From contig NZ_RHNY01000013.1 of NCBI RefSeq assembly GCF_003946345.1, forward strand, positions 1 through 64,000: DNA of 64,000 nt, read 5' to 3'. The stretch comes from Levilactobacillus tongjiangensis. Its GTDB lineage: Bacteria > Bacillota > Bacilli > Lactobacillales > Lactobacillaceae. Below the pieces are notes generated by a model that saw nothing but the letters and a program-made list of their open reading frames with translations, was not told where the DNA came from and made no database searches. Position numbers and translations under genes: made by a program. Shown in pieces: positions 1 through 64,000 of the stretch; positions within the stretch are counted from its first letter, which is position 1; every line of letters begins with the position of its first letter.

Positions 1-13
1 TCAAAATCAGAAT

Positions 14-53
14 ACAAAAAAGAGGTCCAATTCGAAAGTGAATTGAACCTCTG
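14..53 (-). terminator. Intrinsic terminator of the muramidase gene
   Basis: Inverted repeat with arms close to AGAGGTTCAATTC and its complement around a short loop. On the minus strand it is followed by a T-run, so it fits as the terminator of the minus-strand gene that ends at 103. Confidence 0.75.
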
Positions 54-102
54 AAAATCCCTTCATCAACACCGGTTGACAAAGAGCCTTTTAAATACAA
101 TT

Positions 103-1047
103 TTAGTAAGTTGAAACGTATGCTTGGTTGGCAGTGACGTATTTACCATTCGTTAATTGGAAACGATAAGCATTCTTGTTGTTCTTCACAATTGCCTTAA
201 CGGCTAACTTCTTACCAGCAGCCACTTTGGTACCGCGGTGACTCTTAGTAAAGAGGGTGGAAGAGTATTCGTAAACAGCCTTCTTAGTCTTGATACCCGT
301 GACCCCATTAGCTGAGCTGTAGTAGCTCGTCTTTGAGTGAGTCGTATTACCTGCGAACCAACTCTTAACAGCGGCATTGTCTAAAACCTTGTTCAAGTCA
401 ACGTTGCCACTGATACCGGAAACTTTACCTGAACTCGTGTGTTGCCATAGGTCAACGGACGTGCCAGAAACTTTAGGCTTGGTAGAACTGTACTTGGCAA
501 TCCAAGTCCCATCGAACTTGGAGAAGTTCAGGTTGTTGGAGCTAGCGTACCATTCACCAGAGTACATAATCAGTGGCTTATCAGTTAAACTACGCATAGT
601 CTTTAACCAAGCGTTAACATAAGTCTGTTCCTTACTCTTGGCACCAGGCATCCGCTTTTCTTCATCCAAAGCGTAGAATTTCGTGTGGGAGTTACTCCGC
701 TTGTAGAAATCTTTAGCTTCTCGTTGGGCATCCTTCACGCTAGTAAATTCGGCAAACATGTATTGACCAAATGGGACGCCATACTTGTATGCACCCTTGG
801 CGTTGACGTTGCGCTTACTGTCAACCATGTAACCAGTGTCACCCTTACTACCGTGTTGCACCCGAATAATGGCGTACTTTAAGTCCTTGGACGCCTTCTT
901 CCAGTTGATATTTCCCTGGTATTGCGAAATATCAGCAACTTTTTTGCCAGCGGCATTCGCAGTGGTAGTGTTTAAGCTAACTCCAACAGCGACAACAGCA
1001 GCAAAGGCAGCTAAACTGGCCCCTAATTTACGTAAACTAATTTGCAT
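103..1047 (-). CDS. Secreted GH25 muramidase (lysozyme)
   Basis: Cell-wall lytic enzyme predicted to cut the N-acetylmuramic acid to N-acetylglucosamine bond of peptidoglycan outside the cell. The 314-residue protein opens with a signal peptide (basic MQISLRK, hydrophobic core, cut near ANAAG). It continues with the GH25 opening VADISQYQGNINW, where the Asp of DISQYQG is a catalytic-site residue. The ALDEE and DLWQHTS strings also fit the GH25 barrel. From about residue 245 a basic, Tyr-rich tail probably binds the wall (SH3/SLAP-like); I cannot name its family. The start has GAGGAGG upstream. It lies next to another secreted protein on the same strand, but a terminator separates them. An autolysin role is likely; a phage lysin origin is less likely because no other phage genes are present. 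Confidence 0.9.
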   Translation of the reverse strand: MQISLRKLGASLAAFAAVVAVGVSLNTTTANAAGKKVADISQYQGNINWKKASKDLKYAIIRVQHGSKGDTGYMVDSKRNVNAKGAYKYGVPFGQYMFAEFTSVKDAQREAKDFYKRSNSHTKFYALDEEKRMPGAKSKEQTYVNAWLKTMRSLTDKPLIMYSGEWYASSNNLNFSKFDGTWIAKYSSTKPKVSGTSVDLWQHTSSGKVSGISGNVDLNKVLDNAAVKSWFAGNTTHSKTSYYSSANGVTGIKTKKAVYEYSSTLFTKSHRGTKVAAGKKLAVKAIVKNNKNAYRFQLTNGKYVTANQAYVSTY

Positions 1048-1145
1048 GAATGATGTCCTCCTCAGTATTTGAATCCATTGTACACGGTAACCTAAGCGAA
1101 CAGGTTACTAGAAATTTACAATTAGTTACAGTTCGATTGCAAACA

Positions 1146-1182
1146 AAAAAGACTGTGACCAAAAATTCGGTCGCAATCTTTT
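1146..1182 (-). terminator. Intrinsic terminator of the metzincin gene
   Basis: Hairpin with arms near AAAGATTGCGACC and GGTCACAGTCTTT, followed by Ts on the minus strand, just past the stop of the minus-strand protease gene. Confidence 0.7.
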
Positions 1183-1193
1183 GACGTAGTTAA

Positions 1194-2123
1194 TCAGTGT
1201 ACAGCTGAATAAATCTTCAAAGCCAATTTTGCCCGGGCTTTGTCAGTCTTGGTGACGGGTGTGTATTTGGATAAGCCCGCCTTAACTTTCTTGTAGCTGT
1301 AAACATTGCTGTTGCCACTCTCGTAGTACATGAGATCTTTGGTGTTTGGTGAGTGATTCAGGCCCATGACGTGGCCCATTTCGTGAGCAATGATGCTGGC
1401 ATAGGCGTACATCCGGCCAGTATTAGCATAGCTATTTTCCACTGCCTTCACGTCCTTGACTAAGGTAGAATACGCTGGCAGGGATGTTTCAACGTTTCCA
1501 GCTTCTTGATCGAACAACGTTGAGTAGTTCTTGTCGCTAGTGGAGACACCCTTGGCAACAAGATTGGCCTTGGCTTTAGCTTCAATAGTGCTCTTGTATT
1601 GCTTGTAGAAGGAATCATTCAGTTGTTCCGTCATTGCTGAACCAATTTCCTGTTTTTCAGCAGTGTAGTAGGATTGTCGAATCTGCAACTGTTTCTTACC
1701 AGGAGTCCACCAAGCATCGCTTGAATCACGCTTGCTAGGCTTAGCTTTAGAGACTGAGAATGTCAACGTATGGGACTTTTTAGTACCCTGCGTGAATTCT
1801 TTTTTCCCCAGTTGCTTATTCCAATAGTTCATGGCTACTTTGACGCTTTGCTTAAGGTTCTTGTCCTTGGTATTAACATAAACCACAGCCTTACCGTTCT
1901 TTTTCAGAGCGGTTTGCGCATCAAACGCTAATTTGTATTTCTTGCCTAGAGTTTTAGCGTGTTTGCGGTAGTAACTCGAACTTTTCTTGAGCGTGGTTGT
2001 CGATGGTGTGACACTTGCGGCTTCCGCTGTGATTGCACTGCTACTGACAACGGGGGTCACTAACAAGGTAGCGCCTGCTACCATGAGAAGTGAACGGACC
2101 CTTAGATGGTGTAATCTGCGCAT
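1194..2123 (-). CDS. Secreted metzincin-type zinc metalloprotease
   Basis: Predicted exported zinc endopeptidase of about 309 residues. The start chosen is the ATG at 2123, which gives MRRLHHLRVRSLLMV as a signal peptide n-region and has AGGGAGG eight bases upstream; an in-frame upstream ATG would add 22 residues without a good site. A signal peptide ends around EAAS. The zinc site is HEMGHVMGLNH, an exact HExxHxxGxxH metzincin motif, followed by the likely Met-turn DLMYYES. The middle of the protein is Lys-rich and not recognised. Matrixin-like (M10) or a related archaemetzincin-like fold are options. The substrate is unknown; wall-protein maturation or peptide scavenging is possible. Confidence 0.8.
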   Translation of the reverse strand: MRRLHHLRVRSLLMVAGATLLVTPVVSSSAITAEAASVTPSTTTLKKSSSYYRKHAKTLGKKYKLAFDAQTALKKNGKAVVYVNTKDKNLKQSVKVAMNYWNKQLGKKEFTQGTKKSHTLTFSVSKAKPSKRDSSDAWWTPGKKQLQIRQSYYTAEKQEIGSAMTEQLNDSFYKQYKSTIEAKAKANLVAKGVSTSDKNYSTLFDQEAGNVETSLPAYSTLVKDVKAVENSYANTGRMYAYASIIAHEMGHVMGLNHSPNTKDLMYYESGNSNVYSYKKVKAGLSKYTPVTKTDKARAKLALKIYSAVH

Positions 2124-2344
2124 GATGTTAACCTCCCTTAATTCCCCAAAACATTCAACATTTACAATAGCATAGGCTTTTCCAATCACCTGGTCAAGTG
2201 ATAGAATTCGAAAAATTATTCACGCTATTATCGTTGCCTAATAGGCATGATTGCGCTTCCAAATATTAATAAATAGAACGTTTGTTTGGCTGCGCTGAAG
2301 CAATCTGGTATAGTAGTTTTAGAAGAGAAACTGGAGGATTTGAA

Positions 2345-2905
2345 ATGGCTAAACGATGTGACTGGGCGAATTCTTCGCCTGCAATGCAACAGTATCATGA
2401 TGAGGAATGGTGTCGACCAGAACACAATCAGCAGAAGCTATTTGAGCTATTATGTTTGGAAACTTATCAAGCAGGGCTGAGTTGGCAAACAGTGATTAAT
2501 AAACGTGCGGCTTTTCAACAGGACTTTCATGAATTTAAAATTGAACGGGTGGCAAGGATGACATCGGCGGACGTTGATCAGCTGATGACTGATTCGCGAA
2601 TCATTCGTAACCGCCGTAAACTAGAAGCGACTGTCAACAATGCGCAAGTGATTCACGAGTGGTCAGCGCAGGCTGACTTTTCACGTTGGTTATGGCAGTT
2701 CGTGGGTGATCAGCCGATTCGTCATGCCGTAACTACCACTGCGGACATACCTGCGACGACGGATTTGGCCCAGCACATTTCGCGAGAGATGAAGAAGCTG
2801 GGGTTTAAATTTGTGGGACCAACGACGGTGTATTCATTCTTGCAAGCAGCAGGCTTAGTTAATGATCATTTGCTCAGTTGTGATTGGGCACCGGAGAATC
2901 AATAA
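2345..2905 (+). CDS. tag: DNA-3-methyladenine glycosylase I (Tag)
   Basis: Base-excision repair enzyme that removes 3-methyladenine from alkylated DNA. The 186-residue protein starts at ATG 2345, eight bases after CTGGAGGA. It matches E. coli Tag along its length: KRCDW and YHDEEW at the N-terminus, LCLETYQAGLSW with the Glu equivalent to Glu38, GFKFVGPTTVYSFLQA, and NDHLLSC at the C-terminus. The N-terminal Cys and His and the C-terminal His-x3-Cys are the expected zinc ligands. It ends 14 bases before sbcD, so the three repair genes tag, sbcD and sbcC look like one operon. Confidence 0.93.
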   Translation: MAKRCDWANSSPAMQQYHDEEWCRPEHNQQKLFELLCLETYQAGLSWQTVINKRAAFQQDFHEFKIERVARMTSADVDQLMTDSRIIRNRRKLEATVNNAQVIHEWSAQADFSRWLWQFVGDQPIRHAVTTTADIPATTDLAQHISREMKKLGFKFVGPTTVYSFLQAAGLVNDHLLSCDWAPENQ

Positions 2906-2919
2906 GGAGAGGACCAGAC

Positions 2920-4053
2920 ATGCGGTTTTTACATACAGCAGATTGGCATATTGGAAAAAAATTAAACGGCTACGATTTGTTACCAGAACAACGTGATGCG
3001 TATCAACAGATTAAGGCGATTGCTAAAACTGAAAAAGTAGATGCCGTCGTTGTTGCAGGGGACCTCTACGATCGAGCTTTACCAAGTGAAGCCGCAGTTG
3101 CGACATTGGATGATATGTTAGTTGACCTTAACCGGCAAGAGAAATTTCCGTTGTTGGCCATCAGCGGGAACCATGATTCTGGTGTGCGTTTGGGTTATGG
3201 TCAGCAATGGTTCACGAGTACTGAATTTTATTTGCGGACAACTTTAGCGAGTGCCCTCAAGCCGATAACGATTGGTGACACACAGTTCTTTTTGCTACCG
3301 TATTTTGAACCCTTTCAGGCTCGTCAATTTTTCCAAGACGATCAGATTAAAACGGTCAATCAAGCAATGGCACGATTAGTTGCAGCTATGCAGGCAAAAT
3401 TTCAGGAAGGACAACATCATGTCTTAGTTGCCCATTTTTTTGCTGCTGGTAGTCAGCACAGTGATTCTGAAACGGCCGTCCAGGTAGGGGGGCTTAATGC
3501 CGTGCCGGTTGATTTGCTCTCACCGTTTGATTACGTTGCCTTGGGGCATTTACATCGCAAAGAAGCTCTGCAAAATGAACCAACAGTGAAATATAGTGGA
3601 TCCCCCCTAAAGTTTTCGACTAGTGAGTCTGAAGATACTAAAGGGGTTTGGATTGTTGACACGGATACGACACCGGTTACGGTAACCTTTAAACCACTAA
3701 AACCCTGGCATGATTTAGTAGTATTAACGGATAGTTTTGAGCATTTGATGAATCCAGAAAAGGACTATGACGTGCAGTCAGAAGATTTTATTGCGATTGA
3801 GCTGACGGACACGATGCCAATTCCGAATGTGATGCAACGCTTAAAGACGCGTTTCCCCAGAGTGATTGAGTTACAACGGATCAATCAGCTGACGGTTACA
3901 CCAGATGAGCTGGATATCCATCAGGTACAACGTGATCCACTGCAACTGATGACTGAGTTTTTTGAACAAGTAACACAACATCCGATGCAAGTGACGCAAC
4001 AAAAATGGGCGAAGGAGGCCCTACAAGCAGCTGAAAAGGAGGATAAAGAATGA
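2920..4053 (+). CDS. sbcD: Exonuclease subunit SbcD (Mre11-type nuclease)
   Basis: Nuclease subunit of the SbcCD complex, which cuts hairpins and cruciforms at palindromic DNA and trims blocked double-strand ends. The protein has 377 residues from ATG 2920, preceded by AAGGAGAGG. Phosphodiesterase motifs are clear: ADWHIGK (DxH), GDLYDRALPS, SGNHDSG (GNHD), VAHFF and ALGHLHRKE (GHxH). These ligate two metal ions. It overlaps sbcC by four bases (ATGA), so translation is probably coupled. Its palindrome-cutting role is notable here because the window is rich in large inverted repeats. Confidence 0.95.
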   Translation: MRFLHTADWHIGKKLNGYDLLPEQRDAYQQIKAIAKTEKVDAVVVAGDLYDRALPSEAAVATLDDMLVDLNRQEKFPLLAISGNHDSGVRLGYGQQWFTSTEFYLRTTLASALKPITIGDTQFFLLPYFEPFQARQFFQDDQIKTVNQAMARLVAAMQAKFQEGQHHVLVAHFFAAGSQHSDSETAVQVGGLNAVPVDLLSPFDYVALGHLHRKEALQNEPTVKYSGSPLKFSTSESEDTKGVWIVDTDTTPVTVTFKPLKPWHDLVVLTDSFEHLMNPEKDYDVQSEDFIAIELTDTMPIPNVMQRLKTRFPRVIELQRINQLTVTPDELDIHQVQRDPLQLMTEFFEQVTQHPMQVTQQKWAKEALQAAEKEDKE

Positions 4054-7000
4054 GCCCAGTGAGTTTACACCTACAATACTTTGGCCCCTATCGTGATGAG
4101 ATGGTTGATTTCACGAAATTTTCCACGACGCCGTTGTTCTTGATTAGTGGCAAAACGGGAAGTGGTAAGACGACCATTTTCGATGGGATGTGTTATGCCT
4201 TGTTTGACCAAACATCTGGTGTTGACCGTGAAGCCAAGTTCATGCGCTCAGACTTCGCAACGCCAGAGGATAGAACCCGAGTAACGTTTACGTTTACTCA
4301 TAGGGCTAAAACGTATGAAATAGTTCGTGAACCACAACAACTCCTTAAAAAGCAGCGGGGAGAAGGGCTCACTGAAGCTAAGGCTAATGTCACACTGACG
4401 GTATATCAGGGGACGGAAGAGGTCAATCAGATAACGAAAGCGACACCGGTTCGTGATTTTCTACAGGATTTGTTACAGATGGATGGTGACCAGTTTGCTC
4501 AGATTGTCTTACTGCCGCAGGGACAATTTCGTCGATTTTTAATCGCACCAAGTGAGGATAAAGCGACTGTCCTCGAACAGCTCTTTCATACTGAAATTTT
4601 TTCTCGGTGGACGGATCAACTTAAGCTAAAGCTGAAACAGAACCAAACGGCTAATCGAGAGTCAGCCCAGGAGCTTGAGCGTTTACAGTCAGAACTTAAA
4701 TGGCAGCCTGATAAACAAAATCGCGCAGCTGAGTTGGTTGAGAAGCACCAGACAGCTGAGGTCATCGACTTAATGGCAACACAGCAACAAGCAATGCAAG
4801 CAGCTGATCAAAAGGTTGCCACAGAGTTGGTCGAAACCAAAACGAAGGTTGACCAGTTACTACGACAGGATGAACAAGAAAAACAGCTGTTGAAGGATCG
4901 CGTACAGTTGCGAGAACAGACACTAACACTTACAACGTTACAAGAACAAGCCCCAGCCATGGCACAACTAGCGGCTCTAATTGCAGAACTTGAATGGGTT
5001 CAAACGGTTCAGCCACAATTAGCAGAGCAGACCAGTGCGCAGCAAGCGTTGAGCGCCCGGAAAGATTCGCAAAGTTCCTTGGAAGAACAAGTGAGAACTG
5101 CGACTAAAGCCTTTGAAACAGCCCAGGCTACATTAGCGGCCAGTCAAGAGTTACAGGAAAAGATTACTACCGAAACGACGGCAATTGCGCAACAAGAAAA
5201 GATTTTGCCAGTCTATCAACGAGTTAGTGATTTGACTGAACAGATGAAGCAGCTTCGCGCACTGGTAGCCAAAGCCCAGCAGACTGAAACTGATGCACAA
5301 AAATCAGTTCAGCAAAATCAACAATTGCAAGATACGCAAGAAAAAATTGTGAAACAGCAGACACAGGTCTATGAGGCAGATAAGCGCTTGGCCCAGGAAG
5401 AAACACAATCGGACGCCTGGCAGCAGCAATTGCATCAAATTCAACAAAATGATCGCCAACTTGAACAACTAGGTACCAAGCGAGATCACTTACAGGACCA
5501 AGCAAAGAAGGCGACGGTTGAGGCGACGCAACAGCGCAATTTGGCTCAGGACAAGTATCAAGAATTCTTACGGAGTCAGATTGCCGTTTTGAGTGCCAAG
5601 CTTACAGCCGGAACACCTTGCCCCGTCTGCGGATCAGTTGAACATCCTCACCCGGGTGTAACCGCTGTGACTGAGGTGGCTGAGACAGAAGTCCAAGCAT
5701 TACAAGCCATTGCTGACAAGCAAGAAAATCAAGCAGCACATTTACGGGCTGAACTGACTTCACAGCAAACGCAGATTGGTACTCTCACCGTGAATCAGCA
5801 GCAGGCAATCACTGAGCTATGTCAGGCCATGGAAGTTTCAGTAATCACCGTTCCCCAGTTGGCTGACTTGCTAGTGAAGCGTCATGTGACACAGGAAAAG
5901 GCCCGGACACGGATTCAAGGCCAATTGGCTCAAATCAAGCAAGCACAGGAACAGCTGGAAGTATTGGCGCGAGAGGCTACAGCCGGTCAGGAAACGTTGC
6001 AGCAGGCCCAACTTGAATTGAAGAAGCAACAGAACCAGTTAGAGAAGGTCAGAACAGAGCTGACTACTGAGCAAAAGCAACTGCCAGCAAATGCACCAAC
6101 ATTAGTGACCTTCAAGGAGCAAAATAAGCAATTACAAGCTCAGTTGCTGCAGCACCAAACAACGCTGGCAGAAATGGAAAATCAAGTTCAAACTACCAAA
6201 CAAGCACTCGCTGTCGGTCAAACGAGGTTAGTTACGGCCAAGCAAGAGGTTGCTCAGGAAACCAGGCGGTTGGAAAAGGCCACGGCTACAGTTTCCACAG
6301 TCATTGCTCAACGACAGAAGCAAGACAGTCGGGTCACAGCACAAAGAGTCGTTGAACAAATTCCATTGGTGGCCGAATTATCAGCCAAAAGACAGAAATT
6401 ACGAAGTTTTGAAACGGCCAAGGAAAAGTTGATAACGACAGTACACGATTTACAAGGGCGGGTCAAAGGCCGACCGGAGCCGGATCAAGTGGCAACTCAG
6501 CAGGCGTTGCAAAGCGCCAATAGTCATGCCGATGAATTGCAGGACCAGCATCGACAACTGCTTAACCAGCAAGAACACAATGCTGGGTTGGTTCAACAGA
6601 TTCAAAAACAGGTATCACGTCAAGCTGATGAATTGAAAACGACCCAGGAACTTGCAGAACTTACTGGTGTGGTAAATGGGGATGGTCCTAACAGTAAGCT
6701 AGGCCTCGAAAGATACGTGTTACAAACGTATCTGCGGCAGATCCTGTCTGTTGGAAATCATCGATTGCATCAGCTGACGAATGGGCGGTATCAGTTTATT
6801 ATTGATTCGACTCAAGCCAGTTCTAAAAAACGTTCCGGGCTTGAAATCAATGTTTATGATGATCATGTGGGTGAGCAACGTAGTGTTCACACACTTTCTG
6901 GAGGTGAGAGTTTCATTGCATCTTTGGCACTGGCATTAGCATTAGGTGAGGTCATTCAGCAAACGACTGGAAGTGTGGATGTTGACGCACTCTTCATTGA

Positions 7001-7193
7001 TGAAGGCTTTGGGTCGTTAGATGAGGATGCTTTGATGGTGGCGTTAGATTCGTTGGAGACGATTGAAGGCAAGCATCGGATGATTGGTATCATCAGTCAC
7101 GTTAGCGAGTTGCGGGATCAAGTTCCCAATCAGCTGCAGGTTGTCGCTACCGGGAATGGTGAGAGCACGATTCATTATCACTTAGCGGATTAA
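4050..7193 (+). CDS. sbcC: Exonuclease subunit SbcC (Rad50-type SMC ATPase)
   Basis: ATPase and scaffold subunit of SbcCD. The protein has 1047 residues, normal for the family. The Walker A motif GKTGSGKTT is at residues 34-42. Two long Gln-rich coiled-coil arms flank a zinc hook, CPVC, near residue 524. The ABC signature TLSGGESF is near 948, and Walker B with its catalytic acid (ALFIDEGFGSLDED) near 982. The gene overlaps sbcD by four bases and has GGAGG within the sbcD coding end. The Gln and Lys bias of the arms is typical of lactobacillar SbcC. Confidence 0.95.
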   Translation: MSPVSLHLQYFGPYRDEMVDFTKFSTTPLFLISGKTGSGKTTIFDGMCYALFDQTSGVDREAKFMRSDFATPEDRTRVTFTFTHRAKTYEIVREPQQLLKKQRGEGLTEAKANVTLTVYQGTEEVNQITKATPVRDFLQDLLQMDGDQFAQIVLLPQGQFRRFLIAPSEDKATVLEQLFHTEIFSRWTDQLKLKLKQNQTANRESAQELERLQSELKWQPDKQNRAAELVEKHQTAEVIDLMATQQQAMQAADQKVATELVETKTKVDQLLRQDEQEKQLLKDRVQLREQTLTLTTLQEQAPAMAQLAALIAELEWVQTVQPQLAEQTSAQQALSARKDSQSSLEEQVRTATKAFETAQATLAASQELQEKITTETTAIAQQEKILPVYQRVSDLTEQMKQLRALVAKAQQTETDAQKSVQQNQQLQDTQEKIVKQQTQVYEADKRLAQEETQSDAWQQQLHQIQQNDRQLEQLGTKRDHLQDQAKKATVEATQQRNLAQDKYQEFLRSQIAVLSAKLTAGTPCPVCGSVEHPHPGVTAVTEVAETEVQALQAIADKQENQAAHLRAELTSQQTQIGTLTVNQQQAITELCQAMEVSVITVPQLADLLVKRHVTQEKARTRIQGQLAQIKQAQEQLEVLAREATAGQETLQQAQLELKKQQNQLEKVRTELTTEQKQLPANAPTLVTFKEQNKQLQAQLLQHQTTLAEMENQVQTTKQALAVGQTRLVTAKQEVAQETRRLEKATATVSTVIAQRQKQDSRVTAQRVVEQIPLVAELSAKRQKLRSFETAKEKLITTVHDLQGRVKGRPEPDQVATQQALQSANSHADELQDQHRQLLNQQEHNAGLVQQIQKQVSRQADELKTTQELAELTGVVNGDGPNSKLGLERYVLQTYLRQILSVGNHRLHQLTNGRYQFIIDSTQASSKKRSGLEINVYDDHVGEQRSVHTLSGGESFIASLALALALGEVIQQTTGSVDVDALFIDEGFGSLDEDALMVALDSLETIEGKHRMIGIISHVSELRDQVPNQLQVVATGNGESTIHYHLAD

Positions 7194-7226
7194 AAAAAGT
7201 CGTCAACGTTGGTTGACGACTTAAAT
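7194..7226. terminator. Inverted repeat after sbcC
   Basis: AAGTCGTCAAC and GTTGACGACTT form a stem immediately after the sbcC stop. The T-run is strong only on the minus strand, so it may act in both directions or mainly on minus-strand transcripts. Confidence 0.55.
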
Positions 7227-7239
7227 CAGAAAAGCTCAA

Positions 7240-7605
7240 CGTCGATTCAAAGCCACTTCCGGAAAATGAGGGATGAACAAGAGAAGTTGATGGGGTAGTT
7301 GATTTTACCTACAAGGATGTGTCGGTAGTTGGTAATTGTCAAATTTTGAAAAGCTTCTAATGTGATTGGGTAATCATCCGTGAGAAAACGACGAGCGTTA
7401 CCAAATTGTTTGGAATGGCGAAGAACCTTTCAGCCTTAGGATAGTCGCTTCATCTCGAATAAACATCTGTAAACCACGAGATTCCGTCAAAATGTTACCT
7501 TTTTCAAAGGTTCTTTAGAAGCTGAGCTACCTTTGCTAGGGAATTATTATTGACTGGTAATATTGGTAAACCAAACGTTTCATGGGGAGCTACGAGATAT
7601 TCCAT
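7240..7605 (-). pseudogene. Frameshifted remnant of an unidentified gene
   Basis: Between sbcC and the next gene lie about 500 bases without an intact gene. Read on the minus strand, frames can be joined across at least two frameshifts: MEYLVAPHETFGLPILP, then LTESRGLQMFIRDEATILRL, then NARRFLTDDYPITLEAFQNL. Each piece looks protein-like in composition, but stops and frame changes separate them. I do not recognise the family. It is probably a decayed gene; chance open stretches are the alternative. Confidence 0.4.
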
Positions 7606-7704
7606 CAAACAGAAAAATAGTTATATAATTAACGATTATGCGTGCACATTCCCCGCCGATGGTTTAAAATAATTGATAACTAAATTAGAAACGGGATGGT
7701 TTTG

Positions 7705-8688
7705 ATGTGTACTAGCTTGACCTTTGAAAATAGTCGGGGGGACCATTTTCTGGCCCGCACCATGGACTTTGCCTTTGAACTAGGTGGCCAGCCAATCTTT
7801 ATGCCGCGTCATCAAACATTTCAAGGTGACGCCGGTGAGTTTACCACCAAGTATGGTTTTGTTGGGGCTGGGCGTAATTTGAGCCACTATATAGTTGTGG
7901 ATGGTGTTAATGAGTTTGGTCTTGGTGCCGCAGCACTTTACTTCCCACAATATGCACAATATGAAGAAACGGCTAAGGCAGGAAAGCTGGGCTTAGCACC
8001 GCACGATGTGACGGCTTGGGTTTTGGGAAATGCTAAAAGCGTTGCTGAGTTACGTGACTTAGTCAAAACAATTCAAATCTTAGATGTGCCAGTAGCACTT
8101 TTGGGATTAACGACACCGTTACACTACATTTTCAGTGATCCTACTGGTGATACAGCTGTGTTAGAGGCGACCAGTGAGGACTTACACTTGATTGATGATC
8201 CAGTCGGTGTCATGGCCAATGCGCCACAGTTGAGTTGGCACTTACAAAACTTAAGTACGTACGGAACAATGCAAGCAGAGGAACGACCTTTGCATGATTA
8301 TCTAGGACTGCCTTTGAAGACGCAAGGACCAGGAACTGGGGCCTTAGGGTTACCTGGGGACTACACGTCGCCATCGCGGTTTGTTCGGACGGTTTATAAT
8401 AAGCATTACAGTATTCCAACGGCAGATATTCCTTCAACGTTGAACTTACTGCAGCATTTGTTGGATACGGTCACGATTCCTAAGGGCGTTAAACTAAAAG
8501 CAGATGGGAAAAGTGATTACACGCAGTACCGTGGATACATGAGCTTGGACGAACGAGCCTTTTACATGGAACCGTATGATAATCAAGAACTGCAACGGGT
8601 TGTGTTAACGGATGAGATGTTGAATGATTGGGATACGCCAGTTGAGTATCCGTTAGACCACACCCCACACGTCAGTCACTTAAACTAG
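7705..8688 (+). CDS. Choloylglycine hydrolase family Ntn-hydrolase (bile salt hydrolase / penicillin V acylase-like)
   Basis: Predicted cytoplasmic linear-amide hydrolase. The start is ATG 7705, because cleavage of Met leaves the catalytic Cys2 of MCTSLTFEN at the N-terminus, as the family requires; GGGATGG lies upstream. Other active-site residues can be seen: Arg and Asp in ARTMDF, Asn in MANAPQLSW, and Arg in SPSRFVRTVY. The length of 327 residues is normal. The family includes bile salt hydrolases, penicillin V acylases and acyl-homoserine lactone acylases; sequence alone does not fix the substrate, and NAPQLSW is less bile-salt-hydrolase-like than NNPTFDY. It is followed ten bases later by an acetyltransferase gene, so a two-gene transcript is likely. 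Confidence 0.85.
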   Translation: MCTSLTFENSRGDHFLARTMDFAFELGGQPIFMPRHQTFQGDAGEFTTKYGFVGAGRNLSHYIVVDGVNEFGLGAAALYFPQYAQYEETAKAGKLGLAPHDVTAWVLGNAKSVAELRDLVKTIQILDVPVALLGLTTPLHYIFSDPTGDTAVLEATSEDLHLIDDPVGVMANAPQLSWHLQNLSTYGTMQAEERPLHDYLGLPLKTQGPGTGALGLPGDYTSPSRFVRTVYNKHYSIPTADIPSTLNLLQHLLDTVTIPKGVKLKADGKSDYTQYRGYMSLDERAFYMEPYDNQELQRVVLTDEMLNDWDTPVEYPLDHTPHVSHLN

Positions 8689-8697
8689 GTGGATCGA

Positions 8698-9144
8698 ATG
8701 ACAGAGTTTGTATCGAAAAACTTTGATCAGCTCACGACAAACGAGCTTTTTCAGATCTATCGGTTGCGAGTCACCGTTTTTGTGGTGGAGCAAGTATGTG
8801 CATACCAGGAAGTGGACGATTTGGATCTAACCGCCCAGCATGTAGTGCGGTTTGATGAAGCACGGCGGTTGAACGCCTACGCCCGCATTATGGATGAGGG
8901 GAGTCAGGTCCGAATTGGCCGTGTGGTGGTTGCGCCATTTGCCCGTAAGCAGGGACTGGGCCGAAAGTTGGTAGCAGCGGCAATTGCGACTGCCCAACAG
9001 GATTATCCCCAAGCTCAACAAATTGTGATTCAAGCACAGGCTTATCTGCAGGAATTTTACGCATCATTTGGATTTAAGCCAGTCAGCGAAGTGTATTTGG
9101 ATACTGGGATTCCCCATCTGGATATGGTATTGCCGATTCAATAA
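8698..9144 (+). CDS. ElaA-family GNAT N-acetyltransferase
   Basis: Small acetyltransferase of about 148 residues, resembling E. coli ElaA. The opening LYRLRVxVFVVEQxCxYQExD pattern is seen as IYRLRVTVFVVEQVCAYQEV. The acetyl-CoA loop is RIGRVVVAPFARKQGLGRKL, which contains the GNAT R/Q-x-x-G-x-G/A motif (RKQGLG). The start at ATG 8698 has AGGTGG five bases upstream; an in-frame GTG at 8689 would directly abut the preceding stop. The substrate is not known for this family. It is probably co-transcribed with the upstream hydrolase. Confidence 0.82.
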   Translation: MTEFVSKNFDQLTTNELFQIYRLRVTVFVVEQVCAYQEVDDLDLTAQHVVRFDEARRLNAYARIMDEGSQVRIGRVVVAPFARKQGLGRKLVAAAIATAQQDYPQAQQIVIQAQAYLQEFYASFGFKPVSEVYLDTGIPHLDMVLPIQ

Positions 9145-9149
9145 AAAAA

Positions 9150-9327
9150 GAGAGTGGAACAAAAGGCGGTTAGTCAATGAGCATTAACGTCGATAAACGA
9201 ATAATCCTGGCCTTGGATTGTTTGTCTATCGGGGTTAAGCGGAGTTGACTGCCTGTTGTCACACGTTTCGACTATTTAAGTTTGGAGCACAAAAAGGGTT
9301 TGAGACGAAAGTCTCAAACCCTTTTCT
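9150..9327. repeat. R2 repeat, copy 1 (structured intergenic element with terminator)
   Basis: About 178 bases that are nearly identical to 28046-28226. Nested inverted repeats run through it: an outer stem from GTGGAACAAAAGGCGG against the region ending TTGTCACAC, and an inner stem CGATAAACGAATAATCC against GGATTGTTTGTCTATCG. The 3' part is an intrinsic terminator (arms GGGTTTGAGAC and GTCTCAAACCC, 9295-9325) with T-runs on both strands. It sits between the convergent elaA-like and GH3 genes. Confidence 0.85.
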
Positions 9328-9330
9328 GTT

Positions 9331-11577
9331 CTAATGATCGTTTGCAGCGGCAATGAAACTAGAAATTAAGTTGGCTGGAACGCCTAGTGCAACGGCTGCA
9401 CGGAGTGGCATGTTAAGGAACATCTGATTTTGCATCAAGACCAGGTTACCCTCGTCATCCTTAATCGTTAAGAAGTTATTTGTGCGATCCTGTTCTGAAT
9501 CCAGAACGATGCGTTGGAAGAGGTCGCGTAATCTTGGTTCCTGGACAACTTGAGCAAAGTAGGTTTCGGATGTGACTGGTGCTGGTGAATTTTTGAAGTC
9601 CATGGTCAACTTCGTTTGAAGCCGGATGTCACGGGAAGATTCACCGATCATAATTTCGTAGTCACCGGTATCAGCTTCCCAGCGTTGCTTGGGTTCACAC
9701 CACCAACTAAAGTCACGACGATTCAATTTGAACGTGACTAACTTCGTTTCGTGAGGATCAATGCTCAGTTTTGTGAAGGCCCGTAACTCTTTGGTAGGCA
9801 TTGGCTTGTGCGTGGAATGGTTAGCAACGTAAAGTTGTGGTACAGCCTGGCCAATCCGGTCACCCGTGTTGGTAATACCGAAGGTGACGGTGGCGCCGTG
9901 TTCGTTTTGGTCAATGACCAACTTGGAGTATTCAAAGTTAGTGTAACTCAGTCCATGGCCAAACGGGAAGAGAACGTGCATTTCATGCGTATCGTAGTAT
10001 CGATAGCCCATGAAGATACCTTCTGTGTAGTATTCATGATGGGGATCTTGACCAAAGGTTGGTGCCATCGGTGTATCAGTTAAACGCCGGGGGAAAGTTT
10101 CCGTCAAGTGACCAGAGGGATTTACCGCACCGGTGATGATATCCCAGGTAGATTCACCGACTGATTCTCCGGCTAGGTACGTTTCAACGACCGCGGCCGT
10201 ACTGTGGACCCAAGGCATTTCTACCGCAGACCCATTTTGAAGAACGACCGTCGTGTGGGGGTTGAGTTTAGCAAGTTGGCCCACCAGATCACCTTGGTTT
10301 TCAGGAAGCATCAGTGAATTTTTATCAAAGCCCTCTGATTCGGCGCTTTCTGGATAACCTGCGAAAACAATGACGTGGTCCGCGCTTTTGGCAGCGTTGA
10401 GCGCTGCCTGCGCCAAAGTATCATCAGTTTCACTTTGATCTAAACGATACCCGGGATAGTAATCGGCTTTAAGCTCGCTATTTTTCAGCGCTGCTAACGG
10501 TGTTACCAAGTTGGTTGGGTTAACGTGTGAGCTACCAGATCCTTGATAGCGTGGCTTTTCAGCCAATTCACCAATTACAACAAGTTTGCCTTCGTGACCT
10601 GGTGTCAATGGCAATTCATTTGCGTGGTTCTTGAGCAAAACGATACTATCATCGGCAACCGTTCGAGCGAAGTTGTGATGTGCTTCGTGGTCGTAAGTAT
10701 TTGCTTTTTCAGCTGGTGCCCAATTATCGATAATGTGGAGTAAGTGACGGACAGATTTATTTAACGTTCCTTCGTCTAATTCACCGGTATCAATCGCACG
10801 AATGATTTCATCTACGGAAGCCTGGCCCTTACCAGGCATTTCCAAGTCCAGTCCTGCACGCAAGGCTTGGGGGTGATCGGCGACGGCTCCCCAGTCAGAC
10901 ATTACGGCGCCATGAAAGCCCCATTCATCCCGCAGAATGCTCCGTAAGAGTCGTTGGTTTTGAGAATTAAGGACACCGTTTATTTTATTATATGAGGTCA
11001 TAACGGTAGCGGGCAGTGCGGCCTTGACGACGATTTCAAATGTTCGTAAATAAAGCTCACGTAACGTTCGTTCCGACATATCACTGGAAGCCGTAAACCG
11101 CTGATTTTCTCGGTTGTTTGCGGCGAAATGTTTCACCGCCACACCGACGTGTTGGGATTGAACACCCTTTACGTAGGCGCTACCTAACTTACCGGCGACT
11201 AGTGGATCTTCTGAGAAGTATTCAAAGTTACGACCACCTAGAGGGGAGCGCTTAAGGTTGATACCGGGGCCTAATAATAGGCTCACTTGTTCAGCGCGTG
11301 CTTCCTCTCCTAAATGTTCTCCCATCTTCTGCAGGAGAGATTCGTTCCACGAACTAGCGCTGAGCGCCGCCGTGGGAAAGGCAATTGCTTGAATTGAGTC
11401 CGTGAAGTCAGCTTCGGAACCAGGCTTTTGTTTTCGGAGCCCCGACGGACCATCCGTCATCATCAAGGCAGGGATGCCTAGTCGCTTTACAGCGGCCGTG
11501 TACCAGTTATTCTTTCCAGAGACCAAAGCGGCCTTCTCAGGTAACGTCAGTGCAGCAAGCGTTCGTTCGATGTCCAT
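9331..11577 (-). CDS. Glycoside hydrolase family 3 beta-glucosidase
   Basis: Predicted cytoplasmic retaining beta-glycosidase that releases glucose or xylose from plant beta-glucosides. The 748-residue protein has no signal peptide. The N-terminal barrel has KHFAANNRENQR (substrate-binding Lys-His) and the nucleophile Asp in VMSDWGAV near residue 230. The alpha/beta sandwich domain has VIGELAEKPRYQGSGSSH. A fibronectin-III-like C-terminal domain begins near LYVANHSTHKP. The domain order and length fit BglB/BglX-like GH3 enzymes. It is monocistronic, with repeat R2 and its terminator at its 3' end. Exact sugar specificity is not determined by the sequence. Confidence 0.9.
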   Translation of the reverse strand: MDIERTLAALTLPEKAALVSGKNNWYTAAVKRLGIPALMMTDGPSGLRKQKPGSEADFTDSIQAIAFPTAALSASSWNESLLQKMGEHLGEEARAEQVSLLLGPGINLKRSPLGGRNFEYFSEDPLVAGKLGSAYVKGVQSQHVGVAVKHFAANNRENQRFTASSDMSERTLRELYLRTFEIVVKAALPATVMTSYNKINGVLNSQNQRLLRSILRDEWGFHGAVMSDWGAVADHPQALRAGLDLEMPGKGQASVDEIIRAIDTGELDEGTLNKSVRHLLHIIDNWAPAEKANTYDHEAHHNFARTVADDSIVLLKNHANELPLTPGHEGKLVVIGELAEKPRYQGSGSSHVNPTNLVTPLAALKNSELKADYYPGYRLDQSETDDTLAQAALNAAKSADHVIVFAGYPESAESEGFDKNSLMLPENQGDLVGQLAKLNPHTTVVLQNGSAVEMPWVHSTAAVVETYLAGESVGESTWDIITGAVNPSGHLTETFPRRLTDTPMAPTFGQDPHHEYYTEGIFMGYRYYDTHEMHVLFPFGHGLSYTNFEYSKLVIDQNEHGATVTFGITNTGDRIGQAVPQLYVANHSTHKPMPTKELRAFTKLSIDPHETKLVTFKLNRRDFSWWCEPKQRWEADTGDYEIMIGESSRDIRLQTKLTMDFKNSPAPVTSETYFAQVVQEPRLRDLFQRIVLDSEQDRTNNFLTIKDDEGNLVLMQNQMFLNMPLRAAVALGVPANLISSFIAAANDH

Positions 11578-11660
11578 ACGTTCAAATCCTTTCTACTAGT
11601 CAAACTTAATTCCAGTATACCGTTTTCCTAGAGGAGATGTTAGTGAGTCGGTTTTTTTCT

Positions 11661-11689
11661 TTGACAAACGATTGGCGATGGGGTAGATT
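11661..11689 (+). promoter_or_regulatory. Sigma-A type promoter of the cysteine leader-oppA unit
   Basis: TTGACA at 11661-11666 and TAGATT at 11684-11689, separated by 17 bases. It lies about 50 bases before the leader peptide start. Confidence 0.65.
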
Positions 11690-11739
11690 TAACTTTGTGC
11701 AATCCGTTTAATTACTAAAAATAAGGAGGGGAGACCACG

Positions 11740-11844
11740 ATGATGATGAACGCCAACCAAGTTCAAACGGTTTTAGCTGCATGTTGCGAATGTAACGTGT
11801 GCTTTTTGCGTTGCTCATATCGTGGACTTCCGGCTAAACCGTAG
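11740..11844 (+). CDS. Cysteine-rich 34-residue leader peptide
   Basis: Short open frame that begins with three Met codons (MMMNANQVQ) and has AAGGAGGGG seven bases upstream, a near-perfect ribosome site. Five Cys codons fall in eleven positions, in the order CCECNVCFLRC, and the peptide ends GLPAKP. A strong intrinsic terminator follows 33 bases after the stop, and then an oligopeptide-binding lipoprotein gene. Promoter, leader, Cys codon cluster and terminator fit a transcription attenuator that senses charged tRNA-Cys. A secreted or metal-binding micropeptide is the alternative, but there is no signal peptide. Confidence 0.7.
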   Translation: MMMNANQVQTVLAACCECNVCFLRCSYRGLPAKP

Positions 11845-11877
11845 CAATACATAACGACGACTCAGGTTGTCAGTGTA

Positions 11878-11921
11878 GCGGGTTACCTTTCACGATACGA
11901 GTGAAGGGTAACCCGCTTTTT
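11878..11921 (+). terminator. Attenuator terminator before oppA
   Basis: Stem GCGGGTTACCTTTCAC with GTGAAGGGTAACCCGC (one G-U pair), a five-base loop and a T-run. It lies between the leader peptide and the lipoprotein gene in the same transcript, so readthrough is needed to express oppA unless a second promoter exists near 11920-11970. Confidence 0.85.
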
Positions 11922-11986
11922 ATGCATAAAAATTGGATTTAGGGATTGCACACCACTAAATTTAAGGACAAGGGAGCAATGATTTT

Positions 11987-13627
11987 ATGAGAAAATGGAC
12001 CGGATTCGGACTCGTCGCAGCTGTAATGGCTTTAAGCCTGGGGTTAGCAGCTTGTGGCCAATCAGCTTCCTCAGCGAAGCCCACCCAAGAGTTACGCCTA
12101 CCTGCCACCGCACAGCTTGATACAATTGATTTAGCCAAGGCCACTGGTTATGGTCAAACTGGAAACGTGTTTGAAGGCTTTTATCGATTAGGAAAGAACG
12201 GCCAAGTAGCACCAGGCTTGGCGGATAAAGTTCAGGAGTCCAAGGACCAGAAGACCTGGACCTTTCACATTCGTGATAATGCGAAGTGGAGTAATGGCGA
12301 CAAAATTACTGCTCAAGATTTCGTTTATTCTTGGCGGCGGACGTTAACACCAGCCACCAAGTCTTCCTACACCAACATGTTCTCCGGTATCAAGAATGGA
12401 GATAAGATTATTGCGGGGAAGGCTGATCCTAGTACGATTGGGATTCGCGCCAAGAATCGGCAGACGGTAGTCGTTAAGCTGGATAGACCAATTGCCTACT
12501 TTAAGATTTTGATGGCATATCCCTTATTTGCCCCGCAAAACAAAAAGGTTATCGACAAATACGGTAAGAAGTATGCAACTAAATCAGAATACATGGTTTA
12601 CAGCGGTCCCTTCAAGATTACTAACTGGAGTGGTACGGGGAATACCTGGTCATTTGTGAAGAACAATCAGTACTGGGATAAGAACGTGGTTAAGCTGCAA
12701 AAAATCAAGTATCAGGTTGTGACTAACCCGCAGACGGGGCTGAGTCTGTATCAAAACAACAAGCTCGATTTTGCTAACCTGACCAATGAACAAGTTAAAA
12801 ACTATAAGAACGACAAGGCATTTAAAGAATATCCTTACTCCATTGTGATTCACCTGAAGTATAACTTCCAAGATGCCGATAAAGAAAAACGCCGAATCAT
12901 GAACAATCAAAATATTCGGCAAGCCATTGCATTGTCCATTAACCGCAGTCAGTTGACGAAGAAGGTTTTGGGCGACGGCTCCGTGACGCCAACCGGTTTC
13001 GTAGCTAGTGGTTTGGCTAAGGACCCCAAGACGGGGGAAGACTTTGCCAAGCAACAAACCGTTAAAAATTCCACTACCTACAATCCAAAATTGGCTCAAC
13101 AGAAATGGGCTCAAGGATTGAAGCAGTTGGGCATCAAGAAGGTCGACCTGAGCATCATGGCTGGAAACGATGATGCAGCTGCCAGCACGGTGACGCAATA
13201 TCTCAAAGGGGCTTTGGAAAAGAACTTGAAGGGCTTCGATTTGAAGATTCAAAACGTACCAGCGTCTGTTGCCCAGTCACGCGCAACTAGTGGAGACTTT
13301 GACCTTTATCTGTCACACTGGGGAGCTGACTTCAACGACCCAATTTCCTTCCTTCAAATTCCAGTCAGTTCCAATTCACTGAACTATGGTAAGTGGTCAA
13401 ACAAGCAATATGACCAACTGATCAATAAGGCGCAGAACCAGGATGCCGGTCAGCCAGAGGTTCGTTGGCAGGATATGGTTAAAGCAGCTAAGATGCTCAA
13501 CCAGACGCAGAGCTTCACGCCGCTTTATCAGGCTAATTATGCCTACCTCCAACGCAATACTGCCAAAGGCATCATTCACAACACGGCGGGAACGCAGTGG
13601 AGTTATAAGTACGCGTACATTAAGTAA
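11987..13627 (+). CDS. oppA: Oligopeptide ABC transporter substrate-binding lipoprotein (OppA/MppA type)
   Basis: Extracellular lipid-anchored binding protein of peptide ABC importers (SBP_bac_5 family). The 546-residue protein has a lipoprotein signal peptide with lipobox LAAC near residue 22. Family strings include NVFEGFYRLGKNGQVAPGLA, WTFHIRDNAKWSNGDKITAQD and SGPFKITNW. No permease or ATPase genes are adjacent, so it must share a transporter encoded elsewhere. The upstream Cys leader and attenuator suggest expression when cysteine is short, so its ligand may be Cys-containing peptides or glutathione; that is inference. A paralogue lies at 23244-24905. Confidence 0.9.
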   Translation: MRKWTGFGLVAAVMALSLGLAACGQSASSAKPTQELRLPATAQLDTIDLAKATGYGQTGNVFEGFYRLGKNGQVAPGLADKVQESKDQKTWTFHIRDNAKWSNGDKITAQDFVYSWRRTLTPATKSSYTNMFSGIKNGDKIIAGKADPSTIGIRAKNRQTVVVKLDRPIAYFKILMAYPLFAPQNKKVIDKYGKKYATKSEYMVYSGPFKITNWSGTGNTWSFVKNNQYWDKNVVKLQKIKYQVVTNPQTGLSLYQNNKLDFANLTNEQVKNYKNDKAFKEYPYSIVIHLKYNFQDADKEKRRIMNNQNIRQAIALSINRSQLTKKVLGDGSVTPTGFVASGLAKDPKTGEDFAKQQTVKNSTTYNPKLAQQKWAQGLKQLGIKKVDLSIMAGNDDAAASTVTQYLKGALEKNLKGFDLKIQNVPASVAQSRATSGDFDLYLSHWGADFNDPISFLQIPVSSNSLNYGKWSNKQYDQLINKAQNQDAGQPEVRWQDMVKAAKMLNQTQSFTPLYQANYAYLQRNTAKGIIHNTAGTQWSYKYAYIK

Positions 13628-13756
13628 TGACTAAAGGACAATTTATTTGTGCTCCGAAGACCCGGTATCACCAAAGTCGTTCGTGCTGGCCGCCGGTATG
13701 GTGAGCGATCCGCCGCTCATTGTTGTATCATGATGACAGAGGATGGTGACGAGACG

Positions 13757-14305
13757 ATGGCAATTGGACCAAATGACGGCCACGAGTGGATGACCAACGG
13801 CACCCAAGAATATCACGCGTACTTTGGCACGCCGACTCATGACGATCACGTCCTGTACGAGCTTCTAACGGTTGGCGTCTTTCAAGTTGGTTTGAGCTGG
13901 CAGGCGGCCGCGAGTAAATTACCCGTGTATCGTCGGCTATTTGCAGGGCTGAATCCGCAAGTCGTGGCTGGTTTTGAAGACGAGCTGGATGGTGAACGCA
14001 TTGCCCGGGACACTGACATGATCAGTAACGGACGCAAAATTCGGGCGACCATTCAGAATGCACGGGCAATCATTCAGGTACAACGGGAGTTTGGCAGCTT
14101 TGCCGATTATCTCTGGGCCTTCGTCAATGGGACGCCGTATCTGTTACCGGCTGTGACCCGGGATGAATTGACTAATCAATCGCCAATTGGGAAGGCGGTA
14201 GCCAAGGATTTAAAACATCGGGGGTTTAGTTTTGTTGGACCAGTCGTCACGCATATGTTTTTACTGGCGGCTGGAATTCTACGCGAGCAAGTTCTCGATG
14301 ACTAA
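13757..14305 (+). CDS. Divergent Tag-like DNA glycosylase
   Basis: About 182 residues, aligned over its whole length with the Tag protein at 2345 and E. coli Tag: QEYHAYFGTP, FQVGLSWQAAASKLP, DLWAFV-like DYLWAFVNGTP, and GFSFVGPVVTHMFLLAAG. It differs at key points. The Glu of the Tag pocket (LCLE) is Gly in LLTVG, and the zinc-binding Cys residues at both ends are missing. It may act on a different base or have lost 3-methyladenine activity. The start at ATG 13757 is the best fit to the family start, but its ribosome site is weak; ATG 13730 or 13733 are options. Confidence 0.72.
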   Translation: MAIGPNDGHEWMTNGTQEYHAYFGTPTHDDHVLYELLTVGVFQVGLSWQAAASKLPVYRRLFAGLNPQVVAGFEDELDGERIARDTDMISNGRKIRATIQNARAIIQVQREFGSFADYLWAFVNGTPYLLPAVTRDELTNQSPIGKAVAKDLKHRGFSFVGPVVTHMFLLAAGILREQVLDD

Positions 14306-14322
14306 GTGAAATTTGGATGAGA

Positions 14323-14353
14323 AAAAATAATGGCGACAATATTATTTTTTCGG
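14323..14353 (+). terminator. Terminator after the second tag-like gene
   Basis: AAAAAATAAT and ATTATTTTTT arms around a short loop, 18 bases past the stop codon. The stem is AT-rich, so confidence is moderate. Confidence 0.5.
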
Positions 14354-14416
14354 GCCAATATAGGTAAAGACCCGTGTTGTGGGCGTTAACATAAAAATAT
14401 TTATCCAAATTCGTTC

Positions 14417-14445
14417 TTGACACCGGATTAAAGTTGCATTAGACT
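14417..14445 (+). promoter_or_regulatory. Promoter of the met T-box operon
   Basis: TTGACA at 14417-14422 and TAGACT at 14440-14445 with 17-base spacing, just before the T-box leader. Confidence 0.6.
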
Positions 14446-14454
14446 TGCTATTAA

Positions 14455-14753
14455 ATTAAGCGATTGAAAACAATGTGATCAGGAGAGTAGCCTTCGTCAA
14501 TGGTTCTAAGAGAGCTCGCGATTTGCTGGAAGCGAGTAACCCACGGCGGGGTGAAGATGGCCTGAAATTAATTGGTATCACTGAGTCCTTAGGATGAGGT
14601 GGTAATGACTGGCACTCATTATCGTGCACGCACTTTAAGGCGTTAGCTGGCGAGTGTTAATGAGGAGCCAGCATTATTTTATATGCCGACTTAAATTAGA
14701 ATGGTACCACGACAAGTTCGTTTCTATTAATTTAGGAGCGGACTTTTTCTTTT
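14455..14753 (+). ncRNA. T-box riboswitch, probably methionine-specific
   Basis: Leader of about 300 bases. It holds the conserved T-box-like string AATGGTACCACG near 14699-14711, which pairs with the uncharged tRNA acceptor end. It also has a stem I region with GAGAGTAGCC and GCGATTTGCTGGAAGCGAG. A terminator with arms near AAGTTCG and CGGACTT is followed by a long T-run (14741-14750). A candidate ATG specifier is at 14557-14559 (AAGATGGCC). The downstream genes are a methionine ABC transporter, which agrees with tRNA-Met sensing. Confidence 0.85.
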
Positions 14754-14827
14754 GGTCATTGTTTGCAACCGTGGCGTTTAACTTTTGAGGATTTAGAAAT
14801 TATTGAAAAATAAAGGGGATTTTGAGT

Positions 14828-15640
14828 ATGAAGAAATCATTTAAACATTTTAGCTGGCTCCTATTATTATTGATTCCATTGTTAATCGTTGCCGGTTGTG
14901 GGAAGTCTAGTAGTTCCAGCAACAAGACTGTGAAGATTGGGATCATGGGTTCCGATGAAAAAATCTGGAAACCCATTCAATCTAAATTAAAGAAACAAGG
15001 TATCAACATCAAATTGGTGACCTTTACTGATTACAACCAGCCTAACGCTGCGTTGACCAACCATGAAATTGATTTGAACTCGTTCCAACACACGTACTTC
15101 ATGGATCAATGGAACAAGGCTCACAAGAGTAACATCGTTTCCATCGGGAAGACTGTTCGAGCACCACTACGGTTATACTCCAAGAAGGTTAAGAGTGTTT
15201 CAGCCATCAAGAAGGGTGACCAAATTACGATTCCTAACGACTCCACCAACGAAGGCCGGGCCTTACACTTGCTGCAATCAGCTGGTTTGATCAAGGTTGA
15301 TAGCAAGGTTGAATTACCTACGCCAAAGAACATCACGGAAAACAAGTTGAAATTAAAGATTACAGCTGTTGACGCTGCGCAAACACCACGTTCATTGTCT
15401 GATGCAACCGGTGCTGTTATCAACAACGAATTCGCCGCTGAAGCTAAGTTGCCTAATAAGGAAACTATCTTCAAGGAAAAGATCAACAAGGCTTCGATTC
15501 CTTACATCAACATCATCGCAACCAACAAGTCTGACAAGAACAACAAGACCTACAAGAAGATTGTGAAGGCTTACCAGACTGAAGCAACGAAGAAGTTGTT
15601 GAAGAAGTACTACCACGGCTTGACCATTCCAGCTTGGTAA
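14828..15640 (+). CDS. metQ: Methionine ABC transporter substrate-binding lipoprotein MetQ
   Basis: NLPA-family lipoprotein that captures methionine outside the cell. The start is ATG 14828 with AAAGGGGA upstream; an in-frame TTG six bases earlier is less likely. The signal peptide ends in the lipobox VAGC near residue 23. Family strings include KIGIMGSDEKIW, DLNSFQHTYFMDQW, ITIPNDSTNEGRALHLLQ and GAVINNEFA. The gene is the first after the T-box, and a 176-base gap separates it from metN. Ligand assignment rests on the T-box and on metN-metP. Confidence 0.92.
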   Translation: MKKSFKHFSWLLLLLIPLLIVAGCGKSSSSSNKTVKIGIMGSDEKIWKPIQSKLKKQGINIKLVTFTDYNQPNAALTNHEIDLNSFQHTYFMDQWNKAHKSNIVSIGKTVRAPLRLYSKKVKSVSAIKKGDQITIPNDSTNEGRALHLLQSAGLIKVDSKVELPTPKNITENKLKLKITAVDAAQTPRSLSDATGAVINNEFAAEAKLPNKETIFKEKINKASIPYINIIATNKSDKNNKTYKKIVKAYQTEATKKLLKKYYHGLTIPAW

Positions 15641-15816
15641 TCTAGTGATGGGATTAGCTGATTGTAGCCGTGGACAAAGTACCCGCCAACTTGCTATAGT
15701 AGACGGTGCTGTGATTTTTGAATCATAGGTAACAACAGTTAGTCAGTCTAAATGAATCAAAGTGTCATATATTATAGAAACAAAATGAAATTTGCCGGCA
15801 TTGGCGAGTAAGGAGA

Positions 15817-16887
15817 ATGAAGTCTGTGACTAACGAAGCGATTATTCAGTTAAAAGATATCGACGTGACCTTTCAGAACAAGGGTCAGACCGTAACGGCC
15901 GTGAAAAATGTGTCCTTGACGGTCAACCGCGGTGACATCTACGGTGTCGTCGGCTATTCTGGAGCGGGGAAAAGTACCCTCGTGCGGGTAATCAACCGCC
16001 TCCAACGGCCAACTGCCGGCACTGTCGAAGTCAGCGGTCAAAATATTCTAGATTTAAGTTCCAAGGAATTGCGGACCGCCCGGACTAAAATCGGCATGAT
16101 CTTTCAGCATTTTAACCTCATGACGTCCCGGACCATCGCGGACAATGTGGATTACCCATTGAAGGGTAGTAAGTTATCCCGTGCGGAACGGAAGCAAAAG
16201 GTTGCGCATTTACTGGACCTAGTCGGGTTGAGTGAAAAAGCGGAAGACTATCCGGCTCAGCTCTCTGGTGGTCAAAAGCAACGGGTTGCCATTGCACGGG
16301 CCTTAGCCAATGATCCCGAGATTCTGATCAGTGATGAAGCCACGAGTGCACTGGACCCCAAGACCACGTCCTCCATTTTGGAATTACTGAAACGGTTGAA
16401 CAAGGAATTGGGCCTCACCGTGGTGCTGATCACCCATGAAATGGAAGCCGTGAAGGAAATTTGTAACAAGGTAGCGGTCATGGACGCTGGTGAGATTATT
16501 GAACGTGGTGACTTGGTGACCATCTTCAGTAAGCCAGATAAGCCATTGACCCAAGACTTTATCAATACAGCCACGCAAATCAACCAGGCGATGGAAAAAA
16601 TTTACAAGCAAGCGGGAACGCTGGGCCTGGACGATCATCATATTCTGGTCCAACTGCAGTACGTTGGCGCAACTGCGGATGCCCCGTTGATTACGGAACT
16701 GTACAAGCGGTATTCAGTTGTTTCAAACATCCTGTATGGGAACGTTGAAATTCTTCAGGATACGCCATTGGGTAACTTGATTGTTGTTATGGCTGGTGAA
16801 CCCGACCAGTTGAATGAAGCCTGGACTTACTGTGAAGACGCTGGTATCAACGTCACACAACTCGATCCTAACTCGGAGGTGGCCTAA
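15817..16887 (+). CDS. metN: Methionine ABC transporter ATPase MetN
   Basis: ATPase of the methionine importer. It has Walker [10 protein letters not shown], signature [15 protein letters not shown], Walker [13 protein letters not shown] and the switch His in LITHEME. A C-terminal NIL domain from about residue 265 ([17 protein letters not shown]) is the regulatory methionine-binding domain typical of MetN. The ATG at 15817 lies only one base after AAGGAG; the in-frame GTG at 15826 has better spacing (10 bases) and may be the true start. It ends directly against metP. Confidence 0.94.
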
Positions 16888-17562
16888 ATGTTAGCAAAAT
16901 ACTTTCCAAATGCGGTCACGATGAAGGGTGACTTCATTCAAGCAACGTGGGAAACACTGTACATGACGTTCTTCACCGCAGTGGTTGCCGGTATCATTGG
17001 GATGGCTATCGGGATCGGTCTGATTGTGACCCAACCCGGTGGTATCTTGGAAAACCGCGTTGTTTACAATATCTTGGATAAATTGGTTAACCTGTGTCGG
17101 TCAATTCCGTTCGTTATTTTGCTGGCCGTCATTGCACCGTTGACGCGGTTGATCGTTGAGACCGCTATTGGGACCACCGCAGCAATTGTGCCATTGGTCA
17201 TTGGTTCTGCACCATTTTACGCACGGCAGATTCAAAATGCCTTGGCTGAAGTTGACCGGGGTGTGATTGAAGCCGCCGAATCCGTTGGTTCTGGCCCAAT
17301 TGCCATTATCTTCCGGGTATACTTGCGCGAGGGCCTGCCGGATATTATTCGCTCATCCGTCCTAACGTTGATCAGTCTGATCGACTTGACGGCCATGGCC
17401 GGTGCTATCGGTGGTGGTGGTTTAGGGAACTTGGCCATTAACGTCGGGTACAGTCGATTTGAAAGTGACGTCACGGTTGGTGCAATGTTGATTATCTTAG
17501 TTATTGTCTTTGCCATTCAACTGATTGGGGATTTCTGGGCCCGTAAAGTTGATCATGCTTAG
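16888..17562 (+). CDS. metP: Methionine ABC transporter permease MetP/MetI
   Basis: Inner membrane permease with 224 residues and five predicted membrane spans. The family strings LVNLCRSIPFVILLAVIAPLTR, trimmed at RSIPFVILL, and the EAA loop VIEAAESVGSGPIAIIFRVYL region contact the ATPase. It starts with no gap after the metN stop; the GGAGG site lies inside the end of metN. A terminator follows at 17620. Confidence 0.94.
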   Translation: MLAKYFPNAVTMKGDFIQATWETLYMTFFTAVVAGIIGMAIGIGLIVTQPGGILENRVVYNILDKLVNLCRSIPFVILLAVIAPLTRLIVETAIGTTAAIVPLVIGSAPFYARQIQNALAEVDRGVIEAAESVGSGPIAIIFRVYLREGLPDIIRSSVLTLISLIDLTAMAGAIGGGGLGNLAINVGYSRFESDVTVGAMLIILVIVFAIQLIGDFWARKVDHA

Positions 17563-17619
17563 GGGTAATCGCTAGAGCTTAAGCCTGCTACGTCTTAGTC
17601 AGATGAATTTAGCAGTAAT

Positions 17620-17655
17620 AAATGAGTTTGGGATTAGTTCCCAAACTCATTTTGT
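17620..17655 (+). terminator. Terminator of the met transporter operon
   Basis: ATGAGTTTGGGA and TCCCAAACTCAT arms with a short loop and TTTT. The following 300 bases (17656-17953) hold no gene that I can support; a possible hairpin around GTTCC/GGAAC at 17740-17770 is of unknown meaning. Confidence 0.8.
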
Positions 17656-17953
17656 GATTTAGGGATACATCGAGTGGGTTAGAAGTTTCGATGACTGGGT
17701 TAGTTGCTGAATTTAGTAGTGCAAAGATGCTGTTAATAAAGGGTTCCTACCCGGTTCCAAAGGAACTTTCCACCCGGTTAAATTTGGTTAAAATATTTTT
17801 CGGACTGAATAAGGTTTTTGAGCTAAAATTAAAGAGTATGATGATGGTTAGTCGTTACCATCTTTGTCAGTGAATTCTAATAGACATTCGGTAAAATAAA
17901 TAGATTATGATGCATACCATTTTGGGGTGTGGGAGAGAAAGGATTATTCGGCT

Positions 17954-18889
17954 TTGAAAACTTCGACAGCGTCAACCGAAAACGTGATGAAGGGGATTTT
18001 TTGGGCAATCGTGGCCTCTGCAATGTGGGGGGTCTCAGGGACTGTCCTTCAATTTATCTCGCAGGGGCAATCGATTCCCGCTAGTTGGTTTTTATCAGCG
18101 AGAACTTTAGGTGCGGGGATTGTACTGATTCTCATCAGTTTGATTTTTTATGGTAAGGAAACGTTCACCATCTTCCGGAGCTGGCGTGAGGTGGGCTGGT
18201 TGCTGGCTTACGGACTCTTAGGTCTGGGTGCGAACCTGATGACCTTTTACATGTCCGTTCAAACTGGTAACTCGGCTGCGTCAACGATTCTACAATACTT
18301 AAGCCCACTCTTTATTGTGGTGGGAAGCTTGTTGTTCAAGCATGATCGGCCACTGCGGAGTGACTTGGTGGCGTTTGCCGTTGCCATGATTGGGGTCTTC
18401 TTGGCCATTACACGGGGAGATGTTACCCGGTTATCCATTCCGTTTGACTCCCTGATGTGGGGAATTGGCTCTGGTCTGACGGCGGCCTTTTACGTAACGT
18501 TGCCGCGACCATTGATCAAACAGTACGGTCATTCGCCCATTACAGTTTTAGGGTGGGGGACGTTAGTTGCTGGGGTGGCGTTTAACCTGGTCCATCCCGT
18601 ATGGGTCAGCATGCCACCAATCACAACCGAACTAGTGGTGTCGATGAGCACTGTGATTATCGTGGGAACCATCGTGCCTTTTGCGCTGGTGCTTTACAGT
18701 ACGCGGTTTGCCCCATCGGACGTCATCAGTATCGTTGATGCAACGCAGCCGGTGGTTACGTTCATTCTTTCGATCATATTCTTAAGCTTAAAGGTCAGCA
18801 TTGCTGAAATTGTTGGGTCAGCTTTGGTTATTTTGGCCATTTACTTGTTACAGCAGGGACGTCGGAAGGTCGAACCTTTCCGACAATAA
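17954..18889 (+). CDS. EamA/DMT-superfamily transporter
   Basis: Membrane transporter of about 311 residues with ten hydrophobic segments in two EamA repeats (the first opens FWAIVASAMWGVSGTVLQF, the second FDSLMWGIGSGLTAAFYV). These proteins move amino acids, metabolites or drugs; the substrate here is not known. The start is placed at TTG 17954, ten bases after GAGAGAAAGGA. An in-frame GTG at 17927 precedes the ribosome site, and ATG 17987 would still leave the first span. The gene lies 12 bases before the phosphatase gene, so the two are probably co-transcribed. Confidence 0.85.
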   Translation: MKTSTASTENVMKGIFWAIVASAMWGVSGTVLQFISQGQSIPASWFLSARTLGAGIVLILISLIFYGKETFTIFRSWREVGWLLAYGLLGLGANLMTFYMSVQTGNSAASTILQYLSPLFIVVGSLLFKHDRPLRSDLVAFAVAMIGVFLAITRGDVTRLSIPFDSLMWGIGSGLTAAFYVTLPRPLIKQYGHSPITVLGWGTLVAGVAFNLVHPVWVSMPPITTELVVSMSTVIIVGTIVPFALVLYSTRFAPSDVISIVDATQPVVTFILSIIFLSLKVSIAEIVGSALVILAIYLLQQGRRKVEPFRQ

Positions 18890-18901
18890 GGAAGTGATTG
18901 T

Positions 18902-19528
18902 GTGACAGTCTTTGATTGGGTGCGTCATGGTCAAACGCAAGCCAACGTTGATCATTTGATGCAGGGACAGTTGGATACAGGGGTGACTCACTTGACCGTG
19001 GGTGGGTTACAGCAAGCGGAACGCTTAGCCCAGTGGCTACGCAGTGAACGCTACGATCAACTGGTTAGCAGTCCGCTCCATCGGACACGGCAGACAACGG
19101 CAGCTTTAACACGGACATTGAGTGTGTTTCCGCAGTTTGATGATCGTCTGATGGAAGCAGACTATGGTGAATGGACTGGGGCGAACTTTCGTGAGCTTCA
19201 GGACAAGTTACCAGCTGAGTTCGATCCGGTAACTGGTGAAGCTTTACCCGACGTTTTAACGCAAGCCGGTGGCGAATCCTATCTGACCATTCAACGGCGA
19301 GTAGGACAGTGGCTGGCTGAAGAAGTCGTGGACCATCCGGATGATCATATTCTGGTGGTCAGTCACGGCCTGACTATTAAAGCAACGACACTGCTGATGA
19401 TGAATGCTCCGGCGACCACGTCACTTCCAGAACCCGCTAATACGAGCGTTACCCGGATGGTGATTGATCCGGCTAGCGGTCGGCGTTATCTCCGGTCATA
19501 CAACGTCACACCACGTGTCAATCACTAA
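18902..19528 (+). CDS. Histidine phosphatase family protein (phosphoglycerate mutase-like)
   Basis: 208 residues with the RHG motif VRHGQTQAN near residue 8 (phospho-accepting His), a second Arg in SSPLHRTRQT, Glu in MEADYGEWTG and the second catalytic His in VVSHGLTIKA. GTG start with AAGGAAG upstream. The family includes PhoE, GpmB and alpha-ribazole phosphatases. The lack of neighbouring cobalamin genes argues for a broad phosphatase or metabolite-repair role. Confidence 0.88.
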   Translation: MTVFDWVRHGQTQANVDHLMQGQLDTGVTHLTVGGLQQAERLAQWLRSERYDQLVSSPLHRTRQTTAALTRTLSVFPQFDDRLMEADYGEWTGANFRELQDKLPAEFDPVTGEALPDVLTQAGGESYLTIQRRVGQWLAEEVVDHPDDHILVVSHGLTIKATTLLMMNAPATTSLPEPANTSVTRMVIDPASGRRYLRSYNVTPRVNH

Positions 19529-19564
19529 TGATTCGCATTAAACCCTGATACGAGACGTTTCACC

Positions 19565-19747
19565 GCCGCCAGTTGGCCGGATGAACGTCTGCTGTGGGGA
19601 CCGGAGCAAGCCGTAGGGCGGTCTTGCTCCTCGACTTGAAGCCTCCCGAAAATCACGCGAGTCTTCAAGCTCGTCCCATGCAGTAAGCTGGTAGTTCACC
19701 AGCTAACTGCATCGACACAGCCGTCGCTCACCCGGCCAACTGCCGGC
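19565..19747 (+). repeat. R1 repeat, copy 1 (full length, best-preserved)
   Basis: Reference copy of the dispersed structured repeat. The outer stem pairs 19565-19597 with 19714-19747; both arms contain AGTTGGCCGG or its complement. Inside are three hairpins: GAGCAAG/CTTGCTC closing the constant loop CCGTAGGGCGGT; CTTGAAG/CTTCAAG; and ATGCAGTAAGCTGGT/ACCAGCTAACTGCAT (14 of 15 pairs). It lies after the phosphatase gene. The rest of the 19529-19955 gap shows no gene. Confidence 0.88.
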
Positions 19748-19955
19748 TATGATTGCGATTGGATTAATTGGGGTTTAATGGGTTTTATCATGTTTACCAA
19801 AGCAATTATGATTTATAAAATTGATTGTTTAAATCCAAGGACTGGTTGTCACTTTATGTGGCAACCAGTCTTTAGATTTAAAATAGGTAGTTGAGAATTT
19901 TTGAGAGCCTGAATGTGGTGGCATTCAATATTGTTTGATTTGATGTGCCATCTCA

Positions 19956-20129
19956 GCGGAGGTGTTCCGGGCGGCACCTACCGTGAAGGTGGTGTTAACT
20001 GGTGGTCTTCCAGTTTACAGCACGGGCGCTTTTGAAGACACGTGGTTTGCGTGGCTTCAAAACGAGCGAGAAGCCCGATTTTTGGCTGAAGCGTCCCCAC
20101 GGGTAGGCGTCCGCCCGGAACACCGGAGC
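19956..20129 (-). repeat. R1 repeat, copy 2 (inverted)
   Basis: Outer arms share GGTGTTCCGGGCGG and its complement. The third hairpin is TGTTAACTGG/CCAGTTTACA. Constant R1 strings such as GTCCCCAC and TTCAA are read on the minus strand. It lies 208 bases from copy 1 in opposite orientation. Confidence 0.82.
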
Positions 20130-20177
20130 GTCGGAGCGCAATTGACTTTCCCAATTCACTATCTAGGAATTAACTGC

Positions 20178-20217
20178 AAAAAAACACCCCGCTACATAAA
20201 TAGCAGGGTGTTTTTTA
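20178..20217. terminator. Bidirectional terminator
   Basis: AAAAAACACCCTGC-type arms (AAAAAACACCCCGCTA with TAGCAGGGTGTTTTTT) give T-runs on both strands. It terminates the small minus-strand gene at 20233. Confidence 0.85.
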
Positions 20218-20232
20218 GGTTGAGACAGCCGG

Positions 20233-20448
20233 TTACTTCTTGAGGTTTTCTTCAACGTAAGAACGGACTTCTGCGTCTGACTTAGCGTCGACTTCCTTCA
20301 TAGAAGCTTCAGTTTCATCGGTGTTGTGACCATTGGATTCCATGAAGTGGTCCCACAGAGCGTCCCGTACAGGTAACGAAGCATCGGACCAGTCAAATAC
20401 TTCACTCATTTTTTCATCCAATAAAGCAGTCTTTTCTACAACAGCCAT
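20233..20448 (-). CDS. Small acidic protein of unknown function
   Basis: 71 residues (MAVVEKTALLDEKMSEVFDW ...), acidic, with no membrane segment or Cys. The start at ATG 20448 has GGAGGT ten bases upstream. The C-terminal half (DAKSDAEVRSYVEENLKK) is predicted helical. It is monocistronic with its own terminator. I do not recognise the family. Confidence 0.7.
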   Translation of the reverse strand: MAVVEKTALLDEKMSEVFDWSDASLPVRDALWDHFMESNGHNTDETEASMKEVDAKSDAEVRSYVEENLKK

Positions 20449-20658
20449 AACCAATTACCTCCAAATAAAAATTGGGGTCAGCGGTTTGTGTTACTGGCAT
20501 ATGCCACCGGCTTCAACTTTTATGGTAGTCCTTTTATGAGGAAATGGTAAATATTTTGTTCAACCGGTTTCACGCGAACGTTGATGGGTAAAATAAAAAC
20601 CGGCATGATAGATGGCATAATCACTGGCCGGACTGATGTGAGGAAGTAGGGAAAGTGA

Positions 20659-20876
20659 ATGAAGCATCATAAACCTGGGAAAACCAACTTTGATATCAGC
20701 GAAGTCTCTTTAGGAACGTGGTAGTCAGGTTCCCAATGGGGGATCTGTTTGATGAAACTGATGCCCAGAATACGTTAGTGACAGCCTATGATGTGAATGT
20801 TAATTTCTTCGATACAGCCGACATTTATCAGGATAGTCACAGCGAACAGACACTAGCCAAATTGGTTAAAGACTAA
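20659..20876 (+). pseudogene. Truncated aldo/keto reductase remnant
   Basis: Starts with MKHHKPGKTNFDISEVSLGT, typical of the aldo/keto reductase N-terminus, then meets TAG. After a frame change it resumes as DETDAQNTLVTAYDVNVNFF and DTADIYQDSHSEQTLAKLV, containing the DTADIY motif (normally DTADVYG), before stopping. Only about 70 of the roughly 300 codons remain. Confidence 0.8.
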
Positions 20877-20892
20877 GCAGATATTTCAATAA

Positions 20893-21276
20893 TTAGGCTA
20901 CTTGTAAGTCTAGGACCCAGTTGTCAGCCTGCTTATTTCCGTTGATAACGGTGGGATCCGTGACGAGGTCCTCATTGACCTTAACCACAGTTCCTGCGTA
21001 AGGAGTTTTGAAGTTTTCGACAGCCTTGTCGCTCTCAACCTCTAAGATGTCATCTCCGGCGGCTAAGACGTCATCTGCGAGGATTGGCAGGTCAGCAAAG
21101 CTAATGTCACCAATCTGCTCTAAAGCGTCGCTAGCGAGCCCTAAGCGGTAGTGCCCCTGGTCTCGCATTTCTAGCCAAACGCCATCTTTGACCGTTACAG
21201 TCGGGGTGCTGGCCGTGTGCTTGCCACGGAACAGGTTCATGAGTCGTTGCCAAAATGATTGTGGGTGTTCAGTCAT
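20893..21276 (-). CDS. gcvH: GcvH-like lipoyl-domain protein
   Basis: 127 residues, with a short basic lead (FWQRLMNLFRGKH) and then a lipoyl/H-protein fold: VWLEMRDQGHYRLGLA, DISFADLP and DILEVESDKAVENFKTPYAG. The Lys of ESDKAV is in the lipoylation position. It is divergent from a lipoate-protein ligase 156 bases away, so the ligase probably loads it. No glycine cleavage P, T or L genes are present here, so it may be a lipoyl carrier or donor with another role, as in other GcvH-like/LplA pairs of Firmicutes. Confidence 0.85.
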   Translation of the reverse strand: MTEHPQSFWQRLMNLFRGKHTASTPTVTVKDGVWLEMRDQGHYRLGLASDALEQIGDISFADLPILADDVLAAGDDILEVESDKAVENFKTPYAGTVVKVNEDLVTDPTVINGNKQADNWVLDLQVA

Positions 21277-21432
21277 CGTGTATTCCTCCCTAATGTCATT
21301 GATAGAATCTAGTATACGCTTTAGATGTAACCGCTGACAACAACTTGCTCATGGCACCGTTTATCAGTTGTTGGGCCTGAGGGCTTATGCTAAACTGAAC
21401 TTAATTTAGTCACAGCGAAGGGAGAGTCACCC

Positions 21433-22470
21433 ATGTTTCTAATTGATACGAATCGCCAGGGACAGGTCGTCACGGACGCTATTGTGAATCAGTCAATCGA
21501 CAATTACTTGGTCAATGATTTGAAATTACCAGGACACGGTTTGATGATGTACGTCAATCAGCCAGCCGTTATTGTGGGTATCAATCAAACCGTCACGATG
21601 GAGGTTGATTTTAAGTATTTGGCCAAGCACGACGTTCAGCTGGTACGGCGGACGTCAGGTGGTGGCGCAGTCTATCACGACGAACGTAACCTGATTTTTG
21701 AACACATTATTAATGGTGATCCACAAGATGGGTCCAAATTTGGGGACTATACGGTTTTTGCCCAACCAATCTTGCGAGCACTGACGGCTATGGGGGTGCA
21801 GAACCCGGGAATCAGTAATAAGAGTGCCCTCGTCGTTGACGGCAAGAAGTTCTCCGGGATGACAATGTTTAAGAATGGGGATGGCTATGCCGCTGGCGGG
21901 ACGATTATGTACGATTTAAACGTTGACGCCGCACACCAAGCCTTACTGCCGGCAAGTGACAAGCCACACCGAGGCGTGGATTCTAACCGCGTAACGATTA
22001 CGAATCTGCGGCAGTACTTGGCACCGGAATATCGTAATCTAGATATTCAAGAATTTAAAGAGGCACTCCTATGTCATATCTTTGAAGTCGATAACTTGAA
22101 CGATATTGAGACTTATCATTTGAGTTCGCATGATTGGGAAGTTATTGATCAACGTCTAGCTGAAAAATATGATACTGACGCGTGGAATTATGGCGCTAAT
22201 CCTGGTTTTCGTGAGTATCGTAAACTTGAATTGGCAACGGGGGAATTACATTTGAACTTTACCCGTCACGCTGACAAGTTCCGGACGATGGCCTTGTTTG
22301 GGACAGTTGGGACGCCCACAGAACTAGCTGAGATCGCCGAACAGTTGGTAGGCGTGGCAACAACTTCAGCTGCCGTTAAGGCCGTACTAACTCAGCCAGC
22401 AAACAGTGCCATTTTAGGGGCGGATGCTATCTTGCCAATTGTCACGGCACTCACGGAGGTGGCTGAATGA
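21433..22470 (+). CDS. lplA: Lipoate--protein ligase
   Basis: Activates lipoate with ATP and transfers it to a Lys of lipoyl domains. 345 residues: RRTSGGGAVYHDERNLIFEH (lipoate/ATP loop RRTSGGGAVYHD), NKSALVVDGKKFSGM with the catalytic Lys in DGKKFSG, and a C-terminal accessory domain from about 250. GAAGGGAGAG precedes the ATG. It overlaps the next small gene by four bases. Confidence 0.93.
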   Translation: MFLIDTNRQGQVVTDAIVNQSIDNYLVNDLKLPGHGLMMYVNQPAVIVGINQTVTMEVDFKYLAKHDVQLVRRTSGGGAVYHDERNLIFEHIINGDPQDGSKFGDYTVFAQPILRALTAMGVQNPGISNKSALVVDGKKFSGMTMFKNGDGYAAGGTIMYDLNVDAAHQALLPASDKPHRGVDSNRVTITNLRQYLAPEYRNLDIQEFKEALLCHIFEVDNLNDIETYHLSSHDWEVIDQRLAEKYDTDAWNYGANPGFREYRKLELATGELHLNFTRHADKFRTMALFGTVGTPTELAEIAEQLVGVATTSAAVKAVLTQPANSAILGADAILPIVTALTEVAE

Positions 22471-22787
22471 AGGCTAAGTATGACGTGAATCAGTACGTCG
22501 GGGTACCAGTGGCTGCGAACGCCTCTGGCCAGTATGAAATTAAACGAGAACCGGATGGCGATTTTAAATTACACTCCTGGCGCACAGGACGGCACAGCAA
22601 GGGAAAGTATCGCGGTGTTGGCCAGATTTTCCTGACTGAAAATGGTCTGAAGGTGGCAGTGGTTGCAGCTTATCCCGTTGCATATAAGGATCGTCATGGG
22701 TTCACGCCTATGCAGCGGCTCACTAGTGAATTCGTCAGTGATGCCGTGGTACAACTCGCTACCGAACATTTAGACGGCAAGCAGTAA
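22467..22787 (+). CDS. Conserved-looking small protein coupled to lplA
   Basis: 106 residues, basic, no membrane segment; it opens MKAKYDVNQYVGVPVAAN. The ATGA overlap with lplA suggests translational coupling. I do not recognise the fold; FKLHSWRTGRHSKGKYRGVG suggests a nucleic-acid or cofactor-contacting surface, but that is a guess. Confidence 0.75.
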   Translation: MKAKYDVNQYVGVPVAANASGQYEIKREPDGDFKLHSWRTGRHSKGKYRGVGQIFLTENGLKVAVVAAYPVAYKDRHGFTPMQRLTSEFVSDAVVQLATEHLDGKQ

Positions 22788-22805
22788 AAACAGAACTGGG
22801 TGTCG

Positions 22806-22976
22806 TCTCCGGTCGCCAGGGAGGTGTTCCGCTGTGGGGACCGGAAAAAGCCATAGGGCGGTCTTTTCCCTCGGCGTTAAGCCTCGGTAAGTTCAAACGC
22901 CGTCCCACGCTGTAATTTGGCTCAGAACGCCAAATAACACGGTTGTCACTGCGGACCACCTCCTTGACGGCCTCCA
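22806..22976 (+). repeat. R1 repeat, copy 3
   Basis: Outer arms around GAGGTGTTCCGCTGTG and CACTGCGGACCACCTCC. Hairpin 1 is GGAAAAAG/CTTTTTCC-like with the constant loop CCATAGGGCGGT; hairpin 3 is ATTTGGC/GCCAAAT. It lies between convergent lplA-unit and oppA genes. The rest of the 22788-23176 gap shows no gene. Confidence 0.85.
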
Positions 22977-23176
22977 ACTTATATTGTGGGTGATGGCGGC
23001 TAATGTTTGAAGCGGCGGTGGATAAGGTTGTGTTAAGTAGTCACGGCTTATGGTGGGACTTACGACATAGCTGAATACACAACGACTTAAAGTCAATATT
23101 GTGAGCGAACTGTCGAGGAAAATCAGTCGTTTATCTGTGAGATTGACGCTTAGAGTAATTGCGGCCAATATAAACA

Positions 23177-23214
23177 AAGAGAGGATTCGCCACATAGCGG
23201 GTCCTCTCTTTTAA
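23177..23214. terminator. Terminator between R1 copy 3 and the second oppA gene
   Basis: AAAGAGAGGA and TCCTCTCTTT arms with T-runs on both strands; it ends the minus-strand lipoprotein gene. Confidence 0.8.
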
Positions 23215-23243
23215 ATTGGTTTTTCGACTAAAAATAGGTCAGG

Positions 23244-24905
23244 TTATTTCACAAAGTAGGCTTCCTTAAAGTTGGACTGCGTCCCCACGGTGTTATATTG
23301 CACGCCGTTTAGCTTAGGATTGACCAAGTACGTGCTGGCTGGTTGGAACAGTGGTGTGACACCTTGGTCCTGCATTAAGCGGCTCTCAGCAGCTAGCAGA
23401 GTCCGCCATCGCCGATTGTTAAATGACGGAGCGTTGCTAGCCTGCGCGATGAGCTTATCGTACGCGGCACTGGACCAGTGTCCTGTGTTGGCCATGTTGG
23501 AGCTCGTGAAGAGGGCCAGCATGGCTAGAGGATCGGCGTACTGGGCGTGTTGCGTGGCCAATGTTAGGTCGGTGTTGGTTGGACCATCTGATTGATTGAC
23601 GGCCCACTCGCGAGATTTGAGCTTGATGGTCAAGCCAGGTAGCTGGGTAAGTTGGCGTCTCAATTCTTTTGCCACCTTGAGACTGTAAGGAGCGTTGAGG
23701 TAACTCAAAGATAGGGTGATGTTCTTGACGTCCGCTCGGCGACGAGCCGTTTGCCATTCTTGTTTGGCCAACCTAGGCTGATAGGCCAAGGTTTTCTGCT
23801 TGGGTTGGGCAGCGGCAAAGTCCGCCGTTCCTTTTTGCCCGCGGCTTAATCCGGCTGGGACGACACCTTGAGCCGGGAGCGAGGTCACACCATATGAAGC
23901 TTGTCCCAACTTTTTTCGATTCAGAATATGGGAAATGGCTAGGCGGGCCAGTCGTTGCTGCAACAACTGGTTAATGCTTGGGTTCGGTCCCTGCTGGCGG
24001 TAATTTAAAATGACCATCTTGGAGTAGGGCCGTGCAGTATAAGCCGTCTGTTTCTGATATGATTTAATGTTTTGCGTGGAGACTAGCCGCACTTCATCTA
24101 ATCTGCCCTTGCGGTAATCTTGCCACATGCTGGCCGTGTTGTTATAGACGTCAACGTTGATTCGTTGAAGGTACACGTGTTGTTTGTCCCAGTAGCGTGG
24201 ATTGGGCACCATGTGCCAGTGAGTCTTAGTATTACCTTGCGCGGCGACCATAAATGGGCCGGCGTAGACTTGGTATTGAGGTTTAGTGGCATATTTTTTG
24301 CCGTATTTTTCAGCGATCCTTTGATTTTGGGGGCCAAACAAGGGGTAAGCTAAGCGCTGGGGCAGTTCGGCCATAGGATGATCAAGGTGAACCACCAGTT
24401 TGAATTTGCCGGGAGCTGAGACGCCTAACTCACTGGCGGGGAGTTTACCAGCAAGAATTTTGCGGGCGTTGTGAATCCCTGTAAAAAGGTCGGCGTTAGG
24501 GGCCTTGGTCTGTGGCGCTAAAGCCCGTTGCCAGGAGTAAACGAAGTCCTTGGCAGTGATGCGGTCGCCATTGCTCCAATAGGAATCCTTCCATAACGTA
24601 AACGTATAGGTCGTTTTACTGGCATTGATCTTGACCTTTTGTGCGAGCGCTAGTGCCGCTTGTCCATTATCGGCAGTGGTATAGAGACCCTCAATCGTAT
24701 TATTTAAGCGGCCAAATTCAGTCATTTTATCCGTGTCTAAAGTGGTTAACGGCCGGCTAGTAGCTAGTGTTACCACCTGCTTTTTGGTCATTACCCCTTG
24801 ACTATCGCTGGTTGAATCTGCTCGCTGACTAATGCTGCAACTAGTCAGGCCGAGACAGAGCAATCCCAGACATATAACGAGTCCCCATCGTTTCACATTT
24901 ACCAC
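23244..24905 (-). CDS. Second oligopeptide-binding lipoprotein (OppA type)
   Basis: 553 residues. Signal peptide with lipobox LTSC near residue 23. It shares many strings with the first OppA: LTAKDFVYSWQRAL-like ITAKDFVYSWQRAL, FTLWKDSYWSNGDRI, AYPLFGPQNQRIAEKYGKKY, and YAGPFMVAAQ. The C-terminus VQYNTVGTQSNFKEAYFVK parallels the first copy. It has no Cys leader and stands alone without permease genes, so it is an orphan binding protein serving a transporter elsewhere. Identity to the first copy is moderate, suggesting an old duplication with a changed ligand. Confidence 0.88.
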   Translation of the reverse strand: MVNVKRWGLVICLGLLCLGLTSCSISQRADSTSDSQGVMTKKQVVTLATSRPLTTLDTDKMTEFGRLNNTIEGLYTTADNGQAALALAQKVKINASKTTYTFTLWKDSYWSNGDRITAKDFVYSWQRALAPQTKAPNADLFTGIHNARKILAGKLPASELGVSAPGKFKLVVHLDHPMAELPQRLAYPLFGPQNQRIAEKYGKKYATKPQYQVYAGPFMVAAQGNTKTHWHMVPNPRYWDKQHVYLQRINVDVYNNTASMWQDYRKGRLDEVRLVSTQNIKSYQKQTAYTARPYSKMVILNYRQQGPNPSINQLLQQRLARLAISHILNRKKLGQASYGVTSLPAQGVVPAGLSRGQKGTADFAAAQPKQKTLAYQPRLAKQEWQTARRRADVKNITLSLSYLNAPYSLKVAKELRRQLTQLPGLTIKLKSREWAVNQSDGPTNTDLTLATQHAQYADPLAMLALFTSSNMANTGHWSSAAYDKLIAQASNAPSFNNRRWRTLLAAESRLMQDQGVTPLFQPASTYLVNPKLNGVQYNTVGTQSNFKEAYFVK

Positions 24906-25087
24906 TCCGTTATCTATGTAATATCTTCTCTGATAATAGGGGAGTCCCGGGGTGGCGTCAAGCGTTGCTGGGCCGTTAGCTTGTCGTGGCTAGTGAAATT
25001 CGCTAGAATATAAAAATTAAGTCTTGGTTCCTAGGAGCGGCATTGCTAAACTGCTGGCCGCTTGGAACCACTAAAGGAGGTCGTAGG

Positions 25088-26227
25088 ATGAAAGAATGGT
25101 CTGAGACAACGATTCGAAAATTTCGGCAGACGCTACTGGCTTGGTACGATCGTGAAGGCCGCGATTTACCCTGGCGGCGGGATCACGATCCCTATCACGT
25201 GTGGGTGAGTGAAGTGATGTTACAACAAACGCAGGTCAATACAGTGATTCCGTACTATGAGCGATTTATGGCAACTTTTCCGACCGTGACTGATTTAGCA
25301 CAAGCGGATGAGGCAACTTTATTGAAGGCTTGGCAGGGCCTTGGATATTATTCGCGGGCACGAAATCTACAGCGTGCGGCGCAGCAAATTGTCACGGACT
25401 ATCGGGGCGTCTGGCCCCAAACTGCGGCTGCTTTGGCCGAATTAGTCGGAATCGGTCCCTACACATCCTGTGCGATTGCCAGCATTGCCTTTGGACAGGC
25501 GGTTCCAGCGGTCGACGGCAATGCCTTCCGAGTTTTCAGCCGATTATTATTGATTGATGCGGATATAGCTAAGCCCAAGACGCGACAATTATTTGAAGAA
25601 ATTATTCAACCAATTGTTGATCCGGACCGGCCGGGTGCCTTTAATCAAGCCATCATGGATTTAGGTTCCAGCTACATGACCCCCAAGAACTCTGATCCAG
25701 CCCATTCGCCCGTCAAAGATTTCGACGCTTCTTACCAGTTAGGGAAGGTTGAAGACTATCCGGTGAAGACTAAGGTTCCCCGACCCAAAAGAATTGACTA
25801 CTACGCCTTAATTATTCATTCACCGGCGGGGTACCTACTGGTTCAACGGACGGAGCGGGAAATGCTGACGGGGTATTGGACGTTTCCGTTAGTTACGAAG
25901 GCGTCACTGCAATCGGCGGAAGCGGCTGATGAAGCGACACTGGCACAGGATCTTGCAAGCTTGGAAACTTTATTTGCTTCCGATTACCAAGTACCGCTTT
26001 CGCTGACGACGGTCGGGGGCCGGCCGGTAAGTCATACGTATACGCATCAGCGCTGGCAAGTGAAGCTCTTGGAGGCCAACTTACCAACGGCGCCAGCGTT
26101 ACCCTTCTATCCGGGGAAGTGGGTGTCAGCGGCAGAAATCACGGATTTGCCGCTTCCGAAAGTCCAGGAAAAAATCATGGTTCGGTATCAGCAGCAAGTG
26201 GATTCGCAAGCGTTTTCAGGTAATTAG
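25088..26227 (+). CDS. mutY: A/G-specific adenine glycosylase MutY, lacking the iron-sulfur cluster
   Basis: Removes A mispaired with 8-oxoguanine. 379 residues from ATG 25088 with AAAGGAGG upstream. The HhH-GPD region has WVSEVMLQQTQV (catalytic Glu), LVGIGPYTSCAIASIAF and VPAVDGNAFRV (catalytic Asp). The usual C-x6-C-x2-C-x5-C cluster loop is replaced by GSSYMTPKNSDPAHSPVKDF, with no Cys; other lactobacilli are known to have cluster-free MutY. The C-terminal NUDIX-like 8-oxoG recognition domain begins near residue 235 (YYALIIHSPAGYLLVQR). Confidence 0.94.
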   Translation: MKEWSETTIRKFRQTLLAWYDREGRDLPWRRDHDPYHVWVSEVMLQQTQVNTVIPYYERFMATFPTVTDLAQADEATLLKAWQGLGYYSRARNLQRAAQQIVTDYRGVWPQTAAALAELVGIGPYTSCAIASIAFGQAVPAVDGNAFRVFSRLLLIDADIAKPKTRQLFEEIIQPIVDPDRPGAFNQAIMDLGSSYMTPKNSDPAHSPVKDFDASYQLGKVEDYPVKTKVPRPKRIDYYALIIHSPAGYLLVQRTEREMLTGYWTFPLVTKASLQSAEAADEATLAQDLASLETLFASDYQVPLSLTTVGGRPVSHTYTHQRWQVKLLEANLPTAPALPFYPGKWVSAAEITDLPLPKVQEKIMVRYQQQVDSQAFSGN

Positions 26228-26294
26228 TTTCAGTTCGACACGAATTGCTGTATTATCTAGTTAACACAACGCTTAGATGAGGGAGTGACGAGTC

Positions 26295-26615
26295 GTGCAA
26301 ACGATTTTCGATGTATTAAAACATATTTCTGTCAATCACCAAGAGGTTGAGAGCCAGCAAGTCGTCATCACCGATGCTGCCGGTAAGCCCAATGGTTTGC
26401 TGACGGATTTATTACGAGATTTAATTAATAATGCCTTATTGTTCGTGACGTTGGCTGACATGGATTCGGCGCAAGACTTAATTGAACACTTGCGAACCCA
26501 CACACCATTACCAGCAGATGTTTTATCGGAGTACGGAAAAATTTTAACGGAAGTTTGCGATGGGTTGAATTTTGCACCCAGAAAGGGACTAATTGAACTG
26601 ATTGTTCGGCGATAG
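26295..26615 (+). CDS. Small protein of unknown function
   Basis: 106 residues, GTG start with GAGGGAGTG upstream. It is predicted helical (LLRDLINNALLFVTLADMD), with no Cys and no clear membrane span. It ends ten bases before the hydrolase gene, probably in the same transcript. I do not recognise the family. Confidence 0.7.
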   Translation: MQTIFDVLKHISVNHQEVESQQVVITDAAGKPNGLLTDLLRDLINNALLFVTLADMDSAQDLIEHLRTHTPLPADVLSEYGKILTEVCDGLNFAPRKGLIELIVRR

Positions 26616-26624
26616 GAGTTACTA

Positions 26625-27236
26625 ATGGTAGATGAAGATTTAATTGAATGGATGCCAGGCGCCAATACTGCGGCGCCTTTATTATTGTTACAGGGCACCG
26701 GTGGGACGAATCAAGAGATATTAAATTTTGGCCGGCGATTGGCGCCGCAAAGTCCTTTGATTACAATTGCCGGGCGTCAAGGTAGTGGGGCTGAACGCCA
26801 ATATTTTCGACAGACGGCTGCGGGACCGACAGATCCACAGCAGGTCTATAACGAGGCGGTTTGGCTGGGTGAAACGGTGATTAGTCTCTGTCAGGAACAC
26901 CGGTGGGACGCGGATAAGTTAATTCTGGTCGGCTATTCTAATGGCGCAGCAATGGCCGCTTACGGAGCTCGTGCGGGAGTTATCCCAGGGCAGGCGGCCG
27001 TTTTATTTCATCCATTATGGTTGCCAGTTGCGCACCCTGTTTCACGTCCTGGTTATCAAGTCTGGTTATCCGCTGGGCAGCGAGATCTTTTAGTATCTGT
27101 GGCCACAGTGCAACGCATACAAACTGCTTGTGACCAGGTTGGTGCCACCACAGAAATGTTGGTGACGGGTGGCAGTCATATGCTAACGCCGCAAGAAGTA
27201 TTGGCCGCACAAACGTGGATAACACAAAATACCTAA
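26625..27236 (+). CDS. Alpha/beta hydrolase of the carboxylesterase/phospholipase family
   Basis: 203 residues with a serine hydrolase triad: nucleophile Ser in LVGYSNGAAMA (GxSxG), Asp in SAGQRDLLVS and His in TGGSHML. The oxyanion region is LLLQGTGGTNQE. It resembles MhqD/YodD-type carboxylesterases linked to quinone or thiol stress in Bacillus; that link is family knowledge and not shown here. Confidence 0.85.
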   Translation: MVDEDLIEWMPGANTAAPLLLLQGTGGTNQEILNFGRRLAPQSPLITIAGRQGSGAERQYFRQTAAGPTDPQQVYNEAVWLGETVISLCQEHRWDADKLILVGYSNGAAMAAYGARAGVIPGQAAVLFHPLWLPVAHPVSRPGYQVWLSAGQRDLLVSVATVQRIQTACDQVGATTEMLVTGGSHMLTPQEVLAAQTWITQNT

Positions 27237-27429
27237 AGGGTTGGACTAAATTTAATTCGGTTTTTTCGAACTTCCCATTTGCTATTCTGCGGAATACCTG
27301 TTATCCTATTGTTAATGTATTTATGGTTCGGAAGTTTTAAAGGCTCGACGTTCTTTAAGAATGGCTCCTTTTTACCCCAGCTTTCAAATGCAAATATTAT
27401 TGCGCTATGCGCATGGAGGTTTCATTCTT

Positions 27430-27633
27430 ATGGAACAAGGTACTGTTAAATGGTTCAACGCTGATAAAGGTTACGGCTTCATCACTTTGGAAAACGGCTC
27501 AGACGTTTTCGTTCACTTCTCTGCTATCAACAGTGAAGGCTTCAAGACGCTTGAAGAAGGCCAACACGTATCCCTTGATGTAGAACAAGGCGACCGTGGC
27601 CCACAAGCTGCTAACGTTTCGGTTGTTGACTAA
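27430..27633 (+). CDS. csp: Cold shock protein (CspA family)
   Basis: 67-residue single-strand nucleic acid chaperone. It opens [18 protein letters not shown] with RNP1 (KGYGFI) and RNP2 (VFVHF). Start ATG 27430, with GGAGG about 11 bases upstream. The preceding 190 bases hold no gene and look like the long untranslated leader usual for cold-shock genes. A strong terminator follows. Confidence 0.95.
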
Positions 27634-27656
27634 TTTATTTTAGCCTAAATCGAGTT

Positions 27657-27694
27657 AAAAAAACCATCGACTGTGTGTCGGTGGTTTTTTTTGT
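27657..27694 (+). terminator. Terminator of the cold shock gene
   Basis: AAAAAACCATCGA and TCGGTGGTTTTTT arms with a T8 run, 24 bases past the stop. Confidence 0.85.
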
Positions 27695-27801
27695 GTCCAA
27701 TTATCGGTAAGTACTTCACCTATCAAGTGACAGGTAAAATGCTTGTGTTCTATTATGAAAACGGTTACGATAAATTCATCTAATAAAGGGAGTTGTGCTG
27801 G

Positions 27802-28041
27802 ATGAGCGAAAAAGTTTTTAATGCGGCAGAGTTAGCTAAGTATAATGGGCAAAATGGCCAACCGGCTTATATTGCGGTTGATCAGACGGTTTACGATGTT
27901 TCGGACAAAGCTGCCTGGGCTGGTGGCAAGCACCACGGCAATTTGGCGGGTCAAGAATTGACCCACATAATTGATGGCCAATCGCCCCATGGTCGGCGCG
28001 TGCTGAAAGATTTACCAGTTGTCGGGATTTACCAAGCGTAA
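27802..28041 (+). CDS. Cytochrome b5-like heme/steroid-binding domain protein
   Basis: 79 residues forming a single cytochrome-b5-like domain: FNAAELAKYNGQNGQPAYIA, YDVSDKAAWAGGKHHGNLAG (position of the heme-binding HPGG loop) and GRRVLKDLPVVGIY. The start is ATG 27802 after AAAGGGAG; the in-frame TTG upstream is unlikely. No signal peptide or membrane anchor. Stand-alone proteins of this kind occur in Firmicutes; heme binding is unproven and the second axial His is uncertain. Confidence 0.82.
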   Translation: MSEKVFNAAELAKYNGQNGQPAYIAVDQTVYDVSDKAAWAGGKHHGNLAGQELTHIIDGQSPHGRRVLKDLPVVGIYQA

Positions 28042-28045
28042 ACAA

Positions 28046-28226
28046 AAAGTGAGTGTGACCAAAGGCGGTTAGGCAATGAGCATTAACGTCGATAGACGAA
28101 TAATCCTGGTCTTGGATTGTTTGTCTATCGGGGTTAAGCGGAGTTGACTACCTTGGGTCACACGTTTCGACTATATATGTTCGGAATACAAAAAAAGGTC
28201 TGAGACTTTTGTCCCAAACCTTTTTA
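28046..28226. repeat. R2 repeat, copy 2
   Basis: Nearly identical to 9150-9327. The inner stem CGATAGACGAATAATCC/GGATTGTTTGTCTATCG and outer stem GTGTGACCAAAGG/CCTTGGGTCACAC are both intact; the outer stem pairs better here than in copy 1. It ends in a bidirectional terminator (AAAAAGGT..ACCTTTTT). It lies between the cytochrome b5-like gene and a convergent tRNA gene. Confidence 0.88.
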
Positions 28227-28233
28227 ATAATGA

Positions 28234-28307
28234 TGTCGCAAGAGAGATTCGAACCCTCGACCTACGGTTTAGAAGACCGTTGCTCTATCCAGCTGAGCTA
28301 TTGCGAC
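28234..28307 (-). tRNA. tRNA-Arg (anticodon TCT)
   Basis: 74 bases that fold as a complete cloverleaf: acceptor GTCGCAA/TTGCGAC, D stem GCTC/GAGC, anticodon stem ACGGT/ACCGT with loop CTTCTAA, T arm GAGGG TTCGAAT CTCTC, discriminator A. CCA is not encoded. The anticodon TCT reads AGA/AGG. Confidence 0.97.
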
Positions 28308-28439
28308 ATAATAGGTAGTTAACCAACAACCTCTAATTATAGAGAAGGCGAGAGGGCCTGTCAATTGTGGATATTGGGTTCGATTGACAGGAATATAGTT
28401 CTGCGAGTAGAGTAAGTTTAAACGGACGGAGGTGCTCTT

Positions 28440-28736
28440 GTGGCAGTTGTTCACGTGATTGCGGAAATTGTGGTGTTTTTTGCGGCCATTAGTTTGATTT
28501 TTTACTTTTTTCAAATTACGCAGGCTCATGGGAATCGTAAGCAGAACTTGATTTATCTGGGAATTTCGCTGGCCGTCTTATTGGTAGCGTACCCCTTATC
28601 TAATTTAGTTGCGCAAAAGCAGGTTAATCCAACTGATCAAGTTTCCAATCATGTGCGAAAAATACGGGATAAAAAGCAGTCCTCGTCATCCGACCACAAG
28701 ACTTCGGATAGTTCCGCCGAGTCTGAAAGTAAGTAA
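28440..28736 (+). CDS. Small membrane protein with charged Ser-rich tail
   Basis: 98 residues. Two hydrophobic helices (residues about 3-24 and 38-57) are followed by a Lys/Ser-rich tail ending KTSDSSAESESK. GTG start with GGAGG eight bases upstream. Unknown family; the tail is probably cytoplasmic. Confidence 0.72.
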   Translation: MAVVHVIAEIVVFFAAISLIFYFFQITQAHGNRKQNLIYLGISLAVLLVAYPLSNLVAQKQVNPTDQVSNHVRKIRDKKQSSSSDHKTSDSSAESESK

Positions 28737-28844
28737 ACTACTAAAATTATCAAGAAATTCTAATAATTGCGTTCAACCCCTTGCAATCTTTCTGTAACAT
28801 TACGATAATATAAATGTAACCTAAAGCTGACGGGGGGAATTGCT

Positions 28845-28997
28845 ATGCATGCTGTAGTTATTATTTTGTTGATTATTGTGCTTGCCGGTGCGGGTCAATT
28901 GTACCTGAACAACCGAGAGGCTTTCCGTAAGAAGAGTAAGCATCTGGCGACCCGCGAAGATAAATTTCACGATAATTCAAATCGTCGATTAAGTTAA
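28845..28997 (+). CDS. 50-residue single-span membrane protein
   Basis: Short gene opening MHAVVIILLIIVLAGAGQLY with one N-terminal membrane helix and a basic hydrophilic tail (NREAFRKKSKHLATREDK). GGGGGGA lies upstream and a terminator follows nine bases after the stop. Ribosome site, terminator and clear topology argue that it is real. No family recognised. Confidence 0.65.
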   Translation: MHAVVIILLIIVLAGAGQLYLNNREAFRKKSKHLATREDKFHDNSNRRLS

Positions 28998-29004
28998 CGA
29001 ATCA

Positions 29005-29034
29005 TAGCTCAGTTAAGCACTGAGCTTTTTCTTT
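29005..29034 (+). terminator. Terminator of the 50-residue protein gene
   Basis: AGCTCAGT and ACTGAGCT arms with a TTTTTC tail. Confidence 0.8.
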
Positions 29035-29135
29035 TGACTTTTTTTCGTGAAAGTTATCGAGCGTTCACGGGCGTCGCTCAAAAAAATTGTGATAAAGTTG
29101 GTCTAAATAAGACTGAAGTCAGGAGTTGAGAGTTA

Positions 29136-29828
29136 TTGAACACGTTAGTATTGGTTTCCCATCCACAAATTGCGGACTCCGGGACGCAGGAATTTTTAAA
29201 GGCCAGTTTGCCTGCAGAAAATATTTCGTGGGAACACATTGAGAGTCAGACGGTTTTAGACGTTGCGTATGAACAAGCCCAATTACGGCAAGCGGACCGC
29301 ATAATCCTTCAGTTTCCGTTGTATTGGTATGCAGCACCGGCCGGACTGAAGCAGTGGGAGGATACCGTTTTGACGCGATCCTTTGTCTATGGTGATCACC
29401 GATACCCCTTAGCTGGCAAGGAGCTCGGGGTGGTCGTGACCACCGGTATGCCCGCCGAAGCATTTCAACGGGGCGGTGCGGAAGGCTTAACACTGGATGC
29501 CGCACTCGCGCCGCTGGCGGCGGTGGCACAACGAGCGAAAATGACCTGGCTACCAACGTTTGCCATTCATCAGTTTAGTTATCTGGATGAGCCGGCTAAA
29601 TTACGTTTGGTCATTGCCTATCAACGGTATTTGACTCAGCAACAACCAGATAGTTTAAAGAACCGTCAGGCGTGGTTTAGCGACCATTTGGCGACAATGA
29701 TTGCGCAATTGGCTGAGCAAGACCAGTCAACTGGCCGCCTGATTGAAGAAGCATTTAAGCAGAAGCAGACGGACCTGGAGACACTCCAGGATACTCTGGC
29801 AATGATAAAGGAGCAGGAAGATGACTGA
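29136..29828 (+). CDS. Flavodoxin-fold NAD(P)H-dependent oxidoreductase (quinone reductase-like)
   Basis: 230 residues with a TTG start and AGGAG upstream. The flavodoxin-like fold of the NQO1/MdaB/KefF group is clear: LVLVSHPQIADSGTQEF, RIILQFPLYWYAAPAGLKQW (active-site FPLYWYAxPA) and LGVVVTTGMPAEAF. It would bind FMN or FAD and reduce quinones or azo compounds. The C-terminal 50 residues are an extra helical extension (QKQTDLETLQDTLAMIKE). It overlaps the next small gene by eight bases. Confidence 0.85.
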   Translation: MNTLVLVSHPQIADSGTQEFLKASLPAENISWEHIESQTVLDVAYEQAQLRQADRIILQFPLYWYAAPAGLKQWEDTVLTRSFVYGDHRYPLAGKELGVVVTTGMPAEAFQRGGAEGLTLDAALAPLAAVAQRAKMTWLPTFAIHQFSYLDEPAKLRLVIAYQRYLTQQQPDSLKNRQAWFSDHLATMIAQLAEQDQSTGRLIEEAFKQKQTDLETLQDTLAMIKEQEDD

Positions 29829-30003
29829 AGAGGATACGGTGTGGCTTCACCAGGCCATTCAAAAGTTAGCTAGTCGTCAGGCCAAGTTTACGGACAGGGC
29901 GTTCTGGCTAGCATTAGATGAGGTCGTTCGAGAGCAGGACCAACGCCATGACCAACTGGGTGGCGAAGTGGATGGTCGGACCTGGAGTCCCGACCGCTGG
30001 TGA
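29821..30003 (+). CDS. Small protein coupled to the flavodoxin-fold reductase
   Basis: 60 residues, hydrophilic (MTEEDTVWLHQAIQKLASRQ ...), no known motif. It overlaps the reductase gene by eight bases and has AAGGAGCAGG ahead, so co-translation is likely. Function unknown. Confidence 0.6.
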   Translation: MTEEDTVWLHQAIQKLASRQAKFTDRAFWLALDEVVREQDQRHDQLGGEVDGRTWSPDRW

Positions 30004-30013
30004 GCCAGTGGCA

Positions 30014-30044
30014 TTAAAAAAGCCGTGGCGCTAGGTCACGACTG
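30014..30044 (-). terminator. Probable terminator of thiD
   Basis: AGTCGTGACC and GCCACGGCT pair imperfectly and are followed by a T6 run on the minus strand, 37 bases past the thiD stop. Confidence 0.5.
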
Positions 30045-30080
30045 ATTGATTTTACAAGGATTTATTAAAGGTGATCGATC

Positions 30081-30899
30081 TTAGCTTAATTGACGGTCCA
30101 GAGCGGCCCAGTGATTAATGGGGCCAAACTTGTGGCCGACTTCGATTGGTTCACCGATGGCAGCGTTCACGAATTGCTTGGCAATTTGAATGGCCTTCTT
30201 CATAGGAGTTCCCTTAGCCAGTTCAGCAGTAATGCAGGCTGAGAGGGTGTCTCCCGTTCCGTTGACCCGGTCGGTCTCGTGGTAAGGCTCGCTTAACCAG
30301 AAGCCCTCACCGGACTCGAGAAGCACGTAATCGCGGACCTCTTGCTGATTGGTGTCGGCGTGGCTTCCCTTCGTGATAATGTTCTTGGCACCCATAGCTT
30401 GCATTTTCTTGGTGGCCAGTACCATGTCATCGTCGTTCTTGATTGACATTTCGGCGATCTTTTCGGCTTCGTAGAAGTTGGGAGTCAGTACAGTAGCCAA
30501 TGGCAATAGGTCAGTTCGCAGGGTGTTGAAGGCACTTTCTTCCAATAATTGGTTACCGTGCTTAGTCATAATGACTGGATCGACAACGAGCGGTCCAAAG
30601 TCTGCCTTTTGATAATTTTTTACGACGGTTTCAATCAGTGCTGAGTCAGCCAGCATCCCGGTTTTTGATGCCCGAATCTGGTAATCATCAGCGAGGTCGG
30701 CAAATTCTTGATCGATAAAATCCGTGGGCATGGGAACACTGGCGTGAATCCCATAGGAGTTACCGGCGACACAGGCAGTCATTACGGAAGCGCCGTAAAT
30801 ACCGCGGGCGAAAAACGTATGTAAATCAGCTTGCATACCAGCGCTGCCGTCACTATCAGAGCCAGCAATGGTTAAGGCTTGTGGGTAAGAATTAGTCAT
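30081..30899 (-). CDS. thiD: Hydroxymethylpyrimidine/phosphomethylpyrimidine kinase (ThiD; possibly pyridoxine kinase)
   Basis: PfkB-like kinase that phosphorylates HMP and HMP-P for thiamine synthesis; some homologues phosphorylate pyridoxal. 272 residues from ATG 30899 with GGAGGTTT upstream. Motifs: ALTIAGSDSDGSAGMQADLH, GNSYGIHASVPMP, DPVIMTKHGNQLL and the anion hole NGTGDTLSACI with the catalytic Asp. No other thiamine genes are adjacent. Confidence 0.9.
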   Translation of the reverse strand: MTNSYPQALTIAGSDSDGSAGMQADLHTFFARGIYGASVMTACVAGNSYGIHASVPMPTDFIDQEFADLADDYQIRASKTGMLADSALIETVVKNYQKADFGPLVVDPVIMTKHGNQLLEESAFNTLRTDLLPLATVLTPNFYEAEKIAEMSIKNDDDMVLATKKMQAMGAKNIITKGSHADTNQQEVRDYVLLESGEGFWLSEPYHETDRVNGTGDTLSACITAELAKGTPMKKAIQIAKQFVNAAIGEPIEVGHKFGPINHWAALDRQLS

Positions 30900-31019
30900 G
30901 AGTCTCGAAACCTCCAAATGAAAGATATAAAACAAGTTCAGCATAGCATAATCATCCGTGGAAGCGCCACCACTTGAGGCTAAATTTATTTATTTATACT
31001 GGGGCAGGGGGGAGTCAGC

Positions 31020-31316
31020 ATGACCAAAAGTATCGGGTATTTAGGCATTTGGCTGGGATTCGGTGCGCTGGCGAGTTGGGTGGCCTTGTCGGGGGCGTTC
31101 AATAGTCTTTATCAACTATTTCACAACGAACCGGAGACTTTGACGCTCGGACTAGGGTTAACTGTGATAAGCTTAGTAGGAATCGTCCACTTCGCTAGAC
31201 GGAGCCCTTGGTGGTGTTTAGTGCCGGCCACCTGCTTGGCTATCTTGGTCACGGCAGGGATGGTCGCAGATAGTACCGTCCTCTTACTCGGACTGACGAT
31301 TCCCGGTTTCTATTGA
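31020..31316 (+). CDS. Small integral membrane protein
   Basis: 98 residues with three or four hydrophobic segments (residues 5-27, 40-57, 63-82 and a C-terminal segment). The start has GGGGGGA upstream. It ends 32 bases before the amidohydrolase start. Unknown function; no transporter motif. Confidence 0.65.
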   Translation: MTKSIGYLGIWLGFGALASWVALSGAFNSLYQLFHNEPETLTLGLGLTVISLVGIVHFARRSPWWCLVPATCLAILVTAGMVADSTVLLLGLTIPGFY

Positions 31317-31348
31317 AAAAATCGTGTACAGGAGGTAGGTTAACGCGC

Positions 31349-32584
31349 ATGTTAATTCAACAAGGACACATTGAGAACGCAACGCAACCACAAGATATTC
31401 GGATTGAGGATGGCAAGTTTACAGCTATTGCTGACCATTTGACCCCACAAGATGGGGAACGGGTAATTGATGCAACGGGGAAGCTAATTTTGCCACCGTT
31501 CGTCGATCCACACGTTCACTTGGACAGTACCATGACTGCTGGGGATCCTGAATGGAACCAGTCTGGCACGCTATTTGATGGAATTCGTATTTGGTCCGAG
31601 CGGAAGAAGACGTTGAGCATTGAAGACGTCAAGACCCGTGCACGGCAAGCACTGGAACGTCAAGCGGCTAATGGTATTCAATTCGTCCGTTCTCACGTTG
31701 ACGTAACAGATCCTAGCTTAACGGCCTTGAAAGCGCTGATTGAGGTGCGTGATGAGGTTAAAGACTTTATTGAGCTTCAACTGGTAGCTTTCCCACAAGA
31801 GGGGATTCTATCGTTCCCTCATGGTAAGGAATTGATGGAACAGGCTGCGAAGTTGGGCGTGGACGTCATTGGCGCCATCCCTCACTTTGAATTCACACGA
31901 GAATACAGTGTTGAGTCACTTCATTTTGCCGTTGACCTCGCTCAGAAGTACGGCAAATTAGTCGATGCGCACTGTGATGAAATTGACGATCCCGCTTCCC
32001 GTGGCCTAGAAACGTTGGCTACGTTAGCACTGGAGACTGGTCTGGGTGACCAAGTAACGGCTAGCCACACGACGGCGATGGGGTCTTACAACAATGCTTA
32101 TGCTTACAAATTGATGCGGTTATTGCAGATGTCCCACATCAACATGATTTCTAATCCACTGATCAATACCCACTTGGGTGGCCGATTCGACACTTATCCT
32201 AAGCGTCGTGGATTAACGCGAGTCAAGGAATTAAATGAAGCTGGTGTCAACGTGGCCTTTGGTGAAGATGACATTAAAGATCCATGGTACCCAATGGGGG
32301 ATGGCAACATGTTAGACTCCCTGCACATGGGGATTCATGTGACGCAAATGATGGGCTACGATGACATTATGAATTCCTATCAATTTGTGACGACCCACGG
32401 TGCCAAGGCGATGCACGTTACCGACCACTATGGTCTGACTGCTGGCAAACCAGCTAACCTGATTATTATGAATAATGATAACTTCTACAACGCTTTGAAC
32501 CAGCGTTCCGAAGTTCTTTACTCGATTCACCATGGTAAGATTGTGGTGAAGACCGATCCTAAGCAGGTGCATTTGGACCTGTAA
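31349..32584 (+). CDS. codA: Cytosine deaminase-like amidohydrolase
   Basis: Metal-dependent hydrolase of the cytosine deaminase group that would convert cytosine to uracil for salvage. 411 residues. Metal ligands: HxH in DPHVHLDS, His in DAHCDE, Asp in GEDDIKDPW. The E. coli CodA pattern is kept around GDPEWNQSGTLFDGIRIW and SLHMGIHVTQMMGY. Start ATG 31349 with AGGAGGT 12 bases upstream. Isocytosine or creatinine-type substrates cannot be excluded. No cytosine permease is adjacent. Confidence 0.85.
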   Translation: MLIQQGHIENATQPQDIRIEDGKFTAIADHLTPQDGERVIDATGKLILPPFVDPHVHLDSTMTAGDPEWNQSGTLFDGIRIWSERKKTLSIEDVKTRARQALERQAANGIQFVRSHVDVTDPSLTALKALIEVRDEVKDFIELQLVAFPQEGILSFPHGKELMEQAAKLGVDVIGAIPHFEFTREYSVESLHFAVDLAQKYGKLVDAHCDEIDDPASRGLETLATLALETGLGDQVTASHTTAMGSYNNAYAYKLMRLLQMSHINMISNPLINTHLGGRFDTYPKRRGLTRVKELNEAGVNVAFGEDDIKDPWYPMGDGNMLDSLHMGIHVTQMMGYDDIMNSYQFVTTHGAKAMHVTDHYGLTAGKPANLIIMNNDNFYNALNQRSEVLYSIHHGKIVVKTDPKQVHLDL

Positions 32585-32601
32585 TTCTGTCGTTTTAAAT
32601 G

Positions 32602-32788
32602 GCCGCCTCCAGCTGCCAGGCATGGCAACCGCTGTGGGGACCGGAGAAAGCCGAAGAGCGGTCTTTCACCTCGACTGAGGACCTCGGGAACCCGCCGAGT
32701 TTCTCAGCTCGTCCCATGGTGTAGATTAGCTAAAAACGCTAATCTACACCGTTGACACAGCGGCCGCCGTACCTGGCATCCTACGGCT
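32602..32788 (+). repeat. R1 repeat, copy 4
   Basis: Outer arms GCTGCCAGGCATGG and its partner within GTACCTGGCATCC. Hairpin 1 has loop CCGAAGAGCGGT. Hairpin 3 is a perfect 13-bp stem GGTGTAGATTAGC/GCTAATCTACACC, unlike copy 1 in sequence but the same in shape. Placed after the amidohydrolase gene and before its terminator. Confidence 0.87.
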
Positions 32789-32924
32789 ACAATTGGGTTG
32801 GCTTGCCACTAAGATTCTGCCAAAAGGACAAAACTTTAGTCGTTGTCGTGAACATGCAACGCGCAAGGGTTAGGTTGCTTGGCGTTTACCACATTTAGAC
32901 TATTAAAACTTAATTTAATTAATG

Positions 32925-32966
32925 GCTGACCCATCTTACATAAGTAAAGTGGGCCAGCTTTTTGTT
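32925..32966 (+). terminator. Terminator downstream of the amidohydrolase gene
   Basis: GCTGACCCA and TGGGCCAGC arms with TTTTT. Confidence 0.7.
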
Positions 32967-32991
32967 TGGTTTCCTAATCTGATAAAATAAA

Positions 32992-33038
32992 AACGCCGCC
33001 ATCACAACCAGTTGACTGGTCTTGATGGCGGCGTTATT
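32992..33038 (-). terminator. Terminator of the 159-residue protein gene
   Basis: AACGCCGCCATCA and TGATGGCGGCGTT arms with T-rich flanks on the minus strand. Confidence 0.8.
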
Positions 33039-33045
33039 GTTTGCG

Positions 33046-33525
33046 TTATTTTTTGGCCTTGGAACGCTTGGCCTTTTGGACGGTTGTGACGCTGATTGGT
33101 TTCTCAGCTGGCGCAGCCTTCTTCTTTTCAAGGTGTAGTGAGCGTAATTGCTCTTTCAAAGTTTCAATTTCTGCGACATGTTCCGTCTTCCATTCCTTAT
33201 ACGATTTCGCGGAATCCGTGTCGTTAGGCTTGAGTCCAGTGTTTAACCAGAAACAAGCTTCGGAAAGGCTAGGGAAGTTGTGAATCCATAACGTTTGACC
33301 GTTATCGGAATCAAAGGCCACGTAGGAGCGGAAATGCTTTTTAAGAAATGTGTGCCGGCGAATCTTAAACGCTTCACGTTTACGGGTTAGCCGGTAGTCT
33401 GGTAAAATGTATTGGCCGGAGATAGCTAGCTGCGGAAAACGTTCATCGCGTTGTTCGCGCTGGTCTTTTAACATTTCACGGGCTTGGTCAACGGTAATAA
33501 TGGATGCACGGATCGGATTCTTCAT
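33046..33525 (-). CDS. Basic protein of unknown function with coiled-coil tail
   Basis: 159 residues. The N-terminal part (residues 1-105) is probably globular (GQYILPDYRLTRKREAFKIR). A predicted coiled coil (HVAEIETLKEQLRSLHLEKK) and a Lys/Ala-rich tail ending KAKRSKAKK follow; the tail may bind nucleic acid. GAGGGGG upstream. Not recognised. Confidence 0.72.
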   Translation of the reverse strand: MKNPIRASIITVDQAREMLKDQREQRDERFPQLAISGQYILPDYRLTRKREAFKIRRHTFLKKHFRSYVAFDSDNGQTLWIHNFPSLSEACFWLNTGLKPNDTDSAKSYKEWKTEHVAEIETLKEQLRSLHLEKKKAAPAEKPISVTTVQKAKRSKAKK

Positions 33526-33801
33526 GAAAAACCCCCTCTTAGAGTTGGAAAATTAAGTGATTCTGTGGTGCTCCGGTCAATTACTCACACATACTAGGTT
33601 AGCATAATCTAAAAGTTATGAAAACAATTTACACTTTAAATTTAGGCAATTTAAAAGAATCACTAGAAAAGGCTGGTTAAAAGTTTACCTAGGTGTTACC
33701 AAGATGGTAACGGCTACACAAAAATGGTAATTGCCGATTTCACTGATAGGTCGGTAAAGTATGGTAAACTAGCTAAGATTAGTTTGAAAGCGGGGATTCA
33801 A

Positions 33802-34662
33802 TTGGCACAAAAGTACTACGCAGTCAGGAAGGGTCGGCAACCGGGCATCTACCGGACCTGGCCAGAAACACAGAAACAAGTCAGTGGCTTTTCTGGTGCG
33901 CAATATAAAAGCTTTGCCTCGGCAACTGAGGCCAAGGCCTTCATGCAGGGGACGGCTGGCAGTGAAAAGCCAGTGCCAACTAAAGGACGGCGGCAACCAG
34001 CTACTCGTTCCCAACCAGCTCAGCCTAGTAATCAGCTTCCAGTAACGATTACAGTGTACACGGATGGGGGTTCTCGAAATACTGGGAACGTTGCCGGTGG
34101 ACATGTCAAGACGGCTGATAAGGCTGCTTGGGCTTACCGAATCGAATTACCAGATCGGGTTGTCACTGGATCAGACGGTGAATTTGGTGCGACGAATAAC
34201 CGGATGGAAATCATGGCTTTTCTGAACGCCCTCAAGCGATTAGAATCTTTGGGTGAGACTGCAACGGGTATTCGGTTCGTTCTGGATTCCCAGTACGTAT
34301 TGAATGCTGTGACTAAGGGATGGCTAGCTGGCTGGAAACGGCGTGGTTGGAAACGCTCGGCCGGACCATTAGTCAACGCGGAACTGTGGCAAGCGGTCGA
34401 CCGGTTGTTACCACAATTTACAGGGCTGACGTTTGCCTGGACGAAGGGCCACGCAACTAACCAAGGAAACGTGTTCGTCGATCATTTGCTGAATCAAACG
34501 ATGGACCAAATGGTTCCTGGGCAAGCAACACCGAAGACTTCGACGGATACGCAAGTTGAGAAGCCTGATTTAGCTAAGACTGATTCAACGCATCAAAGTC
34601 GCGAGCAGTCCGTTGCTGATATTGCGAGAAATTTACAAGACCTACCCTTTAGCGACGATTAA
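33802..34662 (+). CDS. rnhA: Ribonuclease HI with N-terminal hybrid-binding domain
   Basis: Cuts RNA in RNA-DNA hybrids. The N-terminal RNase H1 binding domain (residues 2-50, AQKYYAVRKGRQPGIYRTW) is followed by a Gln/Pro-rich linker and the catalytic domain with all four acids: Asp in VYTDGGS, Glu in NRMEIM, Asp in VLDSQY and Asp in FVDHLLN. A basic loop (WKRRGWKRS) is present. The start is placed at TTG 33802 with GCGGGGA upstream; the family start MAxKYYAV supports it over the in-frame ATG at 33724. The C-terminal 50 residues are an unrelated Thr/Asp-rich extension. Confidence 0.9.
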   Translation: MAQKYYAVRKGRQPGIYRTWPETQKQVSGFSGAQYKSFASATEAKAFMQGTAGSEKPVPTKGRRQPATRSQPAQPSNQLPVTITVYTDGGSRNTGNVAGGHVKTADKAAWAYRIELPDRVVTGSDGEFGATNNRMEIMAFLNALKRLESLGETATGIRFVLDSQYVLNAVTKGWLAGWKRRGWKRSAGPLVNAELWQAVDRLLPQFTGLTFAWTKGHATNQGNVFVDHLLNQTMDQMVPGQATPKTSTDTQVEKPDLAKTDSTHQSREQSVADIARNLQDLPFSDD

Positions 34663-34769
34663 GGCTATAATAGTTTCATAAATATTATGCGGGTCATTTA
34701 TTTGGGGGAATCGTTCAAGGTAGATGATAAATTGAACACTGAACAAAAACTGTAGTGAATGGGGTACCG

Positions 34770-35243
34770 ATGATGCAAGTTAAAATGATTCCATATTTGG
34801 AATTTGAAAATGCGAAAGAGGCAATCACTTATTACCAAAATGTCTTTGACGCCAAGAACGCCTACCGAGTCAGTCCAACGCCAGAAGAAGCCGAACGTTT
34901 AGGCTTGGAACCCACGGTCGACTTGGAGCAAATCACCATGCGTGGTGGTTTTCAAGTTATGGGGCTAGATATTCAGTGTGCCGATGCTTTAATGGGGCAA
35001 CCGACGTCGTCCACCCAGATTTCACTCATGATTGCTGTGGATGAGGATGACAGTGCCAGTGTTAAGGCACTGTCTGCTCTTTATCAACAGTTGGTGAAGT
35101 CTGATGTCAAGGTCATCAGTCCGTTTACGGCGCAACGAGCCGGCGGTAAGATGGGTCAAGTGGTTGATGCGTACGGTATTACTTGGATCTTACGGGAACA
35201 AGGCATGACGTTCACTGAAGATACAGCGAATGATTCAGAATAG
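34770..35243 (+). CDS. VOC/PhnB-like (glyoxalase-fold) protein
   Basis: About 157 residues with the PhnB-type opening QVKMIPYLEFENAKEAITYY. A repeated beta-alpha-beta-beta-beta fold is expected. Ends QVVDAYGITWILREQ, where PhnB-like proteins have DxFGxxW. Starts at ATG 34770 or 34773 are both possible with a weak ribosome site. Function is not known for this group. Confidence 0.78.
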   Translation: MMQVKMIPYLEFENAKEAITYYQNVFDAKNAYRVSPTPEEAERLGLEPTVDLEQITMRGGFQVMGLDIQCADALMGQPTSSTQISLMIAVDEDDSASVKALSALYQQLVKSDVKVISPFTAQRAGGKMGQVVDAYGITWILREQGMTFTEDTANDSE

Positions 35244-35369
35244 ACATAACAGTATTCAGAGTGGTGAAGGCGCAGGTCTTCACCACTTTTTAGTTGCTCT
35301 GCTAAAGGTTGAAGAATAAATTTTTTGTTTTAAATTAGTATTTGAAAAATGGATACTGCTAAATTCACA

Positions 35370-35543
35370 CTCCGGTGGTCAGGAATTCCGCCTGCTGTGG
35401 GGACGCTTCAGCCAAGGGGCGGGCTTCTCGCTCGATTTGAAGCCACGAAGAACCTGTGTCTCCAAAGTCGCCCGTGTTGTAAGCTGGCAAAAATCACCAG
35501 CAAACACCACCTTCACAGCTGGCTGCATCCCTGACCACCTCCG
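35370..35543 (+). repeat. R1 repeat, copy 5
   Basis: Outer arms GGTGGTCAGGAATTCCGCC and the region ending CTGACCACCTCCG. Constant strings GCTGTGGGGAC and TTTGAAGCC are present. Hairpin 3 is GTGTTGTAAGCTGG against CCAGCAAACAC. Confidence 0.85.
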
Positions 35544-35645
35544 TTTTTTGATTGTGGTTTGTCATGGTGAACGCTGAAAGATTTCTTGCGACACGTATGC
35601 AGCCTTATAGACAGCAGATTAGTTGGCAACAAAATACTTTGTAAG

Positions 35646-35799
35646 CCGAGAGGTCGCCAGATATGGGCTCAGGCGCGTCGTTCTGCTTAGTTAGTCGGTG
35701 TTTTTCCGACTGACTTAGCTGAAGACCAAGCTTGGAGACTCGGGGCTTTCGAGGCTTCAAGTTGTGTCCGCACCGTTCCAGCCCATATCTGGCGGCCGG
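35646..35799 (-). repeat. R1 repeat, copy 6 (inverted, diverged)
   Basis: Outer arms GCCAGATATGGGCT and AGCCCATATCTGGC are perfect. Hairpin 3 is CTTAGTTAGTCGG/CCGACTGACTTAG. The hairpin 1 constant loop is poorly kept, so this is a diverged or partly deleted copy. The flanks at 35545-35645 and 35800-35940 show no gene. Confidence 0.75.
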
Positions 35800-35958
35800 T
35801 AAGGCGGAAGGGACATACTAGGTTGCCTAGTATTGTTTCTATATCCGACTTTATGGGCTTTTAAAAGTTCTCAACCTTCAGTTGTTCTAGAAAACGGTCG
35901 CTCGCAAGGCCTTTTTAAAAAGTGTTATGATTAAAAACAAGAGGAGTGATTGATAAAC

Positions 35959-36564
35959 ATGGCAACTGCACGAGAAAATATGACGGCCGGTAAGCCCTAT
36001 GATCAATTCGATAAGGAACTGATCGACCGCCGAGTTCTGGCTCGTAAGACCCTGAGAGCAGCCAATCAGATTGACGACAACGGTGAACGGATGGCGGCGT
36101 ACAAGCGCTTAATGCCAGACGTGGGCGAAGGCTTCTTCGTTGAGGCTGAGTTTATGTTTGATTACGGCTGGAATATTCATATCGGTGACCATTTCTATGG
36201 GAATTATGATATGACGCTCTTGGATACCTGTCCGATTACGATTGGCTCGCACTGTTACTTTGGTCCCAACATCGGTCTGTACACGCCGGTGCACCCACTG
36301 AATGCGATGGCCCGCAAGGCCGACGTTGAGATGGGGGCGCCAATTACAATTGGTGATAATGCGTGGTTAGGTGGTCGGGTTACAATTCTGCCTGGTGTGA
36401 CGCTGGGCAACAACGTTGTGGTCGGTGCCGGTTCTGTGGTTACCAAGTCATTTGGCGATGATGTGGTAATTGCTGGTAACCCAGCTCGGGTCATTAAGCA
36501 AATTGATAATAGTGCGACTGGTGATGCTGCGGCTCGTGAACAATGGCCAGATTTACTGAAATAG
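35959..36564 (+). CDS. Maltose/galactoside O-acetyltransferase (Maa/LacA family)
   Basis: Transfers acetyl from acetyl-CoA to a sugar hydroxyl. 201 residues with the LacA/Maa N-terminal region (LIDRRVLARKTLRAANQ), left-handed beta-helix hexapeptide repeats (ITIGDNAWLGGRVTILPGVT) and the catalytic His in TPVHPLN. Start ATG 35959 with GAGGAG 12 bases upstream; a TTG at 35950 is too close. The substrate sugar is not known. Confidence 0.9.
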   Translation: MATARENMTAGKPYDQFDKELIDRRVLARKTLRAANQIDDNGERMAAYKRLMPDVGEGFFVEAEFMFDYGWNIHIGDHFYGNYDMTLLDTCPITIGSHCYFGPNIGLYTPVHPLNAMARKADVEMGAPITIGDNAWLGGRVTILPGVTLGNNVVVGAGSVVTKSFGDDVVIAGNPARVIKQIDNSATGDAAAREQWPDLLK

Positions 36565-36674
36565 GGGCCCTGTCTTGAAATTCTAATCAAATTCTTAGAT
36601 TCCAATGACTATAGGATGTGTAACCGCTTTATTTCCAGTAGAAATTTCTTATTCATCCGCAAGATTTTACTAAT

Positions 36675-36865
36675 TAATCCTTCTGCGTATAATAGACTTT
36701 GGATATCGCTTCAAAGAGATTTACGTAAGCAATTTGTATTTAACGTTTAAGCGCTGTGCAGGTGGCTCGTATGACGACCCTGAACTAGCGCTTTTTTCGT
36801 ACAATCTCACGAAGCAGCGTCCGCTGTAGGCTTGGCCTGCAGGAAACAAATGAGGAGGATTATTT
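36675..36865 (+). promoter_or_regulatory. Structured 5' leader of the BCCT transporter gene
   Basis: TATAAT at about 36687-36692 begins a leader of roughly 175 bases. It contains an early intrinsic-terminator-like hairpin: AAGCGCT and AGCGCTT arms with an inner CAGG/CCTG stem, ending in TTTTTT (36748-36800). A second hairpin GTAGGC/GCCTGC follows near 36826-36841. The layout fits transcription attenuation. I could not match it to a known riboswitch class. Confidence 0.5.
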
Positions 36866-38479
36866 ATTTTAGCGCGTAAAAATATTGATAAGTTAGTATT
36901 CGTACCAACCATCGTTTTATTTATTCTCGCGTCATTGCTATTTATTTTAGGCGGTGGGCAGTTACAAGCCGGCCTGAGTTCAATATTGAACTGGATTGAT
37001 ACTCGCATGTCATGGGCCTATATGATGGTGTACGTGGTCAACTTTTTATTTTTTATGTATTTGGCATTTGGTAAGTTTGGTAAGGTTAAATTGGGTGACC
37101 CCGAAGACAAGCCCCACTACAGTAACTTTCAGTGGGGAAGCATGGTCTTCGCTACGGCCATCGATGCCAGCATTTTAATGCTGTCCATCGTTGATCCCTT
37201 ACGGTACCTGCAACACCCAGCGTTTGGTTTGAAGCCATTCTCTAGTGATGCATACGGTGCCGCCCACATGTTGGGGCAATTCAACTGGGGTCCCATGGCC
37301 TGGATGATGTTTGCACCAGCCACGATTGCGATTGCTTACGTTCTGTACGTCAAGCATGGTAAGGTTCAGCGGGTTTCTGCTGCCATTACCAGTTTGCAGG
37401 GCGATAGTCGCGGTAAAGTGGTTGCACGGCACGTCATCGACTTCTTAGTGGTCTTTGGAATCATGGGGGGCATTGGCTCTTCAGTCGGAATGGAAATTCC
37501 CATCATTTCCAAAGTCCTGAGCCGGCTTACCGGTGTGCAAGACAATTTGATGCTAAAAATTGAGCTCTTTATTATTCTGTTTATCTTATTTGCTGTCACG
37601 GTGTTCCATGGTTTGAATGGTGGGATCAACCGGTTGAGTTCAGCTCATATTTGGACGGCACTGGGGTTATTAGCCATTATCTTAGTCATTGGACCAACGG
37701 TTTACATTTTAAATTCTGAAACGAACAGTTTGGGTTTGATGGCGCAAAAGTTTGTATCCATGTCGACCAACACGTTGCCCAACGGGGGTAGCAGTACCGC
37801 TCAGCAAGAAACGATTTTCTACTGGGGTTGGTGGTTGTCCTACATGCCCGTTATGGGACTGTTCATTGCCCGGATTTCTAAAGGCCGGACGATTCGTCAG
37901 GTTCTCGTGGGGATGTTGACTTATGGTGCTTTGGGTTGCATGAGTTTTTACGCCATCTTTGGTGGGTACTCTCTGTGGCTGCAACGTACCGGGGCCGTTA
38001 ACCTGGTCCATATCTTGAATACACAGGGTCAGGCCGCTGTGGTTGCCACAGTCATTGCCACCTTGCCATTTAAGATGATCATCTTGGCGCTCTACTGTAT
38101 CTCTTGTTTCATCTTCTTAGCCACGACCATCTCGTCGTCAGCGTTTATCGTTTCTTCATTCACCAGCCTGCACTTGGATGATGGAGAAGAACCTAGTCGC
38201 TGGAACCGGATGATCTGGGTCGTTGTCTTCATCATCTTCTCCTTCGGGATTGTGATGGTTGGGGGCTTCAAGACTGTTCAAACGGTCTCAACGATTGCCG
38301 GATTCCCACTGATGATTGTTTGTCTGTTGTTGCTGCATTCCATTTGGCACATGTTAACGGCCAAGAATGCCGTGGCACCAGTCGTGGTTCCACAACCAGT
38401 TGTGATTCGCCGGATTACGGTAGAATTGCCACGAGCGGTTCGTGGACCAATGATTTTATCACCAGACCACGCTAATTAA
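36866..38479 (+). CDS. BCCT family transporter (glycine betaine/carnitine/choline), probable AUU start
   Basis: Sodium- or proton-coupled uptake of betaine-type solutes for osmoprotection. About 537 residues and 12 membrane spans. Family strings include FMYLAFGKFGKVKLG near the N-terminus and FYWGWWLSYMPVMGLFIARISKGRTIRQ, whose WGWWLSYMP and GRTIRQ cover the signature region. No ATG, GTG or TTG lies in the right place: the first in-frame one, TTG at 36935, falls inside span 1. ATT at 36866 is seven bases after GAGGAGG and gives (M)LARKNIDKLVFVPTIVLF, a normal start. Substrate cannot be fixed from sequence alone. Confidence 0.85.
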   Translation: MLARKNIDKLVFVPTIVLFILASLLFILGGGQLQAGLSSILNWIDTRMSWAYMMVYVVNFLFFMYLAFGKFGKVKLGDPEDKPHYSNFQWGSMVFATAIDASILMLSIVDPLRYLQHPAFGLKPFSSDAYGAAHMLGQFNWGPMAWMMFAPATIAIAYVLYVKHGKVQRVSAAITSLQGDSRGKVVARHVIDFLVVFGIMGGIGSSVGMEIPIISKVLSRLTGVQDNLMLKIELFIILFILFAVTVFHGLNGGINRLSSAHIWTALGLLAIILVIGPTVYILNSETNSLGLMAQKFVSMSTNTLPNGGSSTAQQETIFYWGWWLSYMPVMGLFIARISKGRTIRQVLVGMLTYGALGCMSFYAIFGGYSLWLQRTGAVNLVHILNTQGQAAVVATVIATLPFKMIILALYCISCFIFLATTISSSAFIVSSFTSLHLDDGEEPSRWNRMIWVVVFIIFSFGIVMVGGFKTVQTVSTIAGFPLMIVCLLLLHSIWHMLTAKNAVAPVVVPQPVVIRRITVELPRAVRGPMILSPDHAN

Positions 38480-38491
38480 ACGAATTTAAAC

Positions 38492-38531
38492 GAACAGGTA
38501 GCCCTGAATTTAGCAGGTTACCTGTTTTTGT
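38492..38531 (+). terminator. Terminator of the BCCT gene
   Basis: AACAGGTAGCC and GGTTACCTGTT arms with a T5 run. The 390 bases after it (38532-38919) carry no gene; only a promoter for the next gene is expected there. Confidence 0.8.
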
Positions 38532-38919
38532 GTTATTCAGACAAAGTTGGTTGCGTGAGGTCGCCAATGTCTCTTTACAGGGCAGCACGATGGTTAGGTC
38601 TGAATGGTGAAACTAATCAGTCATTATTGGTATTATTGGTTTATATCTAGGAATGGCGTTTTAAGGGTGACTAATTAGATTCCGGGTAAATCATCGCGTT
38701 ACGGGTTAAACTACCAGAGACATTCAACAAGACGTGTTAAGCGGGAATTCTGCGGCCTTACTGTTGGGATGTTGAGAACCGTTTTCTGATATCTTCATAT
38801 GGATCTAGTGGTTTCAATTGGATGCGTATGGACACTTTTTCGATAATTAGCGTGCTACTCTTGAGAGTAGAGGTATGATACAATGAAGCCGAATCATCCA
38901 TTGGAGGGAAAATAACTTT

Positions 38920-39378
38920 ATGGCAGATGAAAGTAACAATCCGCTGTTTTTCCGGCGCATTTTAATTACAATCGACGAGGACGACCGTCCATCGACCAGC
39001 CGGGCTTTTCGGTTCGCAATGACTATGGCGCGCGATTATCAAGCACATTTAGGCATTGCATCTGTTTTGGAAAATGATGACATCAGCATCTATGAGTCCT
39101 TGATGCCAGCTAAATTGAACGAACGACGGAATCATCTTCGTCGAATCGTTAAAGAATATGCTGACAAGGCAACCGCATTTGGCGTTGAGCAGGTTCGGCC
39201 CATTGTGGCTGAAGGTGGCGACGTGGACGATGTGATTCTGCAAAAAATCGTACCAGACTTTCAACCAGACCTGATTGTTTGTGGGGCTGACGTGGACTTT
39301 GCTAGCCATGGTCATCCAGGGGCAATTGGACTGCGATTGACGAAAAAATCTGATGTCTCAGTTATCGTGATTCGCTAG
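38920..39378 (+). CDS. Universal stress protein (UspA family)
   Basis: 152 residues with the Usp alpha/beta fold: RRILITIDEDDRPSTSRAFR, YQAHLGIASVLEND and DLIVCGADVDFASHGHPG. The ATP-binding Gly-rich pattern G-2x-G-9x-G-S/T is only partly kept (HPGAIGLRLTKKSDVSV). GGAGGGAA lies upstream. Stress-linked; exact role unknown. Confidence 0.88.
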   Translation: MADESNNPLFFRRILITIDEDDRPSTSRAFRFAMTMARDYQAHLGIASVLENDDISIYESLMPAKLNERRNHLRRIVKEYADKATAFGVEQVRPIVAEGGDVDDVILQKIVPDFQPDLIVCGADVDFASHGHPGAIGLRLTKKSDVSVIVIR

Positions 39379-39471
39379 GCATCGGTAGTCGGTGGTGGCT
39401 GGAAAACTATCAGTATATGGCTAATAAGGCGAATGTTAAGATTAGTTTTTTGATTAGAGTACTTTAGCAAA

Positions 39472-39517
39472 AAAAGTCCATTGAACTTTCCAAGTGGAAG
39501 GCTCAATGGACTTTTAT
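39472..39517 (+). terminator. Terminator downstream of the usp gene
   Basis: AAAAGTCCATTGA and TCAATGGACTTTT arms; bidirectional T-runs. Confidence 0.8.
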
Positions 39518-39666
39518 TAGTTGTCGGGCAATCGATGATGTATCGACTCAATCAGTTTGGCGGTTAAGTTAGTTTATTCAATCAAAATATGCCTATCAGT
39601 TATTAATCCACACATAGTTTGGTGTATAATAAGCATACTCGAAACGTGTTCAAAGGGGGAGTTCTG

Positions 39667-40344
39667 ATGCAGAAACCAGCAGTTCAGGGATTCTTGTTTG
39701 ATTTACATGGGGTGATTGCCGATTCGTGGCAGTACCACTTAGCCTCTTGGCGACAAATTGCCCGAGAACTTAAAGTGTCATGGACGCCACAGCTTGCTGA
39801 GACGCTACCGGGCATGAGTCGGCGTGATTCGTTGCGGACCATTTTGAGTTCTGATAATCGTCAGTCCGAGTTCACGGCGCAACAATTCCAAGCGATTGCC
39901 ACCCATGAGAATGAGTTATATCGACAAATGATTACCAAAATGACGCCAGCCAACCGATTACCTGGTGTAACCAAGTTTTTAAAGGAGTTGGTGGCGGCTG
40001 GTTATCCAATGGCTCTGGCCTCAGCGTCGACCAACGCGCCAGCTGAAATTGTTCGGTTGGGGTTGACCGGATTCTTTTCCAAGATTGTTGCGGCAGATCA
40101 GCTCCAACACAGTAAGCCGGCGCCTGACGTATATTTGGCTGCGGCGAAACTAGTGGGATTGCCACCGAAAAATTGCGTGGCATTTGAAGACACGGTCACT
40201 GGGATGCAATCGGCCAAGGCCGCGGGATGTTACACGGTAGGAATTAATCAGCAAGAATTACCAGGCGCGGATGCCATGCTGGCAAATACGACGGAGCTTA
40301 GTCTTGCAACCGTGTTGCGGGCACTTGGCCAGCCAGTCGGGTGA
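39667..40344 (+). CDS. pgmB: Beta-phosphoglucomutase-like HAD protein with an altered catalytic motif
   Basis: HAD-superfamily protein of 225 residues from ATG 39667 (AAAGGGGG upstream). It matches beta-phosphoglucomutase: GFLFDLHGVIADSWQYHLAS, LPGMSRRDSLRTIL, LASASTNAPAEI, HSKPAPDVYLAAA and FEDTVTGMQSAKAAG. The family motif DxDGV is DLHGV here: the second Asp, the general acid/base, is His. If the read is right, mutase activity may be lost or changed. The 3' end overlaps the convergent gene by 47 bases. Confidence 0.82.
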   Translation: MQKPAVQGFLFDLHGVIADSWQYHLASWRQIARELKVSWTPQLAETLPGMSRRDSLRTILSSDNRQSEFTAQQFQAIATHENELYRQMITKMTPANRLPGVTKFLKELVAAGYPMALASASTNAPAEIVRLGLTGFFSKIVAADQLQHSKPAPDVYLAAAKLVGLPPKNCVAFEDTVTGMQSAKAAGCYTVGINQQELPGADAMLANTTELSLATVLRALGQPVG

Positions 40345-40696
40345 GCACGAAGTCTTTCAAAATAACGGCTTGGTTATGTTCTTCATCTTTAGCACCGTAT
40401 AAAAAGATAACGTCCTGAGTGGCTAACTGGTCAGCTACCAACTTTAAAAAGTCAGGTAGGGCAGCGTTAGCGGCGAGTTCGACGAGATACTTCTCCTTGA
40501 ACTCTGGGAACTTAGCGGGCTCGTGGTTGAACCACTTACGCAGTTCGGTCGTAGGGCCCATCTCCTTTTCCCAGGAGGCCAGTTGGGCGTTGACCTTAGA
40601 AATACCGCGTGGCCAGAGCCGATCGACCAGGACGCGATAACCGTCTAGGTCGGCTGGTTTTGTATAGATACGTTCGCATTTAATTGCCATTTTCAT
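40298..40696 (-). CDS. DUF488 family protein (YeaO-like)
   Basis: 132 residues: KCERIYTKPADLDGYRVLVD, DRLWPRGISK, LRKWFNHEPAKFPEF and FLYGAKDEEHNQAV are hallmark strings of DUF488/YeaO. The ATG at 40696 has GGAG five bases upstream. It overlaps the end of the convergent pgmB-like gene by 47 bases. Function unknown. Confidence 0.88.
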   Translation of the reverse strand: MKMAIKCERIYTKPADLDGYRVLVDRLWPRGISKVNAQLASWEKEMGPTTELRKWFNHEPAKFPEFKEKYLVELAANAALPDFLKLVADQLATQDVIFLYGAKDEEHNQAVILKDFVLTRLAGQVPATRLQD

Positions 40697-40770
40697 ACCA
40701 TCTCCATGTTTCCCAGTTTACCATCTCTGTTCTGAGAATTAAATCTTATCGAGTGACTAATATTACTGTG

Positions 40771-40883
40771 CTCCGGCAGCCCGGGCCGAAACCAGCCGTG
40801 GGGACCGGAGCAAGCCGAAGGGCGGTCTTGCTCCTCGAGTCAACGCCACTGTCACGGTTAGTTTCGTCCCAGGCTGCCTCCGA
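40771..40883 (+). repeat. R1 repeat, copy 7 (internally deleted)
   Basis: Outer arms near CTCCGGCAGCC and GGCTGCCTCCG, with intact hairpin 1 (GGAGCAAG, loop CCGAAGGGCGGT, CTTGCTCC). Hairpin 3 is missing; the element is about 113 bases. Confidence 0.82.
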
Positions 40884-41121
40884 CTTAGATTGTGGTCGTT
40901 ACACGGAATTAGCTGGTGGTGTCATAATAATACTGAGCAGCAATTCGGAGACGTAGGGGTTGGGTAATGTTTATGAAGTTAGACACAGTAGGTCTTAATT
41001 AATAGCGTACTCTGTTTACATTTGACCCAAGGGAAACGTATTATGGCCAACTTAATGTTGGTAACCGTATTGCTTTTCACGTTGGCAGAGGACGCCAGGT
41101 TGGATTTAGTTCAGGATTTTA

Positions 41122-41307
41122 GCCGGAGGTCGTCAGGGAGGGGCGGCTGTGTCGATGGTGTTAGGCCGGGCGGTTGGTTTTCCCCGGTCTTACAGCATGG
41201 GTCGAGCTTGGAGACCCGCGGTTTTGGCGGGGCTTCAAGTCGAGCCGAAAGACCGGTATTTGGGCTGAAGGCGACCCCACAGCGGCCCCTCCCTGGCGGC
41301 CGTAGGC
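41122..41307 (-). repeat. R1 repeat, copy 8 (inverted)
   Basis: Outer arms GTCAGGGAGGGGCGGCTGTG and CACAGCGGCCCCTCCCTGGC pair almost perfectly. Hairpin 3 is ATGGTGTTAGGCCGGG/CCCCGGTCTTACAGCAT. It lies 240 bases from copy 7 in opposite orientation. No gene is supported in 40697-41353. Confidence 0.87.
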
Positions 41308-41353
41308 GGACAATCTTGACGTATGTTAATAAGCAAAGGAAGCGAATGAGACC

Positions 41354-41983
41354 ATGACAAATGAGTTGGCTGAGTTTTATGCGGGCCGCTCTACCCCAGA
41401 GATTACGCAAGACCTGCTGGGACACGAGTTGATCTACGATACGCCGGCAGGCAGAATGAGCGGGTGGATCGTTGAAGCGGAAGCCTATTTGGGTGAACAG
41501 GATACCGCAGCACACGCTTTTAATGGCCGGTATACGGCCGCTAACGCTGCTTTGTATGACGCACCAGGAACCATCTACATTTATATTTTACGCGGCTACT
41601 ACATGTTGGACGTGGCCACTCAGGCAGCGGGCACACCGCAAGGAATCCTGATCCGGGGAATCGAACCCCATGAAGGGTTAGACCTCATGCAGCAGCACCG
41701 TGACAAGCCAGTTCCAGATATTAGTAACGGTCCAGGCAAACTGACAGCGGCTATCGGGTTACAATCCAAGGACCTGAACAGAACGCTACTTGGCACACAT
41801 AATTTAACAATTACAGCAGAAAAGACGCGTCAACCACGGGAAGTCGCGGCTACATCGCGGGTCGGGGTCAGTGCAGGTAGCTGGCAGGATCGACCATTGC
41901 GGTTTACGGTTGCAGGCAACCCCTTTGTTTCCGGCAGTCGTAAACGCGATTGGGACCGGGACGATCATGGTTGGCAGAACTAG
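41354..41983 (+). CDS. 3-methyladenine DNA glycosylase (AAG/MPG family)
   Basis: Removes a broad range of alkylated or deaminated purines. 209 residues: TPEITQDLLGHELIYDTPAG, IVEAEAYLGEQDTAAHAFNG (catalytic Glu in VEAEAYLG), PGTIYIYILRGYYMLDVATQ and NGPGKLTAAIGL are family hallmarks. ATG start with AAAGGAAG upstream. This is the third alkyl-purine glycosylase-type gene in the window. Confidence 0.93.
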   Translation: MTNELAEFYAGRSTPEITQDLLGHELIYDTPAGRMSGWIVEAEAYLGEQDTAAHAFNGRYTAANAALYDAPGTIYIYILRGYYMLDVATQAAGTPQGILIRGIEPHEGLDLMQQHRDKPVPDISNGPGKLTAAIGLQSKDLNRTLLGTHNLTITAEKTRQPREVAATSRVGVSAGSWQDRPLRFTVAGNPFVSGSRKRDWDRDDHGWQN

Positions 41984-42044
41984 GCGTTGATGAGGTGGCT
42001 TTGGTATAATAGCCCCATAACGTTTTAAGGGATGGCATAAGTTT

Positions 42045-42899
42045 ATGAATATAGATATTTTTATTGAAACACGGAAGCGACTGCACTTGTCGCAAGACCA
42101 GTTGGCTAACGGTATTTGTACACAAGCAACTCTTAGTAAATTTGAACGTAACGGCAAGGTTCCTTCTTTAAAAATCCTTCTGCAACTGTGCGATCGGCTA
42201 GAATTAACGTTAAATGATCTTTTTCCGTTGAACCACGATGAAGATTCCGTTCGTTCACAAGCGTTGGAACAAGCAGAATTTCAACTATTGATTGGTGAAT
42301 ATAAGGAAGCCGCGGCTAGTTTGAAAAAGTTAGGCAATCCAGAGACGGGCACGTTGACTTTTCAAATGCGATTTTACTTCATCCGGGGGTATATCACGGC
42401 GTTGACTGGTGGTCCAATTGCCGACTCCCTCTACGACTTTTCACAAATTTTGAACCGGTTCGATGAGGGCCATCACTCCATGTACTCCATGTTGGCTTAC
42501 ACCGGGATGGGGATTGCTTATAGTAATGAGGATGACGATGAACGAGCTGGCTTTTATTTCAATAAGGTTGCCGGAGAGATTCGGAATCTGAGTTTTAAGA
42601 ATCGCCACAGCATTTGGCGCGCTTTGAACATTATTTTTTACACGGGTCAATTTTATGGTCGCAATGGTGAATTGAAGAATAGTAACGACCTGTTGACCTA
42701 TGGGGTCGAGGTCTGTGCGCGCTTTCATGTAACCTACTACTTGGCACGTATCTTGTATCAGCGCGCTTTGAACCAGCAAAGACTGCAAGGAGATTCCCAT
42801 CAAATTAAGCAGGACCTCCAAGATGCTGCCGCGTTTGCCCGCTTGAACAGCAATACGAAGCTATTACAGATGATTGAAGAGTTCCCGCTGAACGATTAG
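42045..42899 (+). CDS. Rgg/PlcR-like transcriptional regulator (HTH-XRE plus TPR)
   Basis: 284 residues. N-terminal XRE helix-turn-helix (RLHLSQDQLANGICTQATLS, KFERNGKVPSLKILL) and a helical repeat domain from about residue 75, as in Rgg/MutR/PlcR regulators, which often bind peptide pheromones. TATAAT is found about 40 bases upstream. No pheromone gene was found next to it; the target is unknown. Confidence 0.82.
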   Translation: MNIDIFIETRKRLHLSQDQLANGICTQATLSKFERNGKVPSLKILLQLCDRLELTLNDLFPLNHDEDSVRSQALEQAEFQLLIGEYKEAAASLKKLGNPETGTLTFQMRFYFIRGYITALTGGPIADSLYDFSQILNRFDEGHHSMYSMLAYTGMGIAYSNEDDDERAGFYFNKVAGEIRNLSFKNRHSIWRALNIIFYTGQFYGRNGELKNSNDLLTYGVEVCARFHVTYYLARILYQRALNQQRLQGDSHQIKQDLQDAAAFARLNSNTKLLQMIEEFPLND

Positions 42900-43350
42900 A
42901 CGGTTAGGCTTAGACAGCTAAAGGTGAAAGCACTGACACTCACTGTGCCTGATATAACAAGGATTGACTGTTAAGATTTAGTCAGACATAGTGGGAAATT
43001 GTCGCCTTACCGTTCGCCAAATTTGGACCGGAACGCGGTGGGGAGGACGGGACAAGCCTAAAGGCGGTCTTGTCCCTCGCTTGAAGCCGCAAAGCACGTC
43101 TTCAAGTCGCCATTTTCAAGAAATTCACTTGAAAATCTCACGGCTGAGTCCAAATTTGACTCACTCTCAGCTACCTAAGAGAGTGCCAATATTATTGCGT
43201 GTCATTCAGGCATGTAAGCTAGCTTAGTTTCCAAGAACCTGTTTAACGGGAATTTCTGACAGCTGCAGGCGGCTGATTGAGACTAAAGTCTATAACGCCT
43301 ATCGATTCTTGGCTTGAAAACGTTCTTTGAACTTTCTAACTTTTAGTTAG
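42900..43350 (-). repeat. R3 repeat, copy a (interrupted by R1 copy 9)
   Basis: Read on the minus strand, its pieces match 47165-47560 in the same order: GTTATAGACTTTAGTCTCA, CTGTCAGAAATTCCC, GTTAAACAGGTTCTTGG, ATGTCTGACTAAA and CAATCCTTG. Between 42990 and about 43211 it carries an extra 220 bases including R1 copy 9 that is absent from copy b. No gene is found in the stretch. Confidence 0.75.
43012..43162 (+). repeat. R1 repeat, copy 9
   Basis: Outer arms CCAAATTTGGACC and GAGTCCAAATTTG. Hairpin 1 GGGACAAG/CTTGTCCC with loop CCTAAAGGCGGT; hairpin 2 TTGAAG/CTTCAA; hairpin 3 ATTTTCAAG/CTTGAAAAT perfect. It sits inside R3 copy a. Confidence 0.85.
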
Positions 43351-43355
43351 ACAGC

Positions 43356-43392
43356 AAAAAGGTATCGAGACGGTTGTCTCGATACCTTTTGT
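43356..43392 (-). terminator. Terminator of the menG gene
   Basis: AAAAGGTATCGAGAC and GTCTCGATACCTTTT arms with a T-run on the minus strand. Confidence 0.85.
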
Positions 43393-43403
43393 TTATCTTA
43401 GAT

Positions 43404-44120
43404 TTAGTAAGGCTTACGGCCAAAATGAACTGCGGCCGCCCCCAAATTGAATTGCTGATAATGAACCTGACGGAGGCCAGCATCCCGAAACATCGTGGCC
43501 AGCTCAGTCACACTCACGAATTGGTGAGTCGACTGTTGTAGGTAGTTGTAGGCCTGGTAATGGTGCACCAGCTTACCCATCAGGGGCACGATATGACCAA
43601 AGTAGACCTGCCACCCCGTGTGAACAACTGGATTGGTTGGTTGTGAGGTCTCCAGGCAAACGACTTGTCCACCCGGCTTAACCACCCGTGCCATTTCACG
43701 TAAGACTTGGTTTGCATCCGGGACATTACGGAGGCCGAAGCCAATCGTCACTAGATTAAAACTATTATCTGGGTAAGGGAGGTGCATGGCATCCCCCTGG
43801 CGCAGCGTAATACGGTCGGTTAGTCCAGCCGCTTTAACCTTGGAGCGGGCTTCACGTAACATGACGCCACTAAAGTCGAGGCCAACTACGCGACCCGCCG
43901 GGCCAACGGCAGTTGCCAGCGCCAACGTCCAATCGCCAGTGCCGCAGCAGAGGTCGAGGGCGAAATCACCCGATTGAATGGTCGTTGCGTTCATCACGCG
44001 TTGCCGCCAAAGCCGGTGAGTACCAAGACTGATTAGATTATTCATCTGATCATACTGGGGGGCAATACCATCAAAAGTGGCTTGCACTTGGTCTTCAGGT
44101 GTTTGATTGGTCAGGGGCAT
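43404..44120 (-). CDS. menG: Demethylmenaquinone methyltransferase (MenG/UbiE)
   Basis: SAM-dependent C-methyltransferase that converts demethylmenaquinone to menaquinone. 238 residues. SAM motif I ALDLCCGTGDWTLALA, then the family strings PQYDQMNNLISLGTHRLWR and GFGLRNVPDANQVLREMARV. Start ATG 44120 with AGGAGGTC upstream. It is 24 bases after map on the same strand, so map-menG may be one transcript. Its presence suggests use of quinones, either imported or made. Confidence 0.92.
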   Translation of the reverse strand: MPLTNQTPEDQVQATFDGIAPQYDQMNNLISLGTHRLWRQRVMNATTIQSGDFALDLCCGTGDWTLALATAVGPAGRVVGLDFSGVMLREARSKVKAAGLTDRITLRQGDAMHLPYPDNSFNLVTIGFGLRNVPDANQVLREMARVVKPGGQVVCLETSQPTNPVVHTGWQVYFGHIVPLMGKLVHHYQAYNYLQQSTHQFVSVTELATMFRDAGLRQVHYQQFNLGAAAVHFGRKPY

Positions 44121-44144
44121 GCAAATGACCTCCTTTAGTCGGAA

Positions 44145-44939
44145 TTACAGCAGGTACTTAGCGTCAGTGTCGGGATCTTGCGATGTCAGAATCTTAGGAC
44201 CGTCGTCGGTAATTACCAGCGTGTGTTCGTACTGAGCGGACAGTGAGCCATCGGCCGTTGCGTAGTATTCCCACGACTTGTCAGGGACTTCTTTAGAAAT
44301 GATTTCCCAGGTGCCCAAGTTGATCATAGGTTCGATGGTAATCGTCATGCCAGCCCGCAAACGTAACCCACGGCCTGCTTCCCCATAGTTAGGAACATTT
44401 GGTTGTTCATGCATGGTTGGCTGAATCCCGTGGCCAATCAACTCACGGACGTCGCCCATGTGTTCTTGACCTTCCGTGTAAGCCTGAATGGCGTGACCAA
44501 TGTCACCGATACGGTTACCGACAACGGCTTGGTCAATCCCCAAGTAGAGGGCTTTCTTCGTAACATCCATCAAGTGTTGGGCTTCGTCACTGATTTTACC
44601 CACGGCGTAGGTCCAGCAAGAGTCACTTTCAAAGCCATCCAAGTTGACAGTCATGTCGACGGCCACAATGTCGCCTTCCTTGAGTAAGAGTTCCTTGCGA
44701 GGGATGGCGTGGGCGACTTCATCGTTAACACTGACACAGGTGGCGTACTTGTAGCCTTCAAACCCTTTTTCTGAAGGGGTGGCACCGTGTTCAGCGATGT
44801 ATTTGTTAGCAAAACGTTCAATTTCCCAGGTAGAGATACCTGGTTTGATGATGTCCCGTAAGCCCTTGTGGACACCAGCTAAAACGGCACCAGATTCGGC
44901 CATTTTCTTAATTTCACGATCAGATTTAATGGTTATCAA
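44145..44939 (-). CDS. map: Methionine aminopeptidase, type I
   Basis: Removes N-terminal Met from nascent proteins. 264 residues with the five metal ligands: Asp in VAVDMTVN, Asp in ESDSCWTY, His in IGHGIQPTMHE, Glu in TIEPMIN and Glu near the C-terminus in YEHTLVIT. GGAGGT precedes the start. Confidence 0.96.
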   Translation of the reverse strand: MITIKSDREIKKMAESGAVLAGVHKGLRDIIKPGISTWEIERFANKYIAEHGATPSEKGFEGYKYATCVSVNDEVAHAIPRKELLLKEGDIVAVDMTVNLDGFESDSCWTYAVGKISDEAQHLMDVTKKALYLGIDQAVVGNRIGDIGHAIQAYTEGQEHMGDVRELIGHGIQPTMHEQPNVPNYGEAGRGLRLRAGMTITIEPMINLGTWEIISKEVPDKSWEYYATADGSLSAQYEHTLVITDDGPKILTSQDPDTDAKYLL

Positions 44940-45063
44940 CGTGTTACCTCCTAAAAATTATGTTCACTTCTAATGTACACCTAATCAGTCATTTAGGCGA
45001 CTCAGCCGAATAAGTTCTATACGGCAGGAACGACCGAACGAGACTTTCTCGTTCGGCCGCTGA

Positions 45064-45240
45064 TTAGTCTGCTTTGAGCTGATTGATCTTACCGTCGTTG
45101 ACCTGAGTCAAGATTCGCTTGGCCTCGGTGATCCGTGCATCGCATAAGAAGTGCATGGAGTTATCTTTTTCATCCTCGGCGCGTTTCATTTGTTCCGTGA
45201 GAAAGTCAATTTCATCTTTTAAATAAGTCACTAAGTCCAT
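45064..45240 (-). CDS. Small coiled-coil protein of unknown function
   Basis: 58 residues beginning MDLVTYLKDEIDFLTEQMKR, with heptad-like spacing and a basic C-terminal part. GAGGGCGG lies upstream of ATG 45240. A hairpin CCGAACGAGA/TCTCGTTCGG lies between it and map at 45032-45054. Not recognised. Confidence 0.65.
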   Translation of the reverse strand: MDLVTYLKDEIDFLTEQMKRAEDEKDNSMHFLCDARITEAKRILTQVNDGKINQLKAD

Positions 45241-45437
45241 GGTCCGCCCTCAATTCTTTGCGTAGTCCGCAATAACTGGTCATAAATGCCCAGCCACATA
45301 ATAATTTCATTGTACCAAAGTTTGCACCATAAGTAACTTGATTGAACAGGGACCAATCGGTTTACAGTCCTCGGTAAAAGGACTACGATAGAAACCAGTT
45401 GATAATGTTTCTAAAGTAGCATGAGGGAGTGAGTGTC

Positions 45438-46847
45438 TTGGATTCAGAGGCAATTGATTTACAGGGGCGGCCATATAGTCATCTGGCCTTTATTTGGACG
45501 CTATTGGCGGGGACCTTTACCATGTCGATCAGCCAGTCGTCGCTGTCGACGGCGTACCCAACATTGATGCGGTACTTTAACGTACCAGCATCAACAGTTC
45601 AATGGCTGACGACGGGGTTTATGTTGGTGATGGTTGTGATGATGCCGGTCAGTCCGTGGTTGTTAAATAATATCCGGTTTCCAGTGCTCTTTGTGACCGT
45701 GCTGGCGTTATTTGACGTTGGGACTTTTATTATCTACTTAGCCACCAGCTTTCCGTTGATGATGCTGGGGCGGGTCATGGAAGCCATGGCGGTCGGTATC
45801 ATGTTTCCGTCCTACCAGACGGTGATGTTGCGAATCACCCCGGAAGCACAGCGGGGGAGCGTCATGGGATTTGCTGGCCTGGTCATGGGCTCGGCATTAG
45901 CGGTTGGCCCGATTATTTCTGGAATTGTTTTGAAATATACCAGCTGGCAGGGCCTCTTTGTTGTCTTTATGCTGATTATCACGATTGTGTTCTTGATTGC
46001 CATCAAAACTATCAAGGACGTCATGCCTCAGCATAAGGCTCACCTGGACTACTGGTCCGTCATCAGTAGTGTTGGTTTTATTGGAATCCTGTACGTTGTT
46101 AACCAAATTGGCAAGGCGGCAGTCAATTGGACTGTTATGGGCGGCCTGCTGGTAATCAGTCTTTTGGCAGTAGCCTACTTTGTTTTTCGCCAATTTCACG
46201 TGGCCACGCCCTTACTGGATCTGCGGGTCCTAAAGACAGTTAACTTTGATTTGGCTGTCCTATTGACAGGAACTTCCTATATCGCTTTAATCGTGGTTAC
46301 GATTGTCTTTCCATTATATTATCAAGAAGTCCTGGGGATTTCGCCATTTGCTTCGGGGATGGCCTTAGTTCCTGGGGCCGTGGTCCTAAGCCTGTTGAAC
46401 CCGTTGACAGGGAAGTTGGCTGACCGCATTGGATTTAAGGCCACCATGCTGACTGGGATGTCGATGATTGTCCTGGGCTGGTTATGGTTGGCCGTGGTTG
46501 GTGGCAAGCAGTCACTGATTGCGATGATTTTGATTGCTGCCCTGATTGAAGGGGGTAACGCGTTTGTGATGATGCCGGCCGTGACTTTGGGGGCTAATTC
46601 CTTGCCGGACCAGTTGATTTCTCATGGGACCGCGGTAATTACCACGGTTCGCCAAATTCTGGGATCGACGGGGGTTGCCGTGGCAACCCTTATTTTAGCC
46701 ACCGTGACGGCAGGACAGTTGAAGGTGACTTCAGCGGCTACCGCTAACCTAGCCGGGTACCATGCGGTTTTCTGGACATTTTTAGGGGTTGCGGTTGTTG
46801 GCTGGATTTTCGCTGCTATGCTTCGTGACGGTCGGAAACAGGCGTGA
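45438..46847 (+). CDS. MFS multidrug efflux transporter (DHA2 family, EmrB/QacA type)
   Basis: Proton-driven exporter with 14 predicted spans and about 469 residues. Motif C-like GFAGLVMGSALAVGPIISGI and the motif A region GKLADRIGFKATML are clear. Start TTG 45438 with GAGGGAG about eight bases upstream; the in-frame GTG at 45429 is too close. Substrate unknown. Confidence 0.9.
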   Translation: MDSEAIDLQGRPYSHLAFIWTLLAGTFTMSISQSSLSTAYPTLMRYFNVPASTVQWLTTGFMLVMVVMMPVSPWLLNNIRFPVLFVTVLALFDVGTFIIYLATSFPLMMLGRVMEAMAVGIMFPSYQTVMLRITPEAQRGSVMGFAGLVMGSALAVGPIISGIVLKYTSWQGLFVVFMLIITIVFLIAIKTIKDVMPQHKAHLDYWSVISSVGFIGILYVVNQIGKAAVNWTVMGGLLVISLLAVAYFVFRQFHVATPLLDLRVLKTVNFDLAVLLTGTSYIALIVVTIVFPLYYQEVLGISPFASGMALVPGAVVLSLLNPLTGKLADRIGFKATMLTGMSMIVLGWLWLAVVGGKQSLIAMILIAALIEGGNAFVMMPAVTLGANSLPDQLISHGTAVITTVRQILGSTGVAVATLILATVTAGQLKVTSAATANLAGYHAVFWTFLGVAVVGWIFAAMLRDGRKQA

Positions 46848-46862
46848 CTTATTGCTGCCTGC

Positions 46863-47044
46863 CGCCGCTAGTGGTCAGGCAACTCCGCCTGTGGGACCGT
46901 CTAAAGCCTGTGAAGCGGTCTTTAGACTCGACTTTAAGCCTCAAGAACCGTGAGTCTTAAGGGTCGTCCTAGTCCTGTAAGACCCAGAAAACCACTCGGG
47001 CTAACAGGACCTTCACGGGCTCCGTACCTGACCACTAGCGGCTC
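46863..47044 (+). repeat. R1 repeat, copy 10
   Basis: Outer arms CCGCTAGTGGTCAGGCA and TACCTGACCACTAGCGG. Hairpin 1 GTCTAAAG/CTTTAGAC with loop CCTGTGAAGCGGT. Hairpin 3 TCCTGTAAG.../...CTAACAGGA. Lies just after the MFS gene. Confidence 0.86.
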
Positions 47045-47080
47045 AGATAGTCGTCACAGTCTGTTTGTTAGATGGACCGT

Positions 47081-47156
47081 TTGATGATTGTCGATGGTGT
47101 TATATAATACTGAAAATAAAAATGACTGTTGCGCGATTGCAACAGTCATTTTTTAT
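47081..47156 (+). other. Promoter-like sequence directly followed by an intrinsic terminator
   Basis: TTGATG at 47081 and TATAAT at 47103 (16-base spacing) are followed at 47119-47154 by a terminator with arms AAAATGACTGTTGC and GCAACAGTCATTTT and a T6 run. It could be the MFS terminator with chance promoter-like bases, or a unit giving a very short RNA. Confidence 0.4.
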
Positions 47157-47164
47157 ACTTAAAT

Positions 47165-47560
47165 TTGTAAGACTAGAGGTTGAAAGTTCCAAAACCATTA
47201 TCAAACCAAGAATAGTAAGGCATTATAGACGTGAAATTAGTCTCACCCAGCCACCTGCGGCTGTCAGAGATTCCGCTTGCTGTGGGGAACGCCTACGGCC
47301 TGAAAAGCGGTCCTTCGGCTCGGTTTGAAGCCTGGAAAAACCACCAGTCTCCAAACCCGTCCCACGCTGTAAGCCGAAAATCGGCTAACACCGTCGACAC
47401 AGCAGGCTCCACCTCTGACCGCTTCCGGTTAAACGGTTTCTTGGAATCTAAGCCAGCTTGAATGTCTGACTAAACACCAATACCCAATCCTTGCTGTATC
47501 AGGAATAGTGAGTGTCTCAGTGCTTTCAGCCTTTAGTTGTAAGCCTAATGTTGAAAGCTT
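47165..47560 (+). repeat. R3 repeat, copy b (contains R1 copy 11)
   Basis: Inverted counterpart of 42900-43350, about 4 kb away. Collinear blocks are GCATTATAGACGTGAAATTA, CTGTCAGAGATTCC, then R1 copy 11 interior, GGTTAAACGGTTTCTTGG, ATGTCTGACTAAAC and CCAATCCTTGC. Copy a lacks the R1 interior at this point. No coding gene. Confidence 0.75.
47252..47428 (+). repeat. R1 repeat, copy 11
   Basis: Outer arms CTGTCAGAGATTCCGC / region GGCTCCACCTCTGACCG. Hairpin 3 TGTAAGCCGA/TCGGCTAACA. The outer left arm is shared with R3 copy a, so either R1 inserted into R3 or copy a lost the R1 interior. Confidence 0.85.
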
Positions 47561-47703
47561 TGTATGTTAGTTAGGCTTGTTGTGACAACGATAGAGGTCT
47601 GAAAATTAAGAAACCACCCATTTTGAGCAAAAGTTGCTGCAATTAACCTGTTCGGGGTGTCGTACGTATGCTCTTCAGCGGCAATTATGCTAATGCAATC
47701 GTA

Positions 47704-47886
47704 GCCGGAGGTGGTCAGGGATGGCGCCCGCTGTGAAAGTGCTGTTAGCTGGCGTTTTCTCAGCCAGTTTACAGCACGGGCGACTTTGGAGACACGTGTT
47801 CTTCGTGGCTTCAAATCGAGCGAGAAGACGGGTGGTTTTCCAGTCTGAAGCGTCCCCACAGCGGGCAGAATCCCTGACCACCGGAG
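47704..47886 (-). repeat. R1 repeat, copy 12 (inverted)
   Basis: Outer arms GGAGGTGGTCAGGGAT and ATCCCTGACCACC-like (AATCCCTGACCACCGG). Hairpin 3 GTGCTGTTAGCTGGC/GCCAGTTTACAGCAC. Next to the SDR gene 3' end. No gene is supported in 46848-47950. Confidence 0.87.
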
Positions 47887-47950
47887 TGCGATCAATTTAG
47901 ACTAATTTAGGAATACCAGTGATCAAGTGTAGCCAAAGAAGGCCAGGTTA

Positions 47951-48769
47951 CTAGTGCGTTTCAGCAAAACCACGGCGGCCACCTGGCTTGGGAATCTGGT
48001 TTTGCATCATGACGCTGAAACCACCATCAATGGCGATACCAGCAGCGTTAATGTAGCTGGACCGGTCACTGGCCAGGAAGAGAATGGCGTTGGCGATGTC
48101 TTCGGTCGTTCCAATTCGCTTGCTGGCGGTCAACTCCTTGCGGCCATTTTCGACGGCGGGGTCGGCATAGAAGGCTGCCGACATGGGAGTCTTGACCAGG
48201 CAAGGTTCCAGCACGTTACTCCGAATGCCAAACATGCCCCATTCAGCGGCCACCTGTTTGGATAACATGTTCACGCCCGCCTTGCTGGTACTGTAGGCAC
48301 CACTATAAGTTTCGGGGATGTCACTGGCCACCGTTGAGATGTGGACGAAGGTCCCGTGTTTTTGCGCGATCATCAGCTTACCAAATTCGTGGGTTACCAG
48401 GTAGTAGCCGTTAAGGTTAACGTCGAGTACTTGCTTCCACGTTTGATAATCTAAATCTTCTAATGGATCGAATTTCAGAATGCCTGCCGTGTTGATCACA
48501 ACATCTACGCGGCCAAACGTATCCTTCACTTGATCCACAGCACGTTGCACACTGGCTTCTTTCGTAACATCACAATTGACCGCTAGACCGGCGACGTGGT
48601 ACGTGTTAATCAGGTCAGTCACGAGGGCGGCCGTTTTTTCCTGGTCCATATCGAGTGCAACGACCGTGGCTTTTTGCTCAGCCAAAGCCTCACAAATTTT
48701 GGTGCCCATACCACCAACGGCACCAGTAACGACACAAACTTTGTCTGCTAATCCTAACCATTCTGACAT
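47951..48769 (-). CDS. Short-chain dehydrogenase/reductase
   Basis: NAD(P)-dependent oxidoreductase of 272 residues: cofactor motif VVTGAVGGMGTKI (TGxxxGxG), NTAG, catalytic Ser in HISTVAS and YSTSK (YxxxK). Asp of ALDMDQEK after beta-2 favours NAD. It lies 28 bases after the shikimate dehydrogenase gene and is probably co-transcribed, which suggests a hydroxy-ring acid or related alcohol as substrate. Confidence 0.87.
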   Translation of the reverse strand: MSEWLGLADKVCVVTGAVGGMGTKICEALAEQKATVVALDMDQEKTAALVTDLINTYHVAGLAVNCDVTKEASVQRAVDQVKDTFGRVDVVINTAGILKFDPLEDLDYQTWKQVLDVNLNGYYLVTHEFGKLMIAQKHGTFVHISTVASDIPETYSGAYSTSKAGVNMLSKQVAAEWGMFGIRSNVLEPCLVKTPMSAAFYADPAVENGRKELTASKRIGTTEDIANAILFLASDRSSYINAAGIAIDGGFSVMMQNQIPKPGGRRGFAETH

Positions 48770-48797
48770 GTTAAATTCCTCCTATAAGCTTAATTTC

Positions 48798-49637
48798 TTA
48801 ATTCTGGGGCATCTTCTGACCAGTCCAGAGTTTGAATGCCGCGGCACCTTGGTTGTATAGCATACCTTGCCCGTTCAAAACGTGAGCGACACCAGCTTGT
48901 TGCGCAACTCGCATGAGCTTCGTGACGCTGGGGGCGTAGACGGTATCGAAGACTGTCATGTTGGTGTGAAACCAGTTAGGTTCATCGACTAGGGAGCGGT
49001 CGACCAGTTGGCCCATGCCCAGATCCGTGGCGTCCGCGTACACGTCACTAGTCTGCAGGGCTTTATGAAATTGTTCCCGGTCTTCCAATGGGTAAAAACT
49101 TGCCCGGCAGTCGGTTTGATCGTTGATGATCTGGACGATGTGTTTGGCGTTTTTGACCGAAGCATCGTTGATATTAAAGACGTTCAGGGTCTTGAGGCCG
49201 GCGAGGGCGGACTGGATGGCGATGGGGGTGCCCGCGCCTCCAACTCCGGCCAACGTCATGGTTTGGTTCCGCAAGCCGACGCCGTTGTCCTGGAGGGCGG
49301 CCACAAAGCCAGTACCATCGGTCGTATAGCCGGTCAGCTCACCATTATGGTTCACGACAGTATTGACCGCGCCAACTAGCTGGGCCGTCTGGTCGAGGTG
49401 GTCCAGCAAAGGAATGATGGCTTGTTTAAACGGCATGGAAATACTAGCGCCTAGCATATTAAACGCACGAATTGCGTTGACGGCGTCCTTTAGCTGAGTA
49501 GGTGCAACGTCAAAGGCCAAAAATCTAGCATTGATATTAGCTTTGGCGAAGGCGGCGTTGTGCATGGTGGGTGACTGTGAGTGGCCAGCAGGGTGAGCAA
49601 TTAAGCCAACTAGCCGCGTATGTCCATCAATTTCCAT
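48798..49637 (-). CDS. aroE: Shikimate (quinate) dehydrogenase AroE family
   Basis: 279 residues. Substrate motif LIAHPAGHSQSPTMHNAAF, catalytic Lys in SMPFKQAII, the NAD(P) loop AGVGGAGTPIAIQ, and Asp of the TTDGTGF strand. It is transcribed away from a LysR gene and with an SDR, and no other shikimate pathway genes are present. This suggests a catabolic quinate/shikimate role over chorismate synthesis; inference. Confidence 0.9.
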   Translation of the reverse strand: MEIDGHTRLVGLIAHPAGHSQSPTMHNAAFAKANINARFLAFDVAPTQLKDAVNAIRAFNMLGASISMPFKQAIIPLLDHLDQTAQLVGAVNTVVNHNGELTGYTTDGTGFVAALQDNGVGLRNQTMTLAGVGGAGTPIAIQSALAGLKTLNVFNINDASVKNAKHIVQIINDQTDCRASFYPLEDREQFHKALQTSDVYADATDLGMGQLVDRSLVDEPNWFHTNMTVFDTVYAPSVTKLMRVAQQAGVAHVLNGQGMLYNQGAAAFKLWTGQKMPQN

Positions 49638-49740
49638 AAAATTACCTCCTATAGCTTATGTATGTAATTTTAAAAGATGCTGATTATTCCTATCACACTT
49701 AATGCTAGAAGGCTTGATTAGAAATTACCAATACTGATTG

Positions 49741-49780
49741 CTATTTCACCTATAGCGTGAGACTATAGATTGTGAAATAG
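49741..49780 (+). promoter_or_regulatory. LysR-type operator in the aroE/lysR divergent region
   Basis: Perfect 9-bp inverted repeat CTATTTCAC (49741-49749) and GTGAAATAG (49772-49780) enclosing two CTATAG copies (49750-49755 and 49763-49768). It lies just upstream of the LysR start and between the divergent genes. Confidence 0.7.
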
Positions 49781-49797
49781 AGAACAGAGGGATGCCA

Positions 49798-50685
49798 ATG
49801 AATCTAAATCAATTACGGTATTTTGCGTGTGTGGGACGGTTGCAAAGCTACACGCAGGCGGCCAATGAGTTGCACGTCAGCCAACCGAGCCTGACCAACG
49901 CTGTGCACCGGTTGGAAACGGAACTCAACCTGACACTCTTCACTCATCGGGGTCGGCACATTACGTTGACCGCTACCGGTCATGCGCTTTTACAGGTGGT
50001 ACAAACAACGCTGACCACACTCGACAATGGAGTGGCGGCCGTGATAGCGGCGGACTCGCAACAGCCGATTAAAATCCGGGTTGGCTGCATTCCCACTGTT
50101 ATTGGGACGTATTTACCGAAGATTTTACATGAATTTGAGCAAGCCCACACCCGCCAAATTACCTTTGAACTCCACAGTGTAACTACGGAGCGCGTGTTAC
50201 GGGGACTTGCAGCTAAAACATTGGATCTAGGGATTGCCGCCGTCGATGGTCGGCGACCGGGTGTCTTGTATCATCCGTTGTTGAAGCAACCCTTTATCGT
50301 GGTTGTAGCGCCCAACCATCCGTTGGCCCACCGACCACAATTGACGTTGACCGACTTGTTGCCTTACGAGGTGCTCACGTATACGCCGGATTTATTGATT
50401 GGGCAGAAGGTTCAGCGAACGCTGACACGGCAAGGGATAAGTGATCAATTGGATTTGAAGGCTGTTTATCCCGATGAGATTTCCATTGCGGGGATGGTGC
50501 AGTCGTCGACGGCGGTGGGGTTGGTAGCCGATACCCTCTATTTGGAGGCGTTTGACTTGGTGAAAGTTCCTGTGGCGGTTCCAGAAGACCTCCGGGTAAT
50601 CTACGCCATGTATCGAGCGGACAATCCCCAGCACGCGTATTTGGCCGAACTCTTTAAGTTATTTGGTCAGCAAAAAAGAAAATAA
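49798..50685 (+). CDS. LysR-type transcriptional regulator
   Basis: About 295 residues. N-terminal winged helix (LNQLRYFACVGRLQSYTQAA, LHVSQPSLTNAVHRLE) and a C-terminal effector-binding domain (IRVGCIPTVIGTYLPKILHE). The start ATG 49798 is seven bases after AGAGG; ATG 49792 is too close. Divergent from aroE-SDR, so it probably controls them in response to a ring acid or related compound. Confidence 0.9.
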   Translation: MNLNQLRYFACVGRLQSYTQAANELHVSQPSLTNAVHRLETELNLTLFTHRGRHITLTATGHALLQVVQTTLTTLDNGVAAVIAADSQQPIKIRVGCIPTVIGTYLPKILHEFEQAHTRQITFELHSVTTERVLRGLAAKTLDLGIAAVDGRRPGVLYHPLLKQPFIVVVAPNHPLAHRPQLTLTDLLPYEVLTYTPDLLIGQKVQRTLTRQGISDQLDLKAVYPDEISIAGMVQSSTAVGLVADTLYLEAFDLVKVPVAVPEDLRVIYAMYRADNPQHAYLAELFKLFGQQKRK

Positions 50686-50755
50686 AATGTTGCTTCCATC
50701 GAACGAGCAAGTACGCTAAAATAGCGGATAAGCTTAATCAGAAAGGGGCCTTCCT

Positions 50756-52474
50756 ATGCCAAACACAACCATGATCGATTCGCCTTCGTTTTACGCGAAC
50801 CCAGACCGCAACGTTGCCGTTTTAAACTACAATGCCCACTTTATTACAAGTATTTTTGACCTCGTAAATAGTGAGGAATTGATTGCGTTTGTTCGTTTAT
50901 TCTTGAACCAACAGCGCGATAAGGTCCCAGTCGATGCCGACCCCGTCACGACCTTTAACCTAGCGACGCCAGAAACTTATATGGACGTAGTCAAGGCCAT
51001 TTTGACGGACCAAGTGACCGCGTACCAGCCCTTCAAGACGGCCGAAATTTTGGCCAGCGTTGAGGACCTGTACACGTATTACCGGACGTACCTACGAATC
51101 TCACTAATGACGGCCCACGAGAATAACGTTGTCGCCAGTGAGTTCATGTCCATTGATCAAAATTTTAACGATTTAGTGATCCGGTTATACCGAGCCATTG
51201 AGGAAAAATTAAAGGGCCATGCGAACCACGTTTACCGTGAAGTCAACGCTGGGACTAACGGCACGTTGTTACTACGGGAAGTTGCGTGGCCATTGCCAAC
51301 TGGCTACGAGGCCCTTAAGGACATCCATTTTATTAGTCGGATGATGTTACAACCACCAATGATGCTCCATACGAAGAGTAATAAGCGCAAGGGCCTCTTC
51401 ACAGCGACGCAGACGAATCCCTTGGAAAACTTTAAGGGAACTGAACGTGACTGGTTGTGTTATCCAGCTAAGATTGGCGAGAGCCTGGCCTACATTTACT
51501 TCCACAGAGACTATTTGGCGTCGGGAATTGCCCTAGCTAATCTTTTTCAGATGGCAGACACTGAGGAAATCTCGGGGCAGCAGCCGGATCTCATCTTATT
51601 GTTTGGGACGCCGGGAGTGGTGAGTGACGATCATCCAGAAAACGGCCACTACTACTACGATCAAACGAATGGGTTTTACGTGGGGCAGATTCCTTACAAC
51701 GACCAGACAACTTACTTCGGTTACATGAAGAAAATGTGTCTGACACTGCACAACCTCCACATGATTGCTGAGCAGAAGTTACCAATTCACGGCTCGATGG
51801 TTCGCATCACTTTTGCCAACGGTCAAACGAAGACGGTGGTTTTCTTTGGGGATTCCGGTGCTGGGAAGTCTGAATCCATTGAAGCTTTGCAGGCGGTGGC
51901 CGATGATCAGATTGCTAATATTGAAACGATTTTTGATGACATGGGTAGCTTCACGTTAGAGGACGACCACTTGTACGCGCAGGGCACCGAAACCGGGGCC
52001 TTTGTCCGATTGGATGACTTGAGCAGTGAGGTAGCTTTCAACAACATGGACCGCGGAATCTATATGAATCCGGAACAAAAGAATGCACGAGTCATCATTC
52101 CAGCGAACACTTGGCCCCGGGTCGTGGCGCACCATGAAATCGATATGTGGGTCTACGCCAACAACTATGACGATGCAATTGGGGTTCATCGTTTTGAAGA
52201 TCAGGCTACGGCCAAGGCCACCTTTGTTGCCGGCAAACGTTGTGCTTTAGGAACGACTGATGAAGTGGGGATGAGTACCACCTTCTTTGCCAATCCGTTC
52301 GGACCCGTACAGGAGCAGGCGGCGACACAACCAATTATTGATGCCGTCTTCGACCGGTTATTTGCGGATGACGTTTACGTTGGTGAAATCTTCACGCATC
52401 TGGGTAGCGACAAGTCACAGGCTAATCTCAATGCTTCCGCCCATAAATTACTCCAAGAGTTGCTTAAGTTGTAG
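50756..52474 (+). CDS. PEP carboxykinase/HPr-kinase-like P-loop protein
   Basis: 572 residues. A clear P-loop VVFFGDSGAGKSESIEAL lies near residue 370 and resembles the PEPCK/HPr kinase superfamily more than AAA or ABC proteins. Downstream IFDDMGSFTLE could hold a metal-binding acid. The N-terminal 340 residues are helical, with no motif I know. Often labelled ATP-type PEP carboxykinase in lactobacilli, but canonical PEPCK motifs (GLSGTGKTT, and the RxD and kinase-2 regions) are not exact, so the reaction is uncertain. AAAGGGGCC precedes the start; monocistronic. Confidence 0.7.
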   Translation: MPNTTMIDSPSFYANPDRNVAVLNYNAHFITSIFDLVNSEELIAFVRLFLNQQRDKVPVDADPVTTFNLATPETYMDVVKAILTDQVTAYQPFKTAEILASVEDLYTYYRTYLRISLMTAHENNVVASEFMSIDQNFNDLVIRLYRAIEEKLKGHANHVYREVNAGTNGTLLLREVAWPLPTGYEALKDIHFISRMMLQPPMMLHTKSNKRKGLFTATQTNPLENFKGTERDWLCYPAKIGESLAYIYFHRDYLASGIALANLFQMADTEEISGQQPDLILLFGTPGVVSDDHPENGHYYYDQTNGFYVGQIPYNDQTTYFGYMKKMCLTLHNLHMIAEQKLPIHGSMVRITFANGQTKTVVFFGDSGAGKSESIEALQAVADDQIANIETIFDDMGSFTLEDDHLYAQGTETGAFVRLDDLSSEVAFNNMDRGIYMNPEQKNARVIIPANTWPRVVAHHEIDMWVYANNYDDAIGVHRFEDQATAKATFVAGKRCALGTTDEVGMSTTFFANPFGPVQEQAATQPIIDAVFDRLFADDVYVGEIFTHLGSDKSQANLNASAHKLLQELLKL

Positions 52475-52488
52475 AGCGTTTCCGCGCA

Positions 52489-52661
52489 CTGCGGTAGCCT
52501 GAAGTTACGCTTGCTGTGGGGACGCTCCAGCCAAAGGACGGGCTTCCCGCTCGATTTGAAGCCACGAAATTCACGCGTCTGCAAAGTCGCCCATGGCCTA
52601 GGCTAGTAAAACACTAGCCAAAGCCATTTTCACAGCAAACTCCACTTCAGGCCACCTCCGG
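52489..52661 (+). repeat. R1 repeat, copy 13
   Basis: Outer arms CCTGAAGTTACGCTTGCTGTG and the region CAAACTCCACTTCAGG. Constant string GCTGTGGGGACGCTCCAGCC. Hairpin 3 ATGGCCTAGGCTAGT/ACTAGCCAAAGCCAT. Lies directly after the P-loop gene. Confidence 0.86.
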
Positions 52662-52896
52662 TTTAGGTGAGCGGTACGAATTTTATGTTGAGGTGTTCGC
52701 ATTATCCGTGGTATTTGTGGCAGATCAGCTGGTTCTAATTAGGCTTTATGGTAAGTTTGTTTAATGCAAGCGGTCTATGAATAGGAGGCTAGGCGTGAAA
52801 GCGTTGTGAGCCAAGCTTGTAGGTTCAAGAATTCTAGCGCTGTCCTTGTATCAGTTCCAGTTGATAACGGTTGTTGCTGTTTTTATCCGTCTAAGT

Positions 52897-52984
52897 CGGA
52901 GGCGGCCAGGGCTGGGCCTGGCTTCAAATCGAGCGAGAAGCCCGGTTCTCTCCCCACAGCAGGGCCCACCCCTGGCCGCCGGAG
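52897..52984 (-). repeat. R1 repeat, copy 14 (inverted, internally deleted)
   Basis: Outer arms CGGAGGCGGCCAGGG and CCCTGGCCGCCGGAG pair strongly but only 88 bases remain; hairpin 3 is gone. The stretch 52475-53002 has no gene. Confidence 0.8.
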
Positions 52985-53002
52985 CGCAAACGATATAAGA
53001 TA

Positions 53003-53049
53003 AAAAAAGGGATTACGCAGGCCATCAACTGGCACGCGTAATCCCTTTA
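53003..53049 (-). terminator. Terminator of the etf operon
   Basis: AAAGGGATTACGC and GCGTAATCCCTTT arms with T-rich tail on the minus strand. Confidence 0.85.
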
Positions 53050-53061
53050 AAATTGAAAAAT

Positions 53062-54027
53062 TTAGTTAAATTGGGCGAGTAATGCAGTCATGAATGTTTG
53101 AGCATCACCCACGTAGCCGTAATCAGCAACGTCGAAAATTGGTGCGTCGGGATCGGAGTTAACCGCTACAATCGTCTTAGCGTCCTGCATCCCAACCAAG
53201 AATTGGACGGCCCCACTGATTCCGAAGTTGATAATCAATTCGGGATGGATGGTGTTCCCACTCTGGCCGATTTGATCGTCATGGGTGAACCGGTCTTGAT
53301 CGGTCAATGGCCGGGAGACCCCAATCCGCCCACCTAATTTTTCGGCTAATTGGGTGGCGTGGTTGACCATGGCGGCACTAGCCGCACCACGGCCCAGTGC
53401 GACGACGCGACTGGCATCGCCAACTGTCGTGGCAGTGTTAACGACTGGTGTTGCCGCAGTCACTTGTAACCGGTCAACCGGGTGGAAGGTGACCGTCGTG
53501 GTCGTGACTTCAGCGGTACCAGCAGCTTCTTCGGCAACGAAGGTGTTGGGCCGTACCGTGACCATTTGTGGTCGACGTTCGGGGATGGTAATCTCACACA
53601 TAATGTTGTCCCCGTAGGAAGGCTTCACGGCAATTAACGTTTCACCATCGTAGCGTAAGCCCAATGCATCGGCGGTGAGCCCGGTCTGCAGTTTTGCCTG
53701 TAAACGGGGAGCAATCGAGCGACCCGTGATGGTGGCACCGAAGAGAATACCGTTAGGGTGATAGGTTTCAACTAGCTGTTGAAGGGCATCGGCGTGTTCA
53801 GCGTCGGTAGCTGTTGGGAACCGGTCATCCCGAACGACCCGGATTTCATCGGGACCGTAGGGGGTTAATTCGTCTTCCAAATGGTCCGCCGTCGCTTCTA
53901 ACAAGATGACAACGGTTTTGAAACTGTTACCGGCTAAGTCACGCGCTTTAGTAATCAGTTGTTGGGTAGTGGGTTCAATGTGGTCTAAGCGGCGTTCCGC
54001 AATGACCCATAATTCTGGTTTTGACAT
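53062..54027 (-). CDS. etfA: Electron transfer flavoprotein alpha subunit
   Basis: 321 residues. C-terminal FAD domain with VVALGRGAASAAM, GVSRPLTDQ, GQSGNTIHPELIINFGISGA (key string GQSGNT) and VNSDPDAPIFDVADYG. N-terminal domain opens ELWVIAERRLDHI. Pairs with EtfB to pass electrons from the acyl-CoA dehydrogenase; 13 bases after etfB. Confidence 0.95.
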   Translation of the reverse strand: MSKPELWVIAERRLDHIEPTTQQLITKARDLAGNSFKTVVILLEATADHLEDELTPYGPDEIRVVRDDRFPTATDAEHADALQQLVETYHPNGILFGATITGRSIAPRLQAKLQTGLTADALGLRYDGETLIAVKPSYGDNIMCEITIPERRPQMVTVRPNTFVAEEAAGTAEVTTTTVTFHPVDRLQVTAATPVVNTATTVGDASRVVALGRGAASAAMVNHATQLAEKLGGRIGVSRPLTDQDRFTHDDQIGQSGNTIHPELIINFGISGAVQFLVGMQDAKTIVAVNSDPDAPIFDVADYGYVGDAQTFMTALLAQFN

Positions 54028-54040
54028 AGCAGATTCCTCC

Positions 54041-54829
54041 TTAGATTAATTGATGTTCTTTCAAGGCCTTGATCAGCTGGCTGGCAGCCTCGCTCGGTGT
54101 GCCAGTGAGGGGTGTCAATTCACGCTTGACAGGTTCCGGTGCATAGACCTTGGTCACAACAGTTGGTGAACCTGATTGACCCAGCCGGGTATCATCCAAG
54201 TCGAGGTCATCATGGTGCCATACGGTTAGTGGCTTTTCAAAGCTCAGTTGAATGTTGCGGGGCGTGGGGTAACGGGGTGTGTTCAATTCACTCCGGACGC
54301 TGACTACGGCCGGTAGTTGGGCCACTAATGTTTGCTTGGTGTCTTCGAGTAGACGTTCAGCAGTGACTTCGTTGGGACCACTCATCCGCAGGCTAGCCGC
54401 ATAGGTGATTTGTGGCTGGTTGAGAAACTCAGCCACGATGGGACCCACTTGACCGGTATCAGCATCGACGGCTTGACGACCGAAGAGAATCAGGTCGGCG
54501 TCACCGATCTTCTTCAAGGCTTGGGCAATAACGTAACCAGTGGCCAGGGTATCGGCTCCAGCAAAGGCGCGGTCGGAGAGGAGGTAACCGGAGTCAGCTC
54601 CCATGGCCATGCCTTCACGCACGGATTCAGCGTAGTCATCGGGACCCATGGTTAGTAGAGCCACTTCAGCGCCGGTAGTGTCCTTTAGATTCAAGGCCAG
54701 TTCAACGGCATTCTTATCAAATGGATTCATCACACCAGCTAAGCCACGACGATCCAGGTTATGCGTCACTGGGTCGATCTTGACGTTGTTGGTTTCAGGA
54801 ACTTGTTTAATGCAAACCACAATTTTCAT
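54041..54829 (-). CDS. etfB: Electron transfer flavoprotein beta subunit
   Basis: 262 residues: MKIVVCIKQVPETNNVKID, LVRKGLAGVMNPFDKNAVEL-like GLAGVMNPFDKNAVELAL, LLTMGPDDYAESVREGMAMG and LILFGRQAVDADTGQVGPI. AMP/FAD-binding pattern kept. Starts 11 bases after the acyl-CoA dehydrogenase stop. Confidence 0.95.
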   Translation of the reverse strand: MKIVVCIKQVPETNNVKIDPVTHNLDRRGLAGVMNPFDKNAVELALNLKDTTGAEVALLTMGPDDYAESVREGMAMGADSGYLLSDRAFAGADTLATGYVIAQALKKIGDADLILFGRQAVDADTGQVGPIVAEFLNQPQITYAASLRMSGPNEVTAERLLEDTKQTLVAQLPAVVSVRSELNTPRYPTPRNIQLSFEKPLTVWHHDDLDLDDTRLGQSGSPTVVTKVYAPEPVKRELTPLTGTPSEAASQLIKALKEHQLI

Positions 54830-54840
54830 GGGGAAACCTC

Positions 54841-55962
54841 CTATTTGTTAAATTCAGCTTTGGCGATGGCGGACCGCATCTTTTCAACGGTTCCTTCAGC
54901 AATTTCCATTGCCCGGGCGTCCCGAATTAGGTGCTCAACGGGGTATTCTCGACTATAGCCGTAACCAGCTAGAATCTGGAGGGTGTCGTCGCCGGCACTG
55001 ACAGCAGCCCGTGAACCATGAGCCTTGGCCATAGCTGCTTCTTCGCTATATGGTTGGCCAGCTGCCTTCAATTGTGCAGCTTTTTGGTAAAGTAGTTTCG
55101 TTGTTTCTTTTCGCATAGCGATGTCGGCAACCTTGCGATGCGTAACCTGCAGGTCGGTCAGTGGTGTATCGCCAGCCTTCCGTTCCTTAGCGTAGTCGGT
55201 CGCAATCTTTAAATCGTGTTCCATGATGCCCGTTAACACGGCACCCATCAAGATACGGGCGTCATCGTGAGCAGAATCACCAATAATACCACCGTCGCCA
55301 ACCTTACCCAGCAAATGATCATCATCTACAATGATGTGATCCATCACAATTTCACCAACTGGGGTGCCTTTGAGGCCGAGGAAGTCTTCCCGTTTACCAA
55401 AGGAAAAACCGGGCATGTCCTGATCAACTACGAATACGGAGAGTTCTTTAGGGGCCGTCTTAACTAGGACGCAGTAGACCTGAGCCAGGCCACCGTTTGT
55501 GATCATGATTTTGTCACCGGTGATGACCCAGTGGTCGCCCTCGCGGGTAGCAGTTGAGCCGATTCCCATTGGATTGGAACCACCACTGGCTTCCGTCATG
55601 GAGAAAGCAAAAATCCGGTCAGTAGCTGAAGGGAGCAGCGCCTTCTGTAAGGCGGGAGTCCCATATTTGAGAATCTGATCAATTGTTTTGAAGTGACCTT
55701 CCAGAGTCACAGCCGTGCTGGCGTTCCCCCGGGCAATGTGGTTTAACACATCAGCGGTGACTTCAGGTCCGAAGCCGGCGCCACCAAATTCTTGTGGGAG
55801 CATAATGCCTAAGAAGCCAGTGTTCGTTAGTTTTTGGATGAAGCCAGCGGGAAAGTCACCGGCCTTATCCATGGGCATATCCTGGGGACTAATTTCCCGT
55901 TCCGTATAGTCGTCGACCATTTGTAACAGGAGCTTCTCTGCGGCAGCAGTTGTAGATGGCAT
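54841..55962 (-). CDS. Acyl-CoA dehydrogenase
   Basis: Flavoenzyme that introduces a 2,3-double bond in acyl-CoA (or, run in reverse with an electron donor, reduces an enoyl-CoA). 373 residues: FLGIMLPQEFGGAGFG, FAFSMTEASGGSNPMG, AGYGYSREYPVEHLIRDARA and IAEGTVEKMR, whose Glu fits the catalytic base. GGAGGAA upstream. First gene of the acyl-CoA dehydrogenase-etfB-etfA operon. Beta-oxidation genes (thiolase, hydratase) are not in the window, which is unusual for a lactobacillus. Confidence 0.93.
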   Translation of the reverse strand: MPSTTAAAEKLLLQMVDDYTEREISPQDMPMDKAGDFPAGFIQKLTNTGFLGIMLPQEFGGAGFGPEVTADVLNHIARGNASTAVTLEGHFKTIDQILKYGTPALQKALLPSATDRIFAFSMTEASGGSNPMGIGSTATREGDHWVITGDKIMITNGGLAQVYCVLVKTAPKELSVFVVDQDMPGFSFGKREDFLGLKGTPVGEIVMDHIIVDDDHLLGKVGDGGIIGDSAHDDARILMGAVLTGIMEHDLKIATDYAKERKAGDTPLTDLQVTHRKVADIAMRKETTKLLYQKAAQLKAAGQPYSEEAAMAKAHGSRAAVSAGDDTLQILAGYGYSREYPVEHLIRDARAMEIAEGTVEKMRSAIAKAEFNK

Positions 55963-56033
55963 AAAAAAATTCCTCCTTATTCAAAACGTTATTAATTGTG
56001 TAAAGTTGAACTATTCGGTATGAGTATAACTAA

Positions 56034-56047
56034 TTATCAAATGATAA
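56034..56047. promoter_or_regulatory. Small palindrome in the acyl-CoA dehydrogenase/galM divergent region
   Basis: TTATCAAATGATAA, arms TTATCA and TGATAA, in an AT-rich stretch about 75 bases upstream of the acyl-CoA dehydrogenase start. Possible operator; the regulator is unknown. Confidence 0.35.
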
Positions 56048-56137
56048 GTCCAGTGAAAATGGTTTATTTTTACATATTTTCTAATTCCAAAATTATATAT
56101 CTGTGATTCTATTTATAGGTTAAAATGGTAAAAACGT

Positions 56138-56155
56138 TAGAAAAATTTTACTAAA
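56138..56155 (+). promoter_or_regulatory. Putative gal operator before galM
   Basis: TTAGAAAAATTTTACTAA, a near-palindrome (one mismatch) that shares TTTTACTAA with the galK operator at 61857. It sits just upstream of a promoter-like TTGGCC (56159) and TACAAT (56183). Confidence 0.5.
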
Positions 56156-56222
56156 ATGTTGGCCTTTAGAGCCCGAGTATTATACAATGAAACCGGATTC
56201 TTTTTTTGGAGGTGTGATTCAC

Positions 56223-57245
56223 ATGGAAATTACGAAGAGCTCAGCTGGGACATTAAACCAGCAAGCAGTATCGAAGTATTTATTGACGAATCAACAGGGC
56301 ACTCGGGTAGCTATCCTGACCTGGGGTGCGACACTGCAGGAATTTAGCGTGGTTGAAGATGGTGAGAAACATAACTTAATCATGAACCGCCCTAATCTGA
56401 AGGATTACGATCATAACTCATTTTACTTATGCCAGACACTTGGCCGGGTTGCTGGTCGAATTGCTGGTGCCCAGTTTGACCTGGACGGCAAGACGGTTCA
56501 CTTGGATGCCAACGAAAAACCAAATGCCAGTCACGGGGGCCCTCACGGATTTACCTTTGTGAACTGGGATGCCACCACTAAGCAGACTGAAGACACGGCT
56601 AGCGTTGTGCTGACCCATACGGCAACTGAAGCGGAAGACAAGTATCCTGGGACGATTAAGACGACGGTGACCTTCACGTTGACTGAAGAAAATCGCCTGG
56701 ACATTACGTTTGATGCCGAGAGTGACGCCGCGACGTTGTTCAATCCAACGGTTCACACTTACTTTAACGTGACCGATGACCAACAAAGCTTAGACAATCA
56801 ATGGGTCAAGCTGAGTGGCGACAAGCGCTTAGTTTTGAATCAAGAAAAGATTCCAACTGGTGAAATGGTTAAGACAGCTGGTACTGGTTACGATTTCAGT
56901 CAACCTCGGACCGTTAAGGACGGGTTGGCTCAGCTGAATCAGGATGGCCACGTTGAGTACGATGACGCCTTTGTCGTGGTTCCTAGCAAGGATCAACCAA
57001 TCGCTGAAATCGGTGACACCACGGGCCATCGGGAAGTGCAGGTTTACTCCGACCGTAACGCGCTGGTGGTCTTCACGGCGAACGTCACCGATGCCGACCG
57101 CATGGCCAAGCATGACTATAATGCTTTAGCCATGGAAGCACAGACGTTGCCAGACGCAATTCATCACACAGACTTCGGTGACGTGGTCCTTCCAGCTAAC
57201 CAACCGGTACAACACACAATCAGTTATCAATACTTACGGAAATAG
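56223..57245 (+). CDS. galM: Aldose 1-epimerase (mutarotase) GalM
   Basis: Interconverts alpha and beta anomers of galactose so GalK gets the alpha form. 340 residues from ATG 56223 with TTGGAGGTG upstream. Motifs: LTNQQGTRVAILTWGATLQE, GRVAGRIAGAQF, NEKPNASHGGPHGF with the catalytic His, PTVHTYFN with the second His, and a catalytic Glu in AMEAQTLPDAIH. The pgm gene follows after 12 bases. Confidence 0.93.
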   Translation: MEITKSSAGTLNQQAVSKYLLTNQQGTRVAILTWGATLQEFSVVEDGEKHNLIMNRPNLKDYDHNSFYLCQTLGRVAGRIAGAQFDLDGKTVHLDANEKPNASHGGPHGFTFVNWDATTKQTEDTASVVLTHTATEAEDKYPGTIKTTVTFTLTEENRLDITFDAESDAATLFNPTVHTYFNVTDDQQSLDNQWVKLSGDKRLVLNQEKIPTGEMVKTAGTGYDFSQPRTVKDGLAQLNQDGHVEYDDAFVVVPSKDQPIAEIGDTTGHREVQVYSDRNALVVFTANVTDADRMAKHDYNALAMEAQTLPDAIHHTDFGDVVLPANQPVQHTISYQYLRK

Positions 57246-57257
57246 GGAGAGATTAGA

Positions 57258-58991
57258 ATGAGTTGGCAAGAAAATTATCAGGTTTGGCAACAACAACCAA
57301 CCATGATTCCTTACATTAAAAAAGAATTGACCGCCATTGCGGACGATGACGATGCCTTAAAGGCCGCTTTCACAGCCCCCATGAGTTTTGGGACCGCTGG
57401 GATGCGTGGTGTGATGGGCCCCGGGATTGGCCAAATGAACGTTTACACCGTTCGGCAAGCAACCGAAGGGGTGGCCCGGTACTTAGACACGTTGGATGAC
57501 GCCACGAAACAACAGGGGGTCGCTATCAGTTTTGACTCCCGGTATCATTCCACTGAGTTTGCCCATGAAGCAGCTCACGTTTTAGGAGCGCACCACATTC
57601 CTAGTTTTGTTTTCGATGATATGCGGCCTACGCCTGAATTGTCATTTGCCGTTCGTCATTTGCACACGGCAATGGGCATCATGATTACGGCTAGCCACAA
57701 CCCTAAGCAATACAACGGGTTTAAGATCTATGGGCCAGACGGTGGTCAGATGCCACCCAAGGCCTCTGACATGATCACTGACTTTGTTCGGTCTGCTAAG
57801 GACGTCTTTGCCATTGAAGTGGCTGATGAACAGGAATTACGGGCCAACCAGACCTTACAGATCATCGGCGAAAATGTTGACCAACCTTACCTGAAGAATG
57901 TTGAGAGTGTCACGATCAACGCTGACCTGGTCCACAGTGTTGGCAAGACCATGAAATTGATCTACACCCCCCTGCATGGGACGGGGAAGGTCATTGGCGA
58001 ACGCGCATTGCGCGGTGCCGGGTTTGAAAACTTTACCATGGTGCCCGAACAAGCGATTGCCGATCCTGAATTTCCGACGGTCCCATTCCCAAACCCTGAG
58101 TTTTCTCAGGCCTTTGACATGGCGATTGCCTTAGGAAAAAAGGAAGGCGCTGACCTGTTAGTTGCTACCGACCCCGATGCTGACCGTTTGGGTGCCGCTG
58201 TTCGTCAACCTGATGGGGATTACCAACTGTTGACGGGGAACCAAATTGCGTCTATTTTGCTGGCTTACATTTTGAAGGCTCGCAAGGCAGCTGGGCAATT
58301 ACCTGCTGACAGTCGGGTGGTGAAGTCCATCGTTTCTACCGAATTGGCCACCAAGATTGCGGCCGCTTACGGTGTTGAAATGAAGAACGTGCTGACTGGG
58401 TTCAAGTTTATTGCGGAACAAATCCACCAATACGAAACCAATCATGACCACACCTTCCTATTTGGCTTTGAGGAAAGTTACGGTTACTTGATCAAGCCAT
58501 TCGTCCGTGACAAGGATGCCATCCAGTCAACAGTTCTGTTGGCCGAAGTGGCGGCCGATTACAAGCAACGGGGGATGACTCTGTACGATGGTATCGAGGA
58601 ACTCTACGCTACCTATGGCTACTTTGCTGAAAAGACGACGTTCGAAGAATTCCCTGGTGTCGATGGTGCCGACCAGATGGCTCATCTGATGAGTGAATTC
58701 AGAGAAAACGCCCCCAAGTCCTTTGGCGATAGCAGCATTGACGAAGTGGAAGACTTCTCGACCAGTTTGAAGACGGCGGCTGATGGTACGACCAGCAAGA
58801 TTGATCTGCCACAGTCTAACGTTTTAAAGTATTGGCTCAGTGATGGTACCTGGATCTGCATCCGGCCTTCTGGGACGGAACCTAAAGTCAAGTTCTACAT
58901 TGGGACCAGTGACAAGACCGATGCCGCTGCTCAAGCTCGTTTGGCAACTTACGAACAGGCTCTGAAAGCGTACGTTGATTCCGTTAAATAA
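57258..58991 (+). CDS. pgm: Alpha-phosphoglucomutase
   Basis: Interconverts glucose-1-phosphate and glucose-6-phosphate, linking the Leloir pathway to central metabolism. 577 residues: FGTAGMRGVMGPG, phospho-Ser loop TASHNPKQYNGFKIYG, metal loop DPDADRLG, sugar loop GFEESYGYL and phosphate-binding RPSGTEPKVKFYI. GGGAGAG upstream of the ATG; translationally linked with galM. Confidence 0.94.
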   Translation: MSWQENYQVWQQQPTMIPYIKKELTAIADDDDALKAAFTAPMSFGTAGMRGVMGPGIGQMNVYTVRQATEGVARYLDTLDDATKQQGVAISFDSRYHSTEFAHEAAHVLGAHHIPSFVFDDMRPTPELSFAVRHLHTAMGIMITASHNPKQYNGFKIYGPDGGQMPPKASDMITDFVRSAKDVFAIEVADEQELRANQTLQIIGENVDQPYLKNVESVTINADLVHSVGKTMKLIYTPLHGTGKVIGERALRGAGFENFTMVPEQAIADPEFPTVPFPNPEFSQAFDMAIALGKKEGADLLVATDPDADRLGAAVRQPDGDYQLLTGNQIASILLAYILKARKAAGQLPADSRVVKSIVSTELATKIAAAYGVEMKNVLTGFKFIAEQIHQYETNHDHTFLFGFEESYGYLIKPFVRDKDAIQSTVLLAEVAADYKQRGMTLYDGIEELYATYGYFAEKTTFEEFPGVDGADQMAHLMSEFRENAPKSFGDSSIDEVEDFSTSLKTAADGTTSKIDLPQSNVLKYWLSDGTWICIRPSGTEPKVKFYIGTSDKTDAAAQARLATYEQALKAYVDSVK

Positions 58992-59001
58992 TATTTGGAA
59001 T

Positions 59002-59051
59002 AAAAAATGAGTCAGCGTGATAAATTTTTATCGGGCTGGTTCATTTTTTAT
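59002..59051 (+). terminator. Terminator of the galM-pgm operon
   Basis: AAAAATGAGTCAGC and GCTGGTTCATTTTT arms with a T-run. The stretch to 59370 has no gene that I can support. Confidence 0.75.
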
Positions 59052-59370
59052 TTAGTTTAGAAGCTGTCTATTTTTCAAATTAAATGGCACAGCCACTGAA
59101 ATGATTAAAGCGATACCATTTGGATAACATCGGGCTTCATCTCGTGAAGTAATTCATTTTGAATTGACCAGCCAATAACCACTGAATTAAAGTGAAGGTT
59201 ATAGAACCTATAATTCGAACAAATTGAACTGAAAGTGGGACCCAATAGGGACTTGTAATTTCTGTAAAAACTCTTTAGAATGTTTATGTGAGTTGCTTAC
59301 AAGGGCAACTAGCTTGATGAAAGTTAATTAGATTGTTAAAAAACATTCAAGGGATAAGAGGTAGAGATCA

Positions 59371-59616
59371 ATGGCTAAGAACAGTAAGAAGTTAACGTTA
59401 GACCCCGCTAAGTTTGCTGCTGCCGTGTTAGGTGGGAACGAACAACGCTCAGATGAAGAAAACAAGGTATACATCAAACGTCAATTGACGCTGTACTTGG
59501 AATCCGAACTGTTAGCGCAAGATTTCAACAACCTGGAAGAATCAGCTTTTGATATGGCCAAGTCCCAAAAGCGTGAAGAAGTCCTGTCTAAGATTATTGA
59601 ACACCGTTATCACTAA
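59371..59616 (+). CDS. Small paralogous protein, copy 1
   Basis: 81 residues, hydrophilic, mostly helical. Shares about two thirds of its residues with the protein at 60013: KLTLDPAKFAAAVLGGN, YIKRQLTLYLES, FNNLEESAFDMAKSQKRE, VLSKIIEHRYH. AGAGGTAGAG upstream. No known family motif. Context between pgm and a sugar symporter suggests a sugar-linked role. Confidence 0.75.
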   Translation: MAKNSKKLTLDPAKFAAAVLGGNEQRSDEENKVYIKRQLTLYLESELLAQDFNNLEESAFDMAKSQKREEVLSKIIEHRYH

Positions 59617-59671
59617 GCAGTGAATGGTGCCACTTTTTTAACGAAGTGGCGGGTAGATAACTGTGAAAATC

Positions 59672-59709
59672 AAAAAGGTACCGCACGATTTTGTGCGGTA
59701 CCTTTTTGG
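59672..59709. terminator. Bidirectional terminator between the small paralogues
   Basis: AAAAAGGTACCGCAC and GTGCGGTACCTTTTT arms, T-runs on both strands. Confidence 0.88.
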
Positions 59710-59927
59710 TTTCTTTGGAAATGACTTTTCAAAACGATGATGGCGAAAGTTAGCTTGAAAAGAGGGGATGGATGTGAAAAGGGTTTACTCGCACATTTAC
59801 TAAAATTTTTATCATCGAAAAAGCAACCGGTTGCAATGTGAACACGACAGGTAACCACGTTGTTTTAAGTGTATCAGTGAGCATTGAAAGAGGTTGCAAT
59901 TTTTTACGGATGTCCTTAGAATAACAA

Positions 59928-59945
59928 TGTAAAGCGCTTACATTT
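59928..59945 (+). promoter_or_regulatory. CcpA cre-like site
   Basis: TGTAAAGCGCTTACA, a 15-base palindrome close to the 14-base cre consensus, upstream of the second small paralogue and the symporter. Fits catabolite control of galactoside uptake. Confidence 0.55.
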
Positions 59946-60012
59946 AACTAAAACGTCAGCGCAGTTTTACCGGTCTAGTTAAACTATATTGGAAGATATG
60001 AGGTGTTTATAG

Positions 60013-60261
60013 ATGGCTGCAAAGCAGGATGACAAGATTACGTTGGATCCCGTTGAGTTTGCTTCCGCCGTATTGGGGGGCAACGCACAGAAGCCTGGTG
60101 AAGAGAATAAGTTGTACATCAAACGGCAACTGACCCTTTACTTGGAAGCAACGCTACTTGCTAAGGATTTCAATAGTCTTGAGGAATCACAATTCGATAT
60201 GGCTAAGGCGCAACAGCGTGAAGCGGTTCTTTCCAAGATTATTGAACATCGTTATCACTAA
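60013..60261 (+). CDS. Small paralogous protein, copy 2
   Basis: 82 residues; paralogue of the protein at 59371 (KITLDPVEFASAVLGGN, YIKRQLTLYLEATL, KIIEHRYH). Its own upstream region has a cre-like site, and it ends 56 bases before the symporter, so it may be co-transcribed with it. Function unknown. Confidence 0.77.
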   Translation: MAAKQDDKITLDPVEFASAVLGGNAQKPGEENKLYIKRQLTLYLEATLLAKDFNSLEESQFDMAKAQQREAVLSKIIEHRYH

Positions 60262-60317
60262 TGTTGTTGTGGATTAACTATCAGGGATAGAACCCGTTGA
60301 AAGGTGTGAAGGAAACA

Positions 60318-61745
60318 ATGGTTAAGCAATATCTATCATATGCTTTAGGGGCGTTCGGACATGATGCCTTCTACGCTACACTTAATACTTATTTTGCTAT
60401 TTTTGTTACTAGTGCCCTGTTCGTTGGAAACGGCGCGGCTGCTGAAGCCGGGATCGTTACCACGATGGTTGTTGTTATTCGGTTAGTTGAAATTGCTTTT
60501 GACCCGATGATTGGTGGGATGGTCGATAACACCAATACGAAGTTTGGGAAATTTAAACCCTGGATTTTAATCGGTGCCATCATCAGTTCCGTGGGGATTA
60601 TGCTGATGTTCTCCAGCCTGTTCGGTTTGGCTGACAGCAACACCTCGATTTACTTCCTGCTGTTCGGTATCGTGTTCGTGATTATGGATATCTTCTATTC
60701 ATTTAAAGATATTGCCTTTTGGTCCATGTTACCTGCATTGAGTGTTGATTCTAAGGTTCGTAACAAGTTTGGGACGATTGGTCGTTTCGGTTCAACCTTG
60801 GGTTCTCAAGGGGTTATCATTGTTGTTACCCCATTAGTTATCTACTTCTCACAAACCTTCTCAGGTACTCATGGTAGTACACAAACCCGTGCCGGCTGGT
60901 TAGGTTTTGCCATCGTCATTGGTTTGGTTTCCTTCCTGGGTGCTTTAGCAACCTTCTTTGGGACTAAAGAACAAACGAGTTTAATTCGTGAAAACACTGA
61001 AAAGACCCGTTTCCGCGATGTCTTCAAAGTTATTGGTGAAAATGACCAATTGATGTGGTTAGGGTTCTCATACTTACTGTTTGCCTTAAGCTACGTTGTC
61101 ACGAACTCACTGTTGATTTACTACTTCCGTTACGTTATCGGTAACGCTGCTGCTTATAGTTGGGTTGGGGTAATTACCGCTTGCTTAGGGATTATCTCAG
61201 TACCACTGTTCCCAATCATTGTTTCCAAGATTACTCGGAAGGGTGTCTACATTGGTGGGATTTGCATGATGTTAGTCGGTTACATTCTGTTTATGCTGGC
61301 TGGTACCAACACAATCATGATGTACATTGCCGATGCCATCTTCTTCTTCCCATACCCAATGATCTTCTTGGCTGCCTTGATGACAATCACTGATAGTGTT
61401 GAATATGGGCAATGGAAGAACGGTACGCGGAACGAATCCGTTACCTTGTCTGTTCGTCCACTGATTGATAAATTAGCTGGTGCCTTCTCAACTGGAATCG
61501 TTGTTATTGCCGCCGTTCACTCAGGAATGACTGGTAACGCCAAGCCTAGCGACATCACTCCTCACGGGATGTTCATCTTCCATTCATTCATCTTCTACAT
61601 GCCAATGATCTTATTGATTGTTGCTGCCTTGATTTACCAATTCAAGATCGTACTGTCTGAAAAGAAGCATGGTGAAATTGTACGTGAACTTGAAACGAAG
61701 TTGGAAACCGAAAAGGAAGAGGAAGAAGAATCCGAATCCAAGTAA
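60318..61745 (+). CDS. GPH-family sugar:cation symporter (galactoside/galactose)
   Basis: About 475 residues and 12 membrane spans, without the EIIA-like tail seen in LacS. Family strings: YALGAFGHDAFYATLNTYF, RLVEIAFDPMIGGMVDNTNT, FGKFKPWILIG and EYGQWKNGTRNESVTLSVRP. Start ATG 60318 with GAAGGA upstream. Sits before galK, so galactose or a galactoside is the likely substrate. No beta-galactosidase gene lies in the window. The tail is Glu-rich (KLETEKEEEEESESK). Confidence 0.9.
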   Translation: MVKQYLSYALGAFGHDAFYATLNTYFAIFVTSALFVGNGAAAEAGIVTTMVVVIRLVEIAFDPMIGGMVDNTNTKFGKFKPWILIGAIISSVGIMLMFSSLFGLADSNTSIYFLLFGIVFVIMDIFYSFKDIAFWSMLPALSVDSKVRNKFGTIGRFGSTLGSQGVIIVVTPLVIYFSQTFSGTHGSTQTRAGWLGFAIVIGLVSFLGALATFFGTKEQTSLIRENTEKTRFRDVFKVIGENDQLMWLGFSYLLFALSYVVTNSLLIYYFRYVIGNAAAYSWVGVITACLGIISVPLFPIIVSKITRKGVYIGGICMMLVGYILFMLAGTNTIMMYIADAIFFFPYPMIFLAALMTITDSVEYGQWKNGTRNESVTLSVRPLIDKLAGAFSTGIVVIAAVHSGMTGNAKPSDITPHGMFIFHSFIFYMPMILLIVAALIYQFKIVLSEKKHGEIVRELETKLETEKEEEEESESK

Positions 61746-61762
61746 TGCGTTAAAGTATCAGG

Positions 61763-61797
61763 GCCTCAGGTGAAAGTGCCTGAGGCTTTTATTTAAG
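61763..61797 (+). terminator. Terminator of the symporter gene
   Basis: GCCTCAGG and CCTGAGGC arms with loop TGAAAGTG and TTTTATTT. Confidence 0.85.
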
Positions 61798-61803
61798 GGT
61801 AAA

Positions 61804-61872
61804 GAAAGCGCTTCAAAATTAATTGACAAGGTCGCCAAAAGCGGCTATGATGATTGTAGTAAAGTTTTACTA
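61804..61872 (+). promoter_or_regulatory. galK promoter with cre-like site and gal operator
   Basis: GAAAGCGCTTCA (cre-like) at 61805, TTGACA at 61823-61828 and TATGAT at 61846-61851 (17-base spacing), then the perfect palindrome TAGTAAAGTTTTACTA at 61857-61872 near the expected start of transcription. Fits repression by a LacI/GalR-type regulator plus CcpA control. Confidence 0.65.
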
Positions 61873-61898
61873 AAAAATTTATTAAGGAGTTAATCGCC

Positions 61899-63068
61899 AT
61901 GGATTTCGCCAGCTTAGCATCTGAATACCAAGAACAATTTAACGTCGCACCAGAACGGGTCTTCTTCTCACCAGGACGAATCAATCTGATTGGTGAATAC
62001 ACCGACTTCAACGGTGGTCACGTTTTCCCAGCCGCCATCAGTATGGGGACTTACGCCGCATACTCAGCACGAGACGACAAGCAATTCCGCGTTTACTCCG
62101 CAAACGTTCCTGACGCTGGCGTATTGACGTTCTCACTGGATAACTTAGCCTTTAACAAGGCTGACAACTGGGCCAACTACTTGAAGGGGATGTTGTTCGA
62201 ATTAGCCAAGCAAGACTTGACCATCGATCACGGGTTTGACCTCTTCGTTCATGGGAACTTACCAGATGCTTCTGGTTTGTCCTCATCAGCTTCAATGGAA
62301 ATGTTGATGGGCGAGATTCTTCACGCCGCATACGGCATGAAGTTGGACGAAGTTGAAATGGTTAAGGTCGGCCAACAAGTTGAAAATGACTACTTCGGTT
62401 TGAACACCGGGATCATGGACCAATTTGCTATTGGTATGGGTAAGAAGGACCAAGCCATCCTCTTGGACACCAACACCATGGACTACGAATATGCACCCCT
62501 AGACTTAGGCGACAACGTCGTGGTTATCATGAATACCAAGAAGCGTCGTGAACTGACCGACTCCAAGTACAACGAACGGCGGGCACAATGTGAAGAAGCC
62601 TTACGTCGTTTGCAAACGAAGTTAGACATCAAGACGTTGGGTGACTTAAACGAAGATCAATTTGATCAAAACGCTTATCTGATCAACGATGAAACTTTGA
62701 TCAAGCGTGCACGTCACGCCGTCTTCGAAAACCAACGGACGTTGAAGGCCTTTGCCGCTCTGCAAAAGAGTGACTTAAAGAGCTTCGGTGAATTGGTCAA
62801 CGCTTCTCACATTTCCTTGCACTACGACTTTGAAGTTACGGGTAAGGAATTGGATACGTTGGTTGAAACGGCTTGGAAGCAACCTGGTGTCTTAGGTGCC
62901 CGGATGACTGGTGCCGGCTTCGGTGGCTGTGCCATTGCCATCGTTAAGAAGGCTAACGTTGAAGACTTCGAAGCTAAGGTTGGTAAGGTCTACGAAGACA
63001 CTATCGGCCATCCAGCAGAATTCTACGTCGCAGAAATTGCTGACGGTCCTGCCGAATTACAAAAATAA
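61899..63068 (+). CDS. galK: Galactokinase
   Basis: Phosphorylates alpha-galactose to galactose-1-phosphate. 389 residues: RVFFSPGRINLIGEYTDFNG (galactokinase signature GRINLIGEYTDFNGG), ATP loop ASGLSSSASMEMLMG, DQFAIGMG with the catalytic Asp, and MTGAGFGGCAIAIV. AAGGAG upstream. Confidence 0.96.
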   Translation: MDFASLASEYQEQFNVAPERVFFSPGRINLIGEYTDFNGGHVFPAAISMGTYAAYSARDDKQFRVYSANVPDAGVLTFSLDNLAFNKADNWANYLKGMLFELAKQDLTIDHGFDLFVHGNLPDASGLSSSASMEMLMGEILHAAYGMKLDEVEMVKVGQQVENDYFGLNTGIMDQFAIGMGKKDQAILLDTNTMDYEYAPLDLGDNVVVIMNTKKRRELTDSKYNERRAQCEEALRRLQTKLDIKTLGDLNEDQFDQNAYLINDETLIKRARHAVFENQRTLKAFAALQKSDLKSFGELVNASHISLHYDFEVTGKELDTLVETAWKQPGVLGARMTGAGFGGCAIAIVKKANVEDFEAKVGKVYEDTIGHPAEFYVAEIADGPAELQK

Positions 63069-63091
63069 CTTAATGGTTGTGGGTTAACACT

Positions 63092-63276
63092 TGCCTACGG
63101 CAGACAGAGTACCGCGCTGTGGGGTACCTCTGAAGCCTTGTAAAAAACACAAGTCTTCAAAGCGACTTGAAACCTCGAAGTACACGAGTTTCCAAGCTCG
63201 ACCCAGATTCTAAGGAAGCACAAAACACTTCCTAAGAATCTCGACACTGCGCGGCACTCTGTCTGCCTGCGGCTAG
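63092..63276 (+). repeat. R1 repeat, copy 15 (between galK and galE)
   Basis: Outer arms TACGGCAGACAGAGT and CTCTGTCTGCCTGCGG. Hairpin 3 is a perfect 14-bp stem AGATTCTAAGGAAG/CTTCCTAAGAATCT. The rest of 63069-63445 has no gene. It splits the galactose genes, giving galE a separate transcript or a structured spacer. Confidence 0.88.
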
Positions 63277-63445
63277 GTTAGTCTTAGCATTAAGCGATTA
63301 GGTGGTTGAGCAATGTAGTTAGTGGCAAAATATGTGAGCGCATAACGCTGGCATTGTTAGTCGCAAGTTGCTTAACCAATTAACGAATAATCATAAGTAG
63401 CGTAAAATTATTGATGAAACAAAACATAAGAGGAGGAATTGATCA

Positions 63446-64000
63446 ATGACAGTTTTAGTCTTAGGTGGTGCCGGTTATATCGGTTCCCATGCAGTCGATC
63501 GTTTAATTAGTAAGGGTTATGACGTGGCCGTTGTCGATAATTTGGTAACGGGACACCGGGCCGCTGTGAATAAAAAAGCACGGTTCTACGAAGGGGACCT
63601 GCATGACCAGAAGTTCCTGAACGATGTCTTTGATAAGGAAGATATTGAAGGGGTTATGCACTTTGCTGCCTTCTCCATCGTTCCTGAATCCATGGAAAAG
63701 CCTTTGAAGTACTTTGATAACAACACTGCTGGGATGGTTTCCTTATTGGAAGTCATGAACAAGCACAATGTTAAGCGAATCGTCTTCTCTTCAACCGCTG
63801 CAACTTACGGTGAACCCAAGCAGATTCCTATCAAGGAAACTGACCCACAGATTCCAACCAATCCTTACGGTGAAAGTAAGCTGATGATGGAAAAGATTAT
63901 GGGCTGGTCCGACAAAGCTTACGGCATTAAGTTCGTTGCCTTACGTTACTTTAACGTGGCTGGTGCTAAGGAAGACGGGAGCATTGGTGAAGACCACCAT
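63446..64000 (+). CDS. galE: UDP-glucose 4-epimerase, partial at window end
   Basis: Interconverts UDP-galactose and UDP-glucose. The first 185 residues are in the window: cofactor motif [48 protein letters not shown] with the catalytic Ser/Thr region and [12 protein letters not shown] (YxxxK). AGGAGGA upstream. The frame runs open off the end; galT or galR may follow. Confidence 0.95.

Follow-up and report, generated by a model that had tools for sequence, protein, structure and literature searches.

A family of interspersed cloverleaf DNA repeats in Levilactobacillus and other Lactobacillaceae

Known systems and their relation to the repeat

Interspersed palindromic repeats are common in general. 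It is by their shape, as single-stranded DNA in folded form, that integron attC sites and the hairpin ends of IS200/IS605 elements are recognised, and mismatches or extra bases in them mark the strand. The GTAG and CGTC REPs are high-copy intergenic palindromes, single or paired and of suspected mobile origin, and the CGTC type is described without a dedicated transposase (PMC3733652).

The repeat family treated here, termed R, was studied in a 64,000-nt stretch of a Levilactobacillus tongjiangensis contig (NZ_RHNY01000013.1; the window). It resembles REP/BIME elements (PMC3733652) in being high-copy, intergenic, single or paired and of suspected mobile origin and, like the CGTC type, in having no dedicated transposase, but it measures 150-200 nt and has two or three inner hairpins with fixed mismatches, whereas a REP is a 20-40-bp palindrome. 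Unlike in GTAG/CGTC REPs, the foot of R reads CTCCGG and Y1 transposase genes are not linked to it. A subset shares with IS4-family MITEs the 14-bp ends of a 1559-bp element, 7-8-bp duplications and the lack of a transposase gene; in contrast to such MITEs, the interior is a conserved structured unit pair unrelated to the IS, and many pairs have no such ends. Its three-hairpin architecture separates R from attC sites and IS200/IS605 ends, and an integrase or TnpA partner was not found. With the 3'UTR and intergenic structured RNAs of Rfam it has a covarying secondary structure at gene ends in common, but neither an Rfam match nor, in Levilactobacillus copies, a G-U excess like that of 6S RNA.

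Copies in the window and architecture of the unit

A covariance model trained on 11 window copies, which themselves score 133-182 bits, found 15 copies between 19.5 and 63.3 kb, 11 of them full and four truncated or divergent (the weaker matches below). The initial annotation had counted 15 copies at 19565-63276 and none upstream of 19.5 kb within the window, and both statements are borne out by this search. Nine further model matches are the same window sites on the opposite strand and not extra copies.

19564..19753, plus strand: R1 copy, 168 bits; the gene that ends at 19528 has its stop 36 nt away
19949..20131, minus strand: R1 copy, convergent partner of 19564, 162 bits
22804..22984, plus strand: R1 copy, 140 bits; stop codon 17 nt away
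32604..32793, plus strand: R1 copy, 167 bits; 20 nt from the stop of an amidohydrolase-family gene
35367..35551, plus strand: R1 copy within the 35302..35881 MITE frame, 182 bits
35639..35806, minus strand: R2-type partner without first hairpin, weaker match, 62 bits
40769..40890, plus strand: R1 copy lacking 66 internal nt that are present in genome G010, weaker match, 65 bits
41116..41308, minus strand: R1 copy, convergent partner of 40769, 157 bits
43011..43170, plus strand: divergent R unit within the 42918..43346 MITE, weaker match, 43 bits
46863..47048, plus strand: R1 copy, 133 bits; stop codon 16 nt away
47252..47435, plus strand: R1 copy within the 47173..47536 MITE, 164 bits
47698..47889, minus strand: R1 copy, 166 bits; a minus-strand gene has its stop 62 nt away
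52486..52668, plus strand: R1 copy, 168 bits; a PEPCK-like gene has its stop 12 nt away
52889..52986, minus strand: partner of 52486, truncated here but longer in G010, weaker match, 30 bits
63092..63279, plus strand: R1 copy, 151 bits; a galactokinase-like gene has its stop 24 nt away

As described at the outset, copies occur in both orientations and are intergenic: all 15 lie outside long ORFs, and several small mechanical ORFs overlap copies. Each unit is a 150-200-nt cloverleaf in which an outer stem encloses two or three hairpins, and these contain single mismatches that are fixed. The long outer stem and three inner hairpins seen initially were found again, and subtype R2 lacks the first hairpin; R1 and R2 are a single family of interspersed DNA repeats. 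The foot consensus is CTnCGG / CTCCGGCT, a CTCCGG-like motif being present at both feet. Two sequences had been called constant. One, the first-hairpin loop AAGCC..GGCGGTCTT, varies among copies; the other, GCTGTGGGGAC, is exact in only 6 of 15 copies but has 10 window occurrences at no more than one mismatch, against 0.9 expected, a number reached in none of 100 shuffles.

Distribution among genomes and replicons

At least 150 copies reside in the window's own genome, 34 of 35 Levilactobacillus genomes hold copies, and so do five further Lactobacillaceae genera, which makes at least six genera. All 150 scored candidates were judged to be copies in G000 and in G010, 145 of 150 in G028, 136 of 150 in G015 and 138 of 150 in Companilactobacillus hulinensis. 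Among the matches listed (in one case the best 150 of 281) the family is genome-wide and unevenly spaced. A search of the 35 genus genomes gave no match in G022 and one weak match in G031, and R is therefore dispensable; the region of G028 that matches the window features R remnants only, or none. R1-type queries against plasmids and phages returned no match, nor did one narrow pattern in viral contigs. An R2-type query located a unit in two related Levilactobacillus brevis plasmids, 26 nt past the stop codon of a protease gene. In one of these two records, a predicted gene on the opposite strand overlaps the unit.

Rfam left the repeats unmatched at the gathering threshold across the whole window, and four loci searched at E up to 5 yielded just one weak miRNA row (E 1.1), in agreement with the first impression that no named family fits. 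Searches of open-licence papers did not bring up the family.

Convergent pairs, IS4-type MITEs and the apparent constraint on fixed copies

Neighbouring copies at most 900 nt apart are convergent in 64 cases, on the same strand in 4 and divergent in none, a tally in which some loci overlap, so that the pairs are partly non-independent. Inverted unit pairs in intergenic DNA, as in BIMEs, are thus common (64/68 convergent), with outer feet pointing toward the flanking genes. A figure of 92.7% for intergenic location was set aside, as it probably includes uncalled genes.

Some convergent pairs form the interior of MITEs that have ends of 14 bp and target duplications of 7-8 bp. These ends are shared by an intact IS4-family element of 1559 bp, whose transposase matches NCBIfam NF049925. 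In the window, IS4-type ends bound the following elements:

35302..35881, no strand assigned: MITE frame, IS4-type TIRs with 2 and 3 mismatches; flanks TTGCTCTG/TTGTTCTA, an imperfect duplication
42918..43346, no strand assigned: MITE with IS4-type ends; 8-bp duplication TTAGACAG at 42910-42917 and 43347-43354
47173..47536, no strand assigned: shortened MITE, IS4-type ends with 1 mismatch each; flanks TTGTAAGA/TTGTAAGC

The site of the 42918..43346 MITE is empty in G010 and G028, and this is the single clean insertion in the window. L. koreensis has TIR-bounded elements containing R units. Of 53 distinct elements bounded by TIRs, 33 lie between exact repeats of 6 bp or longer, compared with 1.2 expected for swapped partners. 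Both IS4-type ends (no more than four mismatches) accompany 12 of 65 convergent pairs and neither end is found at 43, where target duplications beside R are not above chance. The IS4 element and eight compared MITEs have the ends alone in common, the MITE interior being unrelated to the IS. The early proposal of a REP/MITE-like mobile unit applies to the subset with TIRs, target duplications, a clean insertion and an IS4-family relative. Copies appear to be lost by deletion between stem arms: the copy at 19564..19753 has a 60-nt internal deletion in its G010 orthologue. A search for empty sites gave 23 candidates, of which those inspected (at most nine) looked like internal or larger deletions, with no clean excision.

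The initial annotation advised looking for a RAYT/TnpA-REP gene. Across the 35 genomes, the occurrence of Y1/RAYT-type genes does not follow that of R. Y1_Tnp is present in 23 of them, including G022 without R match, and missing from the R-rich genomes G002, G012, G017, G030 and G032; intact frames are mostly 140-160 aa, and RAYT was judged by presence or absence. A RAYT-mobilised GTAG REP was rejected on these grounds and on those of unit length and foot sequence.

Between orthologues, R has diverged at 6.2% of sites and the 3' flank at 21.1%, R being lower in 38 of 38 copies (3.4-fold; 38 of 41 pairs were used, three being omitted because the composite was in opposite orientation). Fixed copies therefore look selectively maintained. 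Mutational effects of hairpins could contribute in part to the slower divergence, and a split of it into stems and loops was set aside as biased by the folding step. These values bear on whether R is purely selfish: it would then be the structured core or the termini of non-autonomous transposons, be these IS4-type MITEs or single-stranded DNA elements cut by a putative HUH-type enzyme, and its constraint would arise wholly from mobility. We consider this unlikely: high copy number, MITE ends with duplications, the insertion at 42.9-43.3 kb, the L. koreensis elements and the CTCCGG-like motif at both feet speak for it, yet mobility alone leaves the low divergence of fixed copies unexplained, and neither the pairs without IS4-type ends, the distribution of Y1_Tnp nor the unrelated MITE interiors agree with it.

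Probable pairing at the level of DNA

Covariation of the stems, noted from the start, is upheld: two-sided changes that preserve pairing occur in at least one copy at 31 of 48 predicted pairs (11-copy model). Reliable stem cells (39 pairs passing an 85% Watson-Crick cut) of 289 distinct full copies comprise 10676 Watson-Crick, 121 G-U, 236 A-C and 171 other combinations, compared with 1176, 103, 4 and 17 in a 6S RNA control, a contrast somewhat inflated because the 6S pairs were picked by RNAalifold and the cut drops G-U-rich R pairs (uncut, G-U:A-C is 211:162 for all 48 pairs in 179 copies). The tolerance of G-U over A-C characteristic of RNA stems is thus not seen. One-sided changes in Levilactobacillus orthologues are 26 G-U and 23 A-C; among stem cells in 42 rows mostly from other genera, G-U:A-C is 28:19. 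R1-type orthologues show a small number of two-sided changes, 7 where 1.2 would be expected. Both orthologue tallies used 29 of the 38 pairs, R1-type full copies. Of 23 two-sided Watson-Crick changes in all orthologues, 15 stem from two R2-type rows judged misaligned.

Of 103 Levilactobacillus copies, 101 have a C-T mismatch, as do 34 in a second set of 36 that come mostly from other genera. The pairs flanking it are near-invariant in the former set and show G-C/A-T switches in the latter. An A-A mismatch within a stem is less constant, with 87 of the 103 Levilactobacillus copies having it; both mismatches are fixed across genera. The pairing of R looks to act at the DNA level, and what is conserved in the unit seems to be the shape it takes as DNA, not RNA. 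That G-U is not in excess and that mismatches are fixed both fit the earlier idea of a unit recognised as folded DNA by a transposase; no such enzyme was found, nor any R-binding protein or nuclease.

Gene ends, here defined by greedy ORF calls and not by an annotation, have a sense copy within 250 nt at 65 sites, and at 30 of those within 60 nt. Together with the cloverleaf fold, its covariation and the slight G-U surplus in the rows mostly from other genera, this could point at a 3'UTR or antisense RNA element produced at gene ends. Such a structured RNA, already offered as an option in the initial annotation, is improbable: there is no Rfam match and no G-U surplus over A-C in Levilactobacillus like that of 6S RNA, and at 26 of the 35 gene ends whose copy lies at a distance of 61-250 nt, a terminator-like site precedes the copy, which would thus fall outside the mRNA.

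The step made initially from covariation to selection does not hold by itself, since template switching during replication is able to re-establish the pairing of DNA hairpins (PMC8794818); selection is instead backed by divergence and fixed mismatches. Covariation without selection, hairpin arms being re-made complementary by this documented mechanism (PMC8794818), predicts Watson-Crick pairs without G-U excess, as observed. It should, however, erase stem mismatches, yet these persist across genera amid varying neighbour pairs, and unbiased arm correction should, by reasoning, not lower divergence, yet R is slower than its flank; we thus give this explanation little credence.

Terminator-like sites elsewhere are found at 16 of 30 ends with R within 60 nt versus 75 of 102 convergent ends without R, at 105 of 183 tandem ends without R and at 28 of 35 ends with R at 61-250 nt. 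That R provides bidirectional terminators between genes is very improbable and its role as a terminator substitute unlikely, for although its position after stop codons, the convergent pairing and the deficit relative to convergent ends would suit it, 16/30 is close to the tandem value, and the 3' flank profile has just three weakly conserved Ts instead of the T-run of an intrinsic terminator.

Possible role of the repeat

Our preferred, albeit tentative, reading is that R is a novel family of cloverleaf DNA akin to REP/BIME elements, which a putative protein would bind in folded form and which is partly dispersed as IS4-type MITEs. The analysis showed how many copies there are and how widely they occur, how they pair, which mismatches are fixed, how pairs are arranged, that R diverges less than its flank and that IS4-type MITEs carry a subset; we infer that R functions as folded DNA. 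The unit would fold as a hairpin or cruciform, and a putative structure-specific host protein might bind it between transcription units. Fixed copies would be retained because binding helps the cell, e.g. in local DNA topology; IS4-family transposition is one route of spread, and deletion between stem arms a probable route of loss. Points against this reading are that neither a binding protein nor a nuclease was found, that R is missing from G022 and nearly so from G031, that G028 has at most remnants in the region matching the window, that 43 of 65 pairs have neither IS4-type ends nor target duplications above chance, that two-sided changes in orthologues are sparse and that the A-A mismatch is less constant.

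A more far-reaching idea, to which we assign a rather low probability, is a host-maintained code of cloverleaf DNA with more than 100 fixed sites per genome in Levilactobacillus and Companilactobacillus and relatives in at least four further genera, in which selection would act on the folded DNA including its exact mismatches and a dedicated structure-reading protein would organise transcription units or chromosome topology. To our knowledge, evidence for fixed copies constrained as folded DNA and not as RNA is rare. The R family offers more than 100 natural sites per genome in food bacteria that are harmless, with no RAYT link seen, and close species pairs let its constraint, loss and IS4-driven spread be measured directly.

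Structure of the R unit

The window covers bases 1-64000 of contig C5 in a genome of 2.72 Mb and 43 contigs, and the 15 R1 copies that the initial annotation had claimed between 19565 and 63276 are real, 11 of them full and 4 truncated or divergent. The consensus unit of R1, the main type of the cloverleaf-like intergenic repeat family R, is about 185 nt long. Its long outer stem, preceded by the foot CTnCGG and followed by the second foot CTCCGGCT, encloses, in this order, the core GCTGTGGGGAC, hairpins 1, 2 (CTCGAyTTGAAGCC...GTCTnCAAngTCG) and 3 (TGTAAGnn...nnTAACA), and the closing strand CACrGC. Its 5' edge is sharp, with conservation ending about 3 nt beyond the unit, and at the gradual 3' edge conservation declines across about 30 nt. 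The shorter subtype R2 (about 150-170 nt) is devoid of hairpin 1 and frequently forms the second partner within an R pair; hairpin 1 is retained in some R2-like units, e.g. at 43011-43170. By eye, hairpins 1 and 2 have an AAGCC...GGTCTT/GTCTT submotif and the same C-T mismatch in common (for example at 19608-19690), as if one were perhaps derived from the other.

Arrangement of copies

Among 68 pairs of R neighbors less than 900 nt apart, which are not all independent since some loci overlap, 64 are convergent, four lie on the same strand and none is divergent. The 5' ends of R are found close downstream of stop codons: the upstream gene is on the same strand for 86 of 132 copies, 73 of which lie within 160 nt of it, an orientation bias that is given in part by the geometry of convergent pairs itself. 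R resides upstream of the gene's terminator in some cases and downstream in others. When R is located within 60 nt of the gene end (n=30), a terminator-like site follows R in 15 cases and precedes it in one; at 61-250 nt (n=35), it precedes R in 26 and follows it in two. Where R is absent, such a site is present at 105 of 183 gene ends in tandem and at 75 of 102 in convergent arrangement. Same-orientation copies adjoin each other in the fetched loci L306 (4112-4588), L311 (15286-15605), L321 (10236-10596) and L054 (6540-6992), and those in the latter three look like local duplications, because their flanks match one another at 92-100%.

Taxonomic range

R matches are present in 34 of 35 Levilactobacillus genomes, with at least 45 matches in most; G022 has none and G031 a single weak one. 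An R-derived pattern yielded at least 80 loci; of the 80 listed, 79 belong to Levilactobacillus or an uncultured Lactobacillus MAG and one to Companilactobacillus hulinensis, where 138 of 150 scored candidates are R copies. When 395 genomes were drawn evenly from the order, R matches occurred in at least 22 genomes spanning at least six of 80 genera, a lower bound without copy numbers because just six candidates per genome were scored under strict filters. All 22 belong to the window's own family, and none of 23 genomes from other families within the order has an R match. The fold is retained across fetched loci with G+C contents of 35 to 59%. Two related MOBQ plasmids of Levilactobacillus brevis also carry an R2-type copy (L421 and L422, both 2481-2634), located 26 nt downstream of the stop codon of a gene for an S8 peptidase.

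Constraint and loss

Fourfold sites within the window are 78.1% identical between L. tongjiangensis and its close relative L. yonginensis JCM 18023. Divergence in 38 flank-matched orthologous copies, some of which are the two partners of a pair, amounts to 6.2% of sites for R (412/6693), 10.9% for the 5' flank, into which a gene end often extends, and 21.1% (739/3504) for the 3' flank, which is the pair spacer where a partner is present. R diverges more slowly than the 3' flank in all 38 copies and more slowly than the 5' flank in 30 of them. Reliable stem sites differ by 3.3% in the 29 R1-type orthologue pairs, with seven two-sided changes versus 1.2 expected under independence. Counter-evidence to constraint comes from the Levilactobacillus genome G028, which has only remnants or nothing at the nine window sites compared, but elsewhere 145 of 150 scored candidates are R copies. 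On its contig C1, copies are clustered and separated by long copy-poor stretches (among the rows listed, 150 of 281 from two genomes), among them the window's syntenic region, where just remnants are left. Copies seem to have been lost by deletion between the arms of a stem. Three flank-matched copies have opposite composite orientations in L. tongjiangensis and L. yonginensis, with R1 and R2 swapped (among them L212 3259-3649 and L215 16135 in the former, and their counterparts), which suggests an inversion or independent insertions into the same site.

Probable pairing at the DNA level

Structured RNAs accept G-U in their stems and do not accept A-C. The stem cells of 6S RNA from the same genus (26 distinct rows) comprise 1176 Watson-Crick, 103 G-U and four A-C. 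The corresponding counts for R1 are 10676, 121 and 236 (39 reliable pairs, 289 distinct full copies) or 7578, 211 and 162 (all 48 pairs, 179 copies), and 1464, 28 and 19 in 42 R rows, most of which stem from other genera. Between R1-type orthologues, one-sided changes lead to G-U 26 times and to A-C 23 times. The contrast with 6S is somewhat inflated by selection of the 6S pairs with RNAalifold and by an 85% Watson-Crick cut that drops G-U-rich R pairs, but even without this cut the G-U:A-C ratio is 1.3 for R versus 26 for 6S, and the pairing of R therefore looks to be maintained at the level of DNA complementarity.

Two mismatches are fixed in the stems, C-T in hairpin 2 (101 of 103 Levilactobacillus copies) and A-A in hairpin 3 (87 of 103); each occurs in 34 rows of a second set of 36 gap-free rows, for which 28 of 30 source loci stem from other genera. 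The pairs flanking C-T are almost invariant in Levilactobacillus, and in the second set they switch (outer G-C 26, A-T 9; inner C-G 19, T-A 16). Next to A-A, the outer T-A is almost fixed and the inner pair variable. Template switching alone could maintain DNA-level pairing; however, it would be expected to erase the fixed mismatches and not to slow the divergence of R.

Partial spread by IS4-type elements

Three related R pairs and two window elements have the ends CTAAAGGTTGAAAG...CTTTCAACCTTTAG in common, which occur in exact form in 15 of 34 genomes searched, every one among the 21 Levilactobacillus. The fetched DNA contains 53 distinct elements with such IS4-type ends (at most two mismatches), some of them short and without R, and exact flanking repeats of at least 6 bp surround 33 of these 53 TIR-bounded elements versus 1.2 with swapped partners. 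A 1559-bp element of L. koreensis has the same ends as the MITEs and is flanked by a perfect 8-bp duplication; its transposase, of 450 aa, matches the IS4 family (NCBIfam, 470 bits). The element has only the ends in common with the eight MITEs compared. An insertion with IS4-type ends is located at 42918-43346 in the window, and the corresponding sites are empty in L. yonginensis and G028. Of 65 convergent R pairs, 12 carry both ends, 12 one end and 43 neither, the one-end group being scored at a stricter cut and two elements falling into both of the former groups. In the 43 pairs without ends, duplications adjoining R are not above chance; IS4-type carriage is therefore one route of R spread and not a general explanation. 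No obvious ends or duplications were seen in 12 R pairs inspected in loci from other genera.

Further features of the window

27330-27691, + strand, cspA thermoregulator family (Rfam match, 88.6 bits)

This match, in a lactobacillus, overlies a 90-aa ORF at 27361-27633. A second repeat of 151 nt, as far as seen unrelated in sequence to R1, is present in 89% identical copies at 9145-9295 and 28044-28194. Because the sequence surrounding the first copy is absent in L. yonginensis and shortened in G028, this repeat seems to be a further small mobile unit. A 243-nt direct repeat (59374-59616 and 60019-60261, 645 nt apart) exhibits 73% identity.

Significance of the R family

We did not find the R family in the open-licence papers searched. 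As far as found, R is a new family of REP/BIME-like cloverleaf DNA repeats that is widespread in Lactobacillaceae, constrained as paired DNA and spread in part by an IS4-family system. We infer that a protein would bind R and that the cell may benefit from it.
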